Shown: one piece after another, positions 1 to 64,000 of the stretch
Layout of the letters: each line of letters opens with the position of its first letter
How positions within the stretch are numbered: the stretch's first letter is position 1
NCBI GenBank assembly: GCA_031213475.1
Contig: JARUPZ010000004.1
Coordinates: forward strand, 5,403,169-5,467,168
Direction of reading: 5' to 3'
Source: Nereocystis luetkeana
Taxonomy: Eukaryota > Sar > Phaeophyceae > Laminariales > Laminariaceae
Length of the DNA stretch: 64,000 nt
Notes under the pieces: model-generated
What the model was told of the DNA's origin: nothing
Database searches by the model: none
The model's input: the letters and a program-made list of their open reading frames with translations, nothing else
Made by a program: the position numbers and the translations under genes

Positions 1-1808
1 AGCATCCCACATGAACATCAACCCACCCATACTTCGGCATACGTATCGAGCGATTGTTGATCACAGAAAATACACACACTAACTGTGGTTATCTACCATG
101 GAAGGGGTGTAATCACCCTGTAACTGCCGCCCATCTCATCCATCGCTGCCCACGACGATAGCATTTGAGTAACCCCACCCCCACAGTGCCTCACTTTGCG
201 TACTTAAGACCGCTACGACTCTCAGAAATCTCGAGCATGTTAAACGTCGCAGGTGACAAAAAAAAATAGTCGGACTGCCCTTGGCGAATGCGACCCAGCC
301 GTTCGCGGAGACCACAATGAACGCAAGCACACCAGAAACCCAGCTCCTCCCAAGAAAAATGTCACCTGTTCCGTACAGATAAATACCGATCAACACGCGA
401 AGCCATTCATCTGGCATGTTTATCTATCTGCCTCCGTAGTACTTCCAGAGCCCCCCCCCCCCCCCCCCTATTTCGACAAGATTTTGATGAAAGTAGTTTG
501 CCCCCCAGAGACCTTAGCGCTTTGTTCACCGCCCCTGCACGATTACGTCAGTCGCAAAAGATGCGATTCATCTATTCAAAAATAGCAGCGTATTTTCATC
601 TGGATTCGATATCAGTACCGGTGCATTTTATTTCTGGGTTGTCGACTTTACTTGCGATGTACGAGCTGCCATCGACACACTCCGCCTCGCTGGGAGTGTG
701 CGGCATTATTGGACCATGCGTCGAGAGACATACCATCGATGCCCAGTGTTGCGTGCCCATAGTGATAGCTCACCAAAAATGTACCAACAGACGAAAGGGA
801 CGTCGGCGTGAAGGGCATTCTCATGTCCGGCCGATGCTAAGCGTAGTCACACGAAACGAGTTTATCTGGTATTTGTTTGCCGTCTGTATGATCCGGAGAA
901 GGTTCGGGTGGCGTCCTCGACAGCCCGTGCATTCGCGTGTTCCCCCGCCTATATCAACTCCGCTCAACATTACACTGAACGGATACCAGGTACGTACAGT
1001 GCGCAGGTGTACGGACTCCAAAGTACAACAGCACGATACATATGATACGTTTGGATGGCTCTCCGTCAAGGGACTACAGGCCCGGAAGGAATTGATCCGA
1101 GGTGATATCACTTGACCATGATCTTCACCTGAACGTTGTGGCGAGGGGCAAGAAAACATCGGACAAAACGTAAGCGGGGGGCTGGTCAGTGCACGGGAGT
1201 TTAAGCCAACATTCAACCACCTGGTATAAATGTCTGGTAACAAAAAAACGTAAGGTGGTGCGGGTGGTGACGAGATACCCGCCTGAAGCCCGTGAACTTG
1301 GTGTTGAGCGTTGTTAGAGCTGATTGTGAAAGACTTTCGATAGACGAGGTCACTTGAGCGATCAAGGCCTATACGCAGATGCATTGTTTTGGTGTCAACG
1401 AGATGGCTCGATAAGTGTGACGTGCCGAGTATGGCGACGCTGACTCTCCAGCTATGTTCGGATCTGATCTAACCTCGAAGCTGGTGTTAGCTCGAAACGT
1501 GTCAATGACGTCATCAACAGCGAACACGATCTGAGTTAGAAGCCAAGTCTGCAACGACTCTCCATGTGATAGCCCCATTTTATGGACTCACTGGATGGGA
1601 CACCCAACGGAACAGTCACAGCGAAGTATGTCTCAGACGGTCCTCCGAAAACGCTTTATGCATCCGTGTGACTGGTAGGGGTGTGTCGGTACAGGCGTTT
1701 ATGCCTGTGTAGACATTATTTTACGGTGAAAGGGAAGTTCCATGAACTGACCTCGCTACCTAAATGTCTGTGTTTCAATAAGACAACGTCTAAAGTAGTG
1801 GGTAGCCC
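1..1808. other. No gene recognised; region downstream of gene A
   Basis: I see no exon with both splice sites and a recognisable domain here. The open frames present lack family motifs and overlap on both strands. A run of 18 C lies at 451-468. Further 3' exons or the 3' untranslated region of gene A could lie here but cannot be recognised from sequence alone. Confidence 0.5.
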
Positions 1809-2060
1809 TCATGTAAGCAACGTATCGAAGTCACGCTTCACAACGGACCACACTATCGAACAGCAAACGGTCATTCTGGACAAGGAATGCCTCAAATCCA
1901 AATTCAAATTGTTCGGTAATAGGTCAATGTCATGCCTTGTTCGGGGCGATATGACACCGTAAATACACCCTAGATTCGTGCCGATAATACCAGTATTTCT
2001 AGCTTCAAGCTGATTGGCGTCGTCGATATCCACTATCACATTCACGCTGAGGTGTCTCAA
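1809..2060 (-). CDS. Possible terminal exon of gene A (weak)
   Basis: After an acceptor TTGCAG the minus strand stays open for 83 codons to a TGA at 1809, and it accepts phase 0, which is what the discoidin-like exon delivers. The intervening intron would be 102 nt, short for this locus. The translation has no recognisable motif beyond an acidic stretch (VDIDDANQ), so this may be chance. Alternatively gene A continues beyond the window. Confidence 0.2.
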   Translation of the reverse strand: MRHLSVNVIVDIDDANQLEARNTGIIGTNLGCIYGVISPRTRHDIDLLPNNLNLDLRHSLSRMTVCCSIVWSVVKRDFDTLLT

Positions 2061-2162
2061 CTGCAAGAGTCGGCCTACGCACTGCCAGTTAGACTGGAGC
2101 AGTCAGTCGGAGAGCTTGAGCAAAAACTCCAACAAAATGTTTAGGAACATCCGGTTTCTCAC

Positions 2163-2599
2163 CTCTGTCAAGCTCAGCCATGTGGTGCCAGGGTTGGACT
2201 CGGAGTCGTCGAGGCAAACGCCGAGGACACCGGTTGCTTCCGTGGTGACGACGAACCCCTGATACCCGGACGTCGAACCGCTGGATTCGAGCTGGGCGTT
2301 GAATACACCGTCGTTATACACGTTGAGCATCCGAACATTTTCCGTGCCCTTGTAGAATGCGATATCCATCCCGACGATGTCTTGGGGTTCTGAGAGGTAG
2401 TACTCGATGCAACACCTCGAGCCTGCTTCGACGAGGTCACCCTTGCACGACCAACGAGAGTTCGCATCGAGGTTGTTGTCTCTAGTGTTCTCGGCGGTGC
2501 AGCCGTCTGGACGGCACCCGTAGCCGGACGTTCTCTCGTCGAACGCGGTAGCCACCACTGCCACGGTAGTCTTTTCGGCAGCCTCGACGGGCACTGGTC
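2163..2599 (-). CDS. Gene A exon 17: discoidin-like (F5/8-type-C-like) extracellular domain
   Basis: About 145 codons, open in phase 1 from the EGF exon, ending at a GAG/GTGAGA donor in phase 0. The sequence looks like a beta-rich, disulfide-bearing adhesive domain: GCRPDGC and ENTRDN early, WSCKG, RCCIEYY, DIVGMDIAFYKG, LNVYNDGVF, then GVCLDD and TTWLSLTE at the end. A mid-domain pattern of this sort (altered sequence at the protein surface followed by a description of change in shape or number) recalls discoidin/F5/8 type C folds and a Cys-rich domain common in brown algal secreted proteins; this family placement is from memory. The acceptor could be at 2599 or six bases further in at 2593; both keep phase 1. 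It probably binds carbohydrate or protein outside the cell, which is inference. Confidence 0.62.
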
Positions 2600-5500
2600 C
2601 TGATGGCGATAGTTGTGGTAGCGGAGGTGGGAGATTCCCCCGTGAGGTTGGAGCAAGATATATAGCGGGCCCGAAATATCGTTGACATCGAAAGCGTGTA
2701 TCGTAGAGTCTGTGGATAACTACGAGTACACAATCTGAGGATCTGGTAGGAAAGAACTGAACCTCAGGTTGGACGTGTGCGATATCCAGCCGCAAACATA
2801 GTGCACCTAGGGAACCAGAATCCGTATGCTGGGGACATCGGTAAGGTGGGACGGAAGAACCGACGCATAGGGCACTACACCTCAGTTCCAGGTGTTGAAA
2901 TGCTACAGGACTACAGTACAGTATACAGTACGTACGTGTACGTCCTGAACGAGGCGCGTGTTCAGCGTTCAACGCCGCTCGCCCGAAGGGTCGGGCACGA
3001 ACGACGCATCGTTACTGCCGAAAGAACGAACGCTCACCTAAAGCTGGACACGAATACGCCGTGATGGGATCGGTCGAGGGTCCCACTGCGAGAGGTGAAA
3101 CATCAGAGGGAAGGAGACTCACGATGAAACGCGTATTATGACGGGCGTAGGTTAGACTTAAAAATATCCCGGTGATCACCGCAAAAACCGTAACAGCGTT
3201 GTGCCGACTCTCGTTGGGTACGCTTAAGACAGGCTGTCGTTTAGTGGCACAGCAGTCTCTAATTGGCACGTATGGGTGTGACTATATCCCTCGCCGCGAT
3301 GTTTGATACCACCCGTTTTCTGGTGAACTGCATCTTTATTTTCCCGACACAATCGGTGAGGAACACGCTTAGGGAGTACAGAAACAGAACGTCCGACAGC
3401 CAATCCTAACTGAAAACTCTCTCGATGTTGTTTTACAAGTATTCCAGATACCGGATTGTGTCTGTTTCTTGTTCGGGGGGGGGGGGGGGGACTCCGATGT
3501 TTGTCTTCTTGGTGAGTCACTCTTCACACACCACATACCTGGTATACAATTTACCATCTGCATTGTATTGGTGACTGGTTTGACATCGTTTGTTGGACTT
3601 CTTTCGTACAAGATAAGTTATGAACCATGTCGACACAAATTCAGAACCAACCCTGTCACATGTGGCGCGACGTCGTCCGTGTCGACGTCAAAAGTCGTCG
3701 TTGAGACCTGCCGCTTTGAGGCCCTTGTGGCGCTTATCACGTTGCTCTTCCTCCGTTACTTCGTCGATGTTTCGCGGCCGGCAAGTGGTAAATGGAAACC
3801 CCAAAGCATTGTATTGTAACCTCATTACTCGATTTGCACCCCTCTTCCGACCGACTACTGTTCCGACAAGCCATGTTTTTCACGTATCATGTCTGGAGGT
3901 TGCTCGGCGTCACGCGTTTCCAAGCAGTTCTACTTATACAGCAGCGGTACAGACATCGATCGTTTTCGACGGTCGCGCAAGCCGATTATGCTACGCACCG
4001 CAACTGTAGCCGTTTAGTCCCTCTTGGCATTCGCAGGAAACACCGTCTTCGTCGCATGTAGGTTCTTCTGGGCACCCTGCGCGAAAATCAGGCGCAGAAA
4101 AACGAGATAAAGGTTGTATCTCCGGAACCATGTACCATGTACCAGGTACACGTTTATCGCTGAGTCAGGCACGGGCAAACAAAGGTGCCTGCACGACCTT
4201 TACAGAAGAAGCCGAATATCGGTCATTCGCGTGTACCGTGTTGTCATCTGGCGTCGTTTTCGGGCAGAGAGATGGCCATAGATACGGCGGCCTTGGAGGC
4301 GTCGGAGCTGCGGAGCACGAGATGACAACAAGCTTCAGGTCGGCGGTCCGGGGGGGGGGGTGGGGGGTGGGTGAGTTATCACGAGGACAGAGTCGTCGTC
4401 ACAGCAGTTCAGGTGGATTACACCCTGAATCCCCATGCCCATGCGTCTGGCGGCTGCTGTGCGTGGAAGGGCGTGGTGAAGCCTCGAGCGATAGATGCGA
4501 GACACTCTGAGGACTACAAAATATGGCGAGCGTTGCCTGTGGCTCTGTGATGAAAGTACGGTATTTGACTAATCATCTAAGGACACACATTGTTCACCCA
4601 AGAAGTAGCGTATTGTTGGGACGCCATAATCTCTGCACCATGTGATAACTGTCTCTAGTACACCGAAACCCCATCCCCTTTCCAGTAGAGTTGTACTCCA
4701 GTTTCTACTCGAGACACGCGGACGTACTAATCACCTGAACGCGATGATTCGGTCAGGGTAATACAATTATTAGTTCCTCACCGCAGGAGGATAACTCGTC
4801 GATTCTTACGCGCACGTCTTCGGCGTCTCTGCAATTCCGCAGCACGGAGGTAACCGAACAGCAATTTTAGGTGTCGTTTGATGGCAGGGGTTACATACAA
4901 CTTTGTCAGCAATGATCACGCAGATAGGCAGGCAGGCGGGTCGGTGGCCTCTCCACCAGGCTGGCACTCCACCGTGTGAAACACCATGTACATACGTTGT
5001 CGGGCTGTACATTTCATTCGCGTATAAATAGTACACATAGCATTTGGCTCACACAAAGCAACAGGAACGCTCAACGGTCTCATTGTGACCTCGTTACTTC
5101 GCTTCATGAAACCATTACATTTTTACTTCGATGTGAAGAGCTGGACCCATCCGACCCGTAAACCATCGAGTATGTCGGCAAGGAGTAGTAGAGGCAATAG
5201 GCAGTACGCGACTATCCGTGAAGTGCCTGGACAACACCTCCGACATTGCGGTCATAGGGCGGAGGGTTTATCAATACCTCGGTTCGATGACCCTCTACAG
5301 CGGTCAGCGATTGACACTGACAACAGTGGGACCCACTTTAACGTCGACAAGCCTCGTGTCCCAATCGCACTCACGTGTCGGGTAGGCACTGAAGGTCGTC
5401 GTTACTCAACATGTTCCTGAAAAAACAGGCACATATCGAAATGTTGCAAAAAGACAAATTTCAGGCAACAATATTTACCCACCCGACGAATACGATGGGT

Positions 5501-8500
5501 ACATTCGGAGGGGACGCTCGCGACACACAAGAAAGGAGAGGGGGTGGGGGACAACGTATTGCACGATCGGAGCTTCCCTAAATTTGAGATTGGAGAAGGG
5601 CCGTGGGAGTACCTTGGGTGCAGCAATAACAAGTCGGATAGCATTACCCGCCGATCTCCATGAATGCATTGCGTACCTCGCTATCGGTTGGTACTACAGT
5701 ACACACCATCGTCATAATAGGTTTAGACAGTGAAAGGATTGATGTATTGTACGAGACAATATCGGTAAACTGGTCTCCCATCTTTCGACCCCCTATGACT
5801 TGTATGCGTCATCTGTACAAACACACCCAGGAAGGGAAAACCAACTAAACTAGCGACCATTCGGCGTGAACATCCTCGTGCAGGATCACATAGCAACGTG
5901 AAAAAGAGCGCTTGCACTGCTCGGGCCTGACGGGGAGGCACGCTATGGCGATTACAAACATTTTGGAGATACGAATATAAATACTTCGGATAGCCCAGCG
6001 GAAAGGATAATAGGTTTTGTTCGTTGCCGGCGCAAAGAGGCGATCGCAAAAGATAGCAATAGCCAGGCACTACAACAATTGTGCATGCCTCAATGTACCG
6101 GGACATAGGAACAAATTTTCGTTTCATAGAGGGTAGGTTACTCCTTGTCAACCGACCCAAACTATTAAGTAAAACAATATGTCATCTACGGGCCAACCTT
6201 CCCGAAGATGGATAGTACGCACAATGTACTTCCCGATATGTTTCTAACCGAGCGTATCCCGAAGCGCCTTTGCACTTTCTACACGATAGACACTAGCCAA
6301 ACTGTCTAAAACGACCCAGTAGGCCTGAAGGTCCAAGAATACAACAGTATGCCGGGTGCACTCAAACCTAACACTGGAACAGGCATGGGCCACCCTGATA
6401 TGAAGGCCATGCCAACTGCACCAACAGGAATAGCCACTTGTCGGCTGCGTTGCGGTTCACTACTGGTCGGTAGCTGGTGCCTCGAACTGGGTATGGCGTC
6501 TGCGCTGTGTAGTTCAAACTGAAGCATCCTGTGTTTCAAGCCTGAGACGAAAACGATTGGACAAAATAAAACCAGCAACGCTGCTCCTACAGAAAAACAC
6601 AAAGTACAACAGAGTAACAGGGTAACAAACCCGTGCAGACCCGACCAGACCAACCAAACAGCAGACCGAGCAGGGCTAAGAGTGCGCCCGTGGCACCTTT
6701 CATCCGGGTCCATGCGCCCCATGGTCCTAAAAAGGCAGTATAGCTAACTTTGCTATGCAACAAGAAGAGGCGTTCTTACAAATTATCTAGTTGATCTGGT
6801 ATTTTGTGTTTGGCAAACCCGTTTGTGGACTCGCACGAGTTCGGAGCCTTAGAACTGAACGCGGAGCAAGGGCCACAGGAAACACCCCTCGTCGTCGATG
6901 GTTCAACGGAGAACGGAATTTTGAGCAAACGTCGGGGTTTAAAATTCTACCATAATATAAAACACACGGTTAAGTCGACACGGCAGCCCAGGAAGAAGCC
7001 CACGAAGGGGTCTTCGGATGCTCGTGTTTTGAAGACATCAGTTCATCTAGACAGCTCATCTCTCGAGTCATGTCCACTGTTGTACGTCGCATGCATGTGT
7101 ATCAGTATGTGACAGACGAATGAGAAATGAGGTACTGTTACTAGGCGCCTTGCGGACATGTATCCATCGCTTTGGCTGACACATGATGAGGTATATCCCC
7201 CATCACAAGTGTAACGCCGATTGTGGTTCTGAGCATGTCACTCACAAGATTTCGAGAGCTGGCATTCCCTCGAACAGCCCCGCCCGGAGGCTAACCAGAT
7301 CATTGAAGCTCAGGTTCCTGCACGATCGCACAAGGGCGCCGTGATGCGCATGTTCACAAGGACGCTTTGTGAGTCTGGATGCTGAAATGTGTGACTGTAA
7401 ACTGTTCGTTGCCTCGTGTATGCTGCTCCTCGGACACGACGCAAAATGCGGCTACACTCCGCTCTGTTGAATGTGTCTTGCGTTATTATCGTACCGGTGC
7501 CGTCGCAACAACATACATCACCCATACGCGTGTGTGTCGCTAAGGTACCCTCATAATAGTCATTGCAAGATACCGGTATTGAATAATGCGCCAAATTGCA
7601 CCAAAAATGTGTGATGTCGATGCGATATTGAAGGAATTGTTGTCCAGTTGAGAGCCTCGAACTACTGCGGAAGCATTCATTGTTGTAGCAATAGAGGCTT
7701 ATAATACGCCTCTTCCGAACAAGCAAGCCCGTGCGCGCAACAACGCCCGTGTCAACAGTGCCTAAACTCGCGGTGTCAGATCAAACACAATATTCATGAG
7801 CAGTTATGCTCATGGTAATAGTGCCTAACTAGTGGCTGTCGGTACTTTCGCATTTGGGTTTTCAACGATTTATCAAGCCGCTCCACAACCCGCAGTATTT
7901 CAAGGAGTTACTCACAAGGCGAGGAGAGATTCCAAGTTATCAAAGATACCGGCCGGCAAGGCAACCAGGTCATTTCGCAAAAGTTTCCTGATTGACAATG
8001 GCGCGTAGAGGAGAACGAGCGGGCGTCAGTGGTTGGGGCGGGTAGTACGAACGACGCATCTACCATCGAGGGTTTGCCAGAGCGGATTGATCCATCAAGA
8101 ACGAGAGAGCTGGAATAGTCGCCCGAAGCACTGACATTAGTTTTGAAAAAAAAAAAGTTAACCTGCATCCCCATGAATGAACTATCCTGTCGCCTAGTTG
8201 GATTAATACTACCCTAATATATTCCGGGAAAAAAAAGTTGAAACCTTTCCTCTGAATCCGGCCCGTCAATCGAAAAACCTTGCATGCCAGAACGCGGTAC
8301 CCCTCTATTACGGGTGACCATAGCAAATAGGACCTACGATATACACAAAAACGTATGTAGTTCCCAGTGTTCACTGACCGTAGTAGGTACTCTACTTACT
8401 ACTATGGTTCCCCGTAATAGGTCATGGCACGCGTCTCGTCCTACAGCAGCAGCTCTGCACCTCGATCGCGATAATCGGACTAGAAACCACTCTGTTGGCG

Positions 8501-11500
8501 GACGCCGGAAGTACACTCCCACCGTGGGCGTCGCGCACCGCGAAACAATAAACAAAAGGAAAGTGCACTCTCGAGACACTTCAGAGGAGTAGGGTTGCCC
8601 ATACATTGGCCGGCTGGATCTATTCTCGAACCAAAGCACCTTAACATAACTCACGTACTACTGTAGCGCAGTGGCTGGTGCGGACAAACAATGTACGGGA
8701 CGACGTGTACGTCACGGAGGGGTACGTGCAATATATATATGCATATATGTATATATGCACATCATCACCAGGTTCAGGTTCCGCCACTTCTGCAACAGAA
8801 ACCTAGGGGTGCACTCACAACTCGGTTAAGGACGTCAGGTCGTCGAAGATTCCGGCTGGCAAGGAGGCAATGTCATTTTTCTTAAGGTCCCTGGTTCATT
8901 GGGACGCAAGCAACGGCAGCCAGGAGTCAACGATTGGGACGCGTTGCATATACGCATACGTATGCTTCGAGGTGCCGTGAACAAATCGGTTTTTACGGAA
9001 TTCCAATATCTACATGGGATCCAGGGTACAATGCTCACGTAATACACGTATGGTCGCTCAGATATATAGCCCATCTGTGTCGAGGGAAAAATAAAAGTTG
9101 CAGGGCATACACCTACAGCTTGCATGTACTTGCAACAACAGGGACGGACCTCCAACACAGCATCGTCCTCGGTACAACGGTCAGTATCCTTGTGAAAATA
9201 GGCTACGTAGCGCGACGGCCATGACAAAACTAAAACATTTGTCGCCTTTAAAACCTCACAGAGCCGGTGTTAGTGCTGATGTCTGCGTCGCAGGTGGGCT
9301 TGCAGAAGCGGATGGTATAGTCTGAACAATATCAACGTCGACATGCGTACTGAAAACAACATACTCAGGGCAGACACGGGCAACTTGTGGGCTCGTCCAG
9401 GGACCAACATGTTCCGCGCCTCCTCTCAACCTCCACGACATGGGTGCTCACTCACAAGTCGAGCAGCGATGTCAAATTGTCGAAGATGCCGGCTGGCAAG
9501 GTGGAAATGAGATTCACCGATAGATTCCTGGTCGGTCGTTTACGCAACAGGCGGCGACGGGGCCAGGAGTCAGTGATCCGGAGGGATTACATGGGACTAA
9601 CCAGTTGCTGTTGGAGCATGGCCAATACACAACGCCTATCTACATGACAGCACAGGTATGCAAGTCTCGTGACGTGCAAAGCTTATTGTACATGGTATAG
9701 TCGAATAAAACGATGTGGGTTGAAGGCGAGACAGTCGAGCTCACACCCAACGTGTGGGCGGGCACCCGCAAGCAACCCCGTCACCAAACGATTCAACGGT
9801 TTCCACACGAAGGCGAGTGCCTGTGAGAACACGACGGCTGCGAATGTGACGAGCAAACCGGAGGTGAGGTACACGTTTGCCTTCAGATAACATACACCTT
9901 TGCGTTTTCACGAGTTTGATTCGTCCGCTACCCTAAAAAACGTTGGGAAATCATCTGCAGTGTTCTAGTAGGGACGGGTAGATACTAGAGGAGGAACCAA
10001 AACCGCGTCACCCCCGTAGCGATAGGATATATTATTCAGGCTTGGTTATACTTGTGTCCTACTGTAGCCCCCTCCCTGACGACCGCCGCGAAAAACACTT
10101 TGTTTCGCGTCACTCACAGTTCGCGTAACGTAAGAAGGCCATCAAAGAGACCGGCAGGCAAGATGATAAGCTCGTTGTACTCAAGGAACCTGGTTCGTCA
10201 ATCCACGCGAGACCGCCAGCAGAAATCGACGGAAGTCAGTTCTTTAGTATTGGTGTTACGCGGAAGCACGGGAATAGAGTTCTACTGGCGACCAGTATGA
10301 CTCCATGCCCGTTGTATGGGTCGCGTGAACCGCAGCGATGACAGTGTGCTTTGAAGGCACCATTTATGTTGCGCGTACTCCTACTTCTTCGTCGGACACT
10401 AGCTGTGAACGATGACCTTAAACGCGAAGGCACAGTCGGCATCGTGGGGGAAATATGAGCTGTAGGAACGAGCTGGATCTTAACACTGTAAAGAAATAAA
10501 ACAGGCAGCCTACCCTGAACAACGTCCAGGCTTGGTGGACGGATGCGGGTACTTGCAAACTCTACAGTACTACCTCATGTGCGACAACATTACATAGGGA
10601 CATATAACGACCTACAGGATACGCATGTGCGATCTGAACGCGCTTGGTACGTCTACGTATGGGGGGGGCACTGACGATAATTATGCTTCTACTAGATGCA
10701 TCAACGAGCGAACCGACCGGCTGGTACCAACTTACCGCTCACTCACAGTTTTCGTATATTCGACAAATCGCCGAAGATACCGCCGTCGGGCAAGGTGCGC
10801 AAGTCGTTAAATGATAGATCCCTAGTTCGTCATTGTGCAAGATCAGGACAAGGCAAGGCAGCAAAGCAGCGAAGGCGAGTTATATAGAGTGAAACTGGGT
10901 TGCCGCGACATCGATGTTAATCGCCAAGCTATGCGAGCGCATTGTACCATGTTGACCTCGTCCACTACTGCCAGTATTGTCTTATTTTCTCGCGGGCATA
11001 CAAAAACACGTGTTGAGTCACGTCTTGGGTGAAGCCATTTTAGTCTGGACACAACCAATATCTGGTACATTTGAGTGGAGGCATTGCTTACGTTATCGCG
11101 GGAGCTGTATGCGCTCGGGCAGCAACACGATCTAAACCTGTCTACAAAGCAGACAGCAGGATACACATGGTGCAAACACAATCTTTCAGGGTATCTCTGC
11201 TGTGGACGGCGAGAAACATCGCCGGGTAATCATCCATGGGCCAGCTTGCGTACGTGACATCAACGCGAGACCCGCGCGTCACCCCCTCGCGATATATATG
11301 CTCGTTATTAGTTTATACAGATGCAGTAAATGTCAAGCTGGTATCCTAGACCTCTTTCCTCACAAGAATCGTAGCAATGCCAAGTTGTCGAAAGTGCCGG
11401 CTGGTATGGTCGTTAAGTCGTTTCCCGCGATATCCCTGATTCGTCGTGAAACAAACAGGCGGCGCACAGAAGTGGGATAACACACACAGTGGAGGATATG

Positions 11501-14500
11501 TATTTGTTTTCGTTCGGCAAATTCATTCTGACCCACCCGGTGCCCTAACGCGACATCGTCGGGTAACCGTTTCAGTTTTTGCTCAAGGTTTCGTGATAAA
11601 CCCATCCTAGCGCAAGCTTCGGGAGTGCGCATCGGGTGAACGTTCTTCGGGTGAGAGCCACCGAGATCCTCACGTTTGGGGCCTCAGAAACCAATTCAAA
11701 ACATGCAGGCGCCATACAGGCTAACCCTTACCGGACACAACGTCAGTTACGTCAAGAGCGGGGTCCAACGGAGTTCCCGCAGGCACTGAGTGTTTCTACG
11801 CGTCGCCTCTCTCGCATCCACAGGACCTGTCGCCCCCCTCGCTTGTTCTACGGACCCCCCAAAAGGGAAGGGCGAAGCCGAAAATCTACTACCAGGTACA
11901 ATATACACCAAGGCTCTGCGTGGTATTCAAGGGAGCAGCCGAATGCACACGGGAAGAAAAATCGACGTTGAAGCGCGGTGCCTGTATATATATTAATATT
12001 TAAGTACTCGGTTCGAGCTAGGGCTTGCAGGGTCCTTCGCCGCTAGAAAACGCCGATTTGTTCTTCCGTCATGAGCATGTTTGCCCAAACGGTGACACCT
12101 TTCATGGGGGCCTGAGGGCAGCACACATGGCATCGTTCAACTGTACAGGTATTCACTTGGTATTCGTTATCTGGCTACGTCGAGAACGCCGATCGCCGCT
12201 TAGTGCACAGGCCTTCACAATTTTTGTGTCGGGCTCAGACAAGCAGTGCGTATGCAATCGTCAAGCTCTGGTCCAGTTGATGCAGCCGCTTGCTAGCAAC
12301 CGGCGTGTCGGAGGGTCACTCACAGCTCATCTAGGGTCAGCAAGCTGTTGAAGATGCCGGCTGGCAAGGTCGCCAAGTCATTGCCCGAAATGTCCCTGGT
12401 TCGTCGTTGAGCAGGGGTAGACGAGCAGAAGTGAAGCGAGAACGGGTTGATACCGGTGTGGCGCAACCATTGTTGAAGTAAATTAGACCGCAATGCAACC
12501 CGATGATTAAACACCCGCAGGGAGACTTCCTATGGTTTGGAGTACTGCAATATTCCCTCTGTTTCGTGCACACGGAATCATCAATGATATCGACGTTCGA
12601 ACGGACGCCAGTAGCAGCAGTATCAAGTAGCAAGGCGGCAATGTTTCATTGCTGGAGGGGCCAGAGTGACACAACGATATAAGCAGACGAACTACGTCGT
12701 CATGTATAGCACAGAGACGCCACGCGAACGTTCAAGGTTAGGCTCCGTTCATATTTTGACAAGGGCGCAGCAACTCCCAAGCTGGTACAGCGCATACTAT
12801 CCCAGACCTCTCTCTCACAAGATTCGTAGCGATGCCAAGTTGTCAAAAATTCCGGCTGGTAGGGTCGTCAAGGCATTTCCCGAAACATCTCTGATTTAAC
12901 GTGAACAAGAGCGGCGGCGGGCAGGCGTGAACAACCGCAGATAAGGGAAAAGACATGTTGCCATAGAGGACCGCACTTCTTCTGCAAAACCCAAAACGTT
13001 TCTGACCGACCTGGGCCCACTACACGCCGTTGGAAACCCGTGCCTGCTTTTGCACCAGGGTTCGTGACATACCTATAGTGGTATGGGCTTCCGGAGTGCG
13101 CATCGGGTGCACGTTGTCCGGGTGTGAGGAATAGAGAACCTCACGTTTGTGTTGCCTTAGAAACGAATAAAAAACAAAATGTAGGCACCATCCGTTCCGT
13201 AAAAATCGCATACCGTGGTCTGCAACGGAGTCGCAGCCGCCAGCACGAGTGAGTGTTTCCACGCGACGCCTCCCTCGCACTAACAACAACCGGTCATCAC
13301 CCTCACACGTTGTACCGAAACCCACGGGGAAGGACAAGGCCAAAGAGCTAGGGCAATAGTTACGGAGGCGGGTTGATCGTCGTGGTATTAAAATTAGGCA
13401 TCTGAATGCTGATGAAAAACGAACCAACGTAGAAGCACCGTTACCCCGAATAGATTGAAGCAACCGGGCTGGGAAGGTGCTCCGTGGCTAGAAACGGCGG
13501 ATCACCGCTTCGTTTATGAGAATAGATGTGTCAAAAGTTGACAACTTTTGTTGGGCCCGGTGGGCAGTGCACATGACATCAGTAAATTATACGGGCACTC
13601 GCTTACTTTGGCTACCGCCTAAAACACCGATCACTGCTTCGTCTACAGGCTTTCATGCCGAACGTTGGACATCTTTGTTGCGGGAACTTTGTTACGTGTA
13701 ATCGGCAGACTCTCGTAGACGCGATGTGGCCACTGCTAAGCAAACAACTTATCAGGGGGTCACTCACAGCTCATTGAGAGACGCTAAACTTGTGAAGATG
13801 TCAGCTGGCAAGGTGGAGAAGTCATTGACCGAAATGTCCCTGGTTCGTCATTGAGCAAGGGGCGACGAGCGGGAGTCAAGCGAAACCAGACGAATTGGCT
13901 TGGGTAACGATTTCATTCACAGAAGAAGTACTTCGCAATGTAGAGAGAATAGACGCGTCGGTGTACGCGCAAACTCTCTAGGTTAGGCTTCGTTTCGTAG
14001 ACCCGGCGAAGTCGCCACACAGACGTGCACCCTCATGGTTGCATACCACCCATAGAACGCGATATCTGATGCCACAAACGATATGAGTAGAGATCTCGGC
14101 ACCTTGGCTAAAGTTTGATCTATCGGTCAATGTCTGTGAAACTGGGACACGGCACTACAATGCGCATGGTTATGCCCAAGGGAGCAACAATACATGATAT
14201 GGTATCACATATAGCCGGCATTTCGCGTTGATAAACTAGGTTCCCATACTTTGATGGCCTGACGCTTATGGACATTCTTGAACATGTACCCAGCAGCGTT
14301 GCGACTAAAAAAGAATACTATTTTGCCCAGCCCAAACGTTGCATTGGACGCCACGGGTTAGAACAACACTATTCGCAAGGGCAGTCGCAAGCGGCCAAAC
14401 GTGGGGTGGCACCTTTCACAGGTGGGGTTACTCACAAGACCTCGATGTTGGCCCGTCCGGCGCTGTCTAGGCATGCTGCGAGGTCATTCGCATCCTCGCT

Positions 14501-17500
14501 TGTGAGTTCGCAGAATTGAAGGTCCCTTCGGCCGTGAGCAGCGCATGCGAGGTTGGACGGCGATATTTAAAAACGGCATGGCGACCAAACAATGCATCAT
14601 CAAGACGACAACTCGTTTTGAAGCAAACCACAAATGGGCATTACCCCGAGGTTCCACCCCGCGCTTGTTGGTTATGGGCTAAAAAAAACAAAGTGCAAAT
14701 ACGATGGACAGCATGTCCACACGTGATGGGAATAATGAAAATGTCCCGCACGAGCCGTTTTCTGTTGTTTAGGGTACCCCTGGTATGCAACAGGACAGTA
14801 ACATCGTCGCCCGCCTTTTGATACTCCAAGCCCTAGTGGTTGTGAAGACAAGGCGAGAAAGGGGGAGTTTATCGCTCCCGACTTCGCCATAAGGGCATCT
14901 CCGCGCTCCGTCCTCTTCCGGGAAAGATTTGCGTATCTTTGCGACAAAACGGCCAGCGATGTTTAGAAGCCGTTTCGCGAAATGACCCCACTTGAAGACG
15001 AATAAACCCGCACCCCAGACGCACCTAGGTTGGTGATGGTGGGCCCGACACAATACGAAGTGCTTACAATCGAGAACACGCCGGACCACAAGCATAGAGT
15101 TTTACAGCGAAATAATCTACTCCTGTACCGCTGCCACCAAGATGCCCCAAGAAGCTCGACGCTTCGCACGTACATATGGCAACAGTCTAGTTAATTTAGG
15201 CAGCGGCCGTGCTTGCGAAATATAGGTTTGACGCACACTCCCTTGAAGGACGAATAGTCGAAGACCGAAGCGACCTACGACCCCCCCCCCCCCCCGGTGG
15301 CATCGGCGAAACAAATATCGAGGCGCGGCAAACCATTTGAATTGCTGCGTATCTTCAAATTGTTCACGCCAGGATCATGGAATGCAGGATTGCGTTGGTT
15401 TGACTGGGATCAACGATACAACGGTGGTGGAACTGCTCACCCACGGTTCACATTGGGCGAATATTCTGCGACAGCCTCGCCAAAAGGAAGATTAGATTTG
15501 TAACACCCCCCCCCCCTGCCACAGCCTACCCGTTAGTTATGTGCAGTTATGTGCAGTTATGTGCAGTTAATAATAGCTGTGTTGCTTGTTGTGTCGTGTA
15601 CGTGACATATACTTACAAGGATGTAGCTCCAGGGGCGCACGCACCACTCGAAAAGCATTCGTTCATGCCTGTGTAACGTAACGAACGAAACGAAGGAAGC
15701 AGGTTTTCGTCCACGGGTTGTGAAAAAGAGACTGGCGGAACTCAACGAATCGGCGACGCGACCACGCAACCCTACCACTAGGTGTTACGGTTTTAGGTTC
15801 GCGATTTTCTCTGCGAAGACACCTCTCACTGTAACGTTGCCCCTCCGATGGGGAGCTACGCGCTGATTAACTTTGGATGCCATGAGGTTTTGGAAATATA
15901 ACCTTCAGCGCTTTTACCCATCTCAGAGTAAGACGCCTGCGGGGGTCAGGGATTTTCGTACATTTTCCCTGTATCACCTAGTTCCTCACCCGTCGTTTGC
16001 GGGAGATCTTGCCGGATTTGCCTGATACTCATCCAACTCAGGAAAAGACGTGCTGGATAAATCAGATTATGGGGGTGTCCCACTCGACAGCACGCGCCAG
16101 ACCCTACAAGACCGGGGAAGCGATTCGCTTCGAAATAATCTGGTTTAGATCACCATGTAGTCTGTCCGACGAGTGCACAATTTTCACAGTCGAATTTTCC
16201 GCTGTCGTCTTGAACCAAGGAAGAAGCCCCACAAAAACGTAGGCTGCATTTCCTATCGTTTTCATAGGTACAGTGAAAGAACACGGTTCAACCCAAACGA
16301 GTCGATTTATATCTCGGCCGATGTCTGTCATGACGCGTTCTACGATACAGGTGGCACATTTCCGCTACATTTTTTCCTGAATGACGGGGTTCCTGAACGC
16401 AACATTGACGGAATGCCAATCTTGTTATGGAAAATGGCGTATTCAATATCCGTGGGCCATGTGATTATCCATCGAGATGCCATTTAACTTCTGCTGAAGC
16501 CCTTTTTCGGGTATGTTATGGAGCTACTTAACCCCTTTAGAACTCCAGTCCCGTTTTGGGGACAAGGCACTCAAATTCCAAGTAATTTGTCCCCAATTGT
16601 CCCCAAAACGAGACTGCAGTGCTAAAAGGGTTAAGTGAGGAGCCTCACAAAATGCACGGTGAACCCCTATCGTAGAACACATCTCATCGCGTCTGGCCCC
16701 CACAAACTGTTCATCTAAATGATGTCGAAGTCGAGACCGTTGTATGACGTGTGCCCCGGGCGTATCGGTACGGTTGAGCTAGGTCAGGTGGCGGCTGCGG
16801 CAGAGAGGTTGCCCGTTCTCCATAACGTCGGGCGCTACAACTGCGACCCGTTCGATCAAGAGAGAAAACGGGATTGGGCGAAAGAAATGGAGTTTGGCGT
16901 AAGAACACTGTAAGGAACTTCCTAGAGGTCAGCCTCCGGCAACTAGCCCATGCTCCATCGAACTGGCGGTTATGTTATGCACGCGAGCCTAAAAGCACAA
17001 CTTGATATTGATTACTAGCAAAGGGGGTTTGATACAGCACGATCATGTTATTACCGGGAGGAACGGGAAACATGGAGAGGTACCTCTGAGCGGAACGACG
17101 GTGCTCAAGAGGCGATATGCTTGGGCCAACCATTTTCCGGCAGTCGAGACTGTTCGCAACTAAGAGAGTACTTTCGTTTTATGTTTCAGCAATCACAAAG
17201 CATCCTAATCCTACTTTTTATTTGTTTTTCAGGTCTGTTTAGCCACTATTAATAGGTTCGGCCGCCGGGAGGCACCGGCAACATCTGTTGAAATGTTGGT
17301 TTTCGTGATGTACAAATTACGAACATGAGGAACCCGACAAAACACAGATGCGTAGCACACCTCCACATGCTCGAACGTGCCTCTTGTTCAAACGGAACGA
17401 TAATATGGACCAATTTTCAAGACCGTTGCCTGTGAAGAGCTTTCGTTCAACCATCGCGATATTCCTTGTTGAATTAAGCATAGAGAGGCATGCTCTTGTA

Positions 17501-17782
17501 TTGTACTCTTTGCCGTTCCTGGTTTGTGGTCCCCTACCCTACACTCTTTCCCTTTTTTTTAATAAACGTTTGTTGTTATTTTCTCTTCTTCCGAGCTTGT
17601 TCCTGGGGAAGAAGAGGTGGACTATGTAAACGGGATAATGAATCAAACCCGTCGTTAGGCAGTTATTCGATACACGACTCAAAAAAAACAAAAAAAAAGA
17701 AATTCGAGCCCTACAAGCCAAGGTACTCACCGTTAGTAGCCACGGCCGAGAGTAGGAGTGCCAACAGCTTAAGGAACAGCAT
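2163..17782 (-). CDS. Gene A: secreted LRR protein with EGF-like and discoidin-like modules (17 exons)
   Basis: The exons join without a stop into 1521 nt (507 codons). In order they give a signal peptide (17 residues), a two-Cys segment, an N-cap with EDANDLAAC, ten 24-residue LRRs, a C-cap with LQC, an acidic linker, one EGF-like module and a discoidin-like domain. Exons in order: 17731-17782, 15617-15668, 14436-14525, 13768-13839, 12819-12890, 12324-12395, 11364-11435, 10747-10821, 10118-10189, 9456-9527, 8819-8890, 7916-7987, 7246-7317, 5375-5416, 4782-4828, 3999-4076, 2163-2599. Phases are 1, 2, then 2 throughout the LRRs, then 1 through linker and EGF. The product should be exported; no transmembrane segment was found in these exons, so it may be secreted or wall bound. 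LRR ectodomains of this type recognise ligands, and a role in recognition or adhesion is inference. Introns not listed separately show no further feature. The 3' end is unresolved. Confidence 0.72.
2600..3998. other. Intron 16 of gene A, with a 16-G run
   Basis: Between the EGF-like exon and the discoidin-like exon I find no further exon. A run of 16 G lies at 3475-3490. A hydrophobic open frame on the plus strand near 3690-3780 has no splice sites or relatives in the window. Confidence 0.4.
3999..4076 (-). CDS. Gene A exon 16: EGF-like module, phase 1-1
   Basis: A 78-nt exon with acceptor GCAG and donor GTGCGT. It encodes CPEEPTCDEDG, then SCEC and GLNGYSC: five Cys in EGF-like spacing, with the sixth Cys supplied by the preceding linker exon (SSC). 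The phase 1-1 boundaries are typical of EGF exons. It matches the plus-strand exon at 60591-60668 in length, phase and most residues, which confirms it as coding. Confidence 0.88.
4782..4828 (-). CDS. Gene A exon 15: acidic linker ending in Cys
   Basis: A 47-nt exon with acceptor TTGCAG and donor GTGAGG. It reads DAEDVRVRIDELSSC and converts phase 2 from the LRR part to phase 1 for the EGF exon. The start DAEDV is shared with the gene B exon at 59202-59254, which is six bases longer. Confidence 0.82.
5375..5416 (-). CDS. Gene A exon 14: LRR C-terminal cap
   Basis: A 42-nt exon after a strong pyrimidine-rich acceptor (TTTTTTCAG), donor GTGAGT. It encodes NMLSNDDLQCLPDT, a half repeat ending in a Cys, as in LRR C-caps. 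It has the same length, phase and LQC core as the gene B exon at 58580-58621. Confidence 0.85.
5417..7245. other. Intron 13 of gene A, no further exon seen
   Basis: No acceptor-LRR-donor pattern occurs here. A minus-strand open frame at 6306-6722 has a hydrophobic stretch but no matching splice sites, so it is not called. Confidence 0.4.
7246..7317 (-). CDS. Gene A LRR 10 (72-nt exon)
   Basis: Acceptor GTGCAG, donor GTGAGT. Core NLSFNDLVSLRAGLF; the usual LP is replaced by LR. It is the last full repeat before the C-cap. Confidence 0.86.
7916..7987 (-). CDS. Gene A LRR 9 (72-nt exon)
   Basis: Acceptor ATCAG, donor GTGAGT. Core KLLRNDLVALPAGIFDN; all consensus Leu/Ile positions are present. 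Confidence 0.88.
8308..8417. mobile_element. MITE family 1 copy, TA-flanked
   Basis: A diverged copy of the TTACGGGGGACC...GGTCCCCCGTAA element, about 110 bp, with TA on both sides. It sits in the gene A intron between LRR 8 and LRR 9. The interior is unlike that of the younger copies. Confidence 0.75.
8819..8890 (-). CDS. Gene A LRR 8 (72-nt exon)
   Basis: Acceptor ACCAG, donor GTGAGT. Core DLKKNDIASLPAGIFDDL, close to the family consensus. Confidence 0.9.
9456..9527 (-). CDS. Gene A LRR 7 (72-nt exon)
   Basis: Acceptor ACCAG, donor GTGAGT. Core NLSVNLISTLPAGIFDNL. Confidence 0.9.
10118..10189 (-). CDS. Gene A LRR 6 (72-nt exon)
   Basis: Acceptor ACCAG, donor GTGAGT. Core FLEYNELIILPAGLFDGL. 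Confidence 0.88.
10747..10821 (-). CDS. Gene A LRR 5 (75-nt exon, one extra codon)
   Basis: Acceptor CTAG, donor GTGAGT. It reads DLSFNDLRTLPDGGIF, one residue longer than the other repeats through an extra Gly after LPD. The reading frame is kept. Confidence 0.85.
11364..11435 (-). CDS. Gene A LRR 4 (72-nt exon)
   Basis: Acceptor ATCAG, donor GTGAGG, weaker than the usual GTGAGT. Core DIAGNDLTTIPAGTFDNL. It is the duplicate partner of LRR 2. Confidence 0.88.
12324..12395 (-). CDS. Gene A LRR 3 (72-nt exon)
   Basis: Acceptor ACCAG, donor GTGAGT. Core DISGNDLATLPAGIFNSL. It is the duplicate partner of LRR 1. Confidence 0.9.
12819..12890 (-). CDS. Gene A LRR 2 (72-nt exon)
   Basis: Acceptor ATCAG followed by A, donor GTGAGA. 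Core DVSGNALTTLPAGIFDNL. The join with LRR 1 gives a CTA Leu codon. Confidence 0.88.
13768..13839 (-). CDS. Gene A LRR 1 (72-nt exon)
   Basis: Acceptor ACCAG, donor GTGAGT. Core DISVNDFSTLPADIFTSL. It is the first full repeat after the N-cap. Confidence 0.9.
14436..14525 (-). CDS. Gene A exon 3: LRR N-cap with EDANDLAAC motif
   Basis: A 90-nt exon, acceptor CGAAG, donor GTGAGT, phase 2 at both ends. It encodes DLQFCELTSEDANDLAACLD and ends in INIEVL-like half-repeat residues (ANIEVL). Two Cys sit in the same places as in the gene B exon at 30165-30254, with EDANDLAAC identical. Confidence 0.9.
14526..15616. other. Intron 2 of gene A, with simple repeats
   Basis: The intron holds a run of 15 C (15281-15295) and a shorter C run near 15506-15516. 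Just beside it, a 10-bp unit (AGTTATGTGC) is repeated three and a half times at 15535-15569. No further exon was seen. Confidence 0.5.
15535..15569. repeat. 10-bp tandem repeat (AGTTATGTGC)3.5
   Basis: Three perfect head-to-tail copies plus AGTTA, 48 bp from the end of gene A exon 2. The short array is likely polymorphic in length. Confidence 0.9.
15617..15668 (-). CDS. Gene A exon 2: two-Cys segment
   Basis: A 52-nt exon, acceptor ACACAG, donor GTAAGT. It takes phase 1 from the signal peptide exon and passes phase 2 to the N-cap. It reads MNECFSSGACAPGATSL, with Cys six apart. The gene B exon at 28594-28645 has the same length, phases, Cys positions and end (GTTSL). Confidence 0.9.
16345..16680 (+). 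repeat. Repeat family 3 copy, interrupted by a TTAA MITE
   Basis: It shares long passages with 46262-46735: GGTGGCACATTTCCGCTA near the left end, ATGCCAATCTTGTT in the middle and TATCGTAGAAC at the right end. The class is unknown; no terminal repeats or coding capacity were recognised. The copy is split at TTAA by the element at 16528-16634. Confidence 0.7.
16528..16634. mobile_element. MITE family 2 (TTAA-flanked, piggyBac-like)
   Basis: A near-palindromic element of about 100 bp that begins TTAACCCCTTTAGAA, contains GTCCCGTTTTGGGGACAA and its inverse TTGTCCCC, and ends AAAAGGGTTAA. TTAA targets and CCC/GGG ends are hallmarks of piggyBac-type elements. The related uninterrupted repeat at 46635 reads CTCCTCAAGTGAGG where this one has TTAA plus the insert, so the insertion point can be seen. 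Confidence 0.8.
17731..17782 (-). CDS. Gene A exon 1: start codon and signal peptide
   Basis: A 52-nt coding part: ATG plus 16 codons (MLFLKLLALLLSAVATN) and one base, donor GTGAGT. A basic Lys, a Leu-rich core and small residues fit a secretory signal peptide. This ATG is chosen because the gene B exon at 28199-28250 has the same length and phase. An acceptor-like TTTCTTGCAG ends at 17806, so a short noncoding leader (17783-17805) may follow a 5' UTR intron. Confidence 0.88.
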
Positions 17783-19297
17783 GGCTAAGCCTTGGGAACG
17801 ATCTCCTGCAAGAAACGTAAATAAAACGATAAGAGAAATAGTGCCCATCAAAACTGGTTGTTGGCAGCAGCTACCTTGCGTTGATCGTTATGCGCAATCG
17901 TTCAGTTGCACTACGCGGCGTGGTCTACAGCTGACAGCAGCACGCGTGTCGCCCTGTGCAACCCGTGGTCGTTTGTAACTTGTCAAGTAGCCAAAATAAT
18001 CAGGGCATGCGTCGGGACGATCTCCGCAAGAATGATATCCCGTTGCCGCTCAAACGGGTTCCGAGAAAAATGACTGGTGCTACGGTAGAGGGTGGGCGGG
18101 AGGTCTTCTCGGCAAGATGCATGGTGATATATGTATGTCCATAGGTCCTTGCGTCCCAATGCCGAGACGGAAGACGTCGGGGTTCCCCCGATCAGGCGGG
18201 CTTTGCGTGCACCAAGCGCAAAGCGCCGCGACATATTTATCGAGTGGCATGAAAGGTGACCTGCATCTTCCAAGGGAGCCCTTGTGAGGCGGGCTTGCAC
18301 ATGAATGACTGCTTTAAAGAGTGCATTTACTTTCCGGTGTGGCGACATTCAAAGACAGCAATAGGAGAACACAAAACTGCCTGGGTTACGTCCAGGGTGC
18401 CTCACCTAAACCAAACAGTTGTGCAATCATCCCATTGTGCGGAGTAAAGAGTCTCCACACCGCAACTCTGATTTATGACTCAATCACCAGCTGTGACCTC
18501 TGAAGCAAAAACACGAAAGCGGTACCGTGGTTCTCCACCTCACGTAGTCGGCGGCATGTTCTACAGCGGCGGTCTTAACCAACGCCAACCCAACCTATAC
18601 AAAATATAACGTATGAGGGGGCTTGACGTACTTATCTGTTTGCTCGCCTAAACCACTTGAACACCGACCCCGCGTCGTCTTCGAGACGGACGGAGCGCAC
18701 GGTTCCTACTCCTATCGAAGACACCTACAATAAACAAAATGGTATCCAAGTATTTCATCCCTACGTTTTGCGAATCTTATCCCCTTATTGTTTCGTCTTT
18801 TGTGGCGGGTATTTATTTTCGAGGATTTCGATCTTTTTCTCGCCATTATCTTAGTGTACCAAACTTCTCCATGCCACGTTCGTCAATTTTCCTCTCCTCC
18901 TCGAACCCTTCCAGTCCCTCATTACATGTTGTACTGTCTTGCACTACGTGCGTCTTACTCTATATTCCCGCCCCGCGAGGGTTCATCTGTGAATCTACTT
19001 CCTCCTCCTGCCCATCTACCGGTGTACCTTTTTCTTTTTTTTCTGGCGGGTGCAAGTCTCCCACACGAAATAGGCACAGTTTTGATGCTTTCACGAAGTT
19101 TGTTGGGCCGCGTGAATGAGTGTTCATTCTTACACCGCGCCTTAACCCTCCATGTATCGTATAACGAAGGGTCTCTTCTCCCTTCACACGGTAGAGGAGT
19201 CAGAATGTCCAACGTAGCCTATGCGTAGCCACAATATCGAAGCAGACATCCAATAGCGCCTACGGAATATACCAAAACGGCATGCGTATTTTTACTA

Positions 19298-19451
19298 TTA
19301 CGGAGGGCCATAGTTAATAGGACCTATGGTATACATGAAAACCTAAATATTTCAATATTGTTTTGAAAACAAAATTTGTCCTATTAACCATGGCCCCCCG
19401 AAAAAAAAAAATTTAGTCCTATTTACTACTGTATCGTATGTTGCCCCGTAA
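19298..19451. mobile_element. MITE family 1 copy with a doubled right end
   Basis: The left end is TTACGGAGGGCCATAG. A first right end (CCATGGCCCCCCG) is followed by an A-run and then a second, worn right end finishing GCCCCGTAA, with TA outside. The extra end suggests a partial duplication or abortive rearrangement within the element. Confidence 0.75.
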
Positions 19452-19587
19452 TAGTGCGAGCGATTGGCCGAATTTCGTACGGTTGCAGCTTCGAGGTTAC
19501 TATGTTCTTTGTAATTTCGAAACGGGTACCGACGTCCTACAATTTCCGCCGTTCAGTTAGGGGGGGAGAATGCCAAAAGGAATACCC

Positions 19588-19612
19588 GGGGTGGGTGGGT
19601 GGGTGGGTGGGT
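19588..19612. repeat. (GGGT)n microsatellite
   Basis: Six GGGT units in a row. The G-rich strand could form a G-quadruplex, which is inference from composition. Confidence 0.9.
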
Positions 19613-20103
19613 AATCCAACGATCGATATCTCACCCCTACCGCTCTGTAGGTGATACAGTCACACAAGATTGTTCCTACAACGAGACCGCAGCCCAAAAA
19701 GGGAATAAACGCGGTACGTAGTGAAAATGGGCGTACCCTTGAACCAGTACAATACACATGGATATATATGTCCCGTTCCCGAAAAATCTCGCGCGTCCTG
19801 CAAAGTTGACGATATCCCGAGTTCTGGAAATAAATAGAGTAACAATATATCCCTCACACACTGTCACGTAAACGTTGACGACCTCGCGACAAATGGCGGA
19901 ATTATGACAGGGTTTGTTCGCATGCACGTGCACACGTCAGGTTCCGCGTTCCGTTCTGTTGTACGTTTGCTTCATGTTGCTTCCCAAAACGTTTTTGCGT
20001 AATAAAAGCGTTCAACAAACTGCGGTGGCACTGTAAACGCGGTACTATATAGGTACAAAATTGTAAAGTCCGCGGTGACGTTTGGAGTAGATTCGGTGCT
20101 GAG

Positions 20104-20230
20104 TCCCGTCGTGGCTGGATCCCGTCCCGAGGAGTACCGCGGTGGCCCGATCCCGCAATATACAATCCTGTGGAATCCCATCGTGGCAATATCCCGTCCC
20201 CGGGGGTCCCGCGGTAACCAAATCCTGTAC
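20104..20230. repeat. Imperfect tandem duplication, about 65-75 bp units
   Basis: Two units each run from CC(C/A)TCGTGGC through ATCCCGTCCC to GCGGTAACC or GCGGTGGCC. The array is GC-rich compared with its surroundings. The open frames across it are by-products of the repeat. Confidence 0.65.
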
Positions 20231-21223
20231 AAGGACATGCAGTGAAGTCCCGGGGTAACTGATTCCCACGTGTTCGTGTTATCGCCCTGGATTCAAAAAG
20301 ACGTCCCGTGGAATGCTCTGGGAATTGTGATACCCCCATCGGTCGTGCCGTGCTACATCGAGGGGACTGTGCGCGTTTTAACTGTTTGCTTGGTACGGTA
20401 AGGTGTTTGTTTTTTATGCTGGAAGGTAGTTCGTATCGTACAAACAGCCTGGAGCAGCTCATACATATTCCACCTCACGCCCTTTGGTGCCGCTGTGTCT
20501 AGTTCCTGCCTTTAAATGGGTCATGCCGTCGAAACACAAAAGCAGGCATGCTTCCACACCCCGCGCTGCTCAAAAACAGCATCTGTGAGGTCGAGGATTA
20601 AGTCGAAGCTGGTATTTGCTAGACGTGTGTGATATTACGGCTGTAACGATAATTTTTGATCGATCGCCCATACTACCGGTTTTCTATGCCCTCATTGGAA
20701 TGTACTCACCTTGCATATATATATCCACTGCGCCTGCGCTGTACGTGGTAGACGTTCTGCAGACATCATAGTAGGCTATAGGAAATGTAGCATGGCATCT
20801 ATCTGGCACAATATCAAACAGATGTATCTCCACACGCCACTCTCCCCTGCTCACCTCGAAGACGATGTGTTCGGCGGTTGGGCGGGCAAGCGCACGCTTC
20901 GTGGGGCGCCACCAGCACTTAGTTGGAAGAAAGAGGCAGGCTCTATATACGTATCGGCGAAAGAATGTGTGTGTGTGTTGCACAAGAAGATTGTAACGTT
21001 TGTTTTTTGAGGGCGGCAGCAAGCAAGAGAGGTGTGGGAGCACTACGTAACTGGGCCAGGATTTCTTTTCGGGAGTTGCGTGTGGAAGCGGGACAAATGT
21101 CGTACGCATAGTAGTGGACCACCGGCCCCGCAGACCAAGCTCACGTGAAGCCGTTTGGTCCGGCATACATACGGTACCATACGTGCGTCCCTGGTGGGTC
21201 GGTGGATCGAAAACCTACTCTTC

Positions 21224-21298
21224 TTACGGGGGACCGTACGTGAAGAATAGGATCTACGGTACAGACAAAAACCGATATATCCCCCCTATTTCAACTGA

Positions 21299-21329
<31 letters not shown>

Positions 21330-21638
21330 ATTCATTTATTTTTGCTCATCCCATTTATCATCTCCGAACATCTTCTTCTCTCTCTCCTTCCAACTCGCAA
21401 CTCAGATCCGGGGTCACATAGCCGGCTCTTCTACACCCTTCCCGCTACGGTGGTACGTGCCTTCATTCTTATCGCGAGAATATTTCAGCCTTTTCTTCCC
21501 TCGTCACTAGCATCTAATTGTGCCAACCCACGCCGCAAGGCGCTTTCAACATTTGAATCCTTTTTATTTTTATTTTTGCAAATAGGGTCAAATGTCCGAC
21601 CCACAATACTCGGTTATATTTACTATGGTCCCCTGTAA
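21224..21638. mobile_element. MITE family 1 copy interrupted by a SINE
   Basis: The left part (TTACGGGGGACC..., with TCTACGGTACA) and the right part (TATTTACTATGG... ending CCCTGTAA then TA) belong to one family 1 element. The 300-bp segment 21301-21603 between them is a SINE copy. Confidence 0.8.
21301..21603 (-). mobile_element. SINE copy, 5' truncated, with (TTG)10 in place of the A-tail
   Basis: The body matches the full copy at 21933-22288 (for example CTTCTTCTCTCTCTCC and AACTCAGATCCGGGGTCA), but it stops at GTCCGACCC before the tRNA-like head. Where the other copies have poly-T on the plus strand, this one has ten TTG units followed by TTATTCATTT. Confidence 0.8.
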
Positions 21639-21929
21639 TATTATCATCATCAGTACGATTCATGTTACCGCAAGATCCATTTGGTGGGATCGAGTCTCCT
21701 CACCGAGAGTGCATGCATTTATTTGGGCACTTTTCCCTGAAATTTAGCATGACAAGCGCAAAGGGGTAATCGCGAGTTACACAAAGTCAGTATTAATAGC
21801 AGCGTTCGATGAACGTCTACCGGCAGTGGGAAATGCTTATCCCTGTGGGTAGGCGGGCACCGGGGGGGGAACAAAAGGGACGGCATCTGTGACCAAGGAG
21901 TGCCCAGAAAATCGCTGAGGGCGAAACCT

Positions 21930-21932
<3 letters not shown>

Positions 21933-21961
<29 letters not shown>

Positions 21962-22288
21962 CTTTTTTTCCATCCCATTTATTATCTTCGCACATCTTCT
22001 TCTCTCTCTCCTTCCAACTCGTAACTCAGATCCGGGGTCACATAGCAGGCTCTTCTCCCCCCTTCCCGCTACGGTACGTGCCTTCATTTTCATCGCGAGA
22101 AGATTCCAGCCTTTTCTTCCCTCGTCGACTCGCATCGAATTGTGCCTACCCACGCTGCAAGGCGCTCTCAACAATTGAATCCCTTTTTTTATTTTTGCAA
22201 ATAAAGTCAAAGTCCGACCCTCCTAGGGCTCGAACCCAGGACTCAAACAAGTAGAATTCGAGGTTAACCACTTGAACCACCGGGGCGA
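21933..22288 (-). mobile_element. Full-length tRNA-derived SINE
   Basis: Read on the minus strand, the 5' head (22288 down to about 22215) looks like a tRNA: A-box TGGTTCAAGTGG (22268-22279) and B-box GGGTTCGAGCCC (22226-22237) with tRNA-like spacing. A body of about 240 bp follows, then a long A-tail (poly-T 21933-21961 with a further T block to 21969 on the plus strand). These three parts define a Pol III SINE. It needs LINE proteins in trans. Confidence 0.88.
22215..22288 (-). promoter_or_regulatory. Internal Pol III promoter (tRNA-like head of the SINE)
   Basis: A-box at 22268-22279 and B-box at 22226-22237 on the minus strand. The fold is worn as a tRNA (the acceptor stem does not pair cleanly), so this is a SINE promoter and not a functional tRNA gene. 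Confidence 0.75.
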
Positions 22289-23218
22289 TAGAGGTGGTTG
22301 GCCATTGACCATAGTTCGTACGTGCATGTAGTGGGGCAAATTTTATGCAGGTATTAATACAGTATGATGTTTATGATGGCAGAAGAAGTTCAAACTCCTC
22401 GAAGAGCTATTTTTCCATAATTTCCAGATGTTTTCCGCACAAGTTCTTAATCTTCCATGCTTTGCCGTTTTTTTTCAAAATATAATATTATGAAAAAATT
22501 CACCAAATTTGATTTTCTTGCTTCTTGAAAAAAATTACGGCTAGTGACATAACGCCCCCGTATATTGATACAAATGCCCCAATCATTTCAAAACTTCGGA
22601 AATTATGGAAAAACCCCCCCTCCGGTAGTAAGAATGGGCCTATTTATAGGTGTTGGCTGGAAAGTACAAGTGATGAGAAAAAAACGAAACTCTACTATTA
22701 ATAGGTACCAGGTATAAAGTATCACTTTTTGCGTTATTCGGGACGAAGACGGCCAACCTACTCTCTACTCGCTTCATCACCCGATGATGCCCATGAAACA
22801 GGGGCTTTTGATGGCTTATGTCATGGAATCGTCTCTCGGGGTATTTATTATATGGAAACCGAATTGGAATTTACTGGAAATCGAAATTAATAGACGGACC
22901 ACATTTCACTATTGATATTAATAGTTCATGTCGCAGCTCAATACGGTACCTCAATATCGCTGCTGTATTAACAGTTGACGACGCGGACGCAGACAGGACA
23001 GACAGCAGTTGCAAAACGGCCTCAGGGGGTGTCTGGCGTAGAGTGAGAGCGGCAACGTCACGCTCCACAGCGCACGCACGCTAGCCGCTCGGGAGAGGGA
23101 CCGCCACTCCAGCTTGTGACCACCGAAATCAAGCGTTGCAACGAACGCCTCTTGTAGTGATCATCGCGAAAGACTGGAGGGATGTTACATGTAAGTCGAA
23201 CAGGGGTACCTTTGAATA

Positions 23219-23242
23219 CTACAGCAGTTACTACTGCTGTAG
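23219..23242. repeat. Short perfect hairpin
   Basis: Arms CTACAGCAG and CTGCTGTAG around a 6-nt loop TTACTA, followed at once by CAGCAGCAG. No T-run follows, so it is not a terminator. Confidence 0.6.
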
Positions 23243-23785
23243 AACAGCAGCAGTATTCAGGTCTGTTGTACCACATCAGCGAGCTCAAGTACTATCAGAC
23301 ACCCGGTGCAACACAGAGCACAACAGTTTTGCGGCGGATGCATATGCCTCACCGGGGCTGTACTCCAGGACTAAACCCGGTATCGCCCAGCAGCAGTCTT
23401 TGGGGTACAGCCCGAAATTCGCTCGATCCTTCCTGAGGTCTTGCCGTACGGTCGGTCCATTGTCGTTTATCTTCTTTCTACATAGGTTCATTAGCGGAGA
23501 GTGTTTGTTCCATAATTTCCAAAGTTGGAAATAATTGGAGATATGTATTAATGTACGGAGGCGTTCTGTCAGTCTTATTAATTTTTCCAGAACCAAAAAT
23601 ATCAAGCTCGATAACATTCCAATATTTGGGAAAAAAACAGGAAAATATGGAAGATTGAAAAATTGAAAAATTGCGCGAAACAAATGTCGAAAAATTGGGG
23701 AAAACGCTCTCCGATAAGAATGACCTTGAAAGCTCTCCGATAAGAATGACCCTTACCATACTACTCGTAATATTGTCGCAAAGCT

Positions 23786-23922
23786 ACCTACCTGTTATTG
23801 AATACCATCAAATGTTGTTTCACGGTTTCGTTTCATTTCCCGTATTAAGTGCCACCTACCTGTTATCAAGTACCATCAAATAAATGTTGTTTCACGGTTT
23901 CGTTTGATTTTCCATATAAAGT
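23786..23922. repeat. Tandem duplication, about 68-bp unit
   Basis: CCTACCTGTTAT, TACCATCAAAT and TGTTTCACGGTTTCGTTT occur twice in the same order. The copies differ by a few substitutions and one 4-bp indel. A shorter duplication (GATAAGAATGACC) lies just before it at 23715-23752. Confidence 0.85.
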
Positions 23923-24050
23923 GAGGATGTTTCGTATCTGTCTTCTATTGAAGCGTTATTGCGCCGTCCACTCTATCCGTCGACATCCAGTACAACCGGT
24001 GTTCATGCCGATTCTTCGATCGTATTAGACCGAGGGAAGATTGATACCAG

Positions 24051-24123
24051 GTTGTTGCTGTTGTTGTTGTTGTTGTTCTTGTTGTCGTTGTTCCTGTTCC
24101 TGTTGTTGTTCTTGTTCTTGTTC

Positions 24124-24158
<35 letters not shown>
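24051..24158. repeat. (TTG)n microsatellite with TTC interruptions
   Basis: More than 100 bp of mostly TTG with some TTC and TCG units. It explains the apparent poly-Leu, poly-Cys and poly-Gln reading frames on both strands, which are not genes. An A-run lies nearby at 24325-24348. Confidence 0.92.
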
Positions 24159-24871
24159 CCCACACTAACTCACAATGCAATGCAGTCCGTGGTCGCAGGA
24201 CAGGCTCCAATCAGTCTGAGAGTGGAAGAAATACCTCGGTAGTGAAACAGAGGCAAAAACAAAAGACAAGCATACGCCCTCCACCACTGCGGACAAAAAC
24301 CTAAAAAAAAAGATGAAGCGAAGCAAAAAAAAAAAAAAAAAAAAAAAACAGAAGCAGAGGGCAAAACGCAAAAAAAGCAAAACGGACAAGACTAACAGGT
24401 ACAGGTTCGTTGGTCACAAAACTACGCAAAAAAAGAGATATGAACAGCATTTTATTCATTTTACTCGGAGTATTGTTTTTTAATCTTCACATTCACTTTC
24501 CAGCCTAGCCCGTAGAATGTTTTACCCTTAACGAGCTGCTGGACAAGCCGTGGTCACAGGTGTCTACCCTTCCCCCCCCCCGCTACGTGTCTTTTGTTTT
24601 TTGTCGCGCATAGGGTTCATTTCAGCACTAATTCCCACTGCTCGTCCATTTTCATCGAATGTAGCCAACACACGCTGTCGCGTTTTCCGCTAATAATGAT
24701 TTCTTATGTGCAAGAAAAAGGCCTTACAAGCATGCACTCGGTGAAACTTGAATCCACGAAATTGATCTTGATGGGAACGGGGACCGCCTACCAAGCCACC
24801 GAGGACGCCTGCTCGCCATGTACTATTATTTTAATGAAGAACAGCAGTATTGAAAATGTATTGATATAATA

Positions 24872-25207
24872 TCACGGGGGACCATAGTTGATAGAAACAA
24901 ATATTGTCAGTAAAAAGGGGTAAATATATACCCTGGTACCTGGTAGGTTTTATCTATACCATACCTGTTTTTTTTTTTTTTTTTTTTTTTTTCATCCCAT
25001 TTATTATCTCCGCACATCTTCTTCTCTCTCTCCTTCCAACTCGTAACTCAGATCCGGGGTCACATAGCAGGCTCTTCTCCCCCCTTCCCGCTACGGTACG
25101 TGCCTTCATTTTTATCGCGAGAAGATTTCAGCCTTTTCTTCCCTCGTCGACTCGCATCGAATTGTGCCTACCTGGTAGGTCCTATTAACTACTATGGTCC
25201 CCCGTAT
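24872..25207. mobile_element. MITE family 1 copy interrupted by a SINE
   Basis: The left part TCACGGGGGACCATAG, preceded by TA, and the right part GGTCCTATTAACTACTATGG, ending in CCCCCGTA followed by TTA, enclose the SINE copy at 24968-25170. The right TIR tip is slightly altered. Confidence 0.8.
24968..25170 (-). mobile_element. SINE copy, 5' truncated, A-tailed
   Basis: Poly-T of about 25 bases on the plus strand is followed by the same body as at 21933-22288, ending at GTGCCTA without the distal body or tRNA-like head. TACCTG occurs on both sides (24962-24967 and from 25169) and may be the target-site duplication. It is very similar to the full copy, so both are fairly young. Confidence 0.82.
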
Positions 25208-25868
25208 TAGTAGACAACCTTCATCCTGGACACGACAGGAACGACATGCACGTTCCTTGAAAGAAAGGGGACTAATATAAGGGACAGAGGAACAAGAAAA
25301 AAGTTAAATAGTCAGATCAAAATAGAAGAAGAGGACCTTATACAATCTGGGAGAAGAGATCCTTCGGTTGGTATTATTAATAATAGGCTGTTCAGGTGTT
25401 TGGGTTCAGGTACCGGGAGGATGGGAGGAAAGAGAAAAGTTTTTTTTTTACAGCATACTATATATTACCAGGTACCTGGTAGCAGTAATACCTATTTTCG
25501 TACTTGGGACTGGTACAACATAAAAAGTAGCATACCCGGTATATCCGTGCGTAGTCCTTTTTTAGCTTATTTCTCCGTGGAATTCGGTTCGACTTCATTT
25601 GGGTTAAGCTTCATTCCATATTTTTATTTTTCTTGCCATCCGACAATGTGCAGCATGATCTGCAACATGGGATCACTCATAATATTCTTGAAAGAAGAAA
25701 GCCTCGGAAACAAAAAGGAGACCCATGCACCAAGTCTACCTCCGGCATTTTTTTTTACGTCACGGGACAGCTCACGCGGACTTTAATTGCGCGCCGCGCA
25801 ATGTATATAAAACCCCTTTTTTGGCAGGCACTGGAGTCATTCCCATTGACATAAGGCAACTTTTTTGA

Positions 25869-26300
25869 GATCCTCGGCAAAACCAACGATACCGTCATGA
25901 AATCTGAACGTAATGCGCTGTGTGTTAAGGTCTCCGACCCACCCTAGTGTCACAGTGCTCCCACCTCGGTCGGTGATATGTGGCATGGGCCGACCAGGCG
26001 TCTGATAGAACAAACATTTTGGCGCTCGTCTGTGCAAGACAGACGACTACAAATTTTGACCCCTCTCCGACACCAAGAAGTCGACCATTTTTTTAGGTTT
26101 GACATCGATCGACAAACCCAACGATTACGCCACGAACTCAGAATGAAGCGTGCTGATTAGAGGCTCCACCCCACACTATTAATAGTATCACAGTTCTCAC
26201 ACTTCGGTCGGTGATATGTGACGTTGGGTGGGCTAGGCGTCTCCTAAAAACATATTTGGCAGCTGGTGTGTGGAAAACAGACGACAAATACTCTCGATTC
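25869..26300. repeat. Tandem duplication, about 235-bp unit
   Basis: Two units share CCAACGAT, TCACAGT, TCGGTCGGTGATATGTG, AGGCGTCT and CAGACGAC in the same order. They have diverged by substitutions and small indels. Their function is unknown. Confidence 0.8.
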
Positions 26301-26882
26301 CTCTGCGTTGGCACAAAATAGAACTTTTTGAAAGTTTTGACGAAGGGCGTAGGACGCCGCGGGTAACCTCTCGCCCCCTAGACCGCGGATGCCGATGATA
26401 CCTCCGAGGCCATAATTTTCACTCATTGGCCTTGCCCGGTACGAAGCTCGTTGACCATGGATGGATTGCATGTCGAGATCGAAGGTCAATCGTCTCGTGA
26501 CTATGGGTGTGCCAGCTGCGAGTTGTGCCTTTCTTCACCTTGCTTGTGTGCGGCGTGATTTTCGCGTGGTTCCCGTGGTTCCCGTTAATACAGCGATTTA
26601 ATTGGAACATGGCTCGCGCTGTTCGCGTTCTTTCAGCCATTTTTATTGGAAAATAGCTGGCGTCAACTGTCCCTTAATATTTAAAACTTGCCTCTACCTC
26701 CCTTCTGTCTTCTGTGCCAACTTAAATATCGTTTCACTATGTACATCATTTGTTTCATCTTTCGGATTGGGTTGGTATGTTGTTATGTAATTTTTCTCCT
26801 TTGAATGGGGTTTTCGGTTTCCATTGTTCGGCATGCAACCGACGTCACTGACGGTTTAACGAGTTCCTCGTACCGACACCCT

Positions 26883-26955
26883 GTTACTCCGTGTAACAGC
26901 CCTAATTACTCCGTGTAATAGCCCGTATTACTCCATAGTCCGATTACTCCCTGCC
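26883..26955. repeat. Minisatellite with ATTACTCCGTGTAA-type unit
   Basis: Four head-to-tail units beginning (G/A)TTACTCC, each about 18-24 bp: GTGTAACAGCC, GTGTAATAGCC, ATAGTCC and CTGCC follow in turn. Confidence 0.8.
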
Positions 26956-27369
26956 TTGGGGCCCCCTCCACTGGGGCCTACTGTTCTGTGGGGTCTCGGA
27001 CGACCCAGTACCCCAAATGGCCTTCGGCCATCTCAACGCCTGACAGCAGCACTGTACAGATTAACAGAAAGTTGTTGCTTAGGGCAAATGGTTCCTTTGT
27101 TAATCGAGGACGACCTTGGGTGTTGGTATTGCCAGCGCAAGAAGGGGTTTTGCTTCGCCGAAGCACCTCAACTTTTACGCACCGCGGTAATCTGCTCTTA
27201 CCCAGATTTGCCCAGACGAGGAGCGCGGTCGGCGTCAGGTACAGCCGGCCTATACTATCGCTCGGGTCGACTGGGTGTGCTGGGGGTTAGGAAGTCGCCT
27301 TGAGGCTTTACGGTATAAACGTAAACATAGCTCAAAAGACCCGGTGAGGGATGGAAGACACATACTCAC

Positions 27370-27541
27370 GTTGTAGTCAAATGTATTGTATGAAGACGAG
27401 CCTATGAGGGGTATTTTGACGATTAACAGCATAAAGTTCATGATAGACGTGAATCGTCCCGGCCGCCGACGACAAACGCCCCTTGATGATGCCCACATAT
27501 CCAGCCCGTCTGCGTTGCCAATGGCGTTTTTAAAATCAACC
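27370..27541 (-). CDS. Weak candidate exon with a membrane-like segment
   Basis: An acceptor ATATATCAG at 27542-27543 and a donor GTGAGT at 27364-27369 bound 57 open codons in phase 2 to 0. The translation begins VDFKNAIGNADGLDMW and contains a hydrophobic run (IMNFMLLIVKIPLIG). No partner exon was found on either side and I do not recognise the family. It lies upstream of gene B on the opposite strand. Confidence 0.25.
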
Positions 27542-28198
27542 CTGATATATATTGTATATGTCAATCGCACCGCCCGCAACGGTTGTTCGCCGTTCGGCCC
27601 AGATGTGTTACGGGCCCAGCTCGACAGCAACGTTCAACATAAAGTCGCTATCGGCACAGCGTCGAACACCTCTCGTTCAGGTGAGCGGTTATCATGATGT
27701 ATCTAAGCAATATTGTATTTTCGACAAACCCATTCCCTTATTCGTTCGAATGATCTGGGGGCGTGGCTTTCATCCGGACCGGGTGAGTTAACGGGTGACG
27801 GTCCGTCAGAGTATTTGAAGATGATGAATGCAACAATCGAAGTCGTATCCGGGTAAACGTCGATCACCGTGCTGTGCTGTGGATCCCTCGGAGACTACCT
27901 GTAGTACTGTTCACGCAGTAGTGTATACGAAAAGGTCAGACATTTTCAAGGCTATTGTTTCCGTTGTTATCGGCGTCGTTTCAACGTCTTGGCTGCCCGC
28001 GCACGGCCGAAGACCGATAAAACAACAGTAGATCTCGCCGCAACCCAGACCAAGTGACGACATGAAACCGGTGCTGCTCACGATACGTTTTACACAACAA
28101 TATTGACAGCGAGCGATCACTGTAGAGCGCTTCCCTCTCTCGTCCCGACTTCTTTGCGATATATCCAGGCTGCCGCTTCGAAGGTGGCATCATTCGCG

Positions 28199-28250
28199 AT
28201 GAGGTTCGCCAGGTTGTTGGCACCCATACTTCTGGCCGTGGCCACGACCG
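28199..28250 (+). CDS. Gene B exon 1: start codon and signal peptide
   Basis: ATG plus 16 codons and one base (MRFARLLAPILLAVATT, then G), donor GTGCGT. The basic N-terminus, Leu/Ile/Val core and small residues fit a secretory signal. Length and phase match gene A exon 1 exactly. Leader sequence upstream includes a possible acceptor TATCCAG at 28162-28168. Confidence 0.88.
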
Positions 28251-31200
28251 GTGCGTACCACGAAGCCTGAAGCTCGCGTTTACTTGTAACTCGCGGAGGC
28301 GCGTTATTGCGGGTATACTATGTGTTGGGCGCGATTTCAGATCTCTTCGAAGAGGAGAGGTGATTCGGGTTACATCACGAAACGCAGGCCCACTTTCCTG
28401 ACCCCATGCCTGAGATATGGCTGCTACACACCCTGGATTTGTAAACCGGCCGCCACGGTAGGAAAATACCAAGTATGTCGTTGGCACGCATGCATGATCG
28501 ATGGGCATGTTTGTTTTGGATCGTCCCTAGGCCGTTTGACTCTCAGTGATGTCTGATGTTCTTCTGCTGTCCCCCCGCGTCGATTTTCGGCAGGAGACAC
28601 CCGGTGTTTTACGGATGACGTGTGCACCTCGGGAACTACATCCCTGTAAGTATACCACATACAATACACGACATACTCGCGTGCAGAGTCTATTGCGTGC
28701 AGCTTCCGCATAGCTCGCCCCGTAGCTGAACGGTCGGAGGCGTTGATTTTCACCTATCGTGAACATCCCGAGAGAAAAACTTGCCGTATGCCACTACTTG
28801 ATACGTAAACGCCTAGAATTTGGTTGCCAATTCTGGCGAACCTGGTACTCCGGCGTCATGCAATCCGTGAAACAACACTCGGAAAAATAGTACCGCGTCC
28901 ATTGCAGTTGCTGCACGCCCAGGTAGTTGGTTTGCTGATTCTACGAAAAATGCTTCGCCTGAAACCCGAGAGTGGTATATGTGGTGTGTCGACATTGCAA
29001 CGGAAAACGTACAAAAATATTTTGCCGGTCCGCCTAGTTCGACTGCCAGCGCAATCTGAGCATGCCTTGCAGGGCTCAGGCACGGATACACGCGTGCTCA
29101 GGGCAATGATATGTACGATTCGAGCTGGTATAATTCGTCCGCCCGAACAAAGGGGGCGCTGCCGCGGCTGCTGCTACTGTCGTTTGCTGCATTGTGTGAC
29201 TGGAAACCTTTGCCCTGTGTCGCCCGTATTCCTGACCCGTTTCGTCTTGGTCTCCGGCGTCATAGATCTTGGGACCACCCACGGGAAACCGTGTTATTAT
29301 CTCGTCTGTGGGAATCGACTTTGGACAAAATTACTGCTCTTTTCGGTTGCGATCTAGAATCTCCCTATTTACACGAGTTACGGCCCAGTGGATGCGCGAA
29401 GCAACCCGAGGGGTCGTTGATAAACTCGAAGAGTAACCGACAATATTTCCTTTTTTAAAACTACTGTCCCGACTTTTCAAGGCCGTCTAATGTGCCGTTC
29501 GCGAACCGTTGGGCGAAGATATACCCCTATTCTTCAAGAGTCTAGGATACCTTGTTATCATGATATTAATAGGATGTCGACTGATCTGTCATGGCTATTA
29601 CGGGGGACCATAGTTAATAGGGCCTACGGTACACACAAAAACCTATATATATCGGTATTTTTGCTAACAATATTTGGTCCTATTAACTTTGGCCCCCCGT
29701 AATAGTATGTCGACCGGTTTTGTGAAGGGTTAAGCCTCGTGCGAGAGCGATGTAGACCACCACAAAGTCGGCAGGGGCTACGTAAAATTTGGGCTAAACT
29801 ATGTGCTATCGCCATGTCATCCACCTATGCCGCACGAATATATATATCAGTTTCGAGTCTTGGTCACTGCGCCTTCTGGGGTGGAGGGACCTGCACCTAT
29901 TGTCTAGTACCTATATTATCGCGAAGAAATCAACTCTTGGCTAATGTCATTTTTGGAAGTTTGAATGCGCAGTCCTCGCTTCAGGTTGGGGTTCTGAACC
30001 CAATGTAACGATCGAATTTTCCACCTAACCTAACCTGTGTCGAGATGCGAATAGTAGACAGCGAAGGTACGCACAAACTTGATTTTTCGTGTTACCTGAT
30101 TGTAGCTTGTGCTGCCGCCCTCTAACGATACCGTGCGATTCCGCGCGATGCTCGTCTGTTTAAGGAACTTCGAATCATGTGGAATCCGAGACGAAGATGC
30201 GAATGATCTTGCGGCATGTTTCGACGCCATAGGACGGAGCAGCATCGCCTCCGTGTGAGTGTCGCTCTCTCGAGGAGGCTACGTACCACAGCGTGTTTCG
30301 CGGGTTTACACTGTCTGCATACAGACGAGGCATGATCAAACAATGCCCGCTGGCATCTTCGTCGTCGTTTGGATGTCTCAACGAGGCTGAAACGCGTGAA
30401 CAGTATTGCGACTCGATCACGAAACAACCAGGGCACAAAACGAACAAAGCGATGAGAATAACCAAAGTTGTCAACCCTATTGCTATCCCCCCTCTCTGTG
30501 TACCGTAGCATGTAGCATACCATGGCACGTGTTTTCCAGAAACCATCAAAATTTTGCCAATACATGGTTATTTTGATGTTCCCGCCTAGAGGGTCTCTGC
30601 GGCTGCATAGAGGGCTGGCAACCGAAACCGCTCCACCATGGCTGAGACGAACGGCATAGGTATGGCCCAATCTGGTGAATTGTGTGATAGGCTGTCTCTC
30701 CTCGTATTTCTGTTTTTTGTACTATAGTAGGGAGACACGAAGGATGATCGCACTTTGAAGATCGCGCGAATGAAGCATATCATCGCTGCAAAATCTTGTG
30801 GGAAATGTTCTATCACCTGCAACGGATACCTCAGCAGCCTCAAGGACTGGGGGTTGAACTGCCCTTTGTACCCACCGTTTTGATCGCCTCGCTGTTTCAG
30901 AAACCTCAACAGGAATCGCCTCACCGCTCTGCCACTCGATCTCCTCGACGGCTTTGGGGCTCTAACAGATCTGTGAGCGACGCCTGCAGTATACACATGC
31001 CCTGTTTTTGTCGTGGGTTCGTAAACAAACTCGCGCTTGATATCGTCGAGGGTGTTGCTCGAGTTGTAAGGTCCGTTGTCGAATCTCAGCATGGTGGATC
31101 TCCGTGTGACTCTCAGAGAATATGCGATGATGTATCTGCAATCGTTTTCCGAAGTATCCGCTACGCAAGGTCAGATACTGTCTTGAACTGAGTTACGTTA

Positions 31201-34200
31201 CATATCAGCACGTTGTGGTCAAAGCTTGTGTTGTATGGTATGATACGTATGTACGCCGGCCTCCCAAATCGCTGGTCTGGAAATGGAGCTCCTCTCAGAA
31301 AAGAAAAACATTTCTCTCGGCGCGAGGCGGATTGCTTGGTGCGCTCTTCGCGGCCACTTCCTTGGCTCACTACAGCTTAACGGAGAAGGGGCGCTTGAAT
31401 AAGTTCCAGAGTCTGTCGAATCGTGGGCCTGGACACTACACAGATAACAAAAATATTTCAGCAAGAGTCGATATGGTAATGTTCTCCTGAGCCGTGTTTG
31501 ACAAACGTCGGAGTGCAGCGTACGGAGACATTGTGCAGTCAGTCTGCCTTGAACCAAACGCTCCGATCGAATAAAACATCAGTATATACTACTGTCTACA
31601 CGCGTTGCTGTAACGCTTTTTCTGCGCCTCTGCCGTAACGGGGATGCAGGACTCTGGACTTCAATGACCTCACCCTGCAGGCCGGCAACTTCAAGGGTGC
31701 CACCCCTCTGGATACACTGTGAGCGGGGCGCTACTGCAGCAGCATCGGCTCCTTCGTGTAGTCGAGTTGTGGGCATCGGGGAATGCAGTGGATGTTATCA
31801 TCCGTGAAACCTAGTCGACCAATGCAGAGACGCACTCCTGTCGCAGTACAGGGCCATGCCCAACTACCTACGATTGACGTAGGACACATATTTTCGCATA
31901 TTTGATATATGGTACGAAGACTGCAGTCTGTACGTTAGGAGACTTTTTAAGATTTTAAAACTGCAAGACAAACTCCCGCTAAAGCTGTTGGGTGGCTCGC
32001 CATGAAATTCTTTAGTGAATCTCTTAAACACTGTGTCATATATATGTGACGTTTGTTCATGGCGCTTGGTGCCATGTTAATCGCTTTGGACGTTCAATTT
32101 TCGTGGTCGCTCCGTCGCCGCCCCACCGCCGGCATGTCAATGGGCTGCAATAGGAGCATCCGGTTTAACGAGGTCGATGCCCTACCGTCGGGTGTCTTCG
32201 AGGGCCTAGAGTCCCTCCGCGTATTGTGAGTACGCCCCTCCTCAGTGCCAGTCGTGCAGTGCAGCGGCTCCATCAACGATGCTTTTAGATGCCAACAAGT
32301 TACCAGTAAACAAAAAAAAACATGTTGGTTCCTGCACCCACACTGGCTTGCACGTCCACCCACGACGCTTCGCTCGTTCACCCGAGCACAACCCAGGTAG
32401 TTTGTTCCATGCACCCAAGTCAAGATTTTGTCGGGGGCAATCGTTGTTTGTGTGTCTCTTTGCCTTTCATACAGCAGACTTGTCCTTCCACAACACCCCG
32501 TGGGTTTCGAAGATCCCGGCGTTTTCGGTTTTGCCGCCTCGGGTGAAGGTCGTATTAGCGGGACTACTCACTAAATTTTCGCGCTGTCGGGGATCCAATG
32601 TATCCCCTCTTGGTCCGCGTGAGGCACGGATGGACACATGCATGAGTGACACGCCACGAAATCACGGTTGCGCGGAGGAATACCGGTGTTCGCACCGTGC
32701 CTTCCGGCTACAACTTGGACTCGGCCGGCCGGTATCTTGGCCAATTATTTTTCAAGTGTACAGCACGTATTGTCGAGTGGGAGGCGTCGATGCGTACTGC
32801 AACGTGTTGAACGGATGCGGGATGTACCGAACAAGTGCACACAATCGCTGGACTGAGGCCGATCCTACGCACATGTTTTTTTTTTCTGGTATCTCTGGCT
32901 TTGCAACGTCTATTCCCGTCGTGAACCAGGAACCTTACTGCGAATCCTTTGACCTTGCTGGCCGGCGACTTCGAGGAAGCTACATCTTTGGAAATTCTGT
33001 GAGCATCGACATTTTGTATGACCGGATGAACGGCGGTAGGTCGTAGAGAGTAGAGTGCCAACGACATACTCGCTGTTATATGATCATATTCAAGCCCTGA
33101 CCGGCTATCTCTCTCTCTTGGCGAGGTACAATCCCCCCTTTGTTTTACAGCGCGCTCCATTTGGGGGCGAGCTTTTTCACTTTCAGAATTTTTGCAAATT
33201 CTTGACGAACCGCAAAGCAAATGCAGCTGTTGGCCATTCGAGGTTTTCAAGAGCCATTGTCGCAATAGCTGTCCAATCTCCAGGGCAACGCTAATTGCTT
33301 CTGCTTCGCGGTTCAACCATCGCTGTTGGTCTCGCTGCCCCCTCGTGGTTGTCGACTCTAACAGAATCCTCGATCGGATCATTCTGGAGGCCCTGCCATC
33401 TGGTGTCTTCGAGGGGCTGACATCTCTACAAAAGCTGTGAGTTTTAAGACTGCATGCAGTCTCGTTAAGGGGAAAATTATGGGAAAATTACGTGGAATTT
33501 GATTGGATTGTCCACAAAGCGGTACCGAATTTTTAAAGGAGTTAAGAGAGAGTCCTACTTCAACAGCGTCTTCAGCACGTACCCAAGCTTGAACTACAGA
33601 TGTGCATACTACATACCAGGTAGGTATGTAGACCACCCTGATGCCTATTTCCTTGTTTTTTCGTCATGTACGTACGTGGGCCTGCATGGTGACGTGCCGA
33701 TGCCCTGGGTTTGGAACACAGCCAGCCCTCCCCAGGTGCTTAGTAAGTAGTTGCGCCAGCCCGGGGAGACAGTTCAAGACAATGAATAGCTTACGTCCCT
33801 TTTGCTCGCCGCGCTTAGAGCCCTGCTGCAGTCGCCAACGCACGCAGGAACGCACTTTATGGCAAACTGTCTCACCTCGTCGTCAACTGCTGGGGTCTGT
33901 AGAGGATGTGGTGTAGGAACGGTCCCTGGTGCGGGAGATGGGGGATACTATTATCACCAAGTTCCAGATCTACAATTTAAACAGATCTACAATTAAAACG
34001 AAAGCGAGCATAGGTAATCAGGGTCATTCTTGCGGCTTTGTTGTCATTGACGAACAACCGACCTCCGGCTCCTGCTTCTCGTCCGCTGGTCCCTGACGAA
34101 CCAGGGACCTTTCGGAGATTGGGTTGCCTTCGTTGCCGGCAAATGCCTTCGTCGGCTTGCCGTCGCTTCTCGAGCTGTGAGTTGCCGCGATGTACCACCT

Positions 34201-37200
34201 GCTAAAAAATAATATAAAGTCACTCGTAGCTGAGAGGACAAAAAACATGGGAAACATACTAGTTTCACACATGTGTCTCTTCAGCTGAGTTTTCACGGAC
34301 CAGGCGGACTGTGCTTTCACCGAGCGCGAAGCAGCGTGAGATGGTCGGCGGGTTGCACGGAAGGGGGGAGACGTTTCGACCGAATGGATATTGACGGGTC
34401 GTGTGACCGGCTGGCAGCACCTGCGCAGAGGGTATCCGAGATAGCGGATTGGTGTACGTTTATCCGTGACTGGCTGTGCTTCTATCCGTGGTATTCCTAT
34501 GGTCGGGCGGCGAATGTCTCACGTCGGTGTTTTCACCCCCTCCAGTCTCCGGATACAATACCAGTAACCGGTGTAGGCACAGTTTGTACAAGCGTGTGTG
34601 ATTTCGCAGATGACTAAGGGTATTATGTCTAGATTGCGGCAGCACGAGAGTTGTAAACCTTGGCTATGCGAAAGCCGATCAACAACACTACGTGACATCG
34701 CGTTGCTCAGTGGTCACATGGTCACATTCACCCCTGCGGCGACACATTTTTATTACGGCTGACCGTGCGCTCCCGAGTTCGTATCTCGCCGCGTCTTGCC
34801 CATCACGGATCCAGGGACGTTTCGGAGAATTCTTTCACGACCTTGCCAGAAGATGTCTTCGCCGGTGCTCCGTCTCTGCTTCACCTGTAAGTACCAGCTA
34901 TTGTGTATCTGGGCCTATAGCCAGTTTACGGGGAAAAAATAGGGTCGACTTTCACGAGGGCTGTTTTTTAGTTTTTTTTTCGGTATTTTCTCCGAAATTT
35001 CGGTATTTTGTTTTTGTTTTTTCCGATAGGAAAATACCGAAAATTCGGGAAAACACTAAAAATAACTGAAAACCACTCCTCGTTAACCCCTTTAGAACCG
35101 CAGTCCCGTTTTGGGGACAAATTACTTGAAATTTGAGTGTTTTGTCCCCACATATGGGACTGCGGTTCTAGAAGGGTTAAGATCGACCCTCACCCGCAGC
35201 TTCTTGGAACCTCTTGCCCCGCTGGGGAACTATTGAATAGGTATGCAAGCCTGCCAAACAACGTATCGCGGGGCTCGTGCACGTCTGACCCGGACATGTT
35301 CGGCGGATACTTGTGGTGTGACTCGTGTAGGGCGACGACATGTTCGGAGAGTCTACGTTTCGTCGCCGACTTCATATCCACCTTAGTATGGTAGCGACCG
35401 TGATTGCGTGTTTGACCCCTGTGATTCATGACGTTTATAAGCCCAGGTGGTCACGTGTAACACGTGTCTGTTTCAGGCAAATATTAAAACTATTGTTCAC
35501 GGTGAACATAGCCACATAATGTAGCACGTGCTTCCGTTGCGATGCGATCAGACTCGATGGGATTACTCCGATTCACGCCGAACAACGTGTCTCGACCTTT
35601 CGTGCTCGCCGCCCTTCTCTGCATCACAAAACCAGGGATCTTTCGCGCAACCAGTTGCTCACGCTGCCGGCCGACGTGTTCAGCTACGTCCCGTCTCTTC
35701 TCAATCTGTGAGTCCGTCGTGTCTACAGCAGTTCTAGAAGCTTGTCAAGGACTGGATATATATATATCGTTAGTGAAAAATAAATGCACTGCCGAAACGC
35801 AGAGAAAGTTTGCATCGTTGCGTCTGAACAGGAGCGTTGCGTACTCTTGAAACGGTCTTCTACGGTAATTCTACAGACAGCGCGAACCTTGATTACATCG
35901 CGTTCGCTGAACGACTTATTTATATCATGTCTGGTATTTCATTTTTGTGAGGTAATTTTGCTTTGACGCCTCCCAGCTAGCCTCGACCGCTCTTTTTTGC
36001 CGCCTGTTTCTTTTCATCACAAACCAAGGATATGTTCAGTAACCAATCGTCGACGTTGCCAGCCGATGTCTTGAGCTATTTTCCGTCTCTGCTCACTCTG
36101 TGAGTCAGTCGTGACTGCATTGGTACAGAAGTTTATCAGGGACAGGATCCAGCGTCGGCAGAAAACGAAGGCAGTGCCGATCGTTGTATGACGTTGTCTG
36201 GTCGGGGCTAAGACATGGGTATTCGTCCTTGTTTTGTGACGATATTTTCCGCGCGTCCCTTTTCAGACGGCGCCCAACTCGATTGTGTGACTTTCGCAAT
36301 ACTGTCCGTGATTCAAACCTTGTTCATCCCGTCGCATTCAACTATCACCCTAATGAATTATTTGTGGAGCAACACCGCCATGAGAAAGAAATCTTGGCGT
36401 TGTGGTGCTTGTTCTCATTCCACGGTTGGTGGCATGCGACTTCGGTACACTCCATCCGCTAAAGCGCACTGCCCCCCCCCGTTCGTCGCATTTGTCCTCC
36501 ACGAAAAACTCAGGTGCCTTACTAGCAATAAACTTGACACGTTGCCAGACCTCGGAAAGCTGTCATCTCTGCTCGAACTGTGAGTGACCCTTGCGAAACG
36601 CATGAAGCCAGAAGGGAAAAAAAACACACACACTTCCACTCATAGACTGGGTATCTCCGACTCTATGCGAGGACTGAACTCTGGGCGTGCACACGCACAC
36701 ACCCCCAACGAGAAGGTGGCCACATGATCGTCCCTACGCAAGGCTTTTCGTCTCGGTATGCGTACCCTCTCCCTCCGTGTCTGCGAGAGATGTCATTCCG
36801 ACGTTGGCGTCCGCCCATCTTACGTCATGGTCCCACCTGAACCGTCTAGCCTGGTAGAGGGGTAAAGTCCGCCGTAATACGTGTATGTGGGCCGCGCGTG
36901 GTCGACGTGTTTCGGAATAGGTGCGCTGTGTTTCGGAACGTTTGCTGAAGTTTTGGGATAACATATAGTTCCAGTTTGTCGGCGTTAGTTGCATTCTGGC
37001 CACGCACGACGAAGCATACGCTTGTACCACCGCGTGCTCGAGAAACGTGATTGTGTTTCCGTATATGCATGTGAATACGGCGGGTTTATGACGGTACGTG
37101 GTAGAGTATTTTGTACATTCATCACATACAGTCGTCCTCCTTGCTCTCGTCTCCGAAACTCGGCTGAATGTAGATTCTGCCCCGAGTCGTTGTGATACTG

Positions 37201-40200
37201 GTTCCGTCGCGTATCGATGAAGTCGTTGATTTGCATGCCTGGTTCCGTTGTTCTAGGTACAAACGACCAATTGGCTATAATGAATGCCCCTGATGACAAG
37301 CAGGAACAATCGCATTGCGTAGGGGTCAACTCCATGCCTGTGCGGTGACGCCGTAGCACGGTCAATACACTCAAAACTAAACGTGTCTCGTCCTCCTCGC
37401 CATTCTGTTGATCACCATATCAGGACTCTGAACTTGAATATTTTGAAGACTTTACCGGCTGACGTCTTCGCCGGCTTGTCGTCTCTGGAAGAACTGTGAG
37501 GCAGCGTGAGATAAAGACAGCTATCCAATGCCTAGGATAAGTGACCGTCAAATCGTGTGTTTCACATGCTCTTGCCGTGCGTTGTGGCCCCGTTCAACGC
37601 TGGGCTTGTGTGCGTAGAACGTGATGACCCTTAAGTTGTAGACAAGGTAACTCCGATGCTTATAAACTTCGTTCTACCTCTGTGAGTAGTTCTGTGCCGC
37701 CGGCTGTATCGTGCTATTGCGAGTCTCACCGCAATCCGTCTTGCAGGTACCTTAATCGTGCACTCGACTGGTGTTCCAAAACAAATGCCCGCAGTCTCTA
37801 AAAAGCATACAAACATCTGACGCGCGGGTCAACCTGTTTTGACTTAGATAGACGAATCACGTTGACCCTGGGGTTGTCCATCGTACAGGTTGCCTCGAAT
37901 CCAGTATTGCGGTGAAGTAGAAAACGCCCGATAAACGGTACCACCGTAGAGTACCTCGCTCGTACCACGACGCATCCGTTTGCAAGCGTAGTTAACCCCG
38001 TAGTTCATTGCAGCCGCCGGTGGAGAATCTGACAGTGACGATCTTTCCTTGCGGGTGATAGTTACGATGTTTTCCAGAATGATCGCGGCCCGCGGAATAA
38101 GCTACTGAGCCACCCCCCCCCCCCATTTCCTTTATCACGACCTGCGTCTTGCGTTTACGGCCTCCGTTCCGACCGCTTTCTGCCGAATTACGAAACAGAA
38201 AGATGTCCACCAACGACTTTGACACCCTTCCATCCGGCCTCTTCAAGAATTTGCCCACCCTGCTCGAACTGTGAGTGAATCGGGACACGGTACCAGCCGG
38301 GTGGTCAAAACGTGGATCAATGATCTCCACAAATCAAACTTGTGGACACCCCCCGATACTCATGTAGGCGAACGCTCTCTACATGTGCCCGACGATTTTC
38401 ATGCAAATCAACATGTGTAGCAATATCTCCGCGTTGTTTGGTACATCTTCCTTCGCTTGTGTCGATTTTCCCCCGTTCCTCGCCTCCCTCACCGCAAGAT
38501 GTGTTTTTGCGGCGTATCGTTGTCGTTCGGACACCAAGGGCACGGCTGCAGAACCACAGTTCACATCTTGGTGTATAACCGGTTCTTTCTTGGTTCCTGC
38601 TTTACTACGACCGTACGTTTAAGCGTCACTACGACCGTACGTCCAAGCTGAGATCTAGGCGCGGTTGCCCGTTCCACAGAAGGGGCGTATCTGCGAACAT
38701 GGAGCCCCCTCACCGAATCATTTACGATTGGATAACGTATCAGCCGAACGAAGCTTCTGTGGTCATCCCCGTAAACTATCGAGAGGTTCAATTTTGCTGA
38801 CTCCCGCGCTAAACATTTTCCCCCACGACAAACCAGGGAACTGCGTGCTTCCGATTTCGAAACACTACCGGCCGACGTGTTCGAAGGTTTGACATCGCTA
38901 CGTGAATTGTGAGTGAGCGGTGGGGGGGGTCATAAATGAATGCGGGTATAACTCACCGTTGCGGGATATCACAATGGCTTTTCTAATAGTCCATCCCAGT
39001 GAGTAAATGTATGGCACCATCGAGGGCAAGTATCTCATATTTCTGGCAGAAACGCTGGCGATTCATGTTTCGGGCTGAACATGTTCAGGACTTCAGGCAA
39101 GGGAAGTAGGCGCAAGAGGCAGGCCGATTTCAACACCGTAACAGGTTGGAAAGTGATACATATTTACACGTCGGTTGGGTCGCATCTCGATGTCATGACC
39201 TGTGTATTCCGGGACAGGCGGCGCCCTCCTGGTCTATCTGATATGCAAGGGCTGTATGTCGAACTGCCGGGCGAGAGCCGGAAGCTTTCAAATTATTTGC
39301 GCGCTTATGTCCTTGGCCTGGATCAGTGCACTCTGCTCAGATACGTGCCCAACATGTTCCAACGGCATACATTCGATGTAGATGGTCTCGATCGTTTCTT
39401 TGTCGGATGCGTGAGCGTTCTTCACATGGAACCGTCATTTCTACCCGTGGACATCGAGCACAACGAGGATCCTTGCCCACCTAGTCGGTTACAGAGAGAT
39501 TTCATTTCTGTACCTACGACACAGGGAAGCAAAGTAGACGCTGCAATACCATGCCATCGTGCCCGGTTCGACAGGGACACATACACATTATAGAAGAGAG
39601 GAATAGTTTAGTGTGCGAACCGCAGTTCAGGCAGGCGTACGATACGGGCGCATAATATTTATGCTCGTGGTCCGTCGCATTCCCACGTACCTCGTGTACC
39701 TCTGAGACTCGAAACATGCGGTTAATAGTCTCTATCATATATTTGCCGCGAGCTTTCAATCGCGTTTTATCGGTCTGGTTGTGTTCAGGGCGAGCGGCCG
39801 TGGCTTCATGTATACTCCAGATTGTAGCATTTAGCTCGTGGTCCCCTATGTCACTGTCGAACGAGATGCACTACTCCACGCTATTTTCTGGTATTCTACG
39901 GCGGGACTACTCTGTAGGCAGTCTTCCGATGCGCGATAATAATGGTGTTCCAGCTTGATATTCCTCCTTTTCCGAAGTAGATACTTGTTGATACTGTGCG
40001 GGCACGCGCCGCAGTTTGCACGCGACAGAATCAGTACTTGCACGACCGTCGCGACCCACTCGTGTTAGCCACGTATGCCCACACTTTGTTCGGCGGTCGA
40101 ATTCCCCCTTATTTGTACGCCCCGGCACACACGTACCAACGATATTTCGCTACGCATACCTCTTGGTCGTTCCTGTGCTTGACGATGGGCCAGGGACATG

Positions 40201-43200
40201 AGGCAATCTGACCTGACCAGCTTGCCGCCAAACACCTTCAGCTATCTGCCATCTCTGCTCAGACTGTGAGTGCGCCGGGAGAGGTGCCGCAGTGCCCCAG
40301 CTGTAGAGTGGCTGGGTTCTATGTGAACGGTACGAGCACACGTTGTAGAACGCACACCAAACAGTTCTGGTCTCGTGCACAGTAGGGCTAGGCAGGCGTG
40401 ACGGCCTATTAATAGCGACGTCCCGCGTGCTCTACGATTGATTGCCCTGCGAATGGTTCCCCGGCCAACATATTCCATGCCTTCATCAGTTCGTCGTTTC
40501 GGCTGTCCGTTGTCGTGAAGGGCCTGCGCAACGTCCTTTTCCACCCGAGACGCAGGAGTGCTCAATGAATTGCGCAACGCGTGGTGTTCCTCTCTGTAGA
40601 CTTTTAGTGTGACGCTTTTCATTTCGATACCATATTTGACGAGCGTCGATTACCACAGCGTTATTACTAAATAGCATCCACTGTATACTTGTTGTTTGAT
40701 GGTTTCATTGTAGATGGCAATCATGGGCATGCGGGAAACCTGTTTTTGTTTCTTGTCTACAGCACGTGTTACACCAACTAATGGGATTGAATACCGGGAA
40801 ACCAGTGTCAGGACTCTCACGAGTCAGAGTGATGACTTCATTAATTTGCGCGCATCTCCGTACATGGCGTCCATGAGGCGTCCACGAAGACATACACTGC
40901 AGAACGCAGTAGGGGTGAAGGCCCCGCACTCTCAGGAACGAAACGCGGGTGCGAACTTTTACCCCAGCCGATACCTTCCGGATTGGGACAGTCAGCACAA
41001 TGAAGCGGCAGTCAGCGACCCTCGACGCGAATTGTACACCAAGTACATGTAACACATATTTGCGACACTCCGGCGTGGCATGAGATTTCGATCTAACCAT
41101 GGCTTGAAATACGGGCTGGTTCGCGAAACCGAGAGTTTCGTGCCTGCGCAACAGAGTGTTTCGTATCGTTATCGGGAACCCGGCGAGCTGAGTAGTGTCG
41201 AAAGCTGGCAATGTCATAATGAGGCAGGGTTGTGACTTCAGTGCCCCCCAGAAGCAAACAAGTATCGTGCTGATCCGCTTGTATATGTGTGCTTAGCGCA
41301 CGAGGAGCTGGTAAGCTCGTAGAAGGCGGACGAAATCCGGGCGAAGGTCGGGGCGTCAGTTGTCTGGGACCGGTTGAGTTAAACTAGGTCAATCGATTGG
41401 TTTCCCACGAAAACCGAGTGCAAACCGACGACAGAATGCGAGTTCTGCACCAGAACCCCAGTTGCTACAGGGGACCCATTATGCCGTCACAAACGCGACC
41501 AACATACGAAAGTCACATAGCTGTAGAATTGAAACTTCAAAATTCGAGAACAACCAAAATCTGAGATCGAAAAAACTGCGTCGAAGCCAATACTTGCATC
41601 CTGTGCGATATCCCAGTCGCGCGCATGATGGGATGTGTAGTTTCTGTACTCGTTTGCCAACCCAAGCGGCTTTCCTACCAAAAGCACTCGCTGCCTGCGC
41701 TAATTGTCATAGAAAAAAATGTCTACTGCTGTAGAAACGAATTTCTCCCTGGAACATTTCTTGCAGTACTCGTAGGCCATCAGATATCAATGACGTAAGT
41801 GTCTTTTATTGCGTTCTGAATCGGTAAGCCATGCGCGTTCGGGGTGTTTGTTTCACGACTAACACCTGACTTACGTTATCACTGGATCGCTGCCTCGTGC
41901 TTTATGACGAACCAGGGGTCTTGCGGGCACCAAGTTTGCCAGCTTGCCGGCCGACCAGTTCGATTATTCACCATCGCTACGACGACTGTGAGTGGGCTGT
42001 TACGCCCTTGTTGCCGGGCAGTGTCCTCACTCAAGAATCCATGAAATGTGTTTGGTATACGTCGATGCCGCATTTTGACGAGGTGCTCCCCCCAGCATGC
42101 AATCAAACTAGGCGGCGTCCGAGGTGTTCTGGCATCGCCGACTGTAATCGAGGGCGCGCACGTCACCTCGACGATGTACAAGAGGACATTGGACATTATC
42201 CTAGCGGGATTTTATTCGTTGACGAGACAGGGATATTTCGTTCATTCGGTTGGGGACGTTGCCGGCCGGCATCTTCGACAAGTTGACGACCCTCCGCGAG
42301 CTGTGAGTGGGCTCTAAGCTTGTGACATTAGCTTGTGATGCGTGTATTCGTGAGCATATTCGATAGGAACGAGCTGGCAACACATACGCGCGCGCCAATA
42401 GTTACTGTCCGGTTGAAACGCTGCATCATTGTAGCTTCCATGGGATGCCTTGCGTGTCCTTCACAGCAGACACATGCTCTTTGTGGCTCTCCTGATTTGA
42501 AAGAACTTTCGAGGGGAGCACTTCTCCAACACCGCCCCGTCGTTTTTCTGAGTTCCACCCCGTCACAGGAACCCGCTATGGCATGCGTTAGGCTACGTAG
42601 CGTGTTTGGTTTTTCCTGTTCACGAGTGTTTTGGTGGGCCTTCCAGAGCGTGGCGATAGGTGGTCTCCCTGCCTGCGGCACGTGGTATCGCTAAACGTAT
42701 GACGTCGACCGGAAGGGGTTCTTATCTCTCGTGATCGTGTTGCTTCGACCTGTTGGCAATGCAGTGGTACATCTACACTACTTTTAGACGTTTTTCGCCG
42801 AACGAGGTGGTGCCGAGCAGATATGTGCCCCGTTTTGTGCCCTCCGCACAAAGCCTCGAAAACACCTGGGAACCCACCTTGCGCCGACGGCCGCTTGCTG
42901 CTTCTGGCGTCGCACCGAATCAGGGATATTGCCGGCAATGGCCTAACCGCTTTGCCAGCCGGCGTCTTCGCAAACTTTGAAGGGCTAGAGGAACTGTGAG
43001 TTCACTTTCAAATGATTTCAAGTGGATTGGTGGACACATGGTACAGCAGTAAGGATACCCCTGCGACTTTTCTCGAGTTTCGTTGCGTAAAATAATCTAT
43101 GACGTACCATCCAACCACGGCCCTGAGAAGAACTGAATTCTTACCCCTTGGGGACACGTGAAGTTTACGTCAAATCATTGTGCCAAACCGAACGAATATT

Positions 43201-46200
43201 GGTGGTGACCCATCCCTCGGCAGGGGCTACACGTTCAATCTCAAATATGTTGTGGTCTGGTGAGCGTTTTGAGTGAACACCTACGCTAGGTTGGTATGAT
43301 GGAACTGGTAACTGTAGAGTGTATTTTTGTTCGGACTTGGCGCATACAAACGTTGGACGGGTTGCTCCGACAAACTCCTCACGAGTCATGTGGGTCGGGT
43401 GATATACATGTCTCATCCTGTGCGGAGAGCACAACGGGAAAGGACACCCTCACAACGGTGGCATTGCTCTGAAGTCAGAAGCGTTTCGGCATGAATCCTA
43501 CTACCAGCACCACAACACATCTTTGTGCTTTGATCAATACCCATTGAAATGTATTCGGTTGTTCAAATTCCCTTTAAGCGATCCGTACGTCGGTGGGCAT
43601 ATCAACCGGAAAGACGACATACCACGTGTATATCACGTCTCCGAGCGCATGTGATCAATACCGGCGGCACTAGTATTTTTGTCGGCGACAATTTATTTGC
43701 CCCAGCATGCTTGTCGCACCCCACCCCTCTTCTGTCTCGGAAACCTGTCGTCGACATATCGCTGACGCCTTCGACCCCCTCGTTCGCCGCGGGTGCTGAT
43801 TCATCTCTGGGGGCATGCTGTACTCTCCCTGTTTACTATTACGGGGGACCATAGTTAATAGGACCTGTGGTATACATAAAAACCTATATATTTAACAATT
43901 TCTACTAACAATATTTGGTCCTATTAACTATGGTCCCCCGTAATACACGTTGCTGGTTTACCGCGGTAGAGAGCAACTGTTGTGTCGATCCGAATGAGTG
44001 CTATCTACAGAAGCAGATAGGTCGGGGTGCTTACCGGCCAGTCAACTACTACTGCATCACATCTTCAAGACATACGAACCCCTGTCGATGACCCCCCCTG
44101 GGTTGTCTCATGTTAAGATTAGGCCGCATTGGTTAAGCTGGGTCTTGGGGCCCTGTTGTAAATGCCCGTACTTCTATATTTGCAGTATGTCTGCTCTGAG
44201 ACAACCAATGTAACGGAAAGGGGGATGAAATCGACGATTACGGTACAACACACTGTCGTGCTCTCGAGCGTTTTGGAAAGGACGTGTTGACGACAGTTTT
44301 TTCCCATCGGATTGAAATGGGTAGCGGAGTGGGGATGCCTTCGCATACTTGTTTGAGACACCTGCATGGCGCTCGTGTCGCCGGAGGGGTGGGAGAGGTT
44401 CATGAGTTTGGCGTAAGCAGTAGCATGTCCGCTGCGTGGTTGGCTTCGCGAGGGCATTCCACCCATGAGGTCTGGCGTACTAGCGTCGGTACACCACCAG
44501 CTGCCCCGGTCAAACAATATTGTACTGGACTCAGCATCACTCAGCCATGCAAATCAGCGATGATGTTTTCGGCAATGGTATGTGTTCCAAACCAGCCGAT
44601 GTCGTCCGCCGGTCGACGTCTTTAGTCGAGAACTGGAGTGGCCCCTGGGATAGTGAAAATTCAGCGTTGATCAAAACTGTAGCGGCGAACGACGGTCATG
44701 TCATCGACACGTGAGCTAGCGTTACACGTTCTATCAAGTAGGCGAATAAGCGGTAATACCATTTTTACCTGTGTTTTACGTGTTGTATTACTGGGATCCA
44801 TATTAAATTGGACCTACGGTACTCATAAAAACCTATGAATTTCAGTAGTTTTACTAACAATGTTAGGTTCTATTTACTATGGTTCCCCGTAATAGCACTG
44901 CTGGCGACGGACATGCAGTTTCTACCGGATGCATGAGATATTCCTGTTAATGAATATCTTCTTCCGTTCTCGTTGTACTCCGCACCTCCATTTGGTCTCA
45001 AGGACCCGACATAATACAAATTCCCAGTCTGTCTGAAAATCTGTTGAAAATTGTTTCATCAATCTTCCGGCAGTAATACCAGCATTCTTTCTGATGTGGA
45101 CGGAGACCTATGGGCTCAACATGTTTGACACTCTCGTTGCCGTGGGGACTTGTCTTTGTTGTAGCCTTAGAGTGCTCTGCGACCTTACAAGGTTCAATTG
45201 GGAGATTGGCCAACACGAATTACGATGGATGTGACAATTAAAAGTACGACCGTCTTGGGTCGCCGCGATTGATACCTGCCAGTTCACCTTCTGCAGCGCC
45301 AGAAAGCCACGCACACGATCGTGTCTTTTGCACTGACCATTGCCCGTCGCTCCTTTCCCCCCGACAAAAACGACAGGGACCTGGCGTACAACGATTTCGC
45401 CGGCTTTGACATCTCTGCGCAAGCTGTGAGTGACTGTGAGATGGTGGAAGTGAAACGGTGGCCAAAACAAAAAAACGTCGAAGATGGAGCATACGTTCGA
45501 TTGGAATGGTACTGCAGTATACCGTGCAGCGTGCAACCGGGCAGGAATGTTAGTTCAGCAACGGCCCGCGTTTTCAGCACCTCTGAGCATGGCACTGGAG
45601 TAGTCCAAAATGGCTCTGTGGAGGTTTGCAGGAAGACTGGTTTCTCAGGTCGTCTCGAAAGTGACGGTCGGTTACCTGACGCCAGTATTTTTTTTGGCTT
45701 GTTCTTTCATTGCGGGTGACAGGTCGAACCTGCGGAGGTAGGCCATGCGGTCGACCCGTCTCCGGCGTTGTGGTCATTCGCAAGGGACGATGACGACTTC
45801 TGTAAACGCTGTAAACGGGACCGACAGGGTCGCGCTCCTTGGGCCTGGATGCCCTCAACGTTAGTCGCCGTACGTAGGTGAAACCCGTGCACGTGTACAA
45901 CGCCTGTTAATCGCTGTCTAATCCTCGTCCATCGCCTCTTCTGCGCGGCGATCAATCAGGTCGATTTTCTCCAATGAACTTATCGCCTTGCCAGCCGGAC
46001 TGCTGGATGACTTGGCGTCGCTTACGTCCTTGTGAGAAACACCGACAAAAACACGACCGGCCATGAGCACCCGTATACATCTTGTTTTTCGCAGAAGGAA
46101 ACATATCGTGACAGCATATAGTACCGCATGAGGGGTGTGATTGCGTAGTAGACGCAGCTGCTTGATCCCGAACCGCTTGCCCCCCAACGGATGAAGCCCC

Positions 46201-49200
46201 TCCGTCATAGGTCTATCTGGGTCGTTTCGCCTGCGTGAAAGCGGGGTACGACGCGTTGTGCCAAGAGGGGTAGCACATTTCCGCTGAAAGGGGTTTCCGA
46301 ATGACGGGGCTCCTTAACCCGAAATTGTCGGGATGCCAATCTTGTTTCGAAAAATGACGTTTTCATATACTTGGGGACATGGGATAACTCATCGGGAAGC
46401 AAACCAATTTCGCATGAAATCAGTTTTCGGGGGTGAGGTGGGGAGCTCCGAAAGTGGGAAGGGCCCGTTCTACAATAGAGGTAGCACATTTCCGCTATTT
46501 TTTGTTTATGAAAAGACGGGGTTCGTTGACCCCAACTCGTCGAAAAAAAACGTTTCGGTAGACTTGGGCCGTGGGGCTATTCGCCACGATGCGTTTTGAT
46601 TTTTGCTGAAGTCTGTTTTCGGGTGAGGTATGGAGCTCCTCAAGTGAGGAGCCTCAGAAAAGGTAGGGTGAACCTCTATCGTAGAACGCCTCGAAGCCTC
46701 AGAACAATCAGGGTGAACCTCCATCGTAGAACGCCTCGTACGTTCATTGCAGTGTTGATCGCGCTTTGGTCAGGATGCTCGGACGTCACACCTGGGGTAG
46801 CGGTTGGTAAGGGTGAGAGCATGATCGCTGCTTAGGGAAGGACACATGACACTCTGCTTGGGTTAGATATCTATTCCACCAATATGGGATACTGGATTGT
46901 GCGTCTGTAGCTCAGTTTGGCGTAATTTCCGATGTTTTCGGAGCGGGATTCAATCGGATTTGTCGCAATGGCTATTATTAAACAGATGTATGCGTCGTCA
47001 TATCGATTTTCACATTGCTTCCATGCTCGACAGATGAGCCCAAATCCACTCAGTATATAACGGAAATGCCATCGCCGTATGTGGATGCCACCACCCGCGC
47101 GAAATCAGGTCGCTCGACCGCAACAATTTGGTCACCCTAGAACCTGGGACGTTCACGGGAACGCCAGCCCTGGAACACTTGTAAGTGAAACCGAACACCC
47201 CGGTCACGTTCAGCGTGATCATTGTACGCTTCGCAAGAGCAGACATGTCTACGATATTCAACTTGCACAATACCGTGCAGTCTTTCGAACCCCGCCCACC
47301 AAGACTAGGCCGATATCCTACGTACAGTGTTTTACGAGGCAAAGCGTTCCGGGTGGCTGGGTGAAACGTTTGGCGTACCAGCAATAGGATTCGTCAACTT
47401 AAGCAGGGTCCTGGGAACGAGCACGCACCCCGGCCTCTTTAGTAGGTGGATGGGGCCTTAAACAGATTTCAGTGCCCTCAGTGTCCGAGTTCATTCGAAA
47501 AAAAAAGGATTGTTGGTGCAGATTCCCTCTTTGAAGCTACTTTATGTTGGGAAAACCTCGTCACTGACGCGCGTCATATACAGTGCTGTGCTATGGCGTC
47601 TACCTTCGGTGGCTTCACTCAACCTGTTCACACCGTCCTCGCGCGATGTGCTGACGCAGGGGCTTGTTGGATAACGAGTTCAGCCTGTTCCCCGCCGGCG
47701 CGTTTGATGGCATCGGCGAATTTATGATCGAATTGTAAGTAAAGGCCAACCTTCACCCCGTTGGGGTTTCGCTAGAGGTGTCGGTTCGTGCTGTTCCATT
47801 GCCTAAGCAGGGCATCAGCATGTTTGTTGCTTGGTTTCGCCTGCGCAGCTGCAGGAAAAGACGCAGTGGGTCGCTTTGGTGACGGCCGATGCGCGCAGAT
47901 ATACCTTTCGTTTCATTAGCTGGTTCGTGGAGACGAGAGCTCCCACTACCTTTGGTCCTCGTGGTATGATGCCTACCAGGTACCGGTACTTGGCATGGCT
48001 CGATTCCGGGTGTAACGGTCGCACCAAACAATGGTAGATATAGTGATACATGTGTTACTCGTATTACCGCCAAGATGACGATAGCCCTGGACCTGATAAG
48101 CTTCATTGCTCGGTCCGTCGGCTTTTTGTTGAAAATATTGTTACCGTTAGTACCCTGTCTGTAGAGAAACGAAGGTGCGGCACAAATTCATGGTGCTACC
48201 GAGTTTATATTTTTACGTTTAGATGGAGGCGAGGGTGGCCCACACTACGCCCGGCACCGCTCGATACTACGTTTTGGTTTGGTGGAGGTGTGGATGCATG
48301 CGTTGTGTGTCTTGAACAATACCGACGCCACATCCAGACGTCGTCGCCCTCGATTCCTACGGCTAATACGTCACATTTCTCCGCCACAGCGCGGTTGATT
48401 GGCGCAAGTACGCGTATTTTTTAGGGGTTACGTTTACACGGGTATCGTGTTTTGCCGTTCACGACGAGTTACCCACGCAGGTGTCCGTGACGGTACCCGA
48501 GCACGCAGATATATATCGAAGGCGTTTTCGTTAGCAATATAGAAGCAAATGCCTGGTATGTGTAACGGGTGGTGGATTTTGTGACTAACTCTAACGTGGC
48601 TTCTTCTGAGAAGGACGGGGGAAACGGACGGGGACCCAAATGTGTTAATCCGACGGTTGTATAATGTAAAATTTGTCGTGGCATCCAGTTTACAAGCCGA
48701 CCACTCTGCCCGGCCGATTATCGATGCACGCACGCCACACAGGAACATTGGAGGCAACCTACTTTCCGCGGTACCGCCCGAGATTTTTGACTACTTTCCG
48801 TCTCTCCAGATTCTGTGAGTGGCACTACTTTTGCGGGCATTCCTGCACCCCTGTGACGCCCCTCACGTGTTCCGACACATATAATGACACTGCGTTTCTC
48901 TCTTTGTTGATAAGGTCGGTTCATCCATCTCGCCGTGTGTACAAGCAACCTTGCCGCCCCCGGGCTCCTGCCGAGTTCAGGAGTATCGGTGTGGAGGTGT
49001 GGGTAAGTAGATTCGCTCCGGAGAACACCATATGCATCTCGACAATGTGAACTCCAGAGCCATACAGCTGTCCCCTTGGTGTGCGAAACGTCACGCAACT
49101 ATTTGCTGGGCTCACACAAAACCCCAAAAAATGCCTGGCATACAACAAGTATATGCAGAGTGTGTACCGCGACTTTTGCAGTCTCTTAAGTACGCCAAAA

Positions 49201-52200
49201 CAGGTTGTTTGAGTGGCTTCTCTGTCGCGTAATCTGTCTGCCACGGCGATACAGGTCTCTGTCCCAAAATGCCCTGACCTTGGAGGCCGGCGATTTTGAG
49301 GGGGCTACCTCGCTGGAACAATTGTGAGCGAGGCGCGAGGCGTTTTTATTATGTCGCTGTCTCGATCTCCGCAACCTCTGCGGTAAAAGAGAGTGGTAGG
49401 GATAGCGGAAGGCGGGGCATGTGCGGTAGGGGATTCTCCTGTCTCATGGTGCCGCTTGTCGTTAGCAGCAATCGTACATAATATTTCTTGCCTGTTCACA
49501 GGGCTTGACGTAATCACCGGGAAGTCGGAAAGACGATCTGATTTGTAGCTAGATATTTCCCATCCAACTCTGGTGTCGGTCCGCTTTTGTTATACCGGCG
49601 GTCACATGGCTGAGGTAACGCACCCATTGCGCGTTTCCCGTTCGTCGCTTTCACTCGCTTCCCACCCCCCGCTGACGACGCGATGCTGGACGAACATAGG
49701 CGCCTGGACAGTAACGACATGGTCGCCATACCGTTTGGTGCCTTCGAGGGTTTGACGTCTCTGCAAAGCCTGTGAGTGGGCTGTGAGTCAGACGTGCGTC
49801 GTGTATGAGAGAAAAAACGATAAACTGTATATGTACTCCGATAGTGGTATCTCGGGCATTGTATTATAAGCCGGGTGTACCCTTGCATGACAAAGTTCTG
49901 GCGTGGAGATTTGCGTCTACGCAGGATATTGATTAATTTTTTCAGCGCCAGATGTGAGTTTGTTCACGTAGCGGCCTCGGCAGTCTTCCTGTGATCGCAG
50001 GAGCCTACCCTCATATTGGCATTGCCAAGCCATACTGCCCACCCCCTTTCCCATCGCTGACCTTGGAGCAGGCTGATTCTCACCTGCGGAAGCACGAACG
50101 GCATTTCTGCCCCCCCCCCATACTGATTTTTTCGGCTTCGATAACGACATGCTTTGGCAATGCTCCTACCGCGTACCGACAAAGGGCCAGCTTCGACTGA
50201 AGCACTATTATTCCAGGCCTAATCGTTGCTTCGTTTCGTCGTCGCCGACAAGCAGTGCAGCCAACGTTGGTCTGGACGACGATTTCCGACTTCTGAGTGT
50301 CAAAGTGTTAGCCAGTAAACATTGCAGCCGGCGTTGACAGGAGGACGTTTTATGATATCTAAATTTCAAAAACAAATTAACAACATCTACTCATAGTTTT
50401 CTCCTTTTTGCCTATACAAAACTTTAACCTGTTGCCTGGTGGGTAGTGTCGTACGAACCCCGGGTTGGAAGCTCTGAAAGAAAGTTGGTTCCACGCTTTT
50501 GAGGTGATCAACCCTTGCAGTGCTCCAGTCCCTTTCTGAGGAGAAAGTGCTTGGAGTTTCGGTGGTTAGTCCTGAAAGCGGTACTGACGTTCCAGGAAGG
50601 TTAATCAAGGTGCTTTCTCTGGGCGAGTAGGGCCGGGGCTCACGACGCCAAGGGTATACCATTTTTTGATCAAATGCTTTCTGATCGACAAGGCTTCTCA
50701 ACCGAGGGGCCTACCCACACCGTCGTGGGTTTTACAAGCTCCTGGTCGCATTTTTCCCATGTAGACCTACTCCAGAGCACGGGATGGCTCCTCGGGACAC
50801 GTTCTACGGAGGGGCGGTCACTCTGGTAGTATTGTATTTTCATCCGCTCAGCGCTACTCGGCGGAACGACTACTCTATCGATTTTGCGGTCTTCAACCCC
50901 TGTTGAGCCATTTCTGTCTCCGCGATACGCATCGCTATGGGCTTCGCTGCACTTAGCTATTAGGCTTCGAGCCCATTTCAGTTGTGTGAGATGCAGAGCC
51001 ACTCGCTCTAGCGGACGAAATGCGTTATAGTGCAAATCGGCGCACCCCCCCTCCCGTAGCACCCGTCTCGACTGTAGGTGTATGTATACACGCGTTCTCT
51101 GAGAGAAATTTGAGGGTTGTATATGAAGGTCCTCAAATGCGAGGGACGTAAAACATATAGATGTGGTGTACCGCTAGCACCGCGTGTATCGCCCACCTGA
51201 GCTTTGATTGGAGTTGTCCCCCTAACCGCTTCGGGGCAGGCGTGAGGGAACGCGACAGATCCAACCCCGCCTAAGTTGGTCGTGCTCGTCAGAGGGATCG
51301 AAGCCAACGACGGGCTAAGTGCAGCCGAAGCTTCTGAGGCGTGGTCTGGTCAGTCGGGCGCAGTAAACGGTGTGCGACTTGTACAACCTCCTCTCGCTGG
51401 AGTCATCCCGTGATTTTCAACATTCGAAGTTATTTGCAGTCGATGAAAACTCAACTTCACGAGGGGACACTCCGTCAAACACGGCCAATGAGCAGCGGCA
51501 GTGCCTAGCCCTTTCCGTAGAAAAAAGGGGGGGGGGGGGGGGGTGTCACGACCTTAGCCGTCTGCGGATTGGCTAATATTTTCCCTCGTTGTATCTTCCG
51601 TTCGACTATTACGGGGGACCATAGTTAATAGGACCTGTAGTATACATAAAAACCTATATATTTAACCTTTTCTACTAACAATATTTGGTCCTATTAAATA
51701 TGGTCCCCCGTAATACATTTTGAAGCAAACGTTTCAGTCGTCTACGTGAGTCTATGTCCGCCCTGTGGATTAACCCAACCTGGGGAAATCCTTCGCCCGA
51801 CGTTAGGAATATAAATCGAGCCGCTTGCCACGTGGGTTTGGCACACGATACCGTGTCTGTTGGCACGTGCATCTTCGTCGGCCATGTCAGGGAACCCGGC
51901 AGATTTCTGCGTAAGGAGGGCAGCGCTCGTCGTGCACCCGAGATAGCCTGAAATCGTTTCGTAGGCTTGTTTGTTTTTGCTTACTGCGCCACCAGTGCTT
52001 TGCTGTACTGTGCTGAGACAGTTGAGGCTCGAAAACACCACGAAACATTAAACTGCTAAAATGGCTCGAAACCTTAAACTCTATGTTGCACGTACCCGGA
52101 TGGAAAGCCTGGTAGGACAGGTACATGGTGGTTCGTTGTGCGTACGTTTTAAAATACAAATACACGTTCTAGTTTCGTTCGTTCGTCCGACCAACTCGGA

Positions 52201-55200
52201 ACTACAGCACAACAAGATCGCCGAAACCTCTTGAACGTCCAAATTCATTTTACTCGAACCAGTACGTAGGGGTCTGATAGGACTCACGTTTTGTTGTCTG
52301 TTGTGTGTGGTCACATGACCAATATTTGTCACAGTCAAAATATAACTACCTTCGTTTGTCCAACCGACAGCAAACACTAGCAAAGGCAGAAAAATCCTTC
52401 GTGTCTAAACAAAAAATAACCCGTTACACGCGTTCGTAAGAGACCTTGTAGGGCTCGGATTTTTTTTTTGTGTTAGTTGTGTTTTTGTCACACTCCAAAA
52501 ATGTGTTGGATCAGGTGGTTCCAAATAAAAAAGACTGAATTTGGAATAGGCGACGTAAGCTTTAGACTGGATACAATAGTGCCTTTTCCCTAAGCTTGCC
52601 CTTCTCAACGCCTGCGAGGACGAACCTTCGTGTACCGTGTACGTCGAATATATCTGTTTTACACGCTCGGGCCCGAAAGCGCCGTGCCACGCGTCTCCTC
52701 TTGAGATTCACGTCGTACTCGATATTGCGGTGTTGGGGGGTGCATTCAGGGGCGTCCTTAATGTCTGGTGTATCCCAGCCCCATCGCTCGGTCTGCACGG
52801 CGCCGTGAGGCAACGAAATCGCACGGTGCGTAGAGAGATCATCTTAGGGGCGCTGCACACGAAGTACACCATATAGGTGTTTTTGTTCTGGAAAAGGTGC
52901 GCGAAGTATGTTCATGTATTGCGGTGAAAAAAAGTCGAGGAGGTCGTGGCCTTAACGTGACGGCCTTGTGGTCGGGGAATGGAGTCGATACGTGGCTTCG
53001 TAAACCATCGCCTTGCTAGTGAAACGACCACACACAGCCAGTAGAGTTGGGTCTTTGCTAGACCTTCACGAGAACTGTTTTGTGGTATTGGCTCGATCGA
53101 CTCCCTCCAGAAACATACCTAAGGTTACATCTGGGGGGACTAAAAACATCTACCGGCGCAGCTTATGCGACATTTAGACAACCTGTTGCCCGACTTGTGG
53201 ACGAGGATAACAGACATGAACTATTAATAATCAACGCGAGAACACAAATGATTCCGTGAGGATCAAAAGTTTTCGAATTTGCCTCAACGTCACTCCGTCC
53301 GAAGCTTGGCACCGCCAACGTTTTGTGGCAAACACGTGTACTTTTCCATTTCATTCCCAACAGCTGGCCAACAATTATGGTACGTGTGACATCCGTGCGC
53401 TACTGTACATTTCGTCCACCATGCGAGAGCTCGCAAAACACGCCTTCGTCTGTGTCTACGAAATGCGATGAAGAACTGGCTGTACTTGATGAAAACCATA
53501 CACTGCGGAACCGTACAATTTGAAGACAGAACATCCCGGAGCTAATGTGTGTCTTCCAGCTACCGCTGCCTTGTCTACGCGGGAAGTGTGTACTTTCTGT
53601 ACGAACAATATCCTCCCCTTCGTGCGTTCCCGCTCCCAGGAACCTTGGTTTCAACGATCTTACTTCCCTGCCGCCCGGTGTGTTTGACGGGCTTGGATCT
53701 CTGCAGGAATTGTGAGTAACCTGTTGTGCTGTGTACTGGAGCACGCGAAGTCTCCTGTGCCATTTTTTACTTTATAGAAATGGAGTGTGTGACATACATG
53801 GGCTGTCTACTTCCCGATGCCCTTACTTTCAACGATTGCACGCGAGTGAAGTACGACAGCAACCCTTATCCGCGGCGCTTGATCGGATACTCATATACGT
53901 ACAGATGAGGCATGCAATGTCATCAGAGTTGAACGGTAGATGACCAGCAGGCCAATGGTTCGTGTTGTTGCAGGCATGTAGAGTATTTCATACTGTTTCC
54001 ATCCCGACCTTTCCGGGGTGAATATTGAGCATTGTTCTTCACCTCTTTGCTGCAGACGCCAATCTCATGCCAGGCGGGATCTATCCCCAAAGTCGCGTCG
54101 AGGCGTGTTGCATGTTGTCACAGGCTCGAACGAGAGTTGCAGGTTTTATCCGTCCCCATATTTTGCGTCGCCTACTGAGCAGGCCTACGTCTTGTTGCAG
54201 GTTCAGGCACGTACGGAGCTTCCGGCTGTGCTCATCCGCGCGATGCGTGGAACGAAGGGCATTCTTTCGCATTCATACAGAAACGTACGATACGGTATTT
54301 CGGGCCGTATCTACCCGCACGTTTACCGAGGAGGTTCCTTAAGGGAGAAACGTATCGTTAGGTTGTCGTTCGTGGTTTGCTGTAGTCTTCGGCGAATGCC
54401 TAGCCGATGGGATTGATCGTAAGGACAGACGTGTAGTCAACGTTCATGGGAGACAAGAAACCCCCTCTAAAGCAAACCGAAACATGATAAAAAAAAAAAC
54501 GGGAGCTACACACGCTAAGGTGGAGATTCACCAGTGTGTTTCAGAGGTCCCTGCATCGCGGGATTGTAGACGTTTGTTCGATCACCCAACGACAGATTTT
54601 CGCAAATGATGAAGGTGGAACCCGACGAAATATCCTATGTGCTCATATATCTGAACAATATCGTATCGCAATAAATGTCATTCCGACGAGTTTGGGTCAA
54701 GGAGCGCCCGTCACTTCGAAATAGTGTGAACGACAACGAGCTAGTCATACTGTAGCACGCATCTCACACAATTTGTTTGCGTTTTTTCATTTCTTGGTGG
54801 TTCAAGTGGCCACTCCGGCCGTCTTGCAAACCGATGTTTGTCGCCCTCTAGCAAAACCATTTTGTTTCTGTTTCCGTCTCCGGTCATTCCCTTTATATAG
54901 AGTCCAACACGCCATATTAGCTGTCTCGCAAACGGTTTCGTCGGCCTCCTCTCAACGCCCGCTGTTTGCCGCTGTCCGGTGGTTCCGCCGCGTCCAGACG
55001 AATTGGCTGGAGTGAGCTGTCTACCCTGCCGGCCGGGTTGTTCGATGAGCTTCAATCTCTGCAGATGTTGTAAGGCCTCCTGTGTACCACCGACCCCGAG
55101 TGTGCGCCATGCCCCCCCGGCCCAACCTTTGCTCGATATCTGTGTAGTCGGGAGCACAGCGATATTTTTTTTGCCTGTTCACGGTTATCCGTTTTATTGG

Positions 55201-58200
55201 CGGGAGTGCGCACACGAAGCTACCCACAAATGTTCAATTCCGGGACGGTCACACGCTGTCTAAGCAATACCCCAGTCGTCTAGATTCCATGTGTTCCTGT
55301 ACCCGCTTTCTAGTAGCACACAGTGCAGACTCCCCAACAGGCTACCGCGACTTTCCGCGTGCCCATCCAGGGATCTGAGGAACAACGATCTGGTCACCCT
55401 TCCGGCGGGTCTTTTCAGGGGTACGCCTGCGTTGGAGACTCTGTGAGTGACTCGACTAACCAGATCGAAACCGTTTCACTTTTTGGTGACCTCTAGTTTC
55501 TTCTCAAGTGTAGTTCCCAGTTGTAGCCCTACACACCCGAGAGCTGCCCCCCCAGAGTGTTCCACGTGCCCCACCATCGTTTTGACGACATGGTATCGCA
55601 CGCGTCTGTGGGGAGAGTCATGCGGGGATCACGCGGGTCCTTGACCCTTCACGGTATACCGAGTTGAGGCTCGACCTGTGTAAGCCACGTTTGCTGCCGT
55701 CTCGACGTTTTGCCGGCGTTGGTGACGAGGTGTCTAATCCCTGAATCCCGGTGATGCTTGATTGGCTCGTGTATCAAAACGTTCAGTGACATTGCACGTT
55801 GTACTCGGGCAAGGAAGCAACACGTACCCCAGTCCATTCCGTGAACTCCTTTAGAACCGTGCACACATACTTTGATCGTATTTGCGTGAACGACCACTCC
55901 CCCTCATGGAACTAGCAAATGCCGTCACCTTCGGTGGGATCCCCTGGGCGCCTGACAGGTAGGTGCACCCACCGACGGGAATACCGGCATAGTGGAGTGC
56001 CCTTTTGTTTCGTGAGCGGGCGACGAGAGCTACACGGTATTGCGTTGCTTTTTTTGGCGAAACCGTTTCTGACCGCGGAGGCCCCTCCAACGAGGAACGC
56101 CACACAATATGTATCGTTCGAAAGACATTTATGGTCCAGAAATAGGCGTGTTTTATGTCCCTTGAGGCCACCGGGTTGGGGAGTTAATATCTCCTCGAAG
56201 GTAGTATTCGCGTGAGGCATAGGCCTCCCCGAGAGTCAGAGACGTCACGCATGAGTATTGATTGGTGCACCCTTAGCGTACTATATGTAGCGCCAACGTA
56301 CGGGTTTTGCTCTGTCTGCCGTGACGTTTTGTCGTGCGTTAACGACGTTGGTGCTACGCTGCGCCCTCCTTCTTCCGTGCTACTGTGAGCTGGTTCTCCA
56401 AATGCAGGCATGAGGTTGGCCGATGCTGTATTCATAAAACAGAACATTGATGCGTAATGTGGTTTTGAGCCTCTCAGCGCCCAACCACCACGCGATACAC
56501 GCCAGCATGGCCACCCTTTGTGCGTTTGTTTCGGCCTAAGGATCGCGCCCCGAGGCCTGCTCCAGCGTAACTTCCCACGCTCAGAATATTGCTCCTCCCG
56601 CTGGGCCGCGACCCGTTGTTATTAATCCCTAGTACCCTCGAAACTTGCTACAGTACAAAAAGCTACATGTTGTTGCTGTTTTGTTCTTACAACCACTGCC
56701 ACCATAAACCTGTTGCCGCCTGGACGCCGACGAACGCCAGCTTCACGTGCCAGCTTTCCTTTGCGTATTGGTTTACCGGTTTTGAGGAACCTACGATACA
56801 AGCCCCGCATAAACGTATTCTCCGCAAAGTATGTGTTGTTCACTGGAAGCCCTATATCAAACAGGTAATTGATCGCTTTACTTTGTCTATCCATTATTGG
56901 TTTTGTTCACTTAGTTTGTCTAGCATACCGCCGAGCGTCCTCTGTCAGCCGTTATCCTATGTACATTTATGTTGAGTACACCCCCCCCGCCCTCCCCGTA
57001 GTATCTCATACCACTACATCCAAGCACGACGCTGAGTACACCCCACCCGCTCCCAGTAGTGGTTTCGGCAAGGCACACGCGAGTCAGGTGCATTGCATTT
57101 CCTTTTCGCTGCCTCTGGAACAGGCCACACCGGAAGCTTCTTCAACGCATCCACGCTCTTGTCTGCATGCAAGCCTGCTTTACAATCAGTCCTCAGAAAA
57201 CATCAGCATACCCTTCATGCGGCTCCGATCACCCCACTATGGTTCGCCCTTGGTGCTAGAGCGATGCCTGCCTGATCGATAAAACCCCTGCTACATGCTC
57301 CGTCCCGGGATTGTAGGGATGCGAGGGTTCATGGTCATACCACTACGGCTATATATGATATCGAGTACATGCCCCCGCCTCATGAATGGATAAGGAGGGA
57401 CGCGATGTGTTGGAAGGAAAGATGGGGGAGCAGGAGGAAGTTGGACTAAGCAGAGTGTTCTCCTCTAGAGAGTAGCGAGAGAACGGCCTCCCTGCTATTA
57501 ACAGCAGATAGGTGGTGGCCACAGGCGGCGAAACGGGAAGGAGAAGATATCTGCAAATAATATATGTAAATGTATTATATGCAAAAACATGCTGCGTTCC
57601 CCCAATCGTTGGAGGTGTCTCTTTTAGACGTAGGAGCGGTGATCCGTCTCGGAGGGGATGCGCGGTCCACGTTCAAATGGCTTCGACAAAAGCAATGAAT
57701 GCGCACCCCCCCTCCCCCTTTTATTTTACTTTGCCTCCAGAGTGATGCGTGCTCAATGGTCCGATAACTAAGGCAGGCAAAGAGTGAGTACGCCCTACCA
57801 GCGTACTTCCCCTTTCCGTTCGTCGAACATTTTTTTTCCAGTTCTGTGTCAGTTGTTTCCGATCGCGGGTTGTACTAGAACTTCAGCGATGTTTTCACCC
57901 GTGACGGTCACGCTTTAGTTTGGGCTCGAATCTCTCTTCGGAACTACACAACGCCACGTTTCCGCTCCGAGGCAAAGCACCTGCAGCGTACACCGTGCTC
58001 TGTTTGCTTTCTTTCTGTCTTTCACTTGTGCTTTTTTGGTGCTTTGCGCCAGTACCCACGCCGAGCCCCCGTCGGCTTCCTGCTCGTACGATTGGTATAT
58101 GTATAGATAGGTAGATAGACAGAGAGGCGAAGTTTTGCCACATAAAAGCAACAATACGTGAAAGGTATCCCTGTATCTATGTAACAAACACTGCCTTTCG

Positions 58201-61200
58201 ACATAGGGCGTATTCCTTTGACGTTCGCCGGACGACTGAGGTTGATCTTGAGGTGGGATATCCACGTAGAAGGCTGCTGTTGGGGTCATCTGTTGTGCGT
58301 GTAGTGTTGGGCGGGACTCGATGGTCTGGCGGCAACATGCACTGACGCCCCCACGGTTCTCTGACGCCTAGTGATGATACTGTACCCAGTTACGTGATCG
58401 CCGCCGTCCACTTTAGGATGTGAGGTGACCCTTGACTCTCGCTCCGTTCGGGATAAGGGTCAAAAATATGCACAATGTGCAACCGATAAAATTGCGATAT
58501 ATGTGCGTCTCACGCGCAGACCGTCGTTCTCACGTGTTCTGTTTCGGCGCAATATCATGATGCGCCCCGTCTTGCGCAGGGATCTGGATCTCAACTTTGA
58601 CCTCCAGTGCGTACCTTCCACGTGAGTGCCTCTGCGGGTTTGGTTGAGTCTGTCGTCCATTGAGCGCGCCTCCGCCCGTGTACCACCTGCTCTCAAATGC
58701 TCGTACGCTGCTTTGGCGAGGCGGTACCGACGTTCGACTCGTGCCATGTTAAGTTTTGCTAAGCCTCTTTTTTATTGACCCACGGGCTCACCACGCCGGA
58801 GGGGTGACACGTTTTCTCTAGGCCCTCGAGTCTTTACCGCATATGCCCATCGGGTTTTCACCTTTGTCATCCGTTTTCGTTCTGCGTAACCTCCGCGCAG
58901 ACAACGCCACCAACGCTTCAACTCTTAACTGGTAGGTGTCTTGACGTGTTTTTTTTTTTTTTTTCTCGAGGCCCGATTTTCTATCTTATTTCTCGGCGAT
59001 GCGCATCCCTCGCTGATGAAGTTTACACCCGCGTTATTTTCACACAGCGGAAATGTATTCGATGTACAGCCATCCAGCGAGTTTCACGCGGTGTACGTCC
59101 GTGATATTGGTGTTTGCTTCGCTCTTTCATGCTTACTACTACGGTGATTACCCGCCGCGATCAACGGCATCCCGAACGGTGTTTCGTTCGCGGGGTTGCA
59201 GAGACGCCGAAGACGTGGATGTCACCCGCTTTTTCGACGACACCACACTTTGCGGTGAGGCGACGCTTGTTTTCAATGTACGCAACCAGATCCCTCTTGT
59301 TTTTGGTGATACGTTCCGAACATTCCCAGCTCCAAGCCTGTGCTGGGACATATGTCCCGTGGCCCCACCACTGGCCCCGAAGGTCTCGGACGGCGATCAC
59401 GTATGAGCGACACGCATTGCCGTAAAAACTTCCGGAAAAAAAAGACGCATCCCACGCTACAGCAGACTCACCCCATCTGGCAGGGGGTGCATGTTTTTGC
59501 CTTCTGAGGCAAAGCGCGTATGACCTGTTGAGCTATCAGCGTGAGTACCTAGCGGTTGCTACGATACCAATACTGTCAAGAGTACGATCTTCTTTTAGTC
59601 CTCCATCAACGCACATTTGTATGTTGGTCGGGTTCCAGGAACAACTATTTTGAAGTCTTGTTTCGGGTGATGTATGGAACTCCTCATGTCAGCAACTCAG
59701 AAATCTAGATTTCAACCCTACCCCTCCCGTATTTTCGCACATTTGTAGCGGTGGCACGTTAAAGGCTCGACGTTGTCTCGTCGGCAGAGCCCCTCACGTC
59801 AGCGAACAACCGATCCGTACGAGCATGATTTTTCTACTCCTATTGTAGTACGTTGTTTTCCCTTCCGGCACACTGAAATGCTCGTCGAGTTGGGCGCAAT
59901 GCACTCCTCCGGGTTCAAACATGATGGTGATAGTATTGAGATCGTCGTGTGGAGAGGTGAGACAGGACGTCACCACCGCAACCTGGACATTTGCCTAAAG
60001 TAAAGCTTCCAGCGGTATCTAGGGTTCCACGCCTGCGTGCGATAGTAGTCCCGTGCGGTAGTGGTCCGTGTGTTTCGTGTTGTCCGTGTCTCCAACGCTC
60101 AGCGCTGAGCTCCTCCACTGGTAACGTCCGTGCGGGTACCGGCGGGCAACCACAAACCAAGCCCCACCTGTCGTGGTCCTCCGCTCGAAACCAGCTAAAA
60201 TTCGTTTGTCGCCAAGCACGCATTTGCGTGAGAACACCATTGGCAGTGGTATCACTGCCCGTACATACGCGACTGCCTGTCGCGCTGAGTCGTATGCTGA
60301 GGAGCGTATCACAGCTGAGGATCGCGTCGTTCTGAGAGTTTGGCCAGAGGGTAATGAAAATACCTGGGCGTGTTGTCTTTTGTTGTTTCGTCGTGGACTT
60401 ACTCGAACCCTATGTTTCGCGGTTGTCTAAATCCGTCATGACCAACAGTTTCGAACGCGGTTGTTTATGTCGTTGTGGTTACGGCTCCCGTTGTCCCGTC
60501 TTTCTGCGTTTCGAGACCCCGACCTACCGAGTCAAACGTTTCGATGAAGATTTCGCCATCGCCCTGTCTTGTTTGGAACACGTTGCGCAGAATGCCCGGA
60601 AGGCCCCACCTGCGACGAAGACGGTACCCCGTGCGAGTGCCAGCCCGGAATAAACGGCTACAGCTGCGGTGTGTATCACTAATATTTTACTCCGAGCTGT
60701 CTAACCAATCGGTGCATCACGCCGAACTGTCCGGAGAGGGTTTGCAAAGGCATCCAATAGAACGGGTACGCCCGTAACTCGTGCTGTGGCTACCATCAGC
60801 GGCCGCTTGTTATCTTGCTTTGTGATTTTCGTTTCCTGTTTAACACAGGGGACTGCTGTTTGTTGGCGAATTTAACCTAAAGCTCTCCTCTTGCATCAAT
60901 CCGCTAAAACCACTCAATAATCACAGACTAAGTTTTGTTCATGGGTTGTTTTGGTTTCGCGAAGCGCACCACCATGCTTTTTGTTCGCCACGCTGGGCCG
61001 ACAAAACGTTTTCGAGCCTAACGGTTGAGCGAGATAGCCTAACTGCTGTGTTGAAATGTTGGGGTAGGGCCCCTGTCTCAGCACCGGGCTACTAAGCCTA
61101 GATACCTTGCGCACGCAAACCCATACTCAGGGACAGGGACTATGACAACGTGACGCGGACATGTACAGGGCTGAGACGCCGCAGATTTTGACAATGTATG

Positions 61201-63907
61201 TCGAGTACTCTCGGTGTTGATGCGTTTATGACAGTTGTCGAGGACAGAGGGCGCAAACGCTTCTGTATGTGCGTGCTATGTTCACGGTTTCCGAGACGGC
61301 CTCAGACTGGGCTGCTGTTGCGATAACGGGAGTTATTTTTTTGCGTCCGTCCCTCTCCGCTGCTCGGAGACACTCGGCCCATAGACTTTCTTATCTGGCT
61401 GGAGTTGTAAGTGCTTCGAGCTTTCAGCTTTCGTGATATTCATCTCTGGAACATTACTTAACACTCAGGGCCAACAATACACGCTGACGTCCAACACCGA
61501 GTGAGACACAGAGCCATTTGCTCGAGCGGCATGAATGCCGGTGGTAAAGATCAGGGTCGCCTCCCTACCACAGCTTCAGCTACCGCAGAAAACTTCCTGA
61601 GGGCGTTATATAACGTAGGGCATCGAAAACGCCTCCCGATGAGTTCATACGGGGTCTCACTACAGAGTCGGTTCGCTTACCTTACCACAACCTCACCAAC
61701 CTGCCAGGGGAGGGGGTGAAGTTTCTGCTGTTGTTGTGTCATACCAGGTATGAGAGAAAGGAAATCCCGCGCCAAAGGTAGCAACGACCTCAAGCCCCCG
61801 CCGTAAACTCGGGTTTTTGTGTCGTGTGGGCTTCACGGGCTCATTCTCACGCCAAATATCAGCTCAGTGTTCCCGTCTGTCGACGTGCGCCTTTCTCTCC
61901 GTTCGTTGTGCCACCGTTCCCAGGGGGCTCCTCTTCCGATCTCATCGTCGCCTTTTCGTGTCCAACTACCGGTGAGCGTTCGCTGCCTTTGTCGTTGTTC
62001 GGCCATGGACGCTTCCCGTGGCGAGGCTTCGAAGGGTGCCTTTCCTACGATGTTCGAACCAACCGCGGTTAACCTGTGGTCATGGGGTTGTAACACGTTG
62101 CATCTGGTACTACGTTGGACGCCTTGGAGCTCTTGGCATGGCAGTCTCCACGGCTGAGTCGGGGTGCCTGCGTGGAAGTCGCGGTGCGGCTACAGGGGAA
62201 CGGCGTAAACCACTGTTGTACCCTCGAAACTAGGAGCGTCTTCGACAACCTGTTGTAGCTGAACACTCGCATTCGTTATCTCGGCATACTACCGCTAGCC
62301 CGAACTGTTGCCAAATGGACGCGTGCTTCGGCTACTAACTACTTTGTCCTATGATATCAACCAAAACGTGCAGTTTGCGCAAGGGGTGTCCTCAACTGGA
62401 AATATCGTGTGTGGTGCATGACATTCATCTTGGATGTTTTGACTGCCTGCTGAGAAACTAGGTCTAGAGACAAATGTCGTTCGAAGCCCTCGCCTGACTC
62501 GCTCTCGGCAGAGGATGCAGGCTAGTGGTGTTTACGTGCCTGATCATTTCTCCGCCGGAACGTTTACAGTTGGATGCTCCGTCGATGGTGACTGCGCCGA
62601 TGACGAAGCGTGCTGCCCAGCCACTAACACGTGCGAACCACTACTCGGAGGCAGCTTCAGTGCTTGCGGTAAGAATCTATCTGGACCAGGAAGCAAAGTT
62701 TGGCTGCTACCGCCCAGTAGGAGGTAGATTTGCCTTCGAAGGTTTGGATGAACCATGTGGTGGCGGGAAACACCCAGCGTTCTGCAACCATTTGAGAATA
62801 GCAAACCAAGATATCCGCGTTCCCTTTCGTTCTGCCGGTGGCAACGAAGCGAATGTCTATGGAGTGCAAAACAGCCGAGCAAGCCGACCAACCCATGTAC
62901 ACACGCAACGTACCGCCTGGGACACGCTGCTAGACATCGTTGAGACACACATCGCTTGTTGGAGGTTGACCACACAACCACTTACCGAAGGCCGCATCTT
63001 CTCTCGGTTGTTACAGGTGATCCGCACATGACGGGTTTTCGGGGACAGAAATTTGACTTCACGGGCGAGGACGGAGGATGGTACGTGTTGATCTCAGACT
63101 TGCCGGCGATGCACCTGAATATGCGAGTGACGGCCCCGGTGCCCCATCTGCCGGAGATCACGTACATTACCGGTCTATCTCTGATCGCCGCCGACGCCGA
63201 GGGTGTCGATCACAGTATCGCCATCTTTGTAGGCAGCCCGCAGAGCTTAGACAGCTCGTGTCCCTCAGGCATGCCCACCTGCCTCGCCGACGGGGCATTG
63301 AGTGTTATTATCGACGGGGAAGACGCCCTTGCCAAGCCTGGTACGGCTGTGCCCGGTCCGGGCGTCGGCATTTCCGCCGTCAACCTTCCCGGGGCGTGTA
63401 GGTCGTTCGGGTTCGAGAAGTACTGGGAAAGGAAGACGCTGGAGGGAATCCGCGTGAGTCAGGCGAGCAGTCACGAGTCGCAGAACGTGGACGAGTCGGT
63501 CGCTGAGTCCCCCCGCGGAACTTCCGATCTGGGTATGAGCGAATGGGTGCTTGGCGACCCAACTGTTACGAATATGATGGAGTGCGCTGCCTACGTCTCG
63601 AAATCTGTCGATACCGATGGGGGCCTTTTCGCTCACCAGTCTGAACATGCTTCCTTCAAGATATCTACTCCAACGGCCACGGTCCGCGTTAGCCACGGCA
63701 GGCTGCACCAGATCGCCATGCGCGACCCCACCGACCAGTACGACCTTCCGGACCATCTGACGTGGCAGATGAACTTAGCCATCGACCACAACGAAATCAG
63801 CCGCCACGCTACAGGAATTATGGGGGAGACGATCGTTCCTACAGTCGACGCCAATGGAAAAGCTATCATGAACGGCATGGAGGCCATCCGAGGCACACAA
63901 GAGAGCT
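28199..63907 (+). CDS. Gene B: secreted LRR protein with at least 25 single-LRR exons, EGF-like and GDPH modules (3' end outside window)
   Basis: The same plan as gene A but much longer. Signal peptide (28199-28250), two-Cys exon (28594-28645), N-cap (30165-30254), 25 intact LRR exons between 30901 and 55442, C-cap (58580-58621), linker (59202-59254), EGF-like (60591-60668), Cys-rich exon (62570-62668) and GDPH exon (63017-63907). The sum is 3145 nt, all in frame, ending in phase 1. At least four decayed LRR exons are scattered among the intact ones and must be skipped for the frame to hold; all intact LRR exons are phase 2-2, so skipping is harmless. The product should be an exported elongated solenoid with C-terminal adhesive modules. 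A recognition role is inference. The link between the EGF exon and the last two exons rests on phase and order only; a separate downstream gene is possible. Introns not listed separately show nothing further. Confidence 0.68.
28594..28645 (+). CDS. Gene B exon 2: two-Cys segment
   Basis: A 52-nt exon, acceptor TCGGCAG, donor GTAAGT, phase 1 in and 2 out. It reads DTRCFTDDVCTSGTTSL. The Cys spacing, length and donor type match gene A exon 2. Confidence 0.9.
28646..30164. other. Intron 2 of gene B
   Basis: It holds one MITE of family 1 (29598-29702). Otherwise no exon or repeat was recognised. Confidence 0.45.
29598..29702. mobile_element. MITE family 1 copy, intact ends, TA-flanked
   Basis: A 105-bp element with long inverted ends (TTACGGGGGACCATAG... 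and ...CCCCCCGTAA), TA on both sides. It sits in gene B intron 2. Confidence 0.9.
30165..30254 (+). CDS. Gene B exon 3: LRR N-cap with EDANDLAAC motif
   Basis: A 90-nt exon, acceptor TTTAAG, donor GTGAGT. It encodes NFESCGIRDEDANDLAACFD and ends SSIASV. Phases 2-2, with both Cys aligned to gene A exon 3. Confidence 0.9.
30901..30972 (+). CDS. Gene B LRR 1 (72-nt exon)
   Basis: Acceptor TTTCAG followed by A, donor GTGAGC. Core NLNRNRLTALPLDLLDGF. The join to the N-cap makes GTA (Val) where all others make Leu. Confidence 0.88.
31650..31718 (+). CDS. Gene B LRR 2 (69-nt subtype)
   Basis: Acceptor ATGCAG, donor GTGAGC. Core TLDFNDLTLQAGNFKGAT; one residue is missing and LP is replaced by LQ. 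It belongs to a subtype also seen at 32930-32998 and 49255-49323. Confidence 0.85.
32154..32225 (+). CDS. Gene B LRR 3 (72-nt exon)
   Basis: Acceptor AATAG, donor GTGAGT. Core SIRFNEVDALPSGVFEGL. It follows the 69-nt subtype exon, as do LRR 5 and LRR 24. Confidence 0.87.
32930..32998 (+). CDS. Gene B LRR 4 (69-nt subtype)
   Basis: Acceptor ACCAG, donor GTGAGC. Core NLTANPLTLLAGDFEEAT; 23 residues and no LP. Confidence 0.85.
33365..33436 (+). CDS. Gene B LRR 5 (72-nt exon)
   Basis: Acceptor AACAG followed by A, donor GTGAGT. Core ILDRIILEALPSGVFEGL; the consensus Asn is replaced by Ile. Confidence 0.85.
34105..34176 (+). CDS. Gene B LRR 6 (72-nt exon)
   Basis: Acceptor ACCAG, donor GTGAGT. 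Core DLSEIGLPSLPANAFVGL. Confidence 0.87.
34815..34886 (+). CDS. Gene B LRR 7 (72-nt exon)
   Basis: Acceptor TCCAG, donor GTAAGT. Core DVSENSFTTLPEDVFAGA. Confidence 0.88.
35083..35180. mobile_element. MITE family 2 copy (TTAA-flanked)
   Basis: Ends TTAACCCCTTTAGAACC and GGTTCTAGAAGGGTTAA are inverted, with GTTTTGGGGACAAA and TTTTGTCCCCA inside. It lies in the intron between LRR 7 and LRR 8. Confidence 0.85.
35636..35707 (+). CDS. Gene B LRR 8 (72-nt exon)
   Basis: Acceptor ACCAG, donor GTGAGT. Core DLSRNQLLTLPADVFSYV. The exon and part of the following intron resemble the decayed exon 392 bp downstream. Confidence 0.9.
36028..36099 (+). pseudogene. Decayed LRR exon 9 of gene B (acceptor lost)
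   Basis: The 72-nt frame DMFSNQSSTLPADVLSYF is intact and the donor GTGAGT is present, but the consensus CCAG before it has become CCAA. Using the shifted AG would give 71 nt and a frameshift. It looks like a tandem copy of LRR 8 that is now probably skipped. Confidence 0.75.
36514..36579 (+). CDS. Gene B LRR 9 (66-nt short variant)
   Basis: Acceptor CTCAG, donor GTGAGT. Core CLTSNKLDTLPDLGKLSS; two residues shorter, with the GVF segment reduced. The frame is kept. Confidence 0.82.
37424..37495 (+). CDS. Gene B LRR 10 (72-nt exon)
   Basis: Acceptor TATCAG, donor GTGAGG. Core TLNLNILKTLPADVFAGL. Confidence 0.88.
38199..38270 (+). CDS. Gene B LRR 11 (72-nt exon)
   Basis: Acceptor AACAG followed by A, donor GTGAGT. 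Core KMSTNDFDTLPSGLFKNL. A C-run lies just upstream in the intron (38105-38115). Confidence 0.87.
38837..38908 (+). CDS. Gene B LRR 12 (72-nt exon)
   Basis: Acceptor ACCAG, donor GTGAGT. Core ELRASDFETLPADVFEGL. Confidence 0.88.
40194..40265 (+). CDS. Gene B LRR 13 (72-nt exon)
   Basis: Acceptor GCCAG, donor GTGAGT. Core DMRQSDLTSLPPNTFSYL. Confidence 0.87.
41916..41987 (+). CDS. Gene B LRR 14 (72-nt exon)
   Basis: Acceptor ACCAG, donor GTGAGT. Core GLAGTKFASLPADQFDYS. Only 243 bp separate it from the next LRR, one of the shortest introns here. Confidence 0.87.
42231..42302 (+). CDS. Gene B LRR 15 (72-nt exon)
   Basis: Acceptor GACAG, donor GTGAGT. Core DISFIRLGTLPAGIFDKL. Confidence 0.88.
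42924..42995 (+). CDS. Gene B LRR 16 (72-nt exon)
   Basis: Acceptor ATCAG, donor GTGAGT. Core DIAGNGLTALPAGVFANF. It is the gene B repeat most like gene A LRR 2 and 4. Confidence 0.9.
43839..43943. mobile_element. MITE family 1 copy, intact, TA-flanked
   Basis: 105 bp with near-perfect inverted ends. Its interior is almost identical to that of the copy at 51609-51713, which suggests recent movement. Confidence 0.92.
44558..44634 (+). pseudogene. Decayed LRR exon of gene B (donor lost)
   Basis: An acceptor AATCAG is followed by DDVFGNGMCSKPADVVRR, recognisable as NGL..LPADVF. The end reads AACTGGAGTG where intact exons have AACTGTGAGTG, so the donor is lost, and the unit is 77 nt long instead of 72. 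Confidence 0.6.
44788..44892. mobile_element. MITE family 1 copy, diverged left end
   Basis: 105 bp. The left end is TTACTGGGATCCATAT and the right end CCCCGTAA, TA-flanked. It is older than the copy 0.9 kb upstream. Confidence 0.85.
45377..45425 (+). pseudogene. Truncated LRR exon of gene B (23-nt internal deletion)
   Basis: Acceptor GACAG and donor GTGAGT are intact, and the start reads DLAYNDF as in a normal repeat. The TLPAGVF part is missing. The exon is 49 nt, 23 short of 72, so its inclusion would shift the frame. Confidence 0.75.
45960..46031 (+). CDS. Gene B LRR 17 (72-nt exon)
   Basis: Acceptor ATCAG, donor GTGAGA. Core SIFSNELIALPAGLLDDL. Confidence 0.86.
46262..46735 (+). repeat. 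Repeat family 3, two tandem units
   Basis: GTAGCACATTTCCGCT starts a unit near 46270 and again near 46481. Each continues with GACGGGG and, later, TTTTCGGG(G)GTGAGGT. The right end has a smaller tandem, AGGGTGAACCTC.ATCGTAG twice (46665-46730). It lies in the intron between LRR 17 and LRR 18. Confidence 0.78.
47109..47180 (+). CDS. Gene B LRR 18 (72-nt exon)
   Basis: Acceptor ATCAG, donor GTAAGT. Core SLDRNNLVTLEPGTFTGT; LP is replaced by LE. Confidence 0.87.
47660..47734 (+). CDS. Gene B LRR 19 (75-nt exon)
   Basis: Acceptor ACGCAG, donor GTAAGT. Core GLLDNEFSLFPAGAFDGI; one extra residue in the C-terminal half. Confidence 0.83.
48743..48814 (+). CDS. Gene B LRR 20 (72-nt exon)
   Basis: Acceptor CACAG, donor GTGAGT. 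Core NIGGNLLSAVPPEIFDYF. Confidence 0.87.
49255..49323 (+). CDS. Gene B LRR 21 (69-nt subtype)
   Basis: Acceptor TACAG, donor GTGAGC. Core SLSQNALTLEAGDFEGAT. It is the third member of the 69-nt subtype. Confidence 0.86.
49700..49771 (+). CDS. Gene B LRR 22 (72-nt exon)
   Basis: Acceptor CATAG, donor GTGAGT. Core RLDSNDMVAIPFGAFEGL. It is the partner of the preceding 69-nt exon. Confidence 0.86.
50261..50294 (+). pseudogene. Short relic of an LRR exon
   Basis: After GTGCAG the sequence reads like NVGLDDDF, then jumps to the exon end (CGACTTCT) and GAGTG, a GTGAGTG donor that has lost its GT. The LP-centred middle is deleted, as in the exon at 45377-45425. Confidence 0.4.
51609..51713. mobile_element. 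MITE family 1 copy, intact, TA-flanked
   Basis: 105 bp. It matches 43839-43943 except for a few interior bases. It is inserted in the large gene B intron. Confidence 0.92.
53640..53711 (+). CDS. Gene B LRR 23 (72-nt exon)
   Basis: Acceptor CCCAG, donor GTGAGT. Core NLGFNDLTSLPPGVFDGL. Confidence 0.9.
54998..55069 (+). CDS. Gene B LRR 24 (72-nt exon)
   Basis: Acceptor TCCAG followed by A, donor GTAAGG. Core RIGWSELSTLPAGLFDEL. The join gives TTA (Leu). Confidence 0.87.
55371..55442 (+). CDS. Gene B LRR 25 (72-nt exon)
   Basis: Acceptor TCCAG, donor GTGAGT. Core DLRNNDLVTLPAGLFRGT. It is the last intact repeat before the C-cap, 3.1 kb upstream of it. Confidence 0.89.
55443..58579. other. Intron between the last LRR and the C-cap of gene B
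   Basis: No exon with both splice sites was found. A tail-like LRR fragment near 56340-56385 lacks an acceptor. Two short direct repeats beginning GAGTACACCCC lie near 56975 and 57033. Confidence 0.45.
58580..58621 (+). CDS. Gene B LRR C-terminal cap
   Basis: A 42-nt exon, acceptor GCGCAG, donor GTGAGT. It reads DLDLNFDLQCVPST, a half repeat ending in Cys. It is the same size and phase as gene A exon 14. Confidence 0.87.
59202..59254 (+). CDS. Gene B acidic linker ending in Cys
   Basis: A 53-nt exon, acceptor TTGCAG, donor GTGAGG. It reads DAEDVDVTRFFDDTTLC and switches phase 2 to phase 1. It starts like gene A exon 15 and has two more residues. Confidence 0.84.
59648..59705 (+). repeat. 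Fragment of repeat family 3
   Basis: GAAGTCTTGTTTCGGGTGA and the following GTATGGAACTCCTCA match the right part of the copy at 46262-46735. Only this fragment is present. Confidence 0.55.
60591..60668 (+). CDS. Gene B EGF-like module, phase 1-1
   Basis: A 78-nt exon, acceptor GCGCAG, donor GTGTGT. It encodes CPEGPTCDEDGTPCECQPG, then NGYSC. Five Cys lie in EGF-like spacing, with the sixth from the linker exon. Near-identical in layout to gene A exon 16. Confidence 0.88.
60669..62569. other. Intron or intergenic gap in the 3' part of gene B
   Basis: No clear exon. LRR-like scraps near 61390-61412 and 61690 lack matching splice sites or contain a stop. No signal peptide exon was found, so there is no direct sign that a new gene begins here. 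Confidence 0.4.
62570..62668 (+). CDS. Gene B Cys-rich exon (CSVDGDC...CC...C)
   Basis: A 99-nt exon, acceptor TTTACAG, donor GTAAGA, phase 1-1. It reads GCSVDGDCADDEACCPATN, then TCEPLLGGSFSAC: six Cys including a CC pair, a knottin- or WAP-like spacing. It feeds the GDPH exon in phase. I do not know a function; similar short Cys-rich segments precede GDPH domains in brown algal secreted proteins, from memory. Confidence 0.8.
63017..63907 (+). CDS. Gene B long exon: GDPH-motif (VWD-like) extracellular domain, partial gene
   Basis: After acceptor TTACAG the frame is open for 296 codons, to a GTGAGT donor at 63908 (phase 1). It starts GDPHMTGFRGQKFDFTG, the hallmark of von Willebrand factor D-like and related extracellular domains. 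Further on come PEITYITGLSLIAAD, NLPGACRSFGFEKYWE, EWVLGDP and, near the end, GIMGETIVPT and MNGMEAIRG. Reading through the donor stays open to the window edge, so the exon might be longer. Likely role: extracellular structural or adhesive module. It could belong to gene B, as phases suggest, or to a separate GDPH gene. Confidence 0.75.
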
Positions 63908-64000
63908 GTGAGTATTGCTCTGAATTTAGCTTGAACCTAGACGTACAGCAGAGGAATTTGCAACATGCTATGCGGGCCGTTCCGGCTCAGGGAAGGTGTT
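63908..64000. other. Probable intron start at window edge
   Basis: GTGAGT at 63908 is a consensus donor. The remaining 93 bases are open in the exon frame but lose resemblance to the family, so intron is preferred. Confidence 0.5.

What the first reader, a model, noticed from the sequence alone, without database searches (positions are those of the whole stretch)
30901..55442. Large array of symmetric single-LRR exons: a possible combinatorial receptor
At least 25 intact exons each encode one 24-residue LRR and all are phase 2-2, so any subset can be spliced in frame. Scattered decayed units and length variants show turnover. Exon shuffling of one-LRR exons has been reported for LRR-ROCO genes of Ectocarpus, but those are cytoplasmic GTPases; here the frame has a signal peptide, N-cap, C-cap, EGF-like and adhesive modules, giving an extracellular equivalent. 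The module size and caps recall lamprey VLR cassettes, as analogy only. Diversity by alternative splicing or by recombination between exons is inference.
Basis: partly seen in the sequence, partly recalled or inferred. Interest (0 to 1): 0.87.

Follow-up and report, generated by a model that had tools for sequence, protein, structure and literature searches.

The report
Secreted LRR gene, one repeat per exon
The stretch is a complete-looking alga gene for a probably secreted protein whose long binding region is spelled out one repeat per exon; it belongs to a clustered gene family in which the order of the repeats is largely kept between members, which argues against free shuffling, although no transcripts could be examined.

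Summary
Between 30901 and 55442 lie 25 intact one-LRR exons (20 of 72 nt, 3 of 69, 1 of 66, 1 of 75), all phase 2-2, and 2 decayed ones. They fit one readable 34-exon gene, 28199-64239 (1174 codons, no internal stop): signal peptide, Cys exon, N-cap, LRRs, C-cap, EGF-like and WAP-like exons, terminal exon. A divergent sister gene with 10 LRR exons and another terminal module lies on the minus strand (17782 to about 2160). N-cap exons match 39 places in the genome, nine within 0.7 Mb here. Exon order is collinear with two paralogues (0 of 1000 shuffles each), less clearly in shorter comparisons, and not for one pair. LRR exon pairs of other family members show purifying selection. This favours fixed secreted LRR proteins diversified in the germline by gene duplication, exon-block duplication and exchange of 3' modules. 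Combinatorial splicing is possible (all 625 joins keep frame and junction leucine) but has no direct support. Known kin: 72-nt phase-2 LRR exons of brown-algal ROCO genes, 90-nt ones of Tetrahymena. New variant of a known kind.

The parts
28199..28250 (+). exon 1, signal peptide MRFARLLAPILLAVATT-G, phase 0-1
   Evidence: like-placed exon in the minus gene; no signal-peptide program was run
28594..28645 (+). exon E1, DTRCFTDDVCTSGTTS, phase 1-2
   Evidence: like exons upstream of N-caps in other loci
30165..30254 (+). N-cap exon, phase 2-2
   Evidence: 39 matches genome-wide at E<=10 with the minus-gene N-cap as query
30901..55442 (+). 25 intact LRR exons, phase 2-2 (20x72, 3x69, 1x66, 1x75 nt)
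36028..36100 (+). decayed LRR exon (acceptor lost), duplicate of 35636
45377..45425 (+). truncated LRR exon remnant
58580..58621 (+). C-cap exon, phase 2-2
   Evidence: conserved in C4:5162801-5167060
59202..59254 (+). linker exon E2, phase 2-1
60591..60668 (+). EGF-like exon, phase 1-1
   Evidence: 83% identical in the paralogue over 30 residues
61924..61971 (+). linker exon E4, phase 1-1
62570..62668 (+). WAP-like Cys exon, phase 1-1
   Evidence: Pfam WAP E 0.0026, below the curated cut-off
63017..64000 (+). terminal exon (GDPHMTGF..., called VWD-like from memory), runs on to a stop at 64239 outside the window
   Evidence: no Pfam family
17731..17782 (-). minus sister gene: signal peptide exon MLFLKLLALLLSAVATN-G
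15617..15668 (-). minus sister gene: E1 exon
14436..14525 (-). minus sister gene: N-cap exon
7246..13839 (-). minus sister gene: 10 LRR exons (9x72, 1x75 nt), phase 2-2
5375..5416 (-). minus sister gene: C-cap exon
   Evidence: (E 0.002)
4782..4828 (-). minus sister gene: E2 exon
   Evidence: (E 0.024)
3999..4076 (-). minus sister gene: EGF-like exon
   Evidence: 76% identical to the + gene over 29 residues
3038..3085 (-). minus sister gene: E4 exon
   Evidence: (E 0.0007)
2160..2570 (-). minus sister gene: different terminal module (RWSC...); its 5' border was not settled
   Evidence: (no Pfam family above cut-off)

Best explanation
Two divergently transcribed members of a clustered family of secreted, modular LRR proteins in an alga (probably a brown alga). 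Each gene is read as signal peptide, small Cys exon, N-cap, many one-LRR exons, C-cap, EGF-like exon and one of two kinds of 3' module. Most likely all LRR exons are normally spliced in order to give one long curved solenoid that is exported to the cell wall, where its concave face binds glycan or protein ligands (own wall or microbial). Diversity lies between genes and arises in the germline: gene duplication, duplication and loss of exon blocks (harmless because every exon is 2-2 symmetric), exchange of the 3' module, and perhaps faster change of concave residues. Shown: exon anatomy, open frame, collinearity with two paralogues, two 3' modules. Inferred: full splicing, secretion, ligand binding, immune or wall role, brown alga.
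For: 34 exons join to 3525 nt with one stop, at the end; 17 exons of the minus gene join in frame. LRR_8 E=5.3e-105 on the spliced protein without its last part. Of 293 PDB sequences matched (60 shown) the best is an LGR4-VLR hybrid, then a designed LRR protein, acid-labile subunit, LGR4, LRRC15, LRRTM; cytosolic SHOC-2 appears lower. C-terminal exons conserved in order in a paralogue. N-cap: 39 matches; 19 of 39 have a terminal module of one of the two kinds downstream on the same strand within 45 kb, 9 of one kind and 10 of the other, none with both; two N-caps on C13 share one module, so 18 distinct modules. Exon order, number of 1000 shuffles reaching the observed chain: W-S 0, W-A 0, W-B 8, S-B 16, S-A 25, A-B 49. 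dN/dS 0.31 over 7 LRR exon pairs of other family members, about 0.08 for two N-cap pairs, 0.16 for this gene's terminal domain against a paralogue.
Against: No transcript was seen. The + and minus genes are only marginally collinear (W-M 52/1000) and S-M not at all (957/1000). LRR exon number differs between genes (10, 25, 26). The minus array's exons are more like each other (0.581) than like the + array's (0.523), a sign of internal duplication. Two decayed exons sit inside the + array, so loss of units is tolerated. Twenty of 39 N-caps have no terminal module of either kind within 45 kb downstream. The window's own LRR exons were not put to a dN/dS test, having no close partner. The gene models rest on sequence alone.
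Confidence: 0.68

Rival explanations
1. Combinatorial secreted receptor by alternative splicing: different subsets of the LRR exons are joined per transcript, as proposed for brown-algal ROCO genes.
For: All 25 exons symmetric; all 625 ordered joins (each exon to each, itself included) keep frame and encode Leu at the junction. ROCO genes with the same exon format show splice variants with different LRR sets (PMC11378527, sections 11 and 15 read). An LRR receptor diversified by splicing has been reported in a crab (PMC10045472, search listing with start of abstract only).
Against: Symmetric exons also follow from a one-repeat-per-exon origin alone. Exon order and the identity of end exons are kept across several paralogues, which is not needed if subsets are used freely. 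No transcript data.
Confidence: 0.2
2. Somatic or allelic recombination between LRR exons builds new arrays, VLR-like.
For: Unit and block duplications exist in the family, some of them very recent.
Against: The assembled gene is already complete from start to stop, unlike a VLR germline gene (recalled). Exons within the + array are no more alike (0.499) than those of the + and 5.58-Mb arrays (0.498), so there is no sign of homogenising exchange in the + array; the minus array is more alike within itself (0.581).
Confidence: 0.03
3. A reservoir of LRR exons or a pseudogene array without its own protein.
For: Teng et al. 2024 describe 15 non-ROCO sequences with shuffling LRR exons in Saccharina japonica, most with LRR motifs only, as a possible reservoir. 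Two decayed units here.
Against: Full open frame over 34 exons; caps and 3' exons conserved; purifying selection on this gene's terminal domain and on LRR exon pairs of other members.
Confidence: 0.06

Closest known systems
Brown-algal LRR-ROCO genes (Teng 2024, PMC11378527, outline and sections 11 and 15 read; Zambounis 2012 not held, known here through Teng and recall)
   Same: 72-nt LRR exons, phase 2, one repeat per exon, variable number
   Different: here signal peptide, N- and C-caps, EGF-like and other 3' modules, no ROC-COR; LRRs of the LPxGxFxxLxxL type; exon order collinear between several paralogues
Tetrahymena 90-bp LRR exon arrays (PMC6564038, passages read)
   Same: one LRR-scale unit per exon of fixed length, extreme phase-2 bias, large family with variable exon number
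   Different: 90 nt, ciliate; the architecture around the arrays was not compared
Gonadotropin receptor / LGR genes
   Same: phase-2 introns between one-LRR exons (stated in PMC11378527); LGR4 and LGR5 among the best solved sequence matches
   Different: GPCR with seven-helix domain, fixed exon number (recalled)
Lamprey variable lymphocyte receptors
   Same: 24-residue LRRs with caps (recalled); VLR sequence among PDB matches
   Different: VLR germline genes are incomplete and assembled somatically (recalled); this gene is complete

Membership tests
brown-algal LRR-ROCO | ROC-COR tandem domain | tested here: not met
   none in the spliced protein; PF16095 gave 0 matches in the whole genome at E<=0.001, though introns or divergence could hide it
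brown-algal LRR-ROCO | one LRR per 72-nt exon, phase 2 | tested here: met
   20 of 25 exons are 72 nt, 25 of 25 are 2-2
lamprey VLR | incomplete germline gene completed from flanking cassettes (recalled) | tested here: not met
   complete frame from ATG to stop
lamprey VLR | somatic assembly | not testable with these tools
   no somatic DNA
combinatorial splicing receptor (Dscam-like) | exons that can be joined in varied sets in frame | tested here: met
   625 of 625 joins in frame with Leu at the junction
combinatorial splicing receptor (Dscam-like) | varied transcripts observed | not testable with these tools
   no RNA data
secreted extracellular LRR protein | signal peptide, caps, LRR domain, no transmembrane helix | tested here: inconclusive
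   LRR domain and caps present; no 19-residue stretch with mean hydropathy above 1.48 from the N-cap on; signal peptide judged by eye and by the sister gene only
VWD domain (terminal exon) | match to the family profile | tested here: not met
   no Pfam family; the likeness of GDPHxxxFxGxxFDFxG is recalled, so 'VWD-like' is a label only
brown alga (organism) | photosynthetic stramenopile | tested here: inconclusive

The most novel reading that the evidence does not exclude
A clustered family of some 38 N-cap-bearing secreted LRR genes, with up to 26 one-repeat exons in those read, in which regulated alternative splicing of the symmetric exons produces a large repertoire of extracellular recognition proteins in an alga.
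Probability: 0.2. Interest if true: 0.9.

Novelty: new variant of a known kind. Interest (0 to 1): 0.55.

Why it matters
It indicates that the one-LRR-per-exon format known from algal ROCO GTPases also builds whole, probably secreted multi-domain proteins, in a large clustered family with two alternative 3' modules. That gives a concrete, countable set of candidate wall or immune recognition proteins in which splicing, copy number and selection can be tested, and it separates two ideas often run together: symmetric exons (present) and actual shuffling (here opposed by largely conserved order).

Tried and rejected
My first exon scan had wrong indices and found 0 (mended); searches failed on missing files or uneven rows and were redone. 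EGF by a simple Cys-spacing pattern found nothing useful; comparison with a paralogue did. Predicting the 3' exons from splice signals alone failed. Pfam on the raw frame 55300-64000 found nothing. A contig that looked like a second haplotype of a sister gene (C315) is 99.996% identical over 26,032 bases to C4 and gives no allelic information. Relatives of the + terminal exon were sought in viral contigs and of the minus terminal module in phage records, without a match. A ROCO gene was sought by PF16095 and not found. The 129-nt repeat family is an inverted-repeat element also present between the genes, so I rejected it as a splicing element. The genome search with the EGF exon did not complete. 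The concave-face test used rounded counts, was set up after seeing the data, and one of its seven pairs (A8-B3) may not be orthologous.
Full report
What is there. A splice-aware scan finds 23 LRR exons of score 7 or more on the + strand between 30901 and 55442 and one of 66 nt at score 6; on the minus strand, between 13839 and 7246, nine of score 8 or 7 and one of 75 nt at score 6. Its only other hits in the window are two poly-Leu ones at 24051. A DNA profile adds a 75-nt exon at 47660 and two decayed units. In 20 simulated sequences, one strand each, 72-nt exons of score 7 or more averaged 0.0 (other lengths were not counted in that control). All 25 intact + exons begin after AG, end before GT and are phase 2-2. 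The commonest residues of 29 exons of 72 nt give about LDLSGNDLTTLPAGxFDGLPSLRE, by recall the typical extracellular LRR class.

The gene around it. Comparing the two arrays by eye gave a shared N-cap exon, 48% identical. Comparing 55.3-64 kb with a paralogue about 0.25-0.3 Mb away, fetched just behind its last known LRR exon, gave five conserved exons and the terminal domain in the same order: C-cap, E2, EGF-like (83% over 30 residues), E4, WAP-like, terminal (74% over 155 residues). The first four were then found behind the minus array (EGF E 1.5e-11, E4 0.0007, C-cap 0.002, E2 0.024). Upstream, a small Cys exon (E1) resembles exons before the N-cap in other loci, and a 52-nt signal-peptide exon lies before it in both window genes with the same phases. 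Joined, the 34 + exons give 3525 nt and one stop, at the end. The last exon ends 239 bases beyond the window. Seventeen minus exons join in frame; the 5' border of the minus gene's terminal module was not settled.

The family. With the minus-gene N-cap as query the genome gives 39 matches at E<=10, some weak (to E 2.2), one of them (C993) repeating a C13 locus. Thirty of the 39 were cut out and read: all 30 keep the second Cys, 29 the first (L017 has Ser), and 28 are open throughout (L027 and L028, the same locus twice, hold a TAA near the end). Nine lie in C4:4.90-5.58 Mb. The + gene's terminal exon has 119 matches and the minus gene's terminal module 124, many of the latter in a separate array on C3. 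Nineteen of 39 N-caps have one of these modules downstream on the same strand within 45 kb, 9 and 10, never both; two C13 N-caps share one module, so 18 modules. Four N-caps have a module upstream on the same strand and 3 on the other strand (83 of 119 and 12 of 124 rows used). So the family carries two 3' modules, most simply explained by exchange.

Shuffled or ordered? The nearest relatives of the end exons are exons at the same place in other genes: LRR1 resembles the first LRR of four paralogues, LRR2 the second seen in two, LRR23 and LRR24 the last seen in four; LRR25 pairs best with the last of the minus gene. Many middle exons have no such clear partner. A chain test against shuffled order (one threshold, 1000 shuffles; 23 of this gene's 25 exons used) gives 0 versus the sister at 5.58 Mb (26 exons) and 0 versus the gene at 4.90 Mb (10 exons known), 8 versus that at 4.94 Mb (5 known); the other comparisons give 16 (S-B), 25 (S-A), 49 (A-B), 52 (+ versus minus gene, 9 of 10 exons used) and 957 (S versus minus gene). 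Here W is this gene, M the minus gene, S the gene at 5.58 Mb, A and B those at 4.90 and 4.94 Mb. Mean exon identity within the + array (0.499) equals that between it and the sister array (0.498); within the minus array it is higher (0.581, against 0.523 to the + array). Turnover exists: M1M2 and M3M4 are a duplicated pair (78 and 82%), S19 and S20 a tandem pair (74%), and on C40 a 338-nt LRR unit is repeated without a difference. This is the picture of ordered arrays with occasional block duplication rather than free shuffling, less so for the minus gene.

Selection. In seven close exon pairs of other family members dN/dS is 0.31; in two N-cap pairs about 0.08 (uncorrected); in this gene's terminal domain against a paralogue 0.16. 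The window's own LRR exons were not tested this way. Concave positions (4 of 24) carry 14.5 amino-acid to 5.5 silent changes, the rest 31.8 to 36.2 (Fisher p 0.04 on rounded counts): suggestive only.

What it works like. Best guess: a secreted solenoid in the wall, binding ligands by its concave face. The spliced protein (first 808 residues) matches LRR_8 at 5e-105; its best PDB sequence matches are mostly animal extracellular LRR proteins and designed ones. From the N-cap on it has no transmembrane-like stretch. All 625 ordered exon joins keep the frame and the junction Leu, so splicing in varied sets is possible and remains the most novel reading.

Known work. Teng et al. 2024 (PMC11378527; outline, sections 11 and 15 read) describe 72-bp phase-2 LRR exons in ROCO genes, with splice variants, and mention 15 non-ROCO sequences in S. 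japonica, most with LRR motifs only. The Tetrahymena paper (PMC6564038; passages) describes 90-bp arrays. The ECM review (PMC8307928; passages) names LRR receptor kinases in brown algae. In searches (listings with starts of abstracts) I saw no paper on secreted one-LRR-per-exon genes of this build in algae; the library lacks most subscription journals.

Organism. The genome (465 Mb) has 62 light-harvesting protein matches, so it is an alga; brown alga is inference. ROCO was not found by PF16095, which counts a little against a brown alga but does not exclude it.

Noticed in passing
window 17782-2160, minus strand: A nearly complete divergent sister gene with 10 LRR exons and a different terminal module, head to head with the reported gene (about 10.4 kb between the two start codons).
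   Followed up: yes
window 29583, 43824, 44773, 51594 (and 8305, 19291): A roughly 129-nt element with inverted-repeat ends, MITE-like, in introns and between the genes.
   Followed up: partly
window 21320-21528, 21946-22150, 24968-25172: A roughly 205-nt element in three copies, two of them 97.6% alike, between the two genes.
   Followed up: no
G000:C3:5.93-7.10 Mb: A very large array (dozens of matches) of the terminal module found in the minus gene, without N-cap matches on C3.
   Followed up: no
L054 (C40:500816-503872): A 338-nt LRR exon unit repeated, first two copies without a difference over 338 nt, a third only partly alike: very recent duplication or an assembly effect.
   Followed up: partly
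L059-L061 (C16:9.417-9.435 Mb): Three LRR loci at about 7.45 kb spacing, two 99.6% alike and the third 94-99% in pieces.
   Followed up: partly
C315 versus C4:5585469-5611500: Redundant contig, 99.996% identical over 26 kb, so counts over all contigs are slightly inflated.
   Followed up: yes
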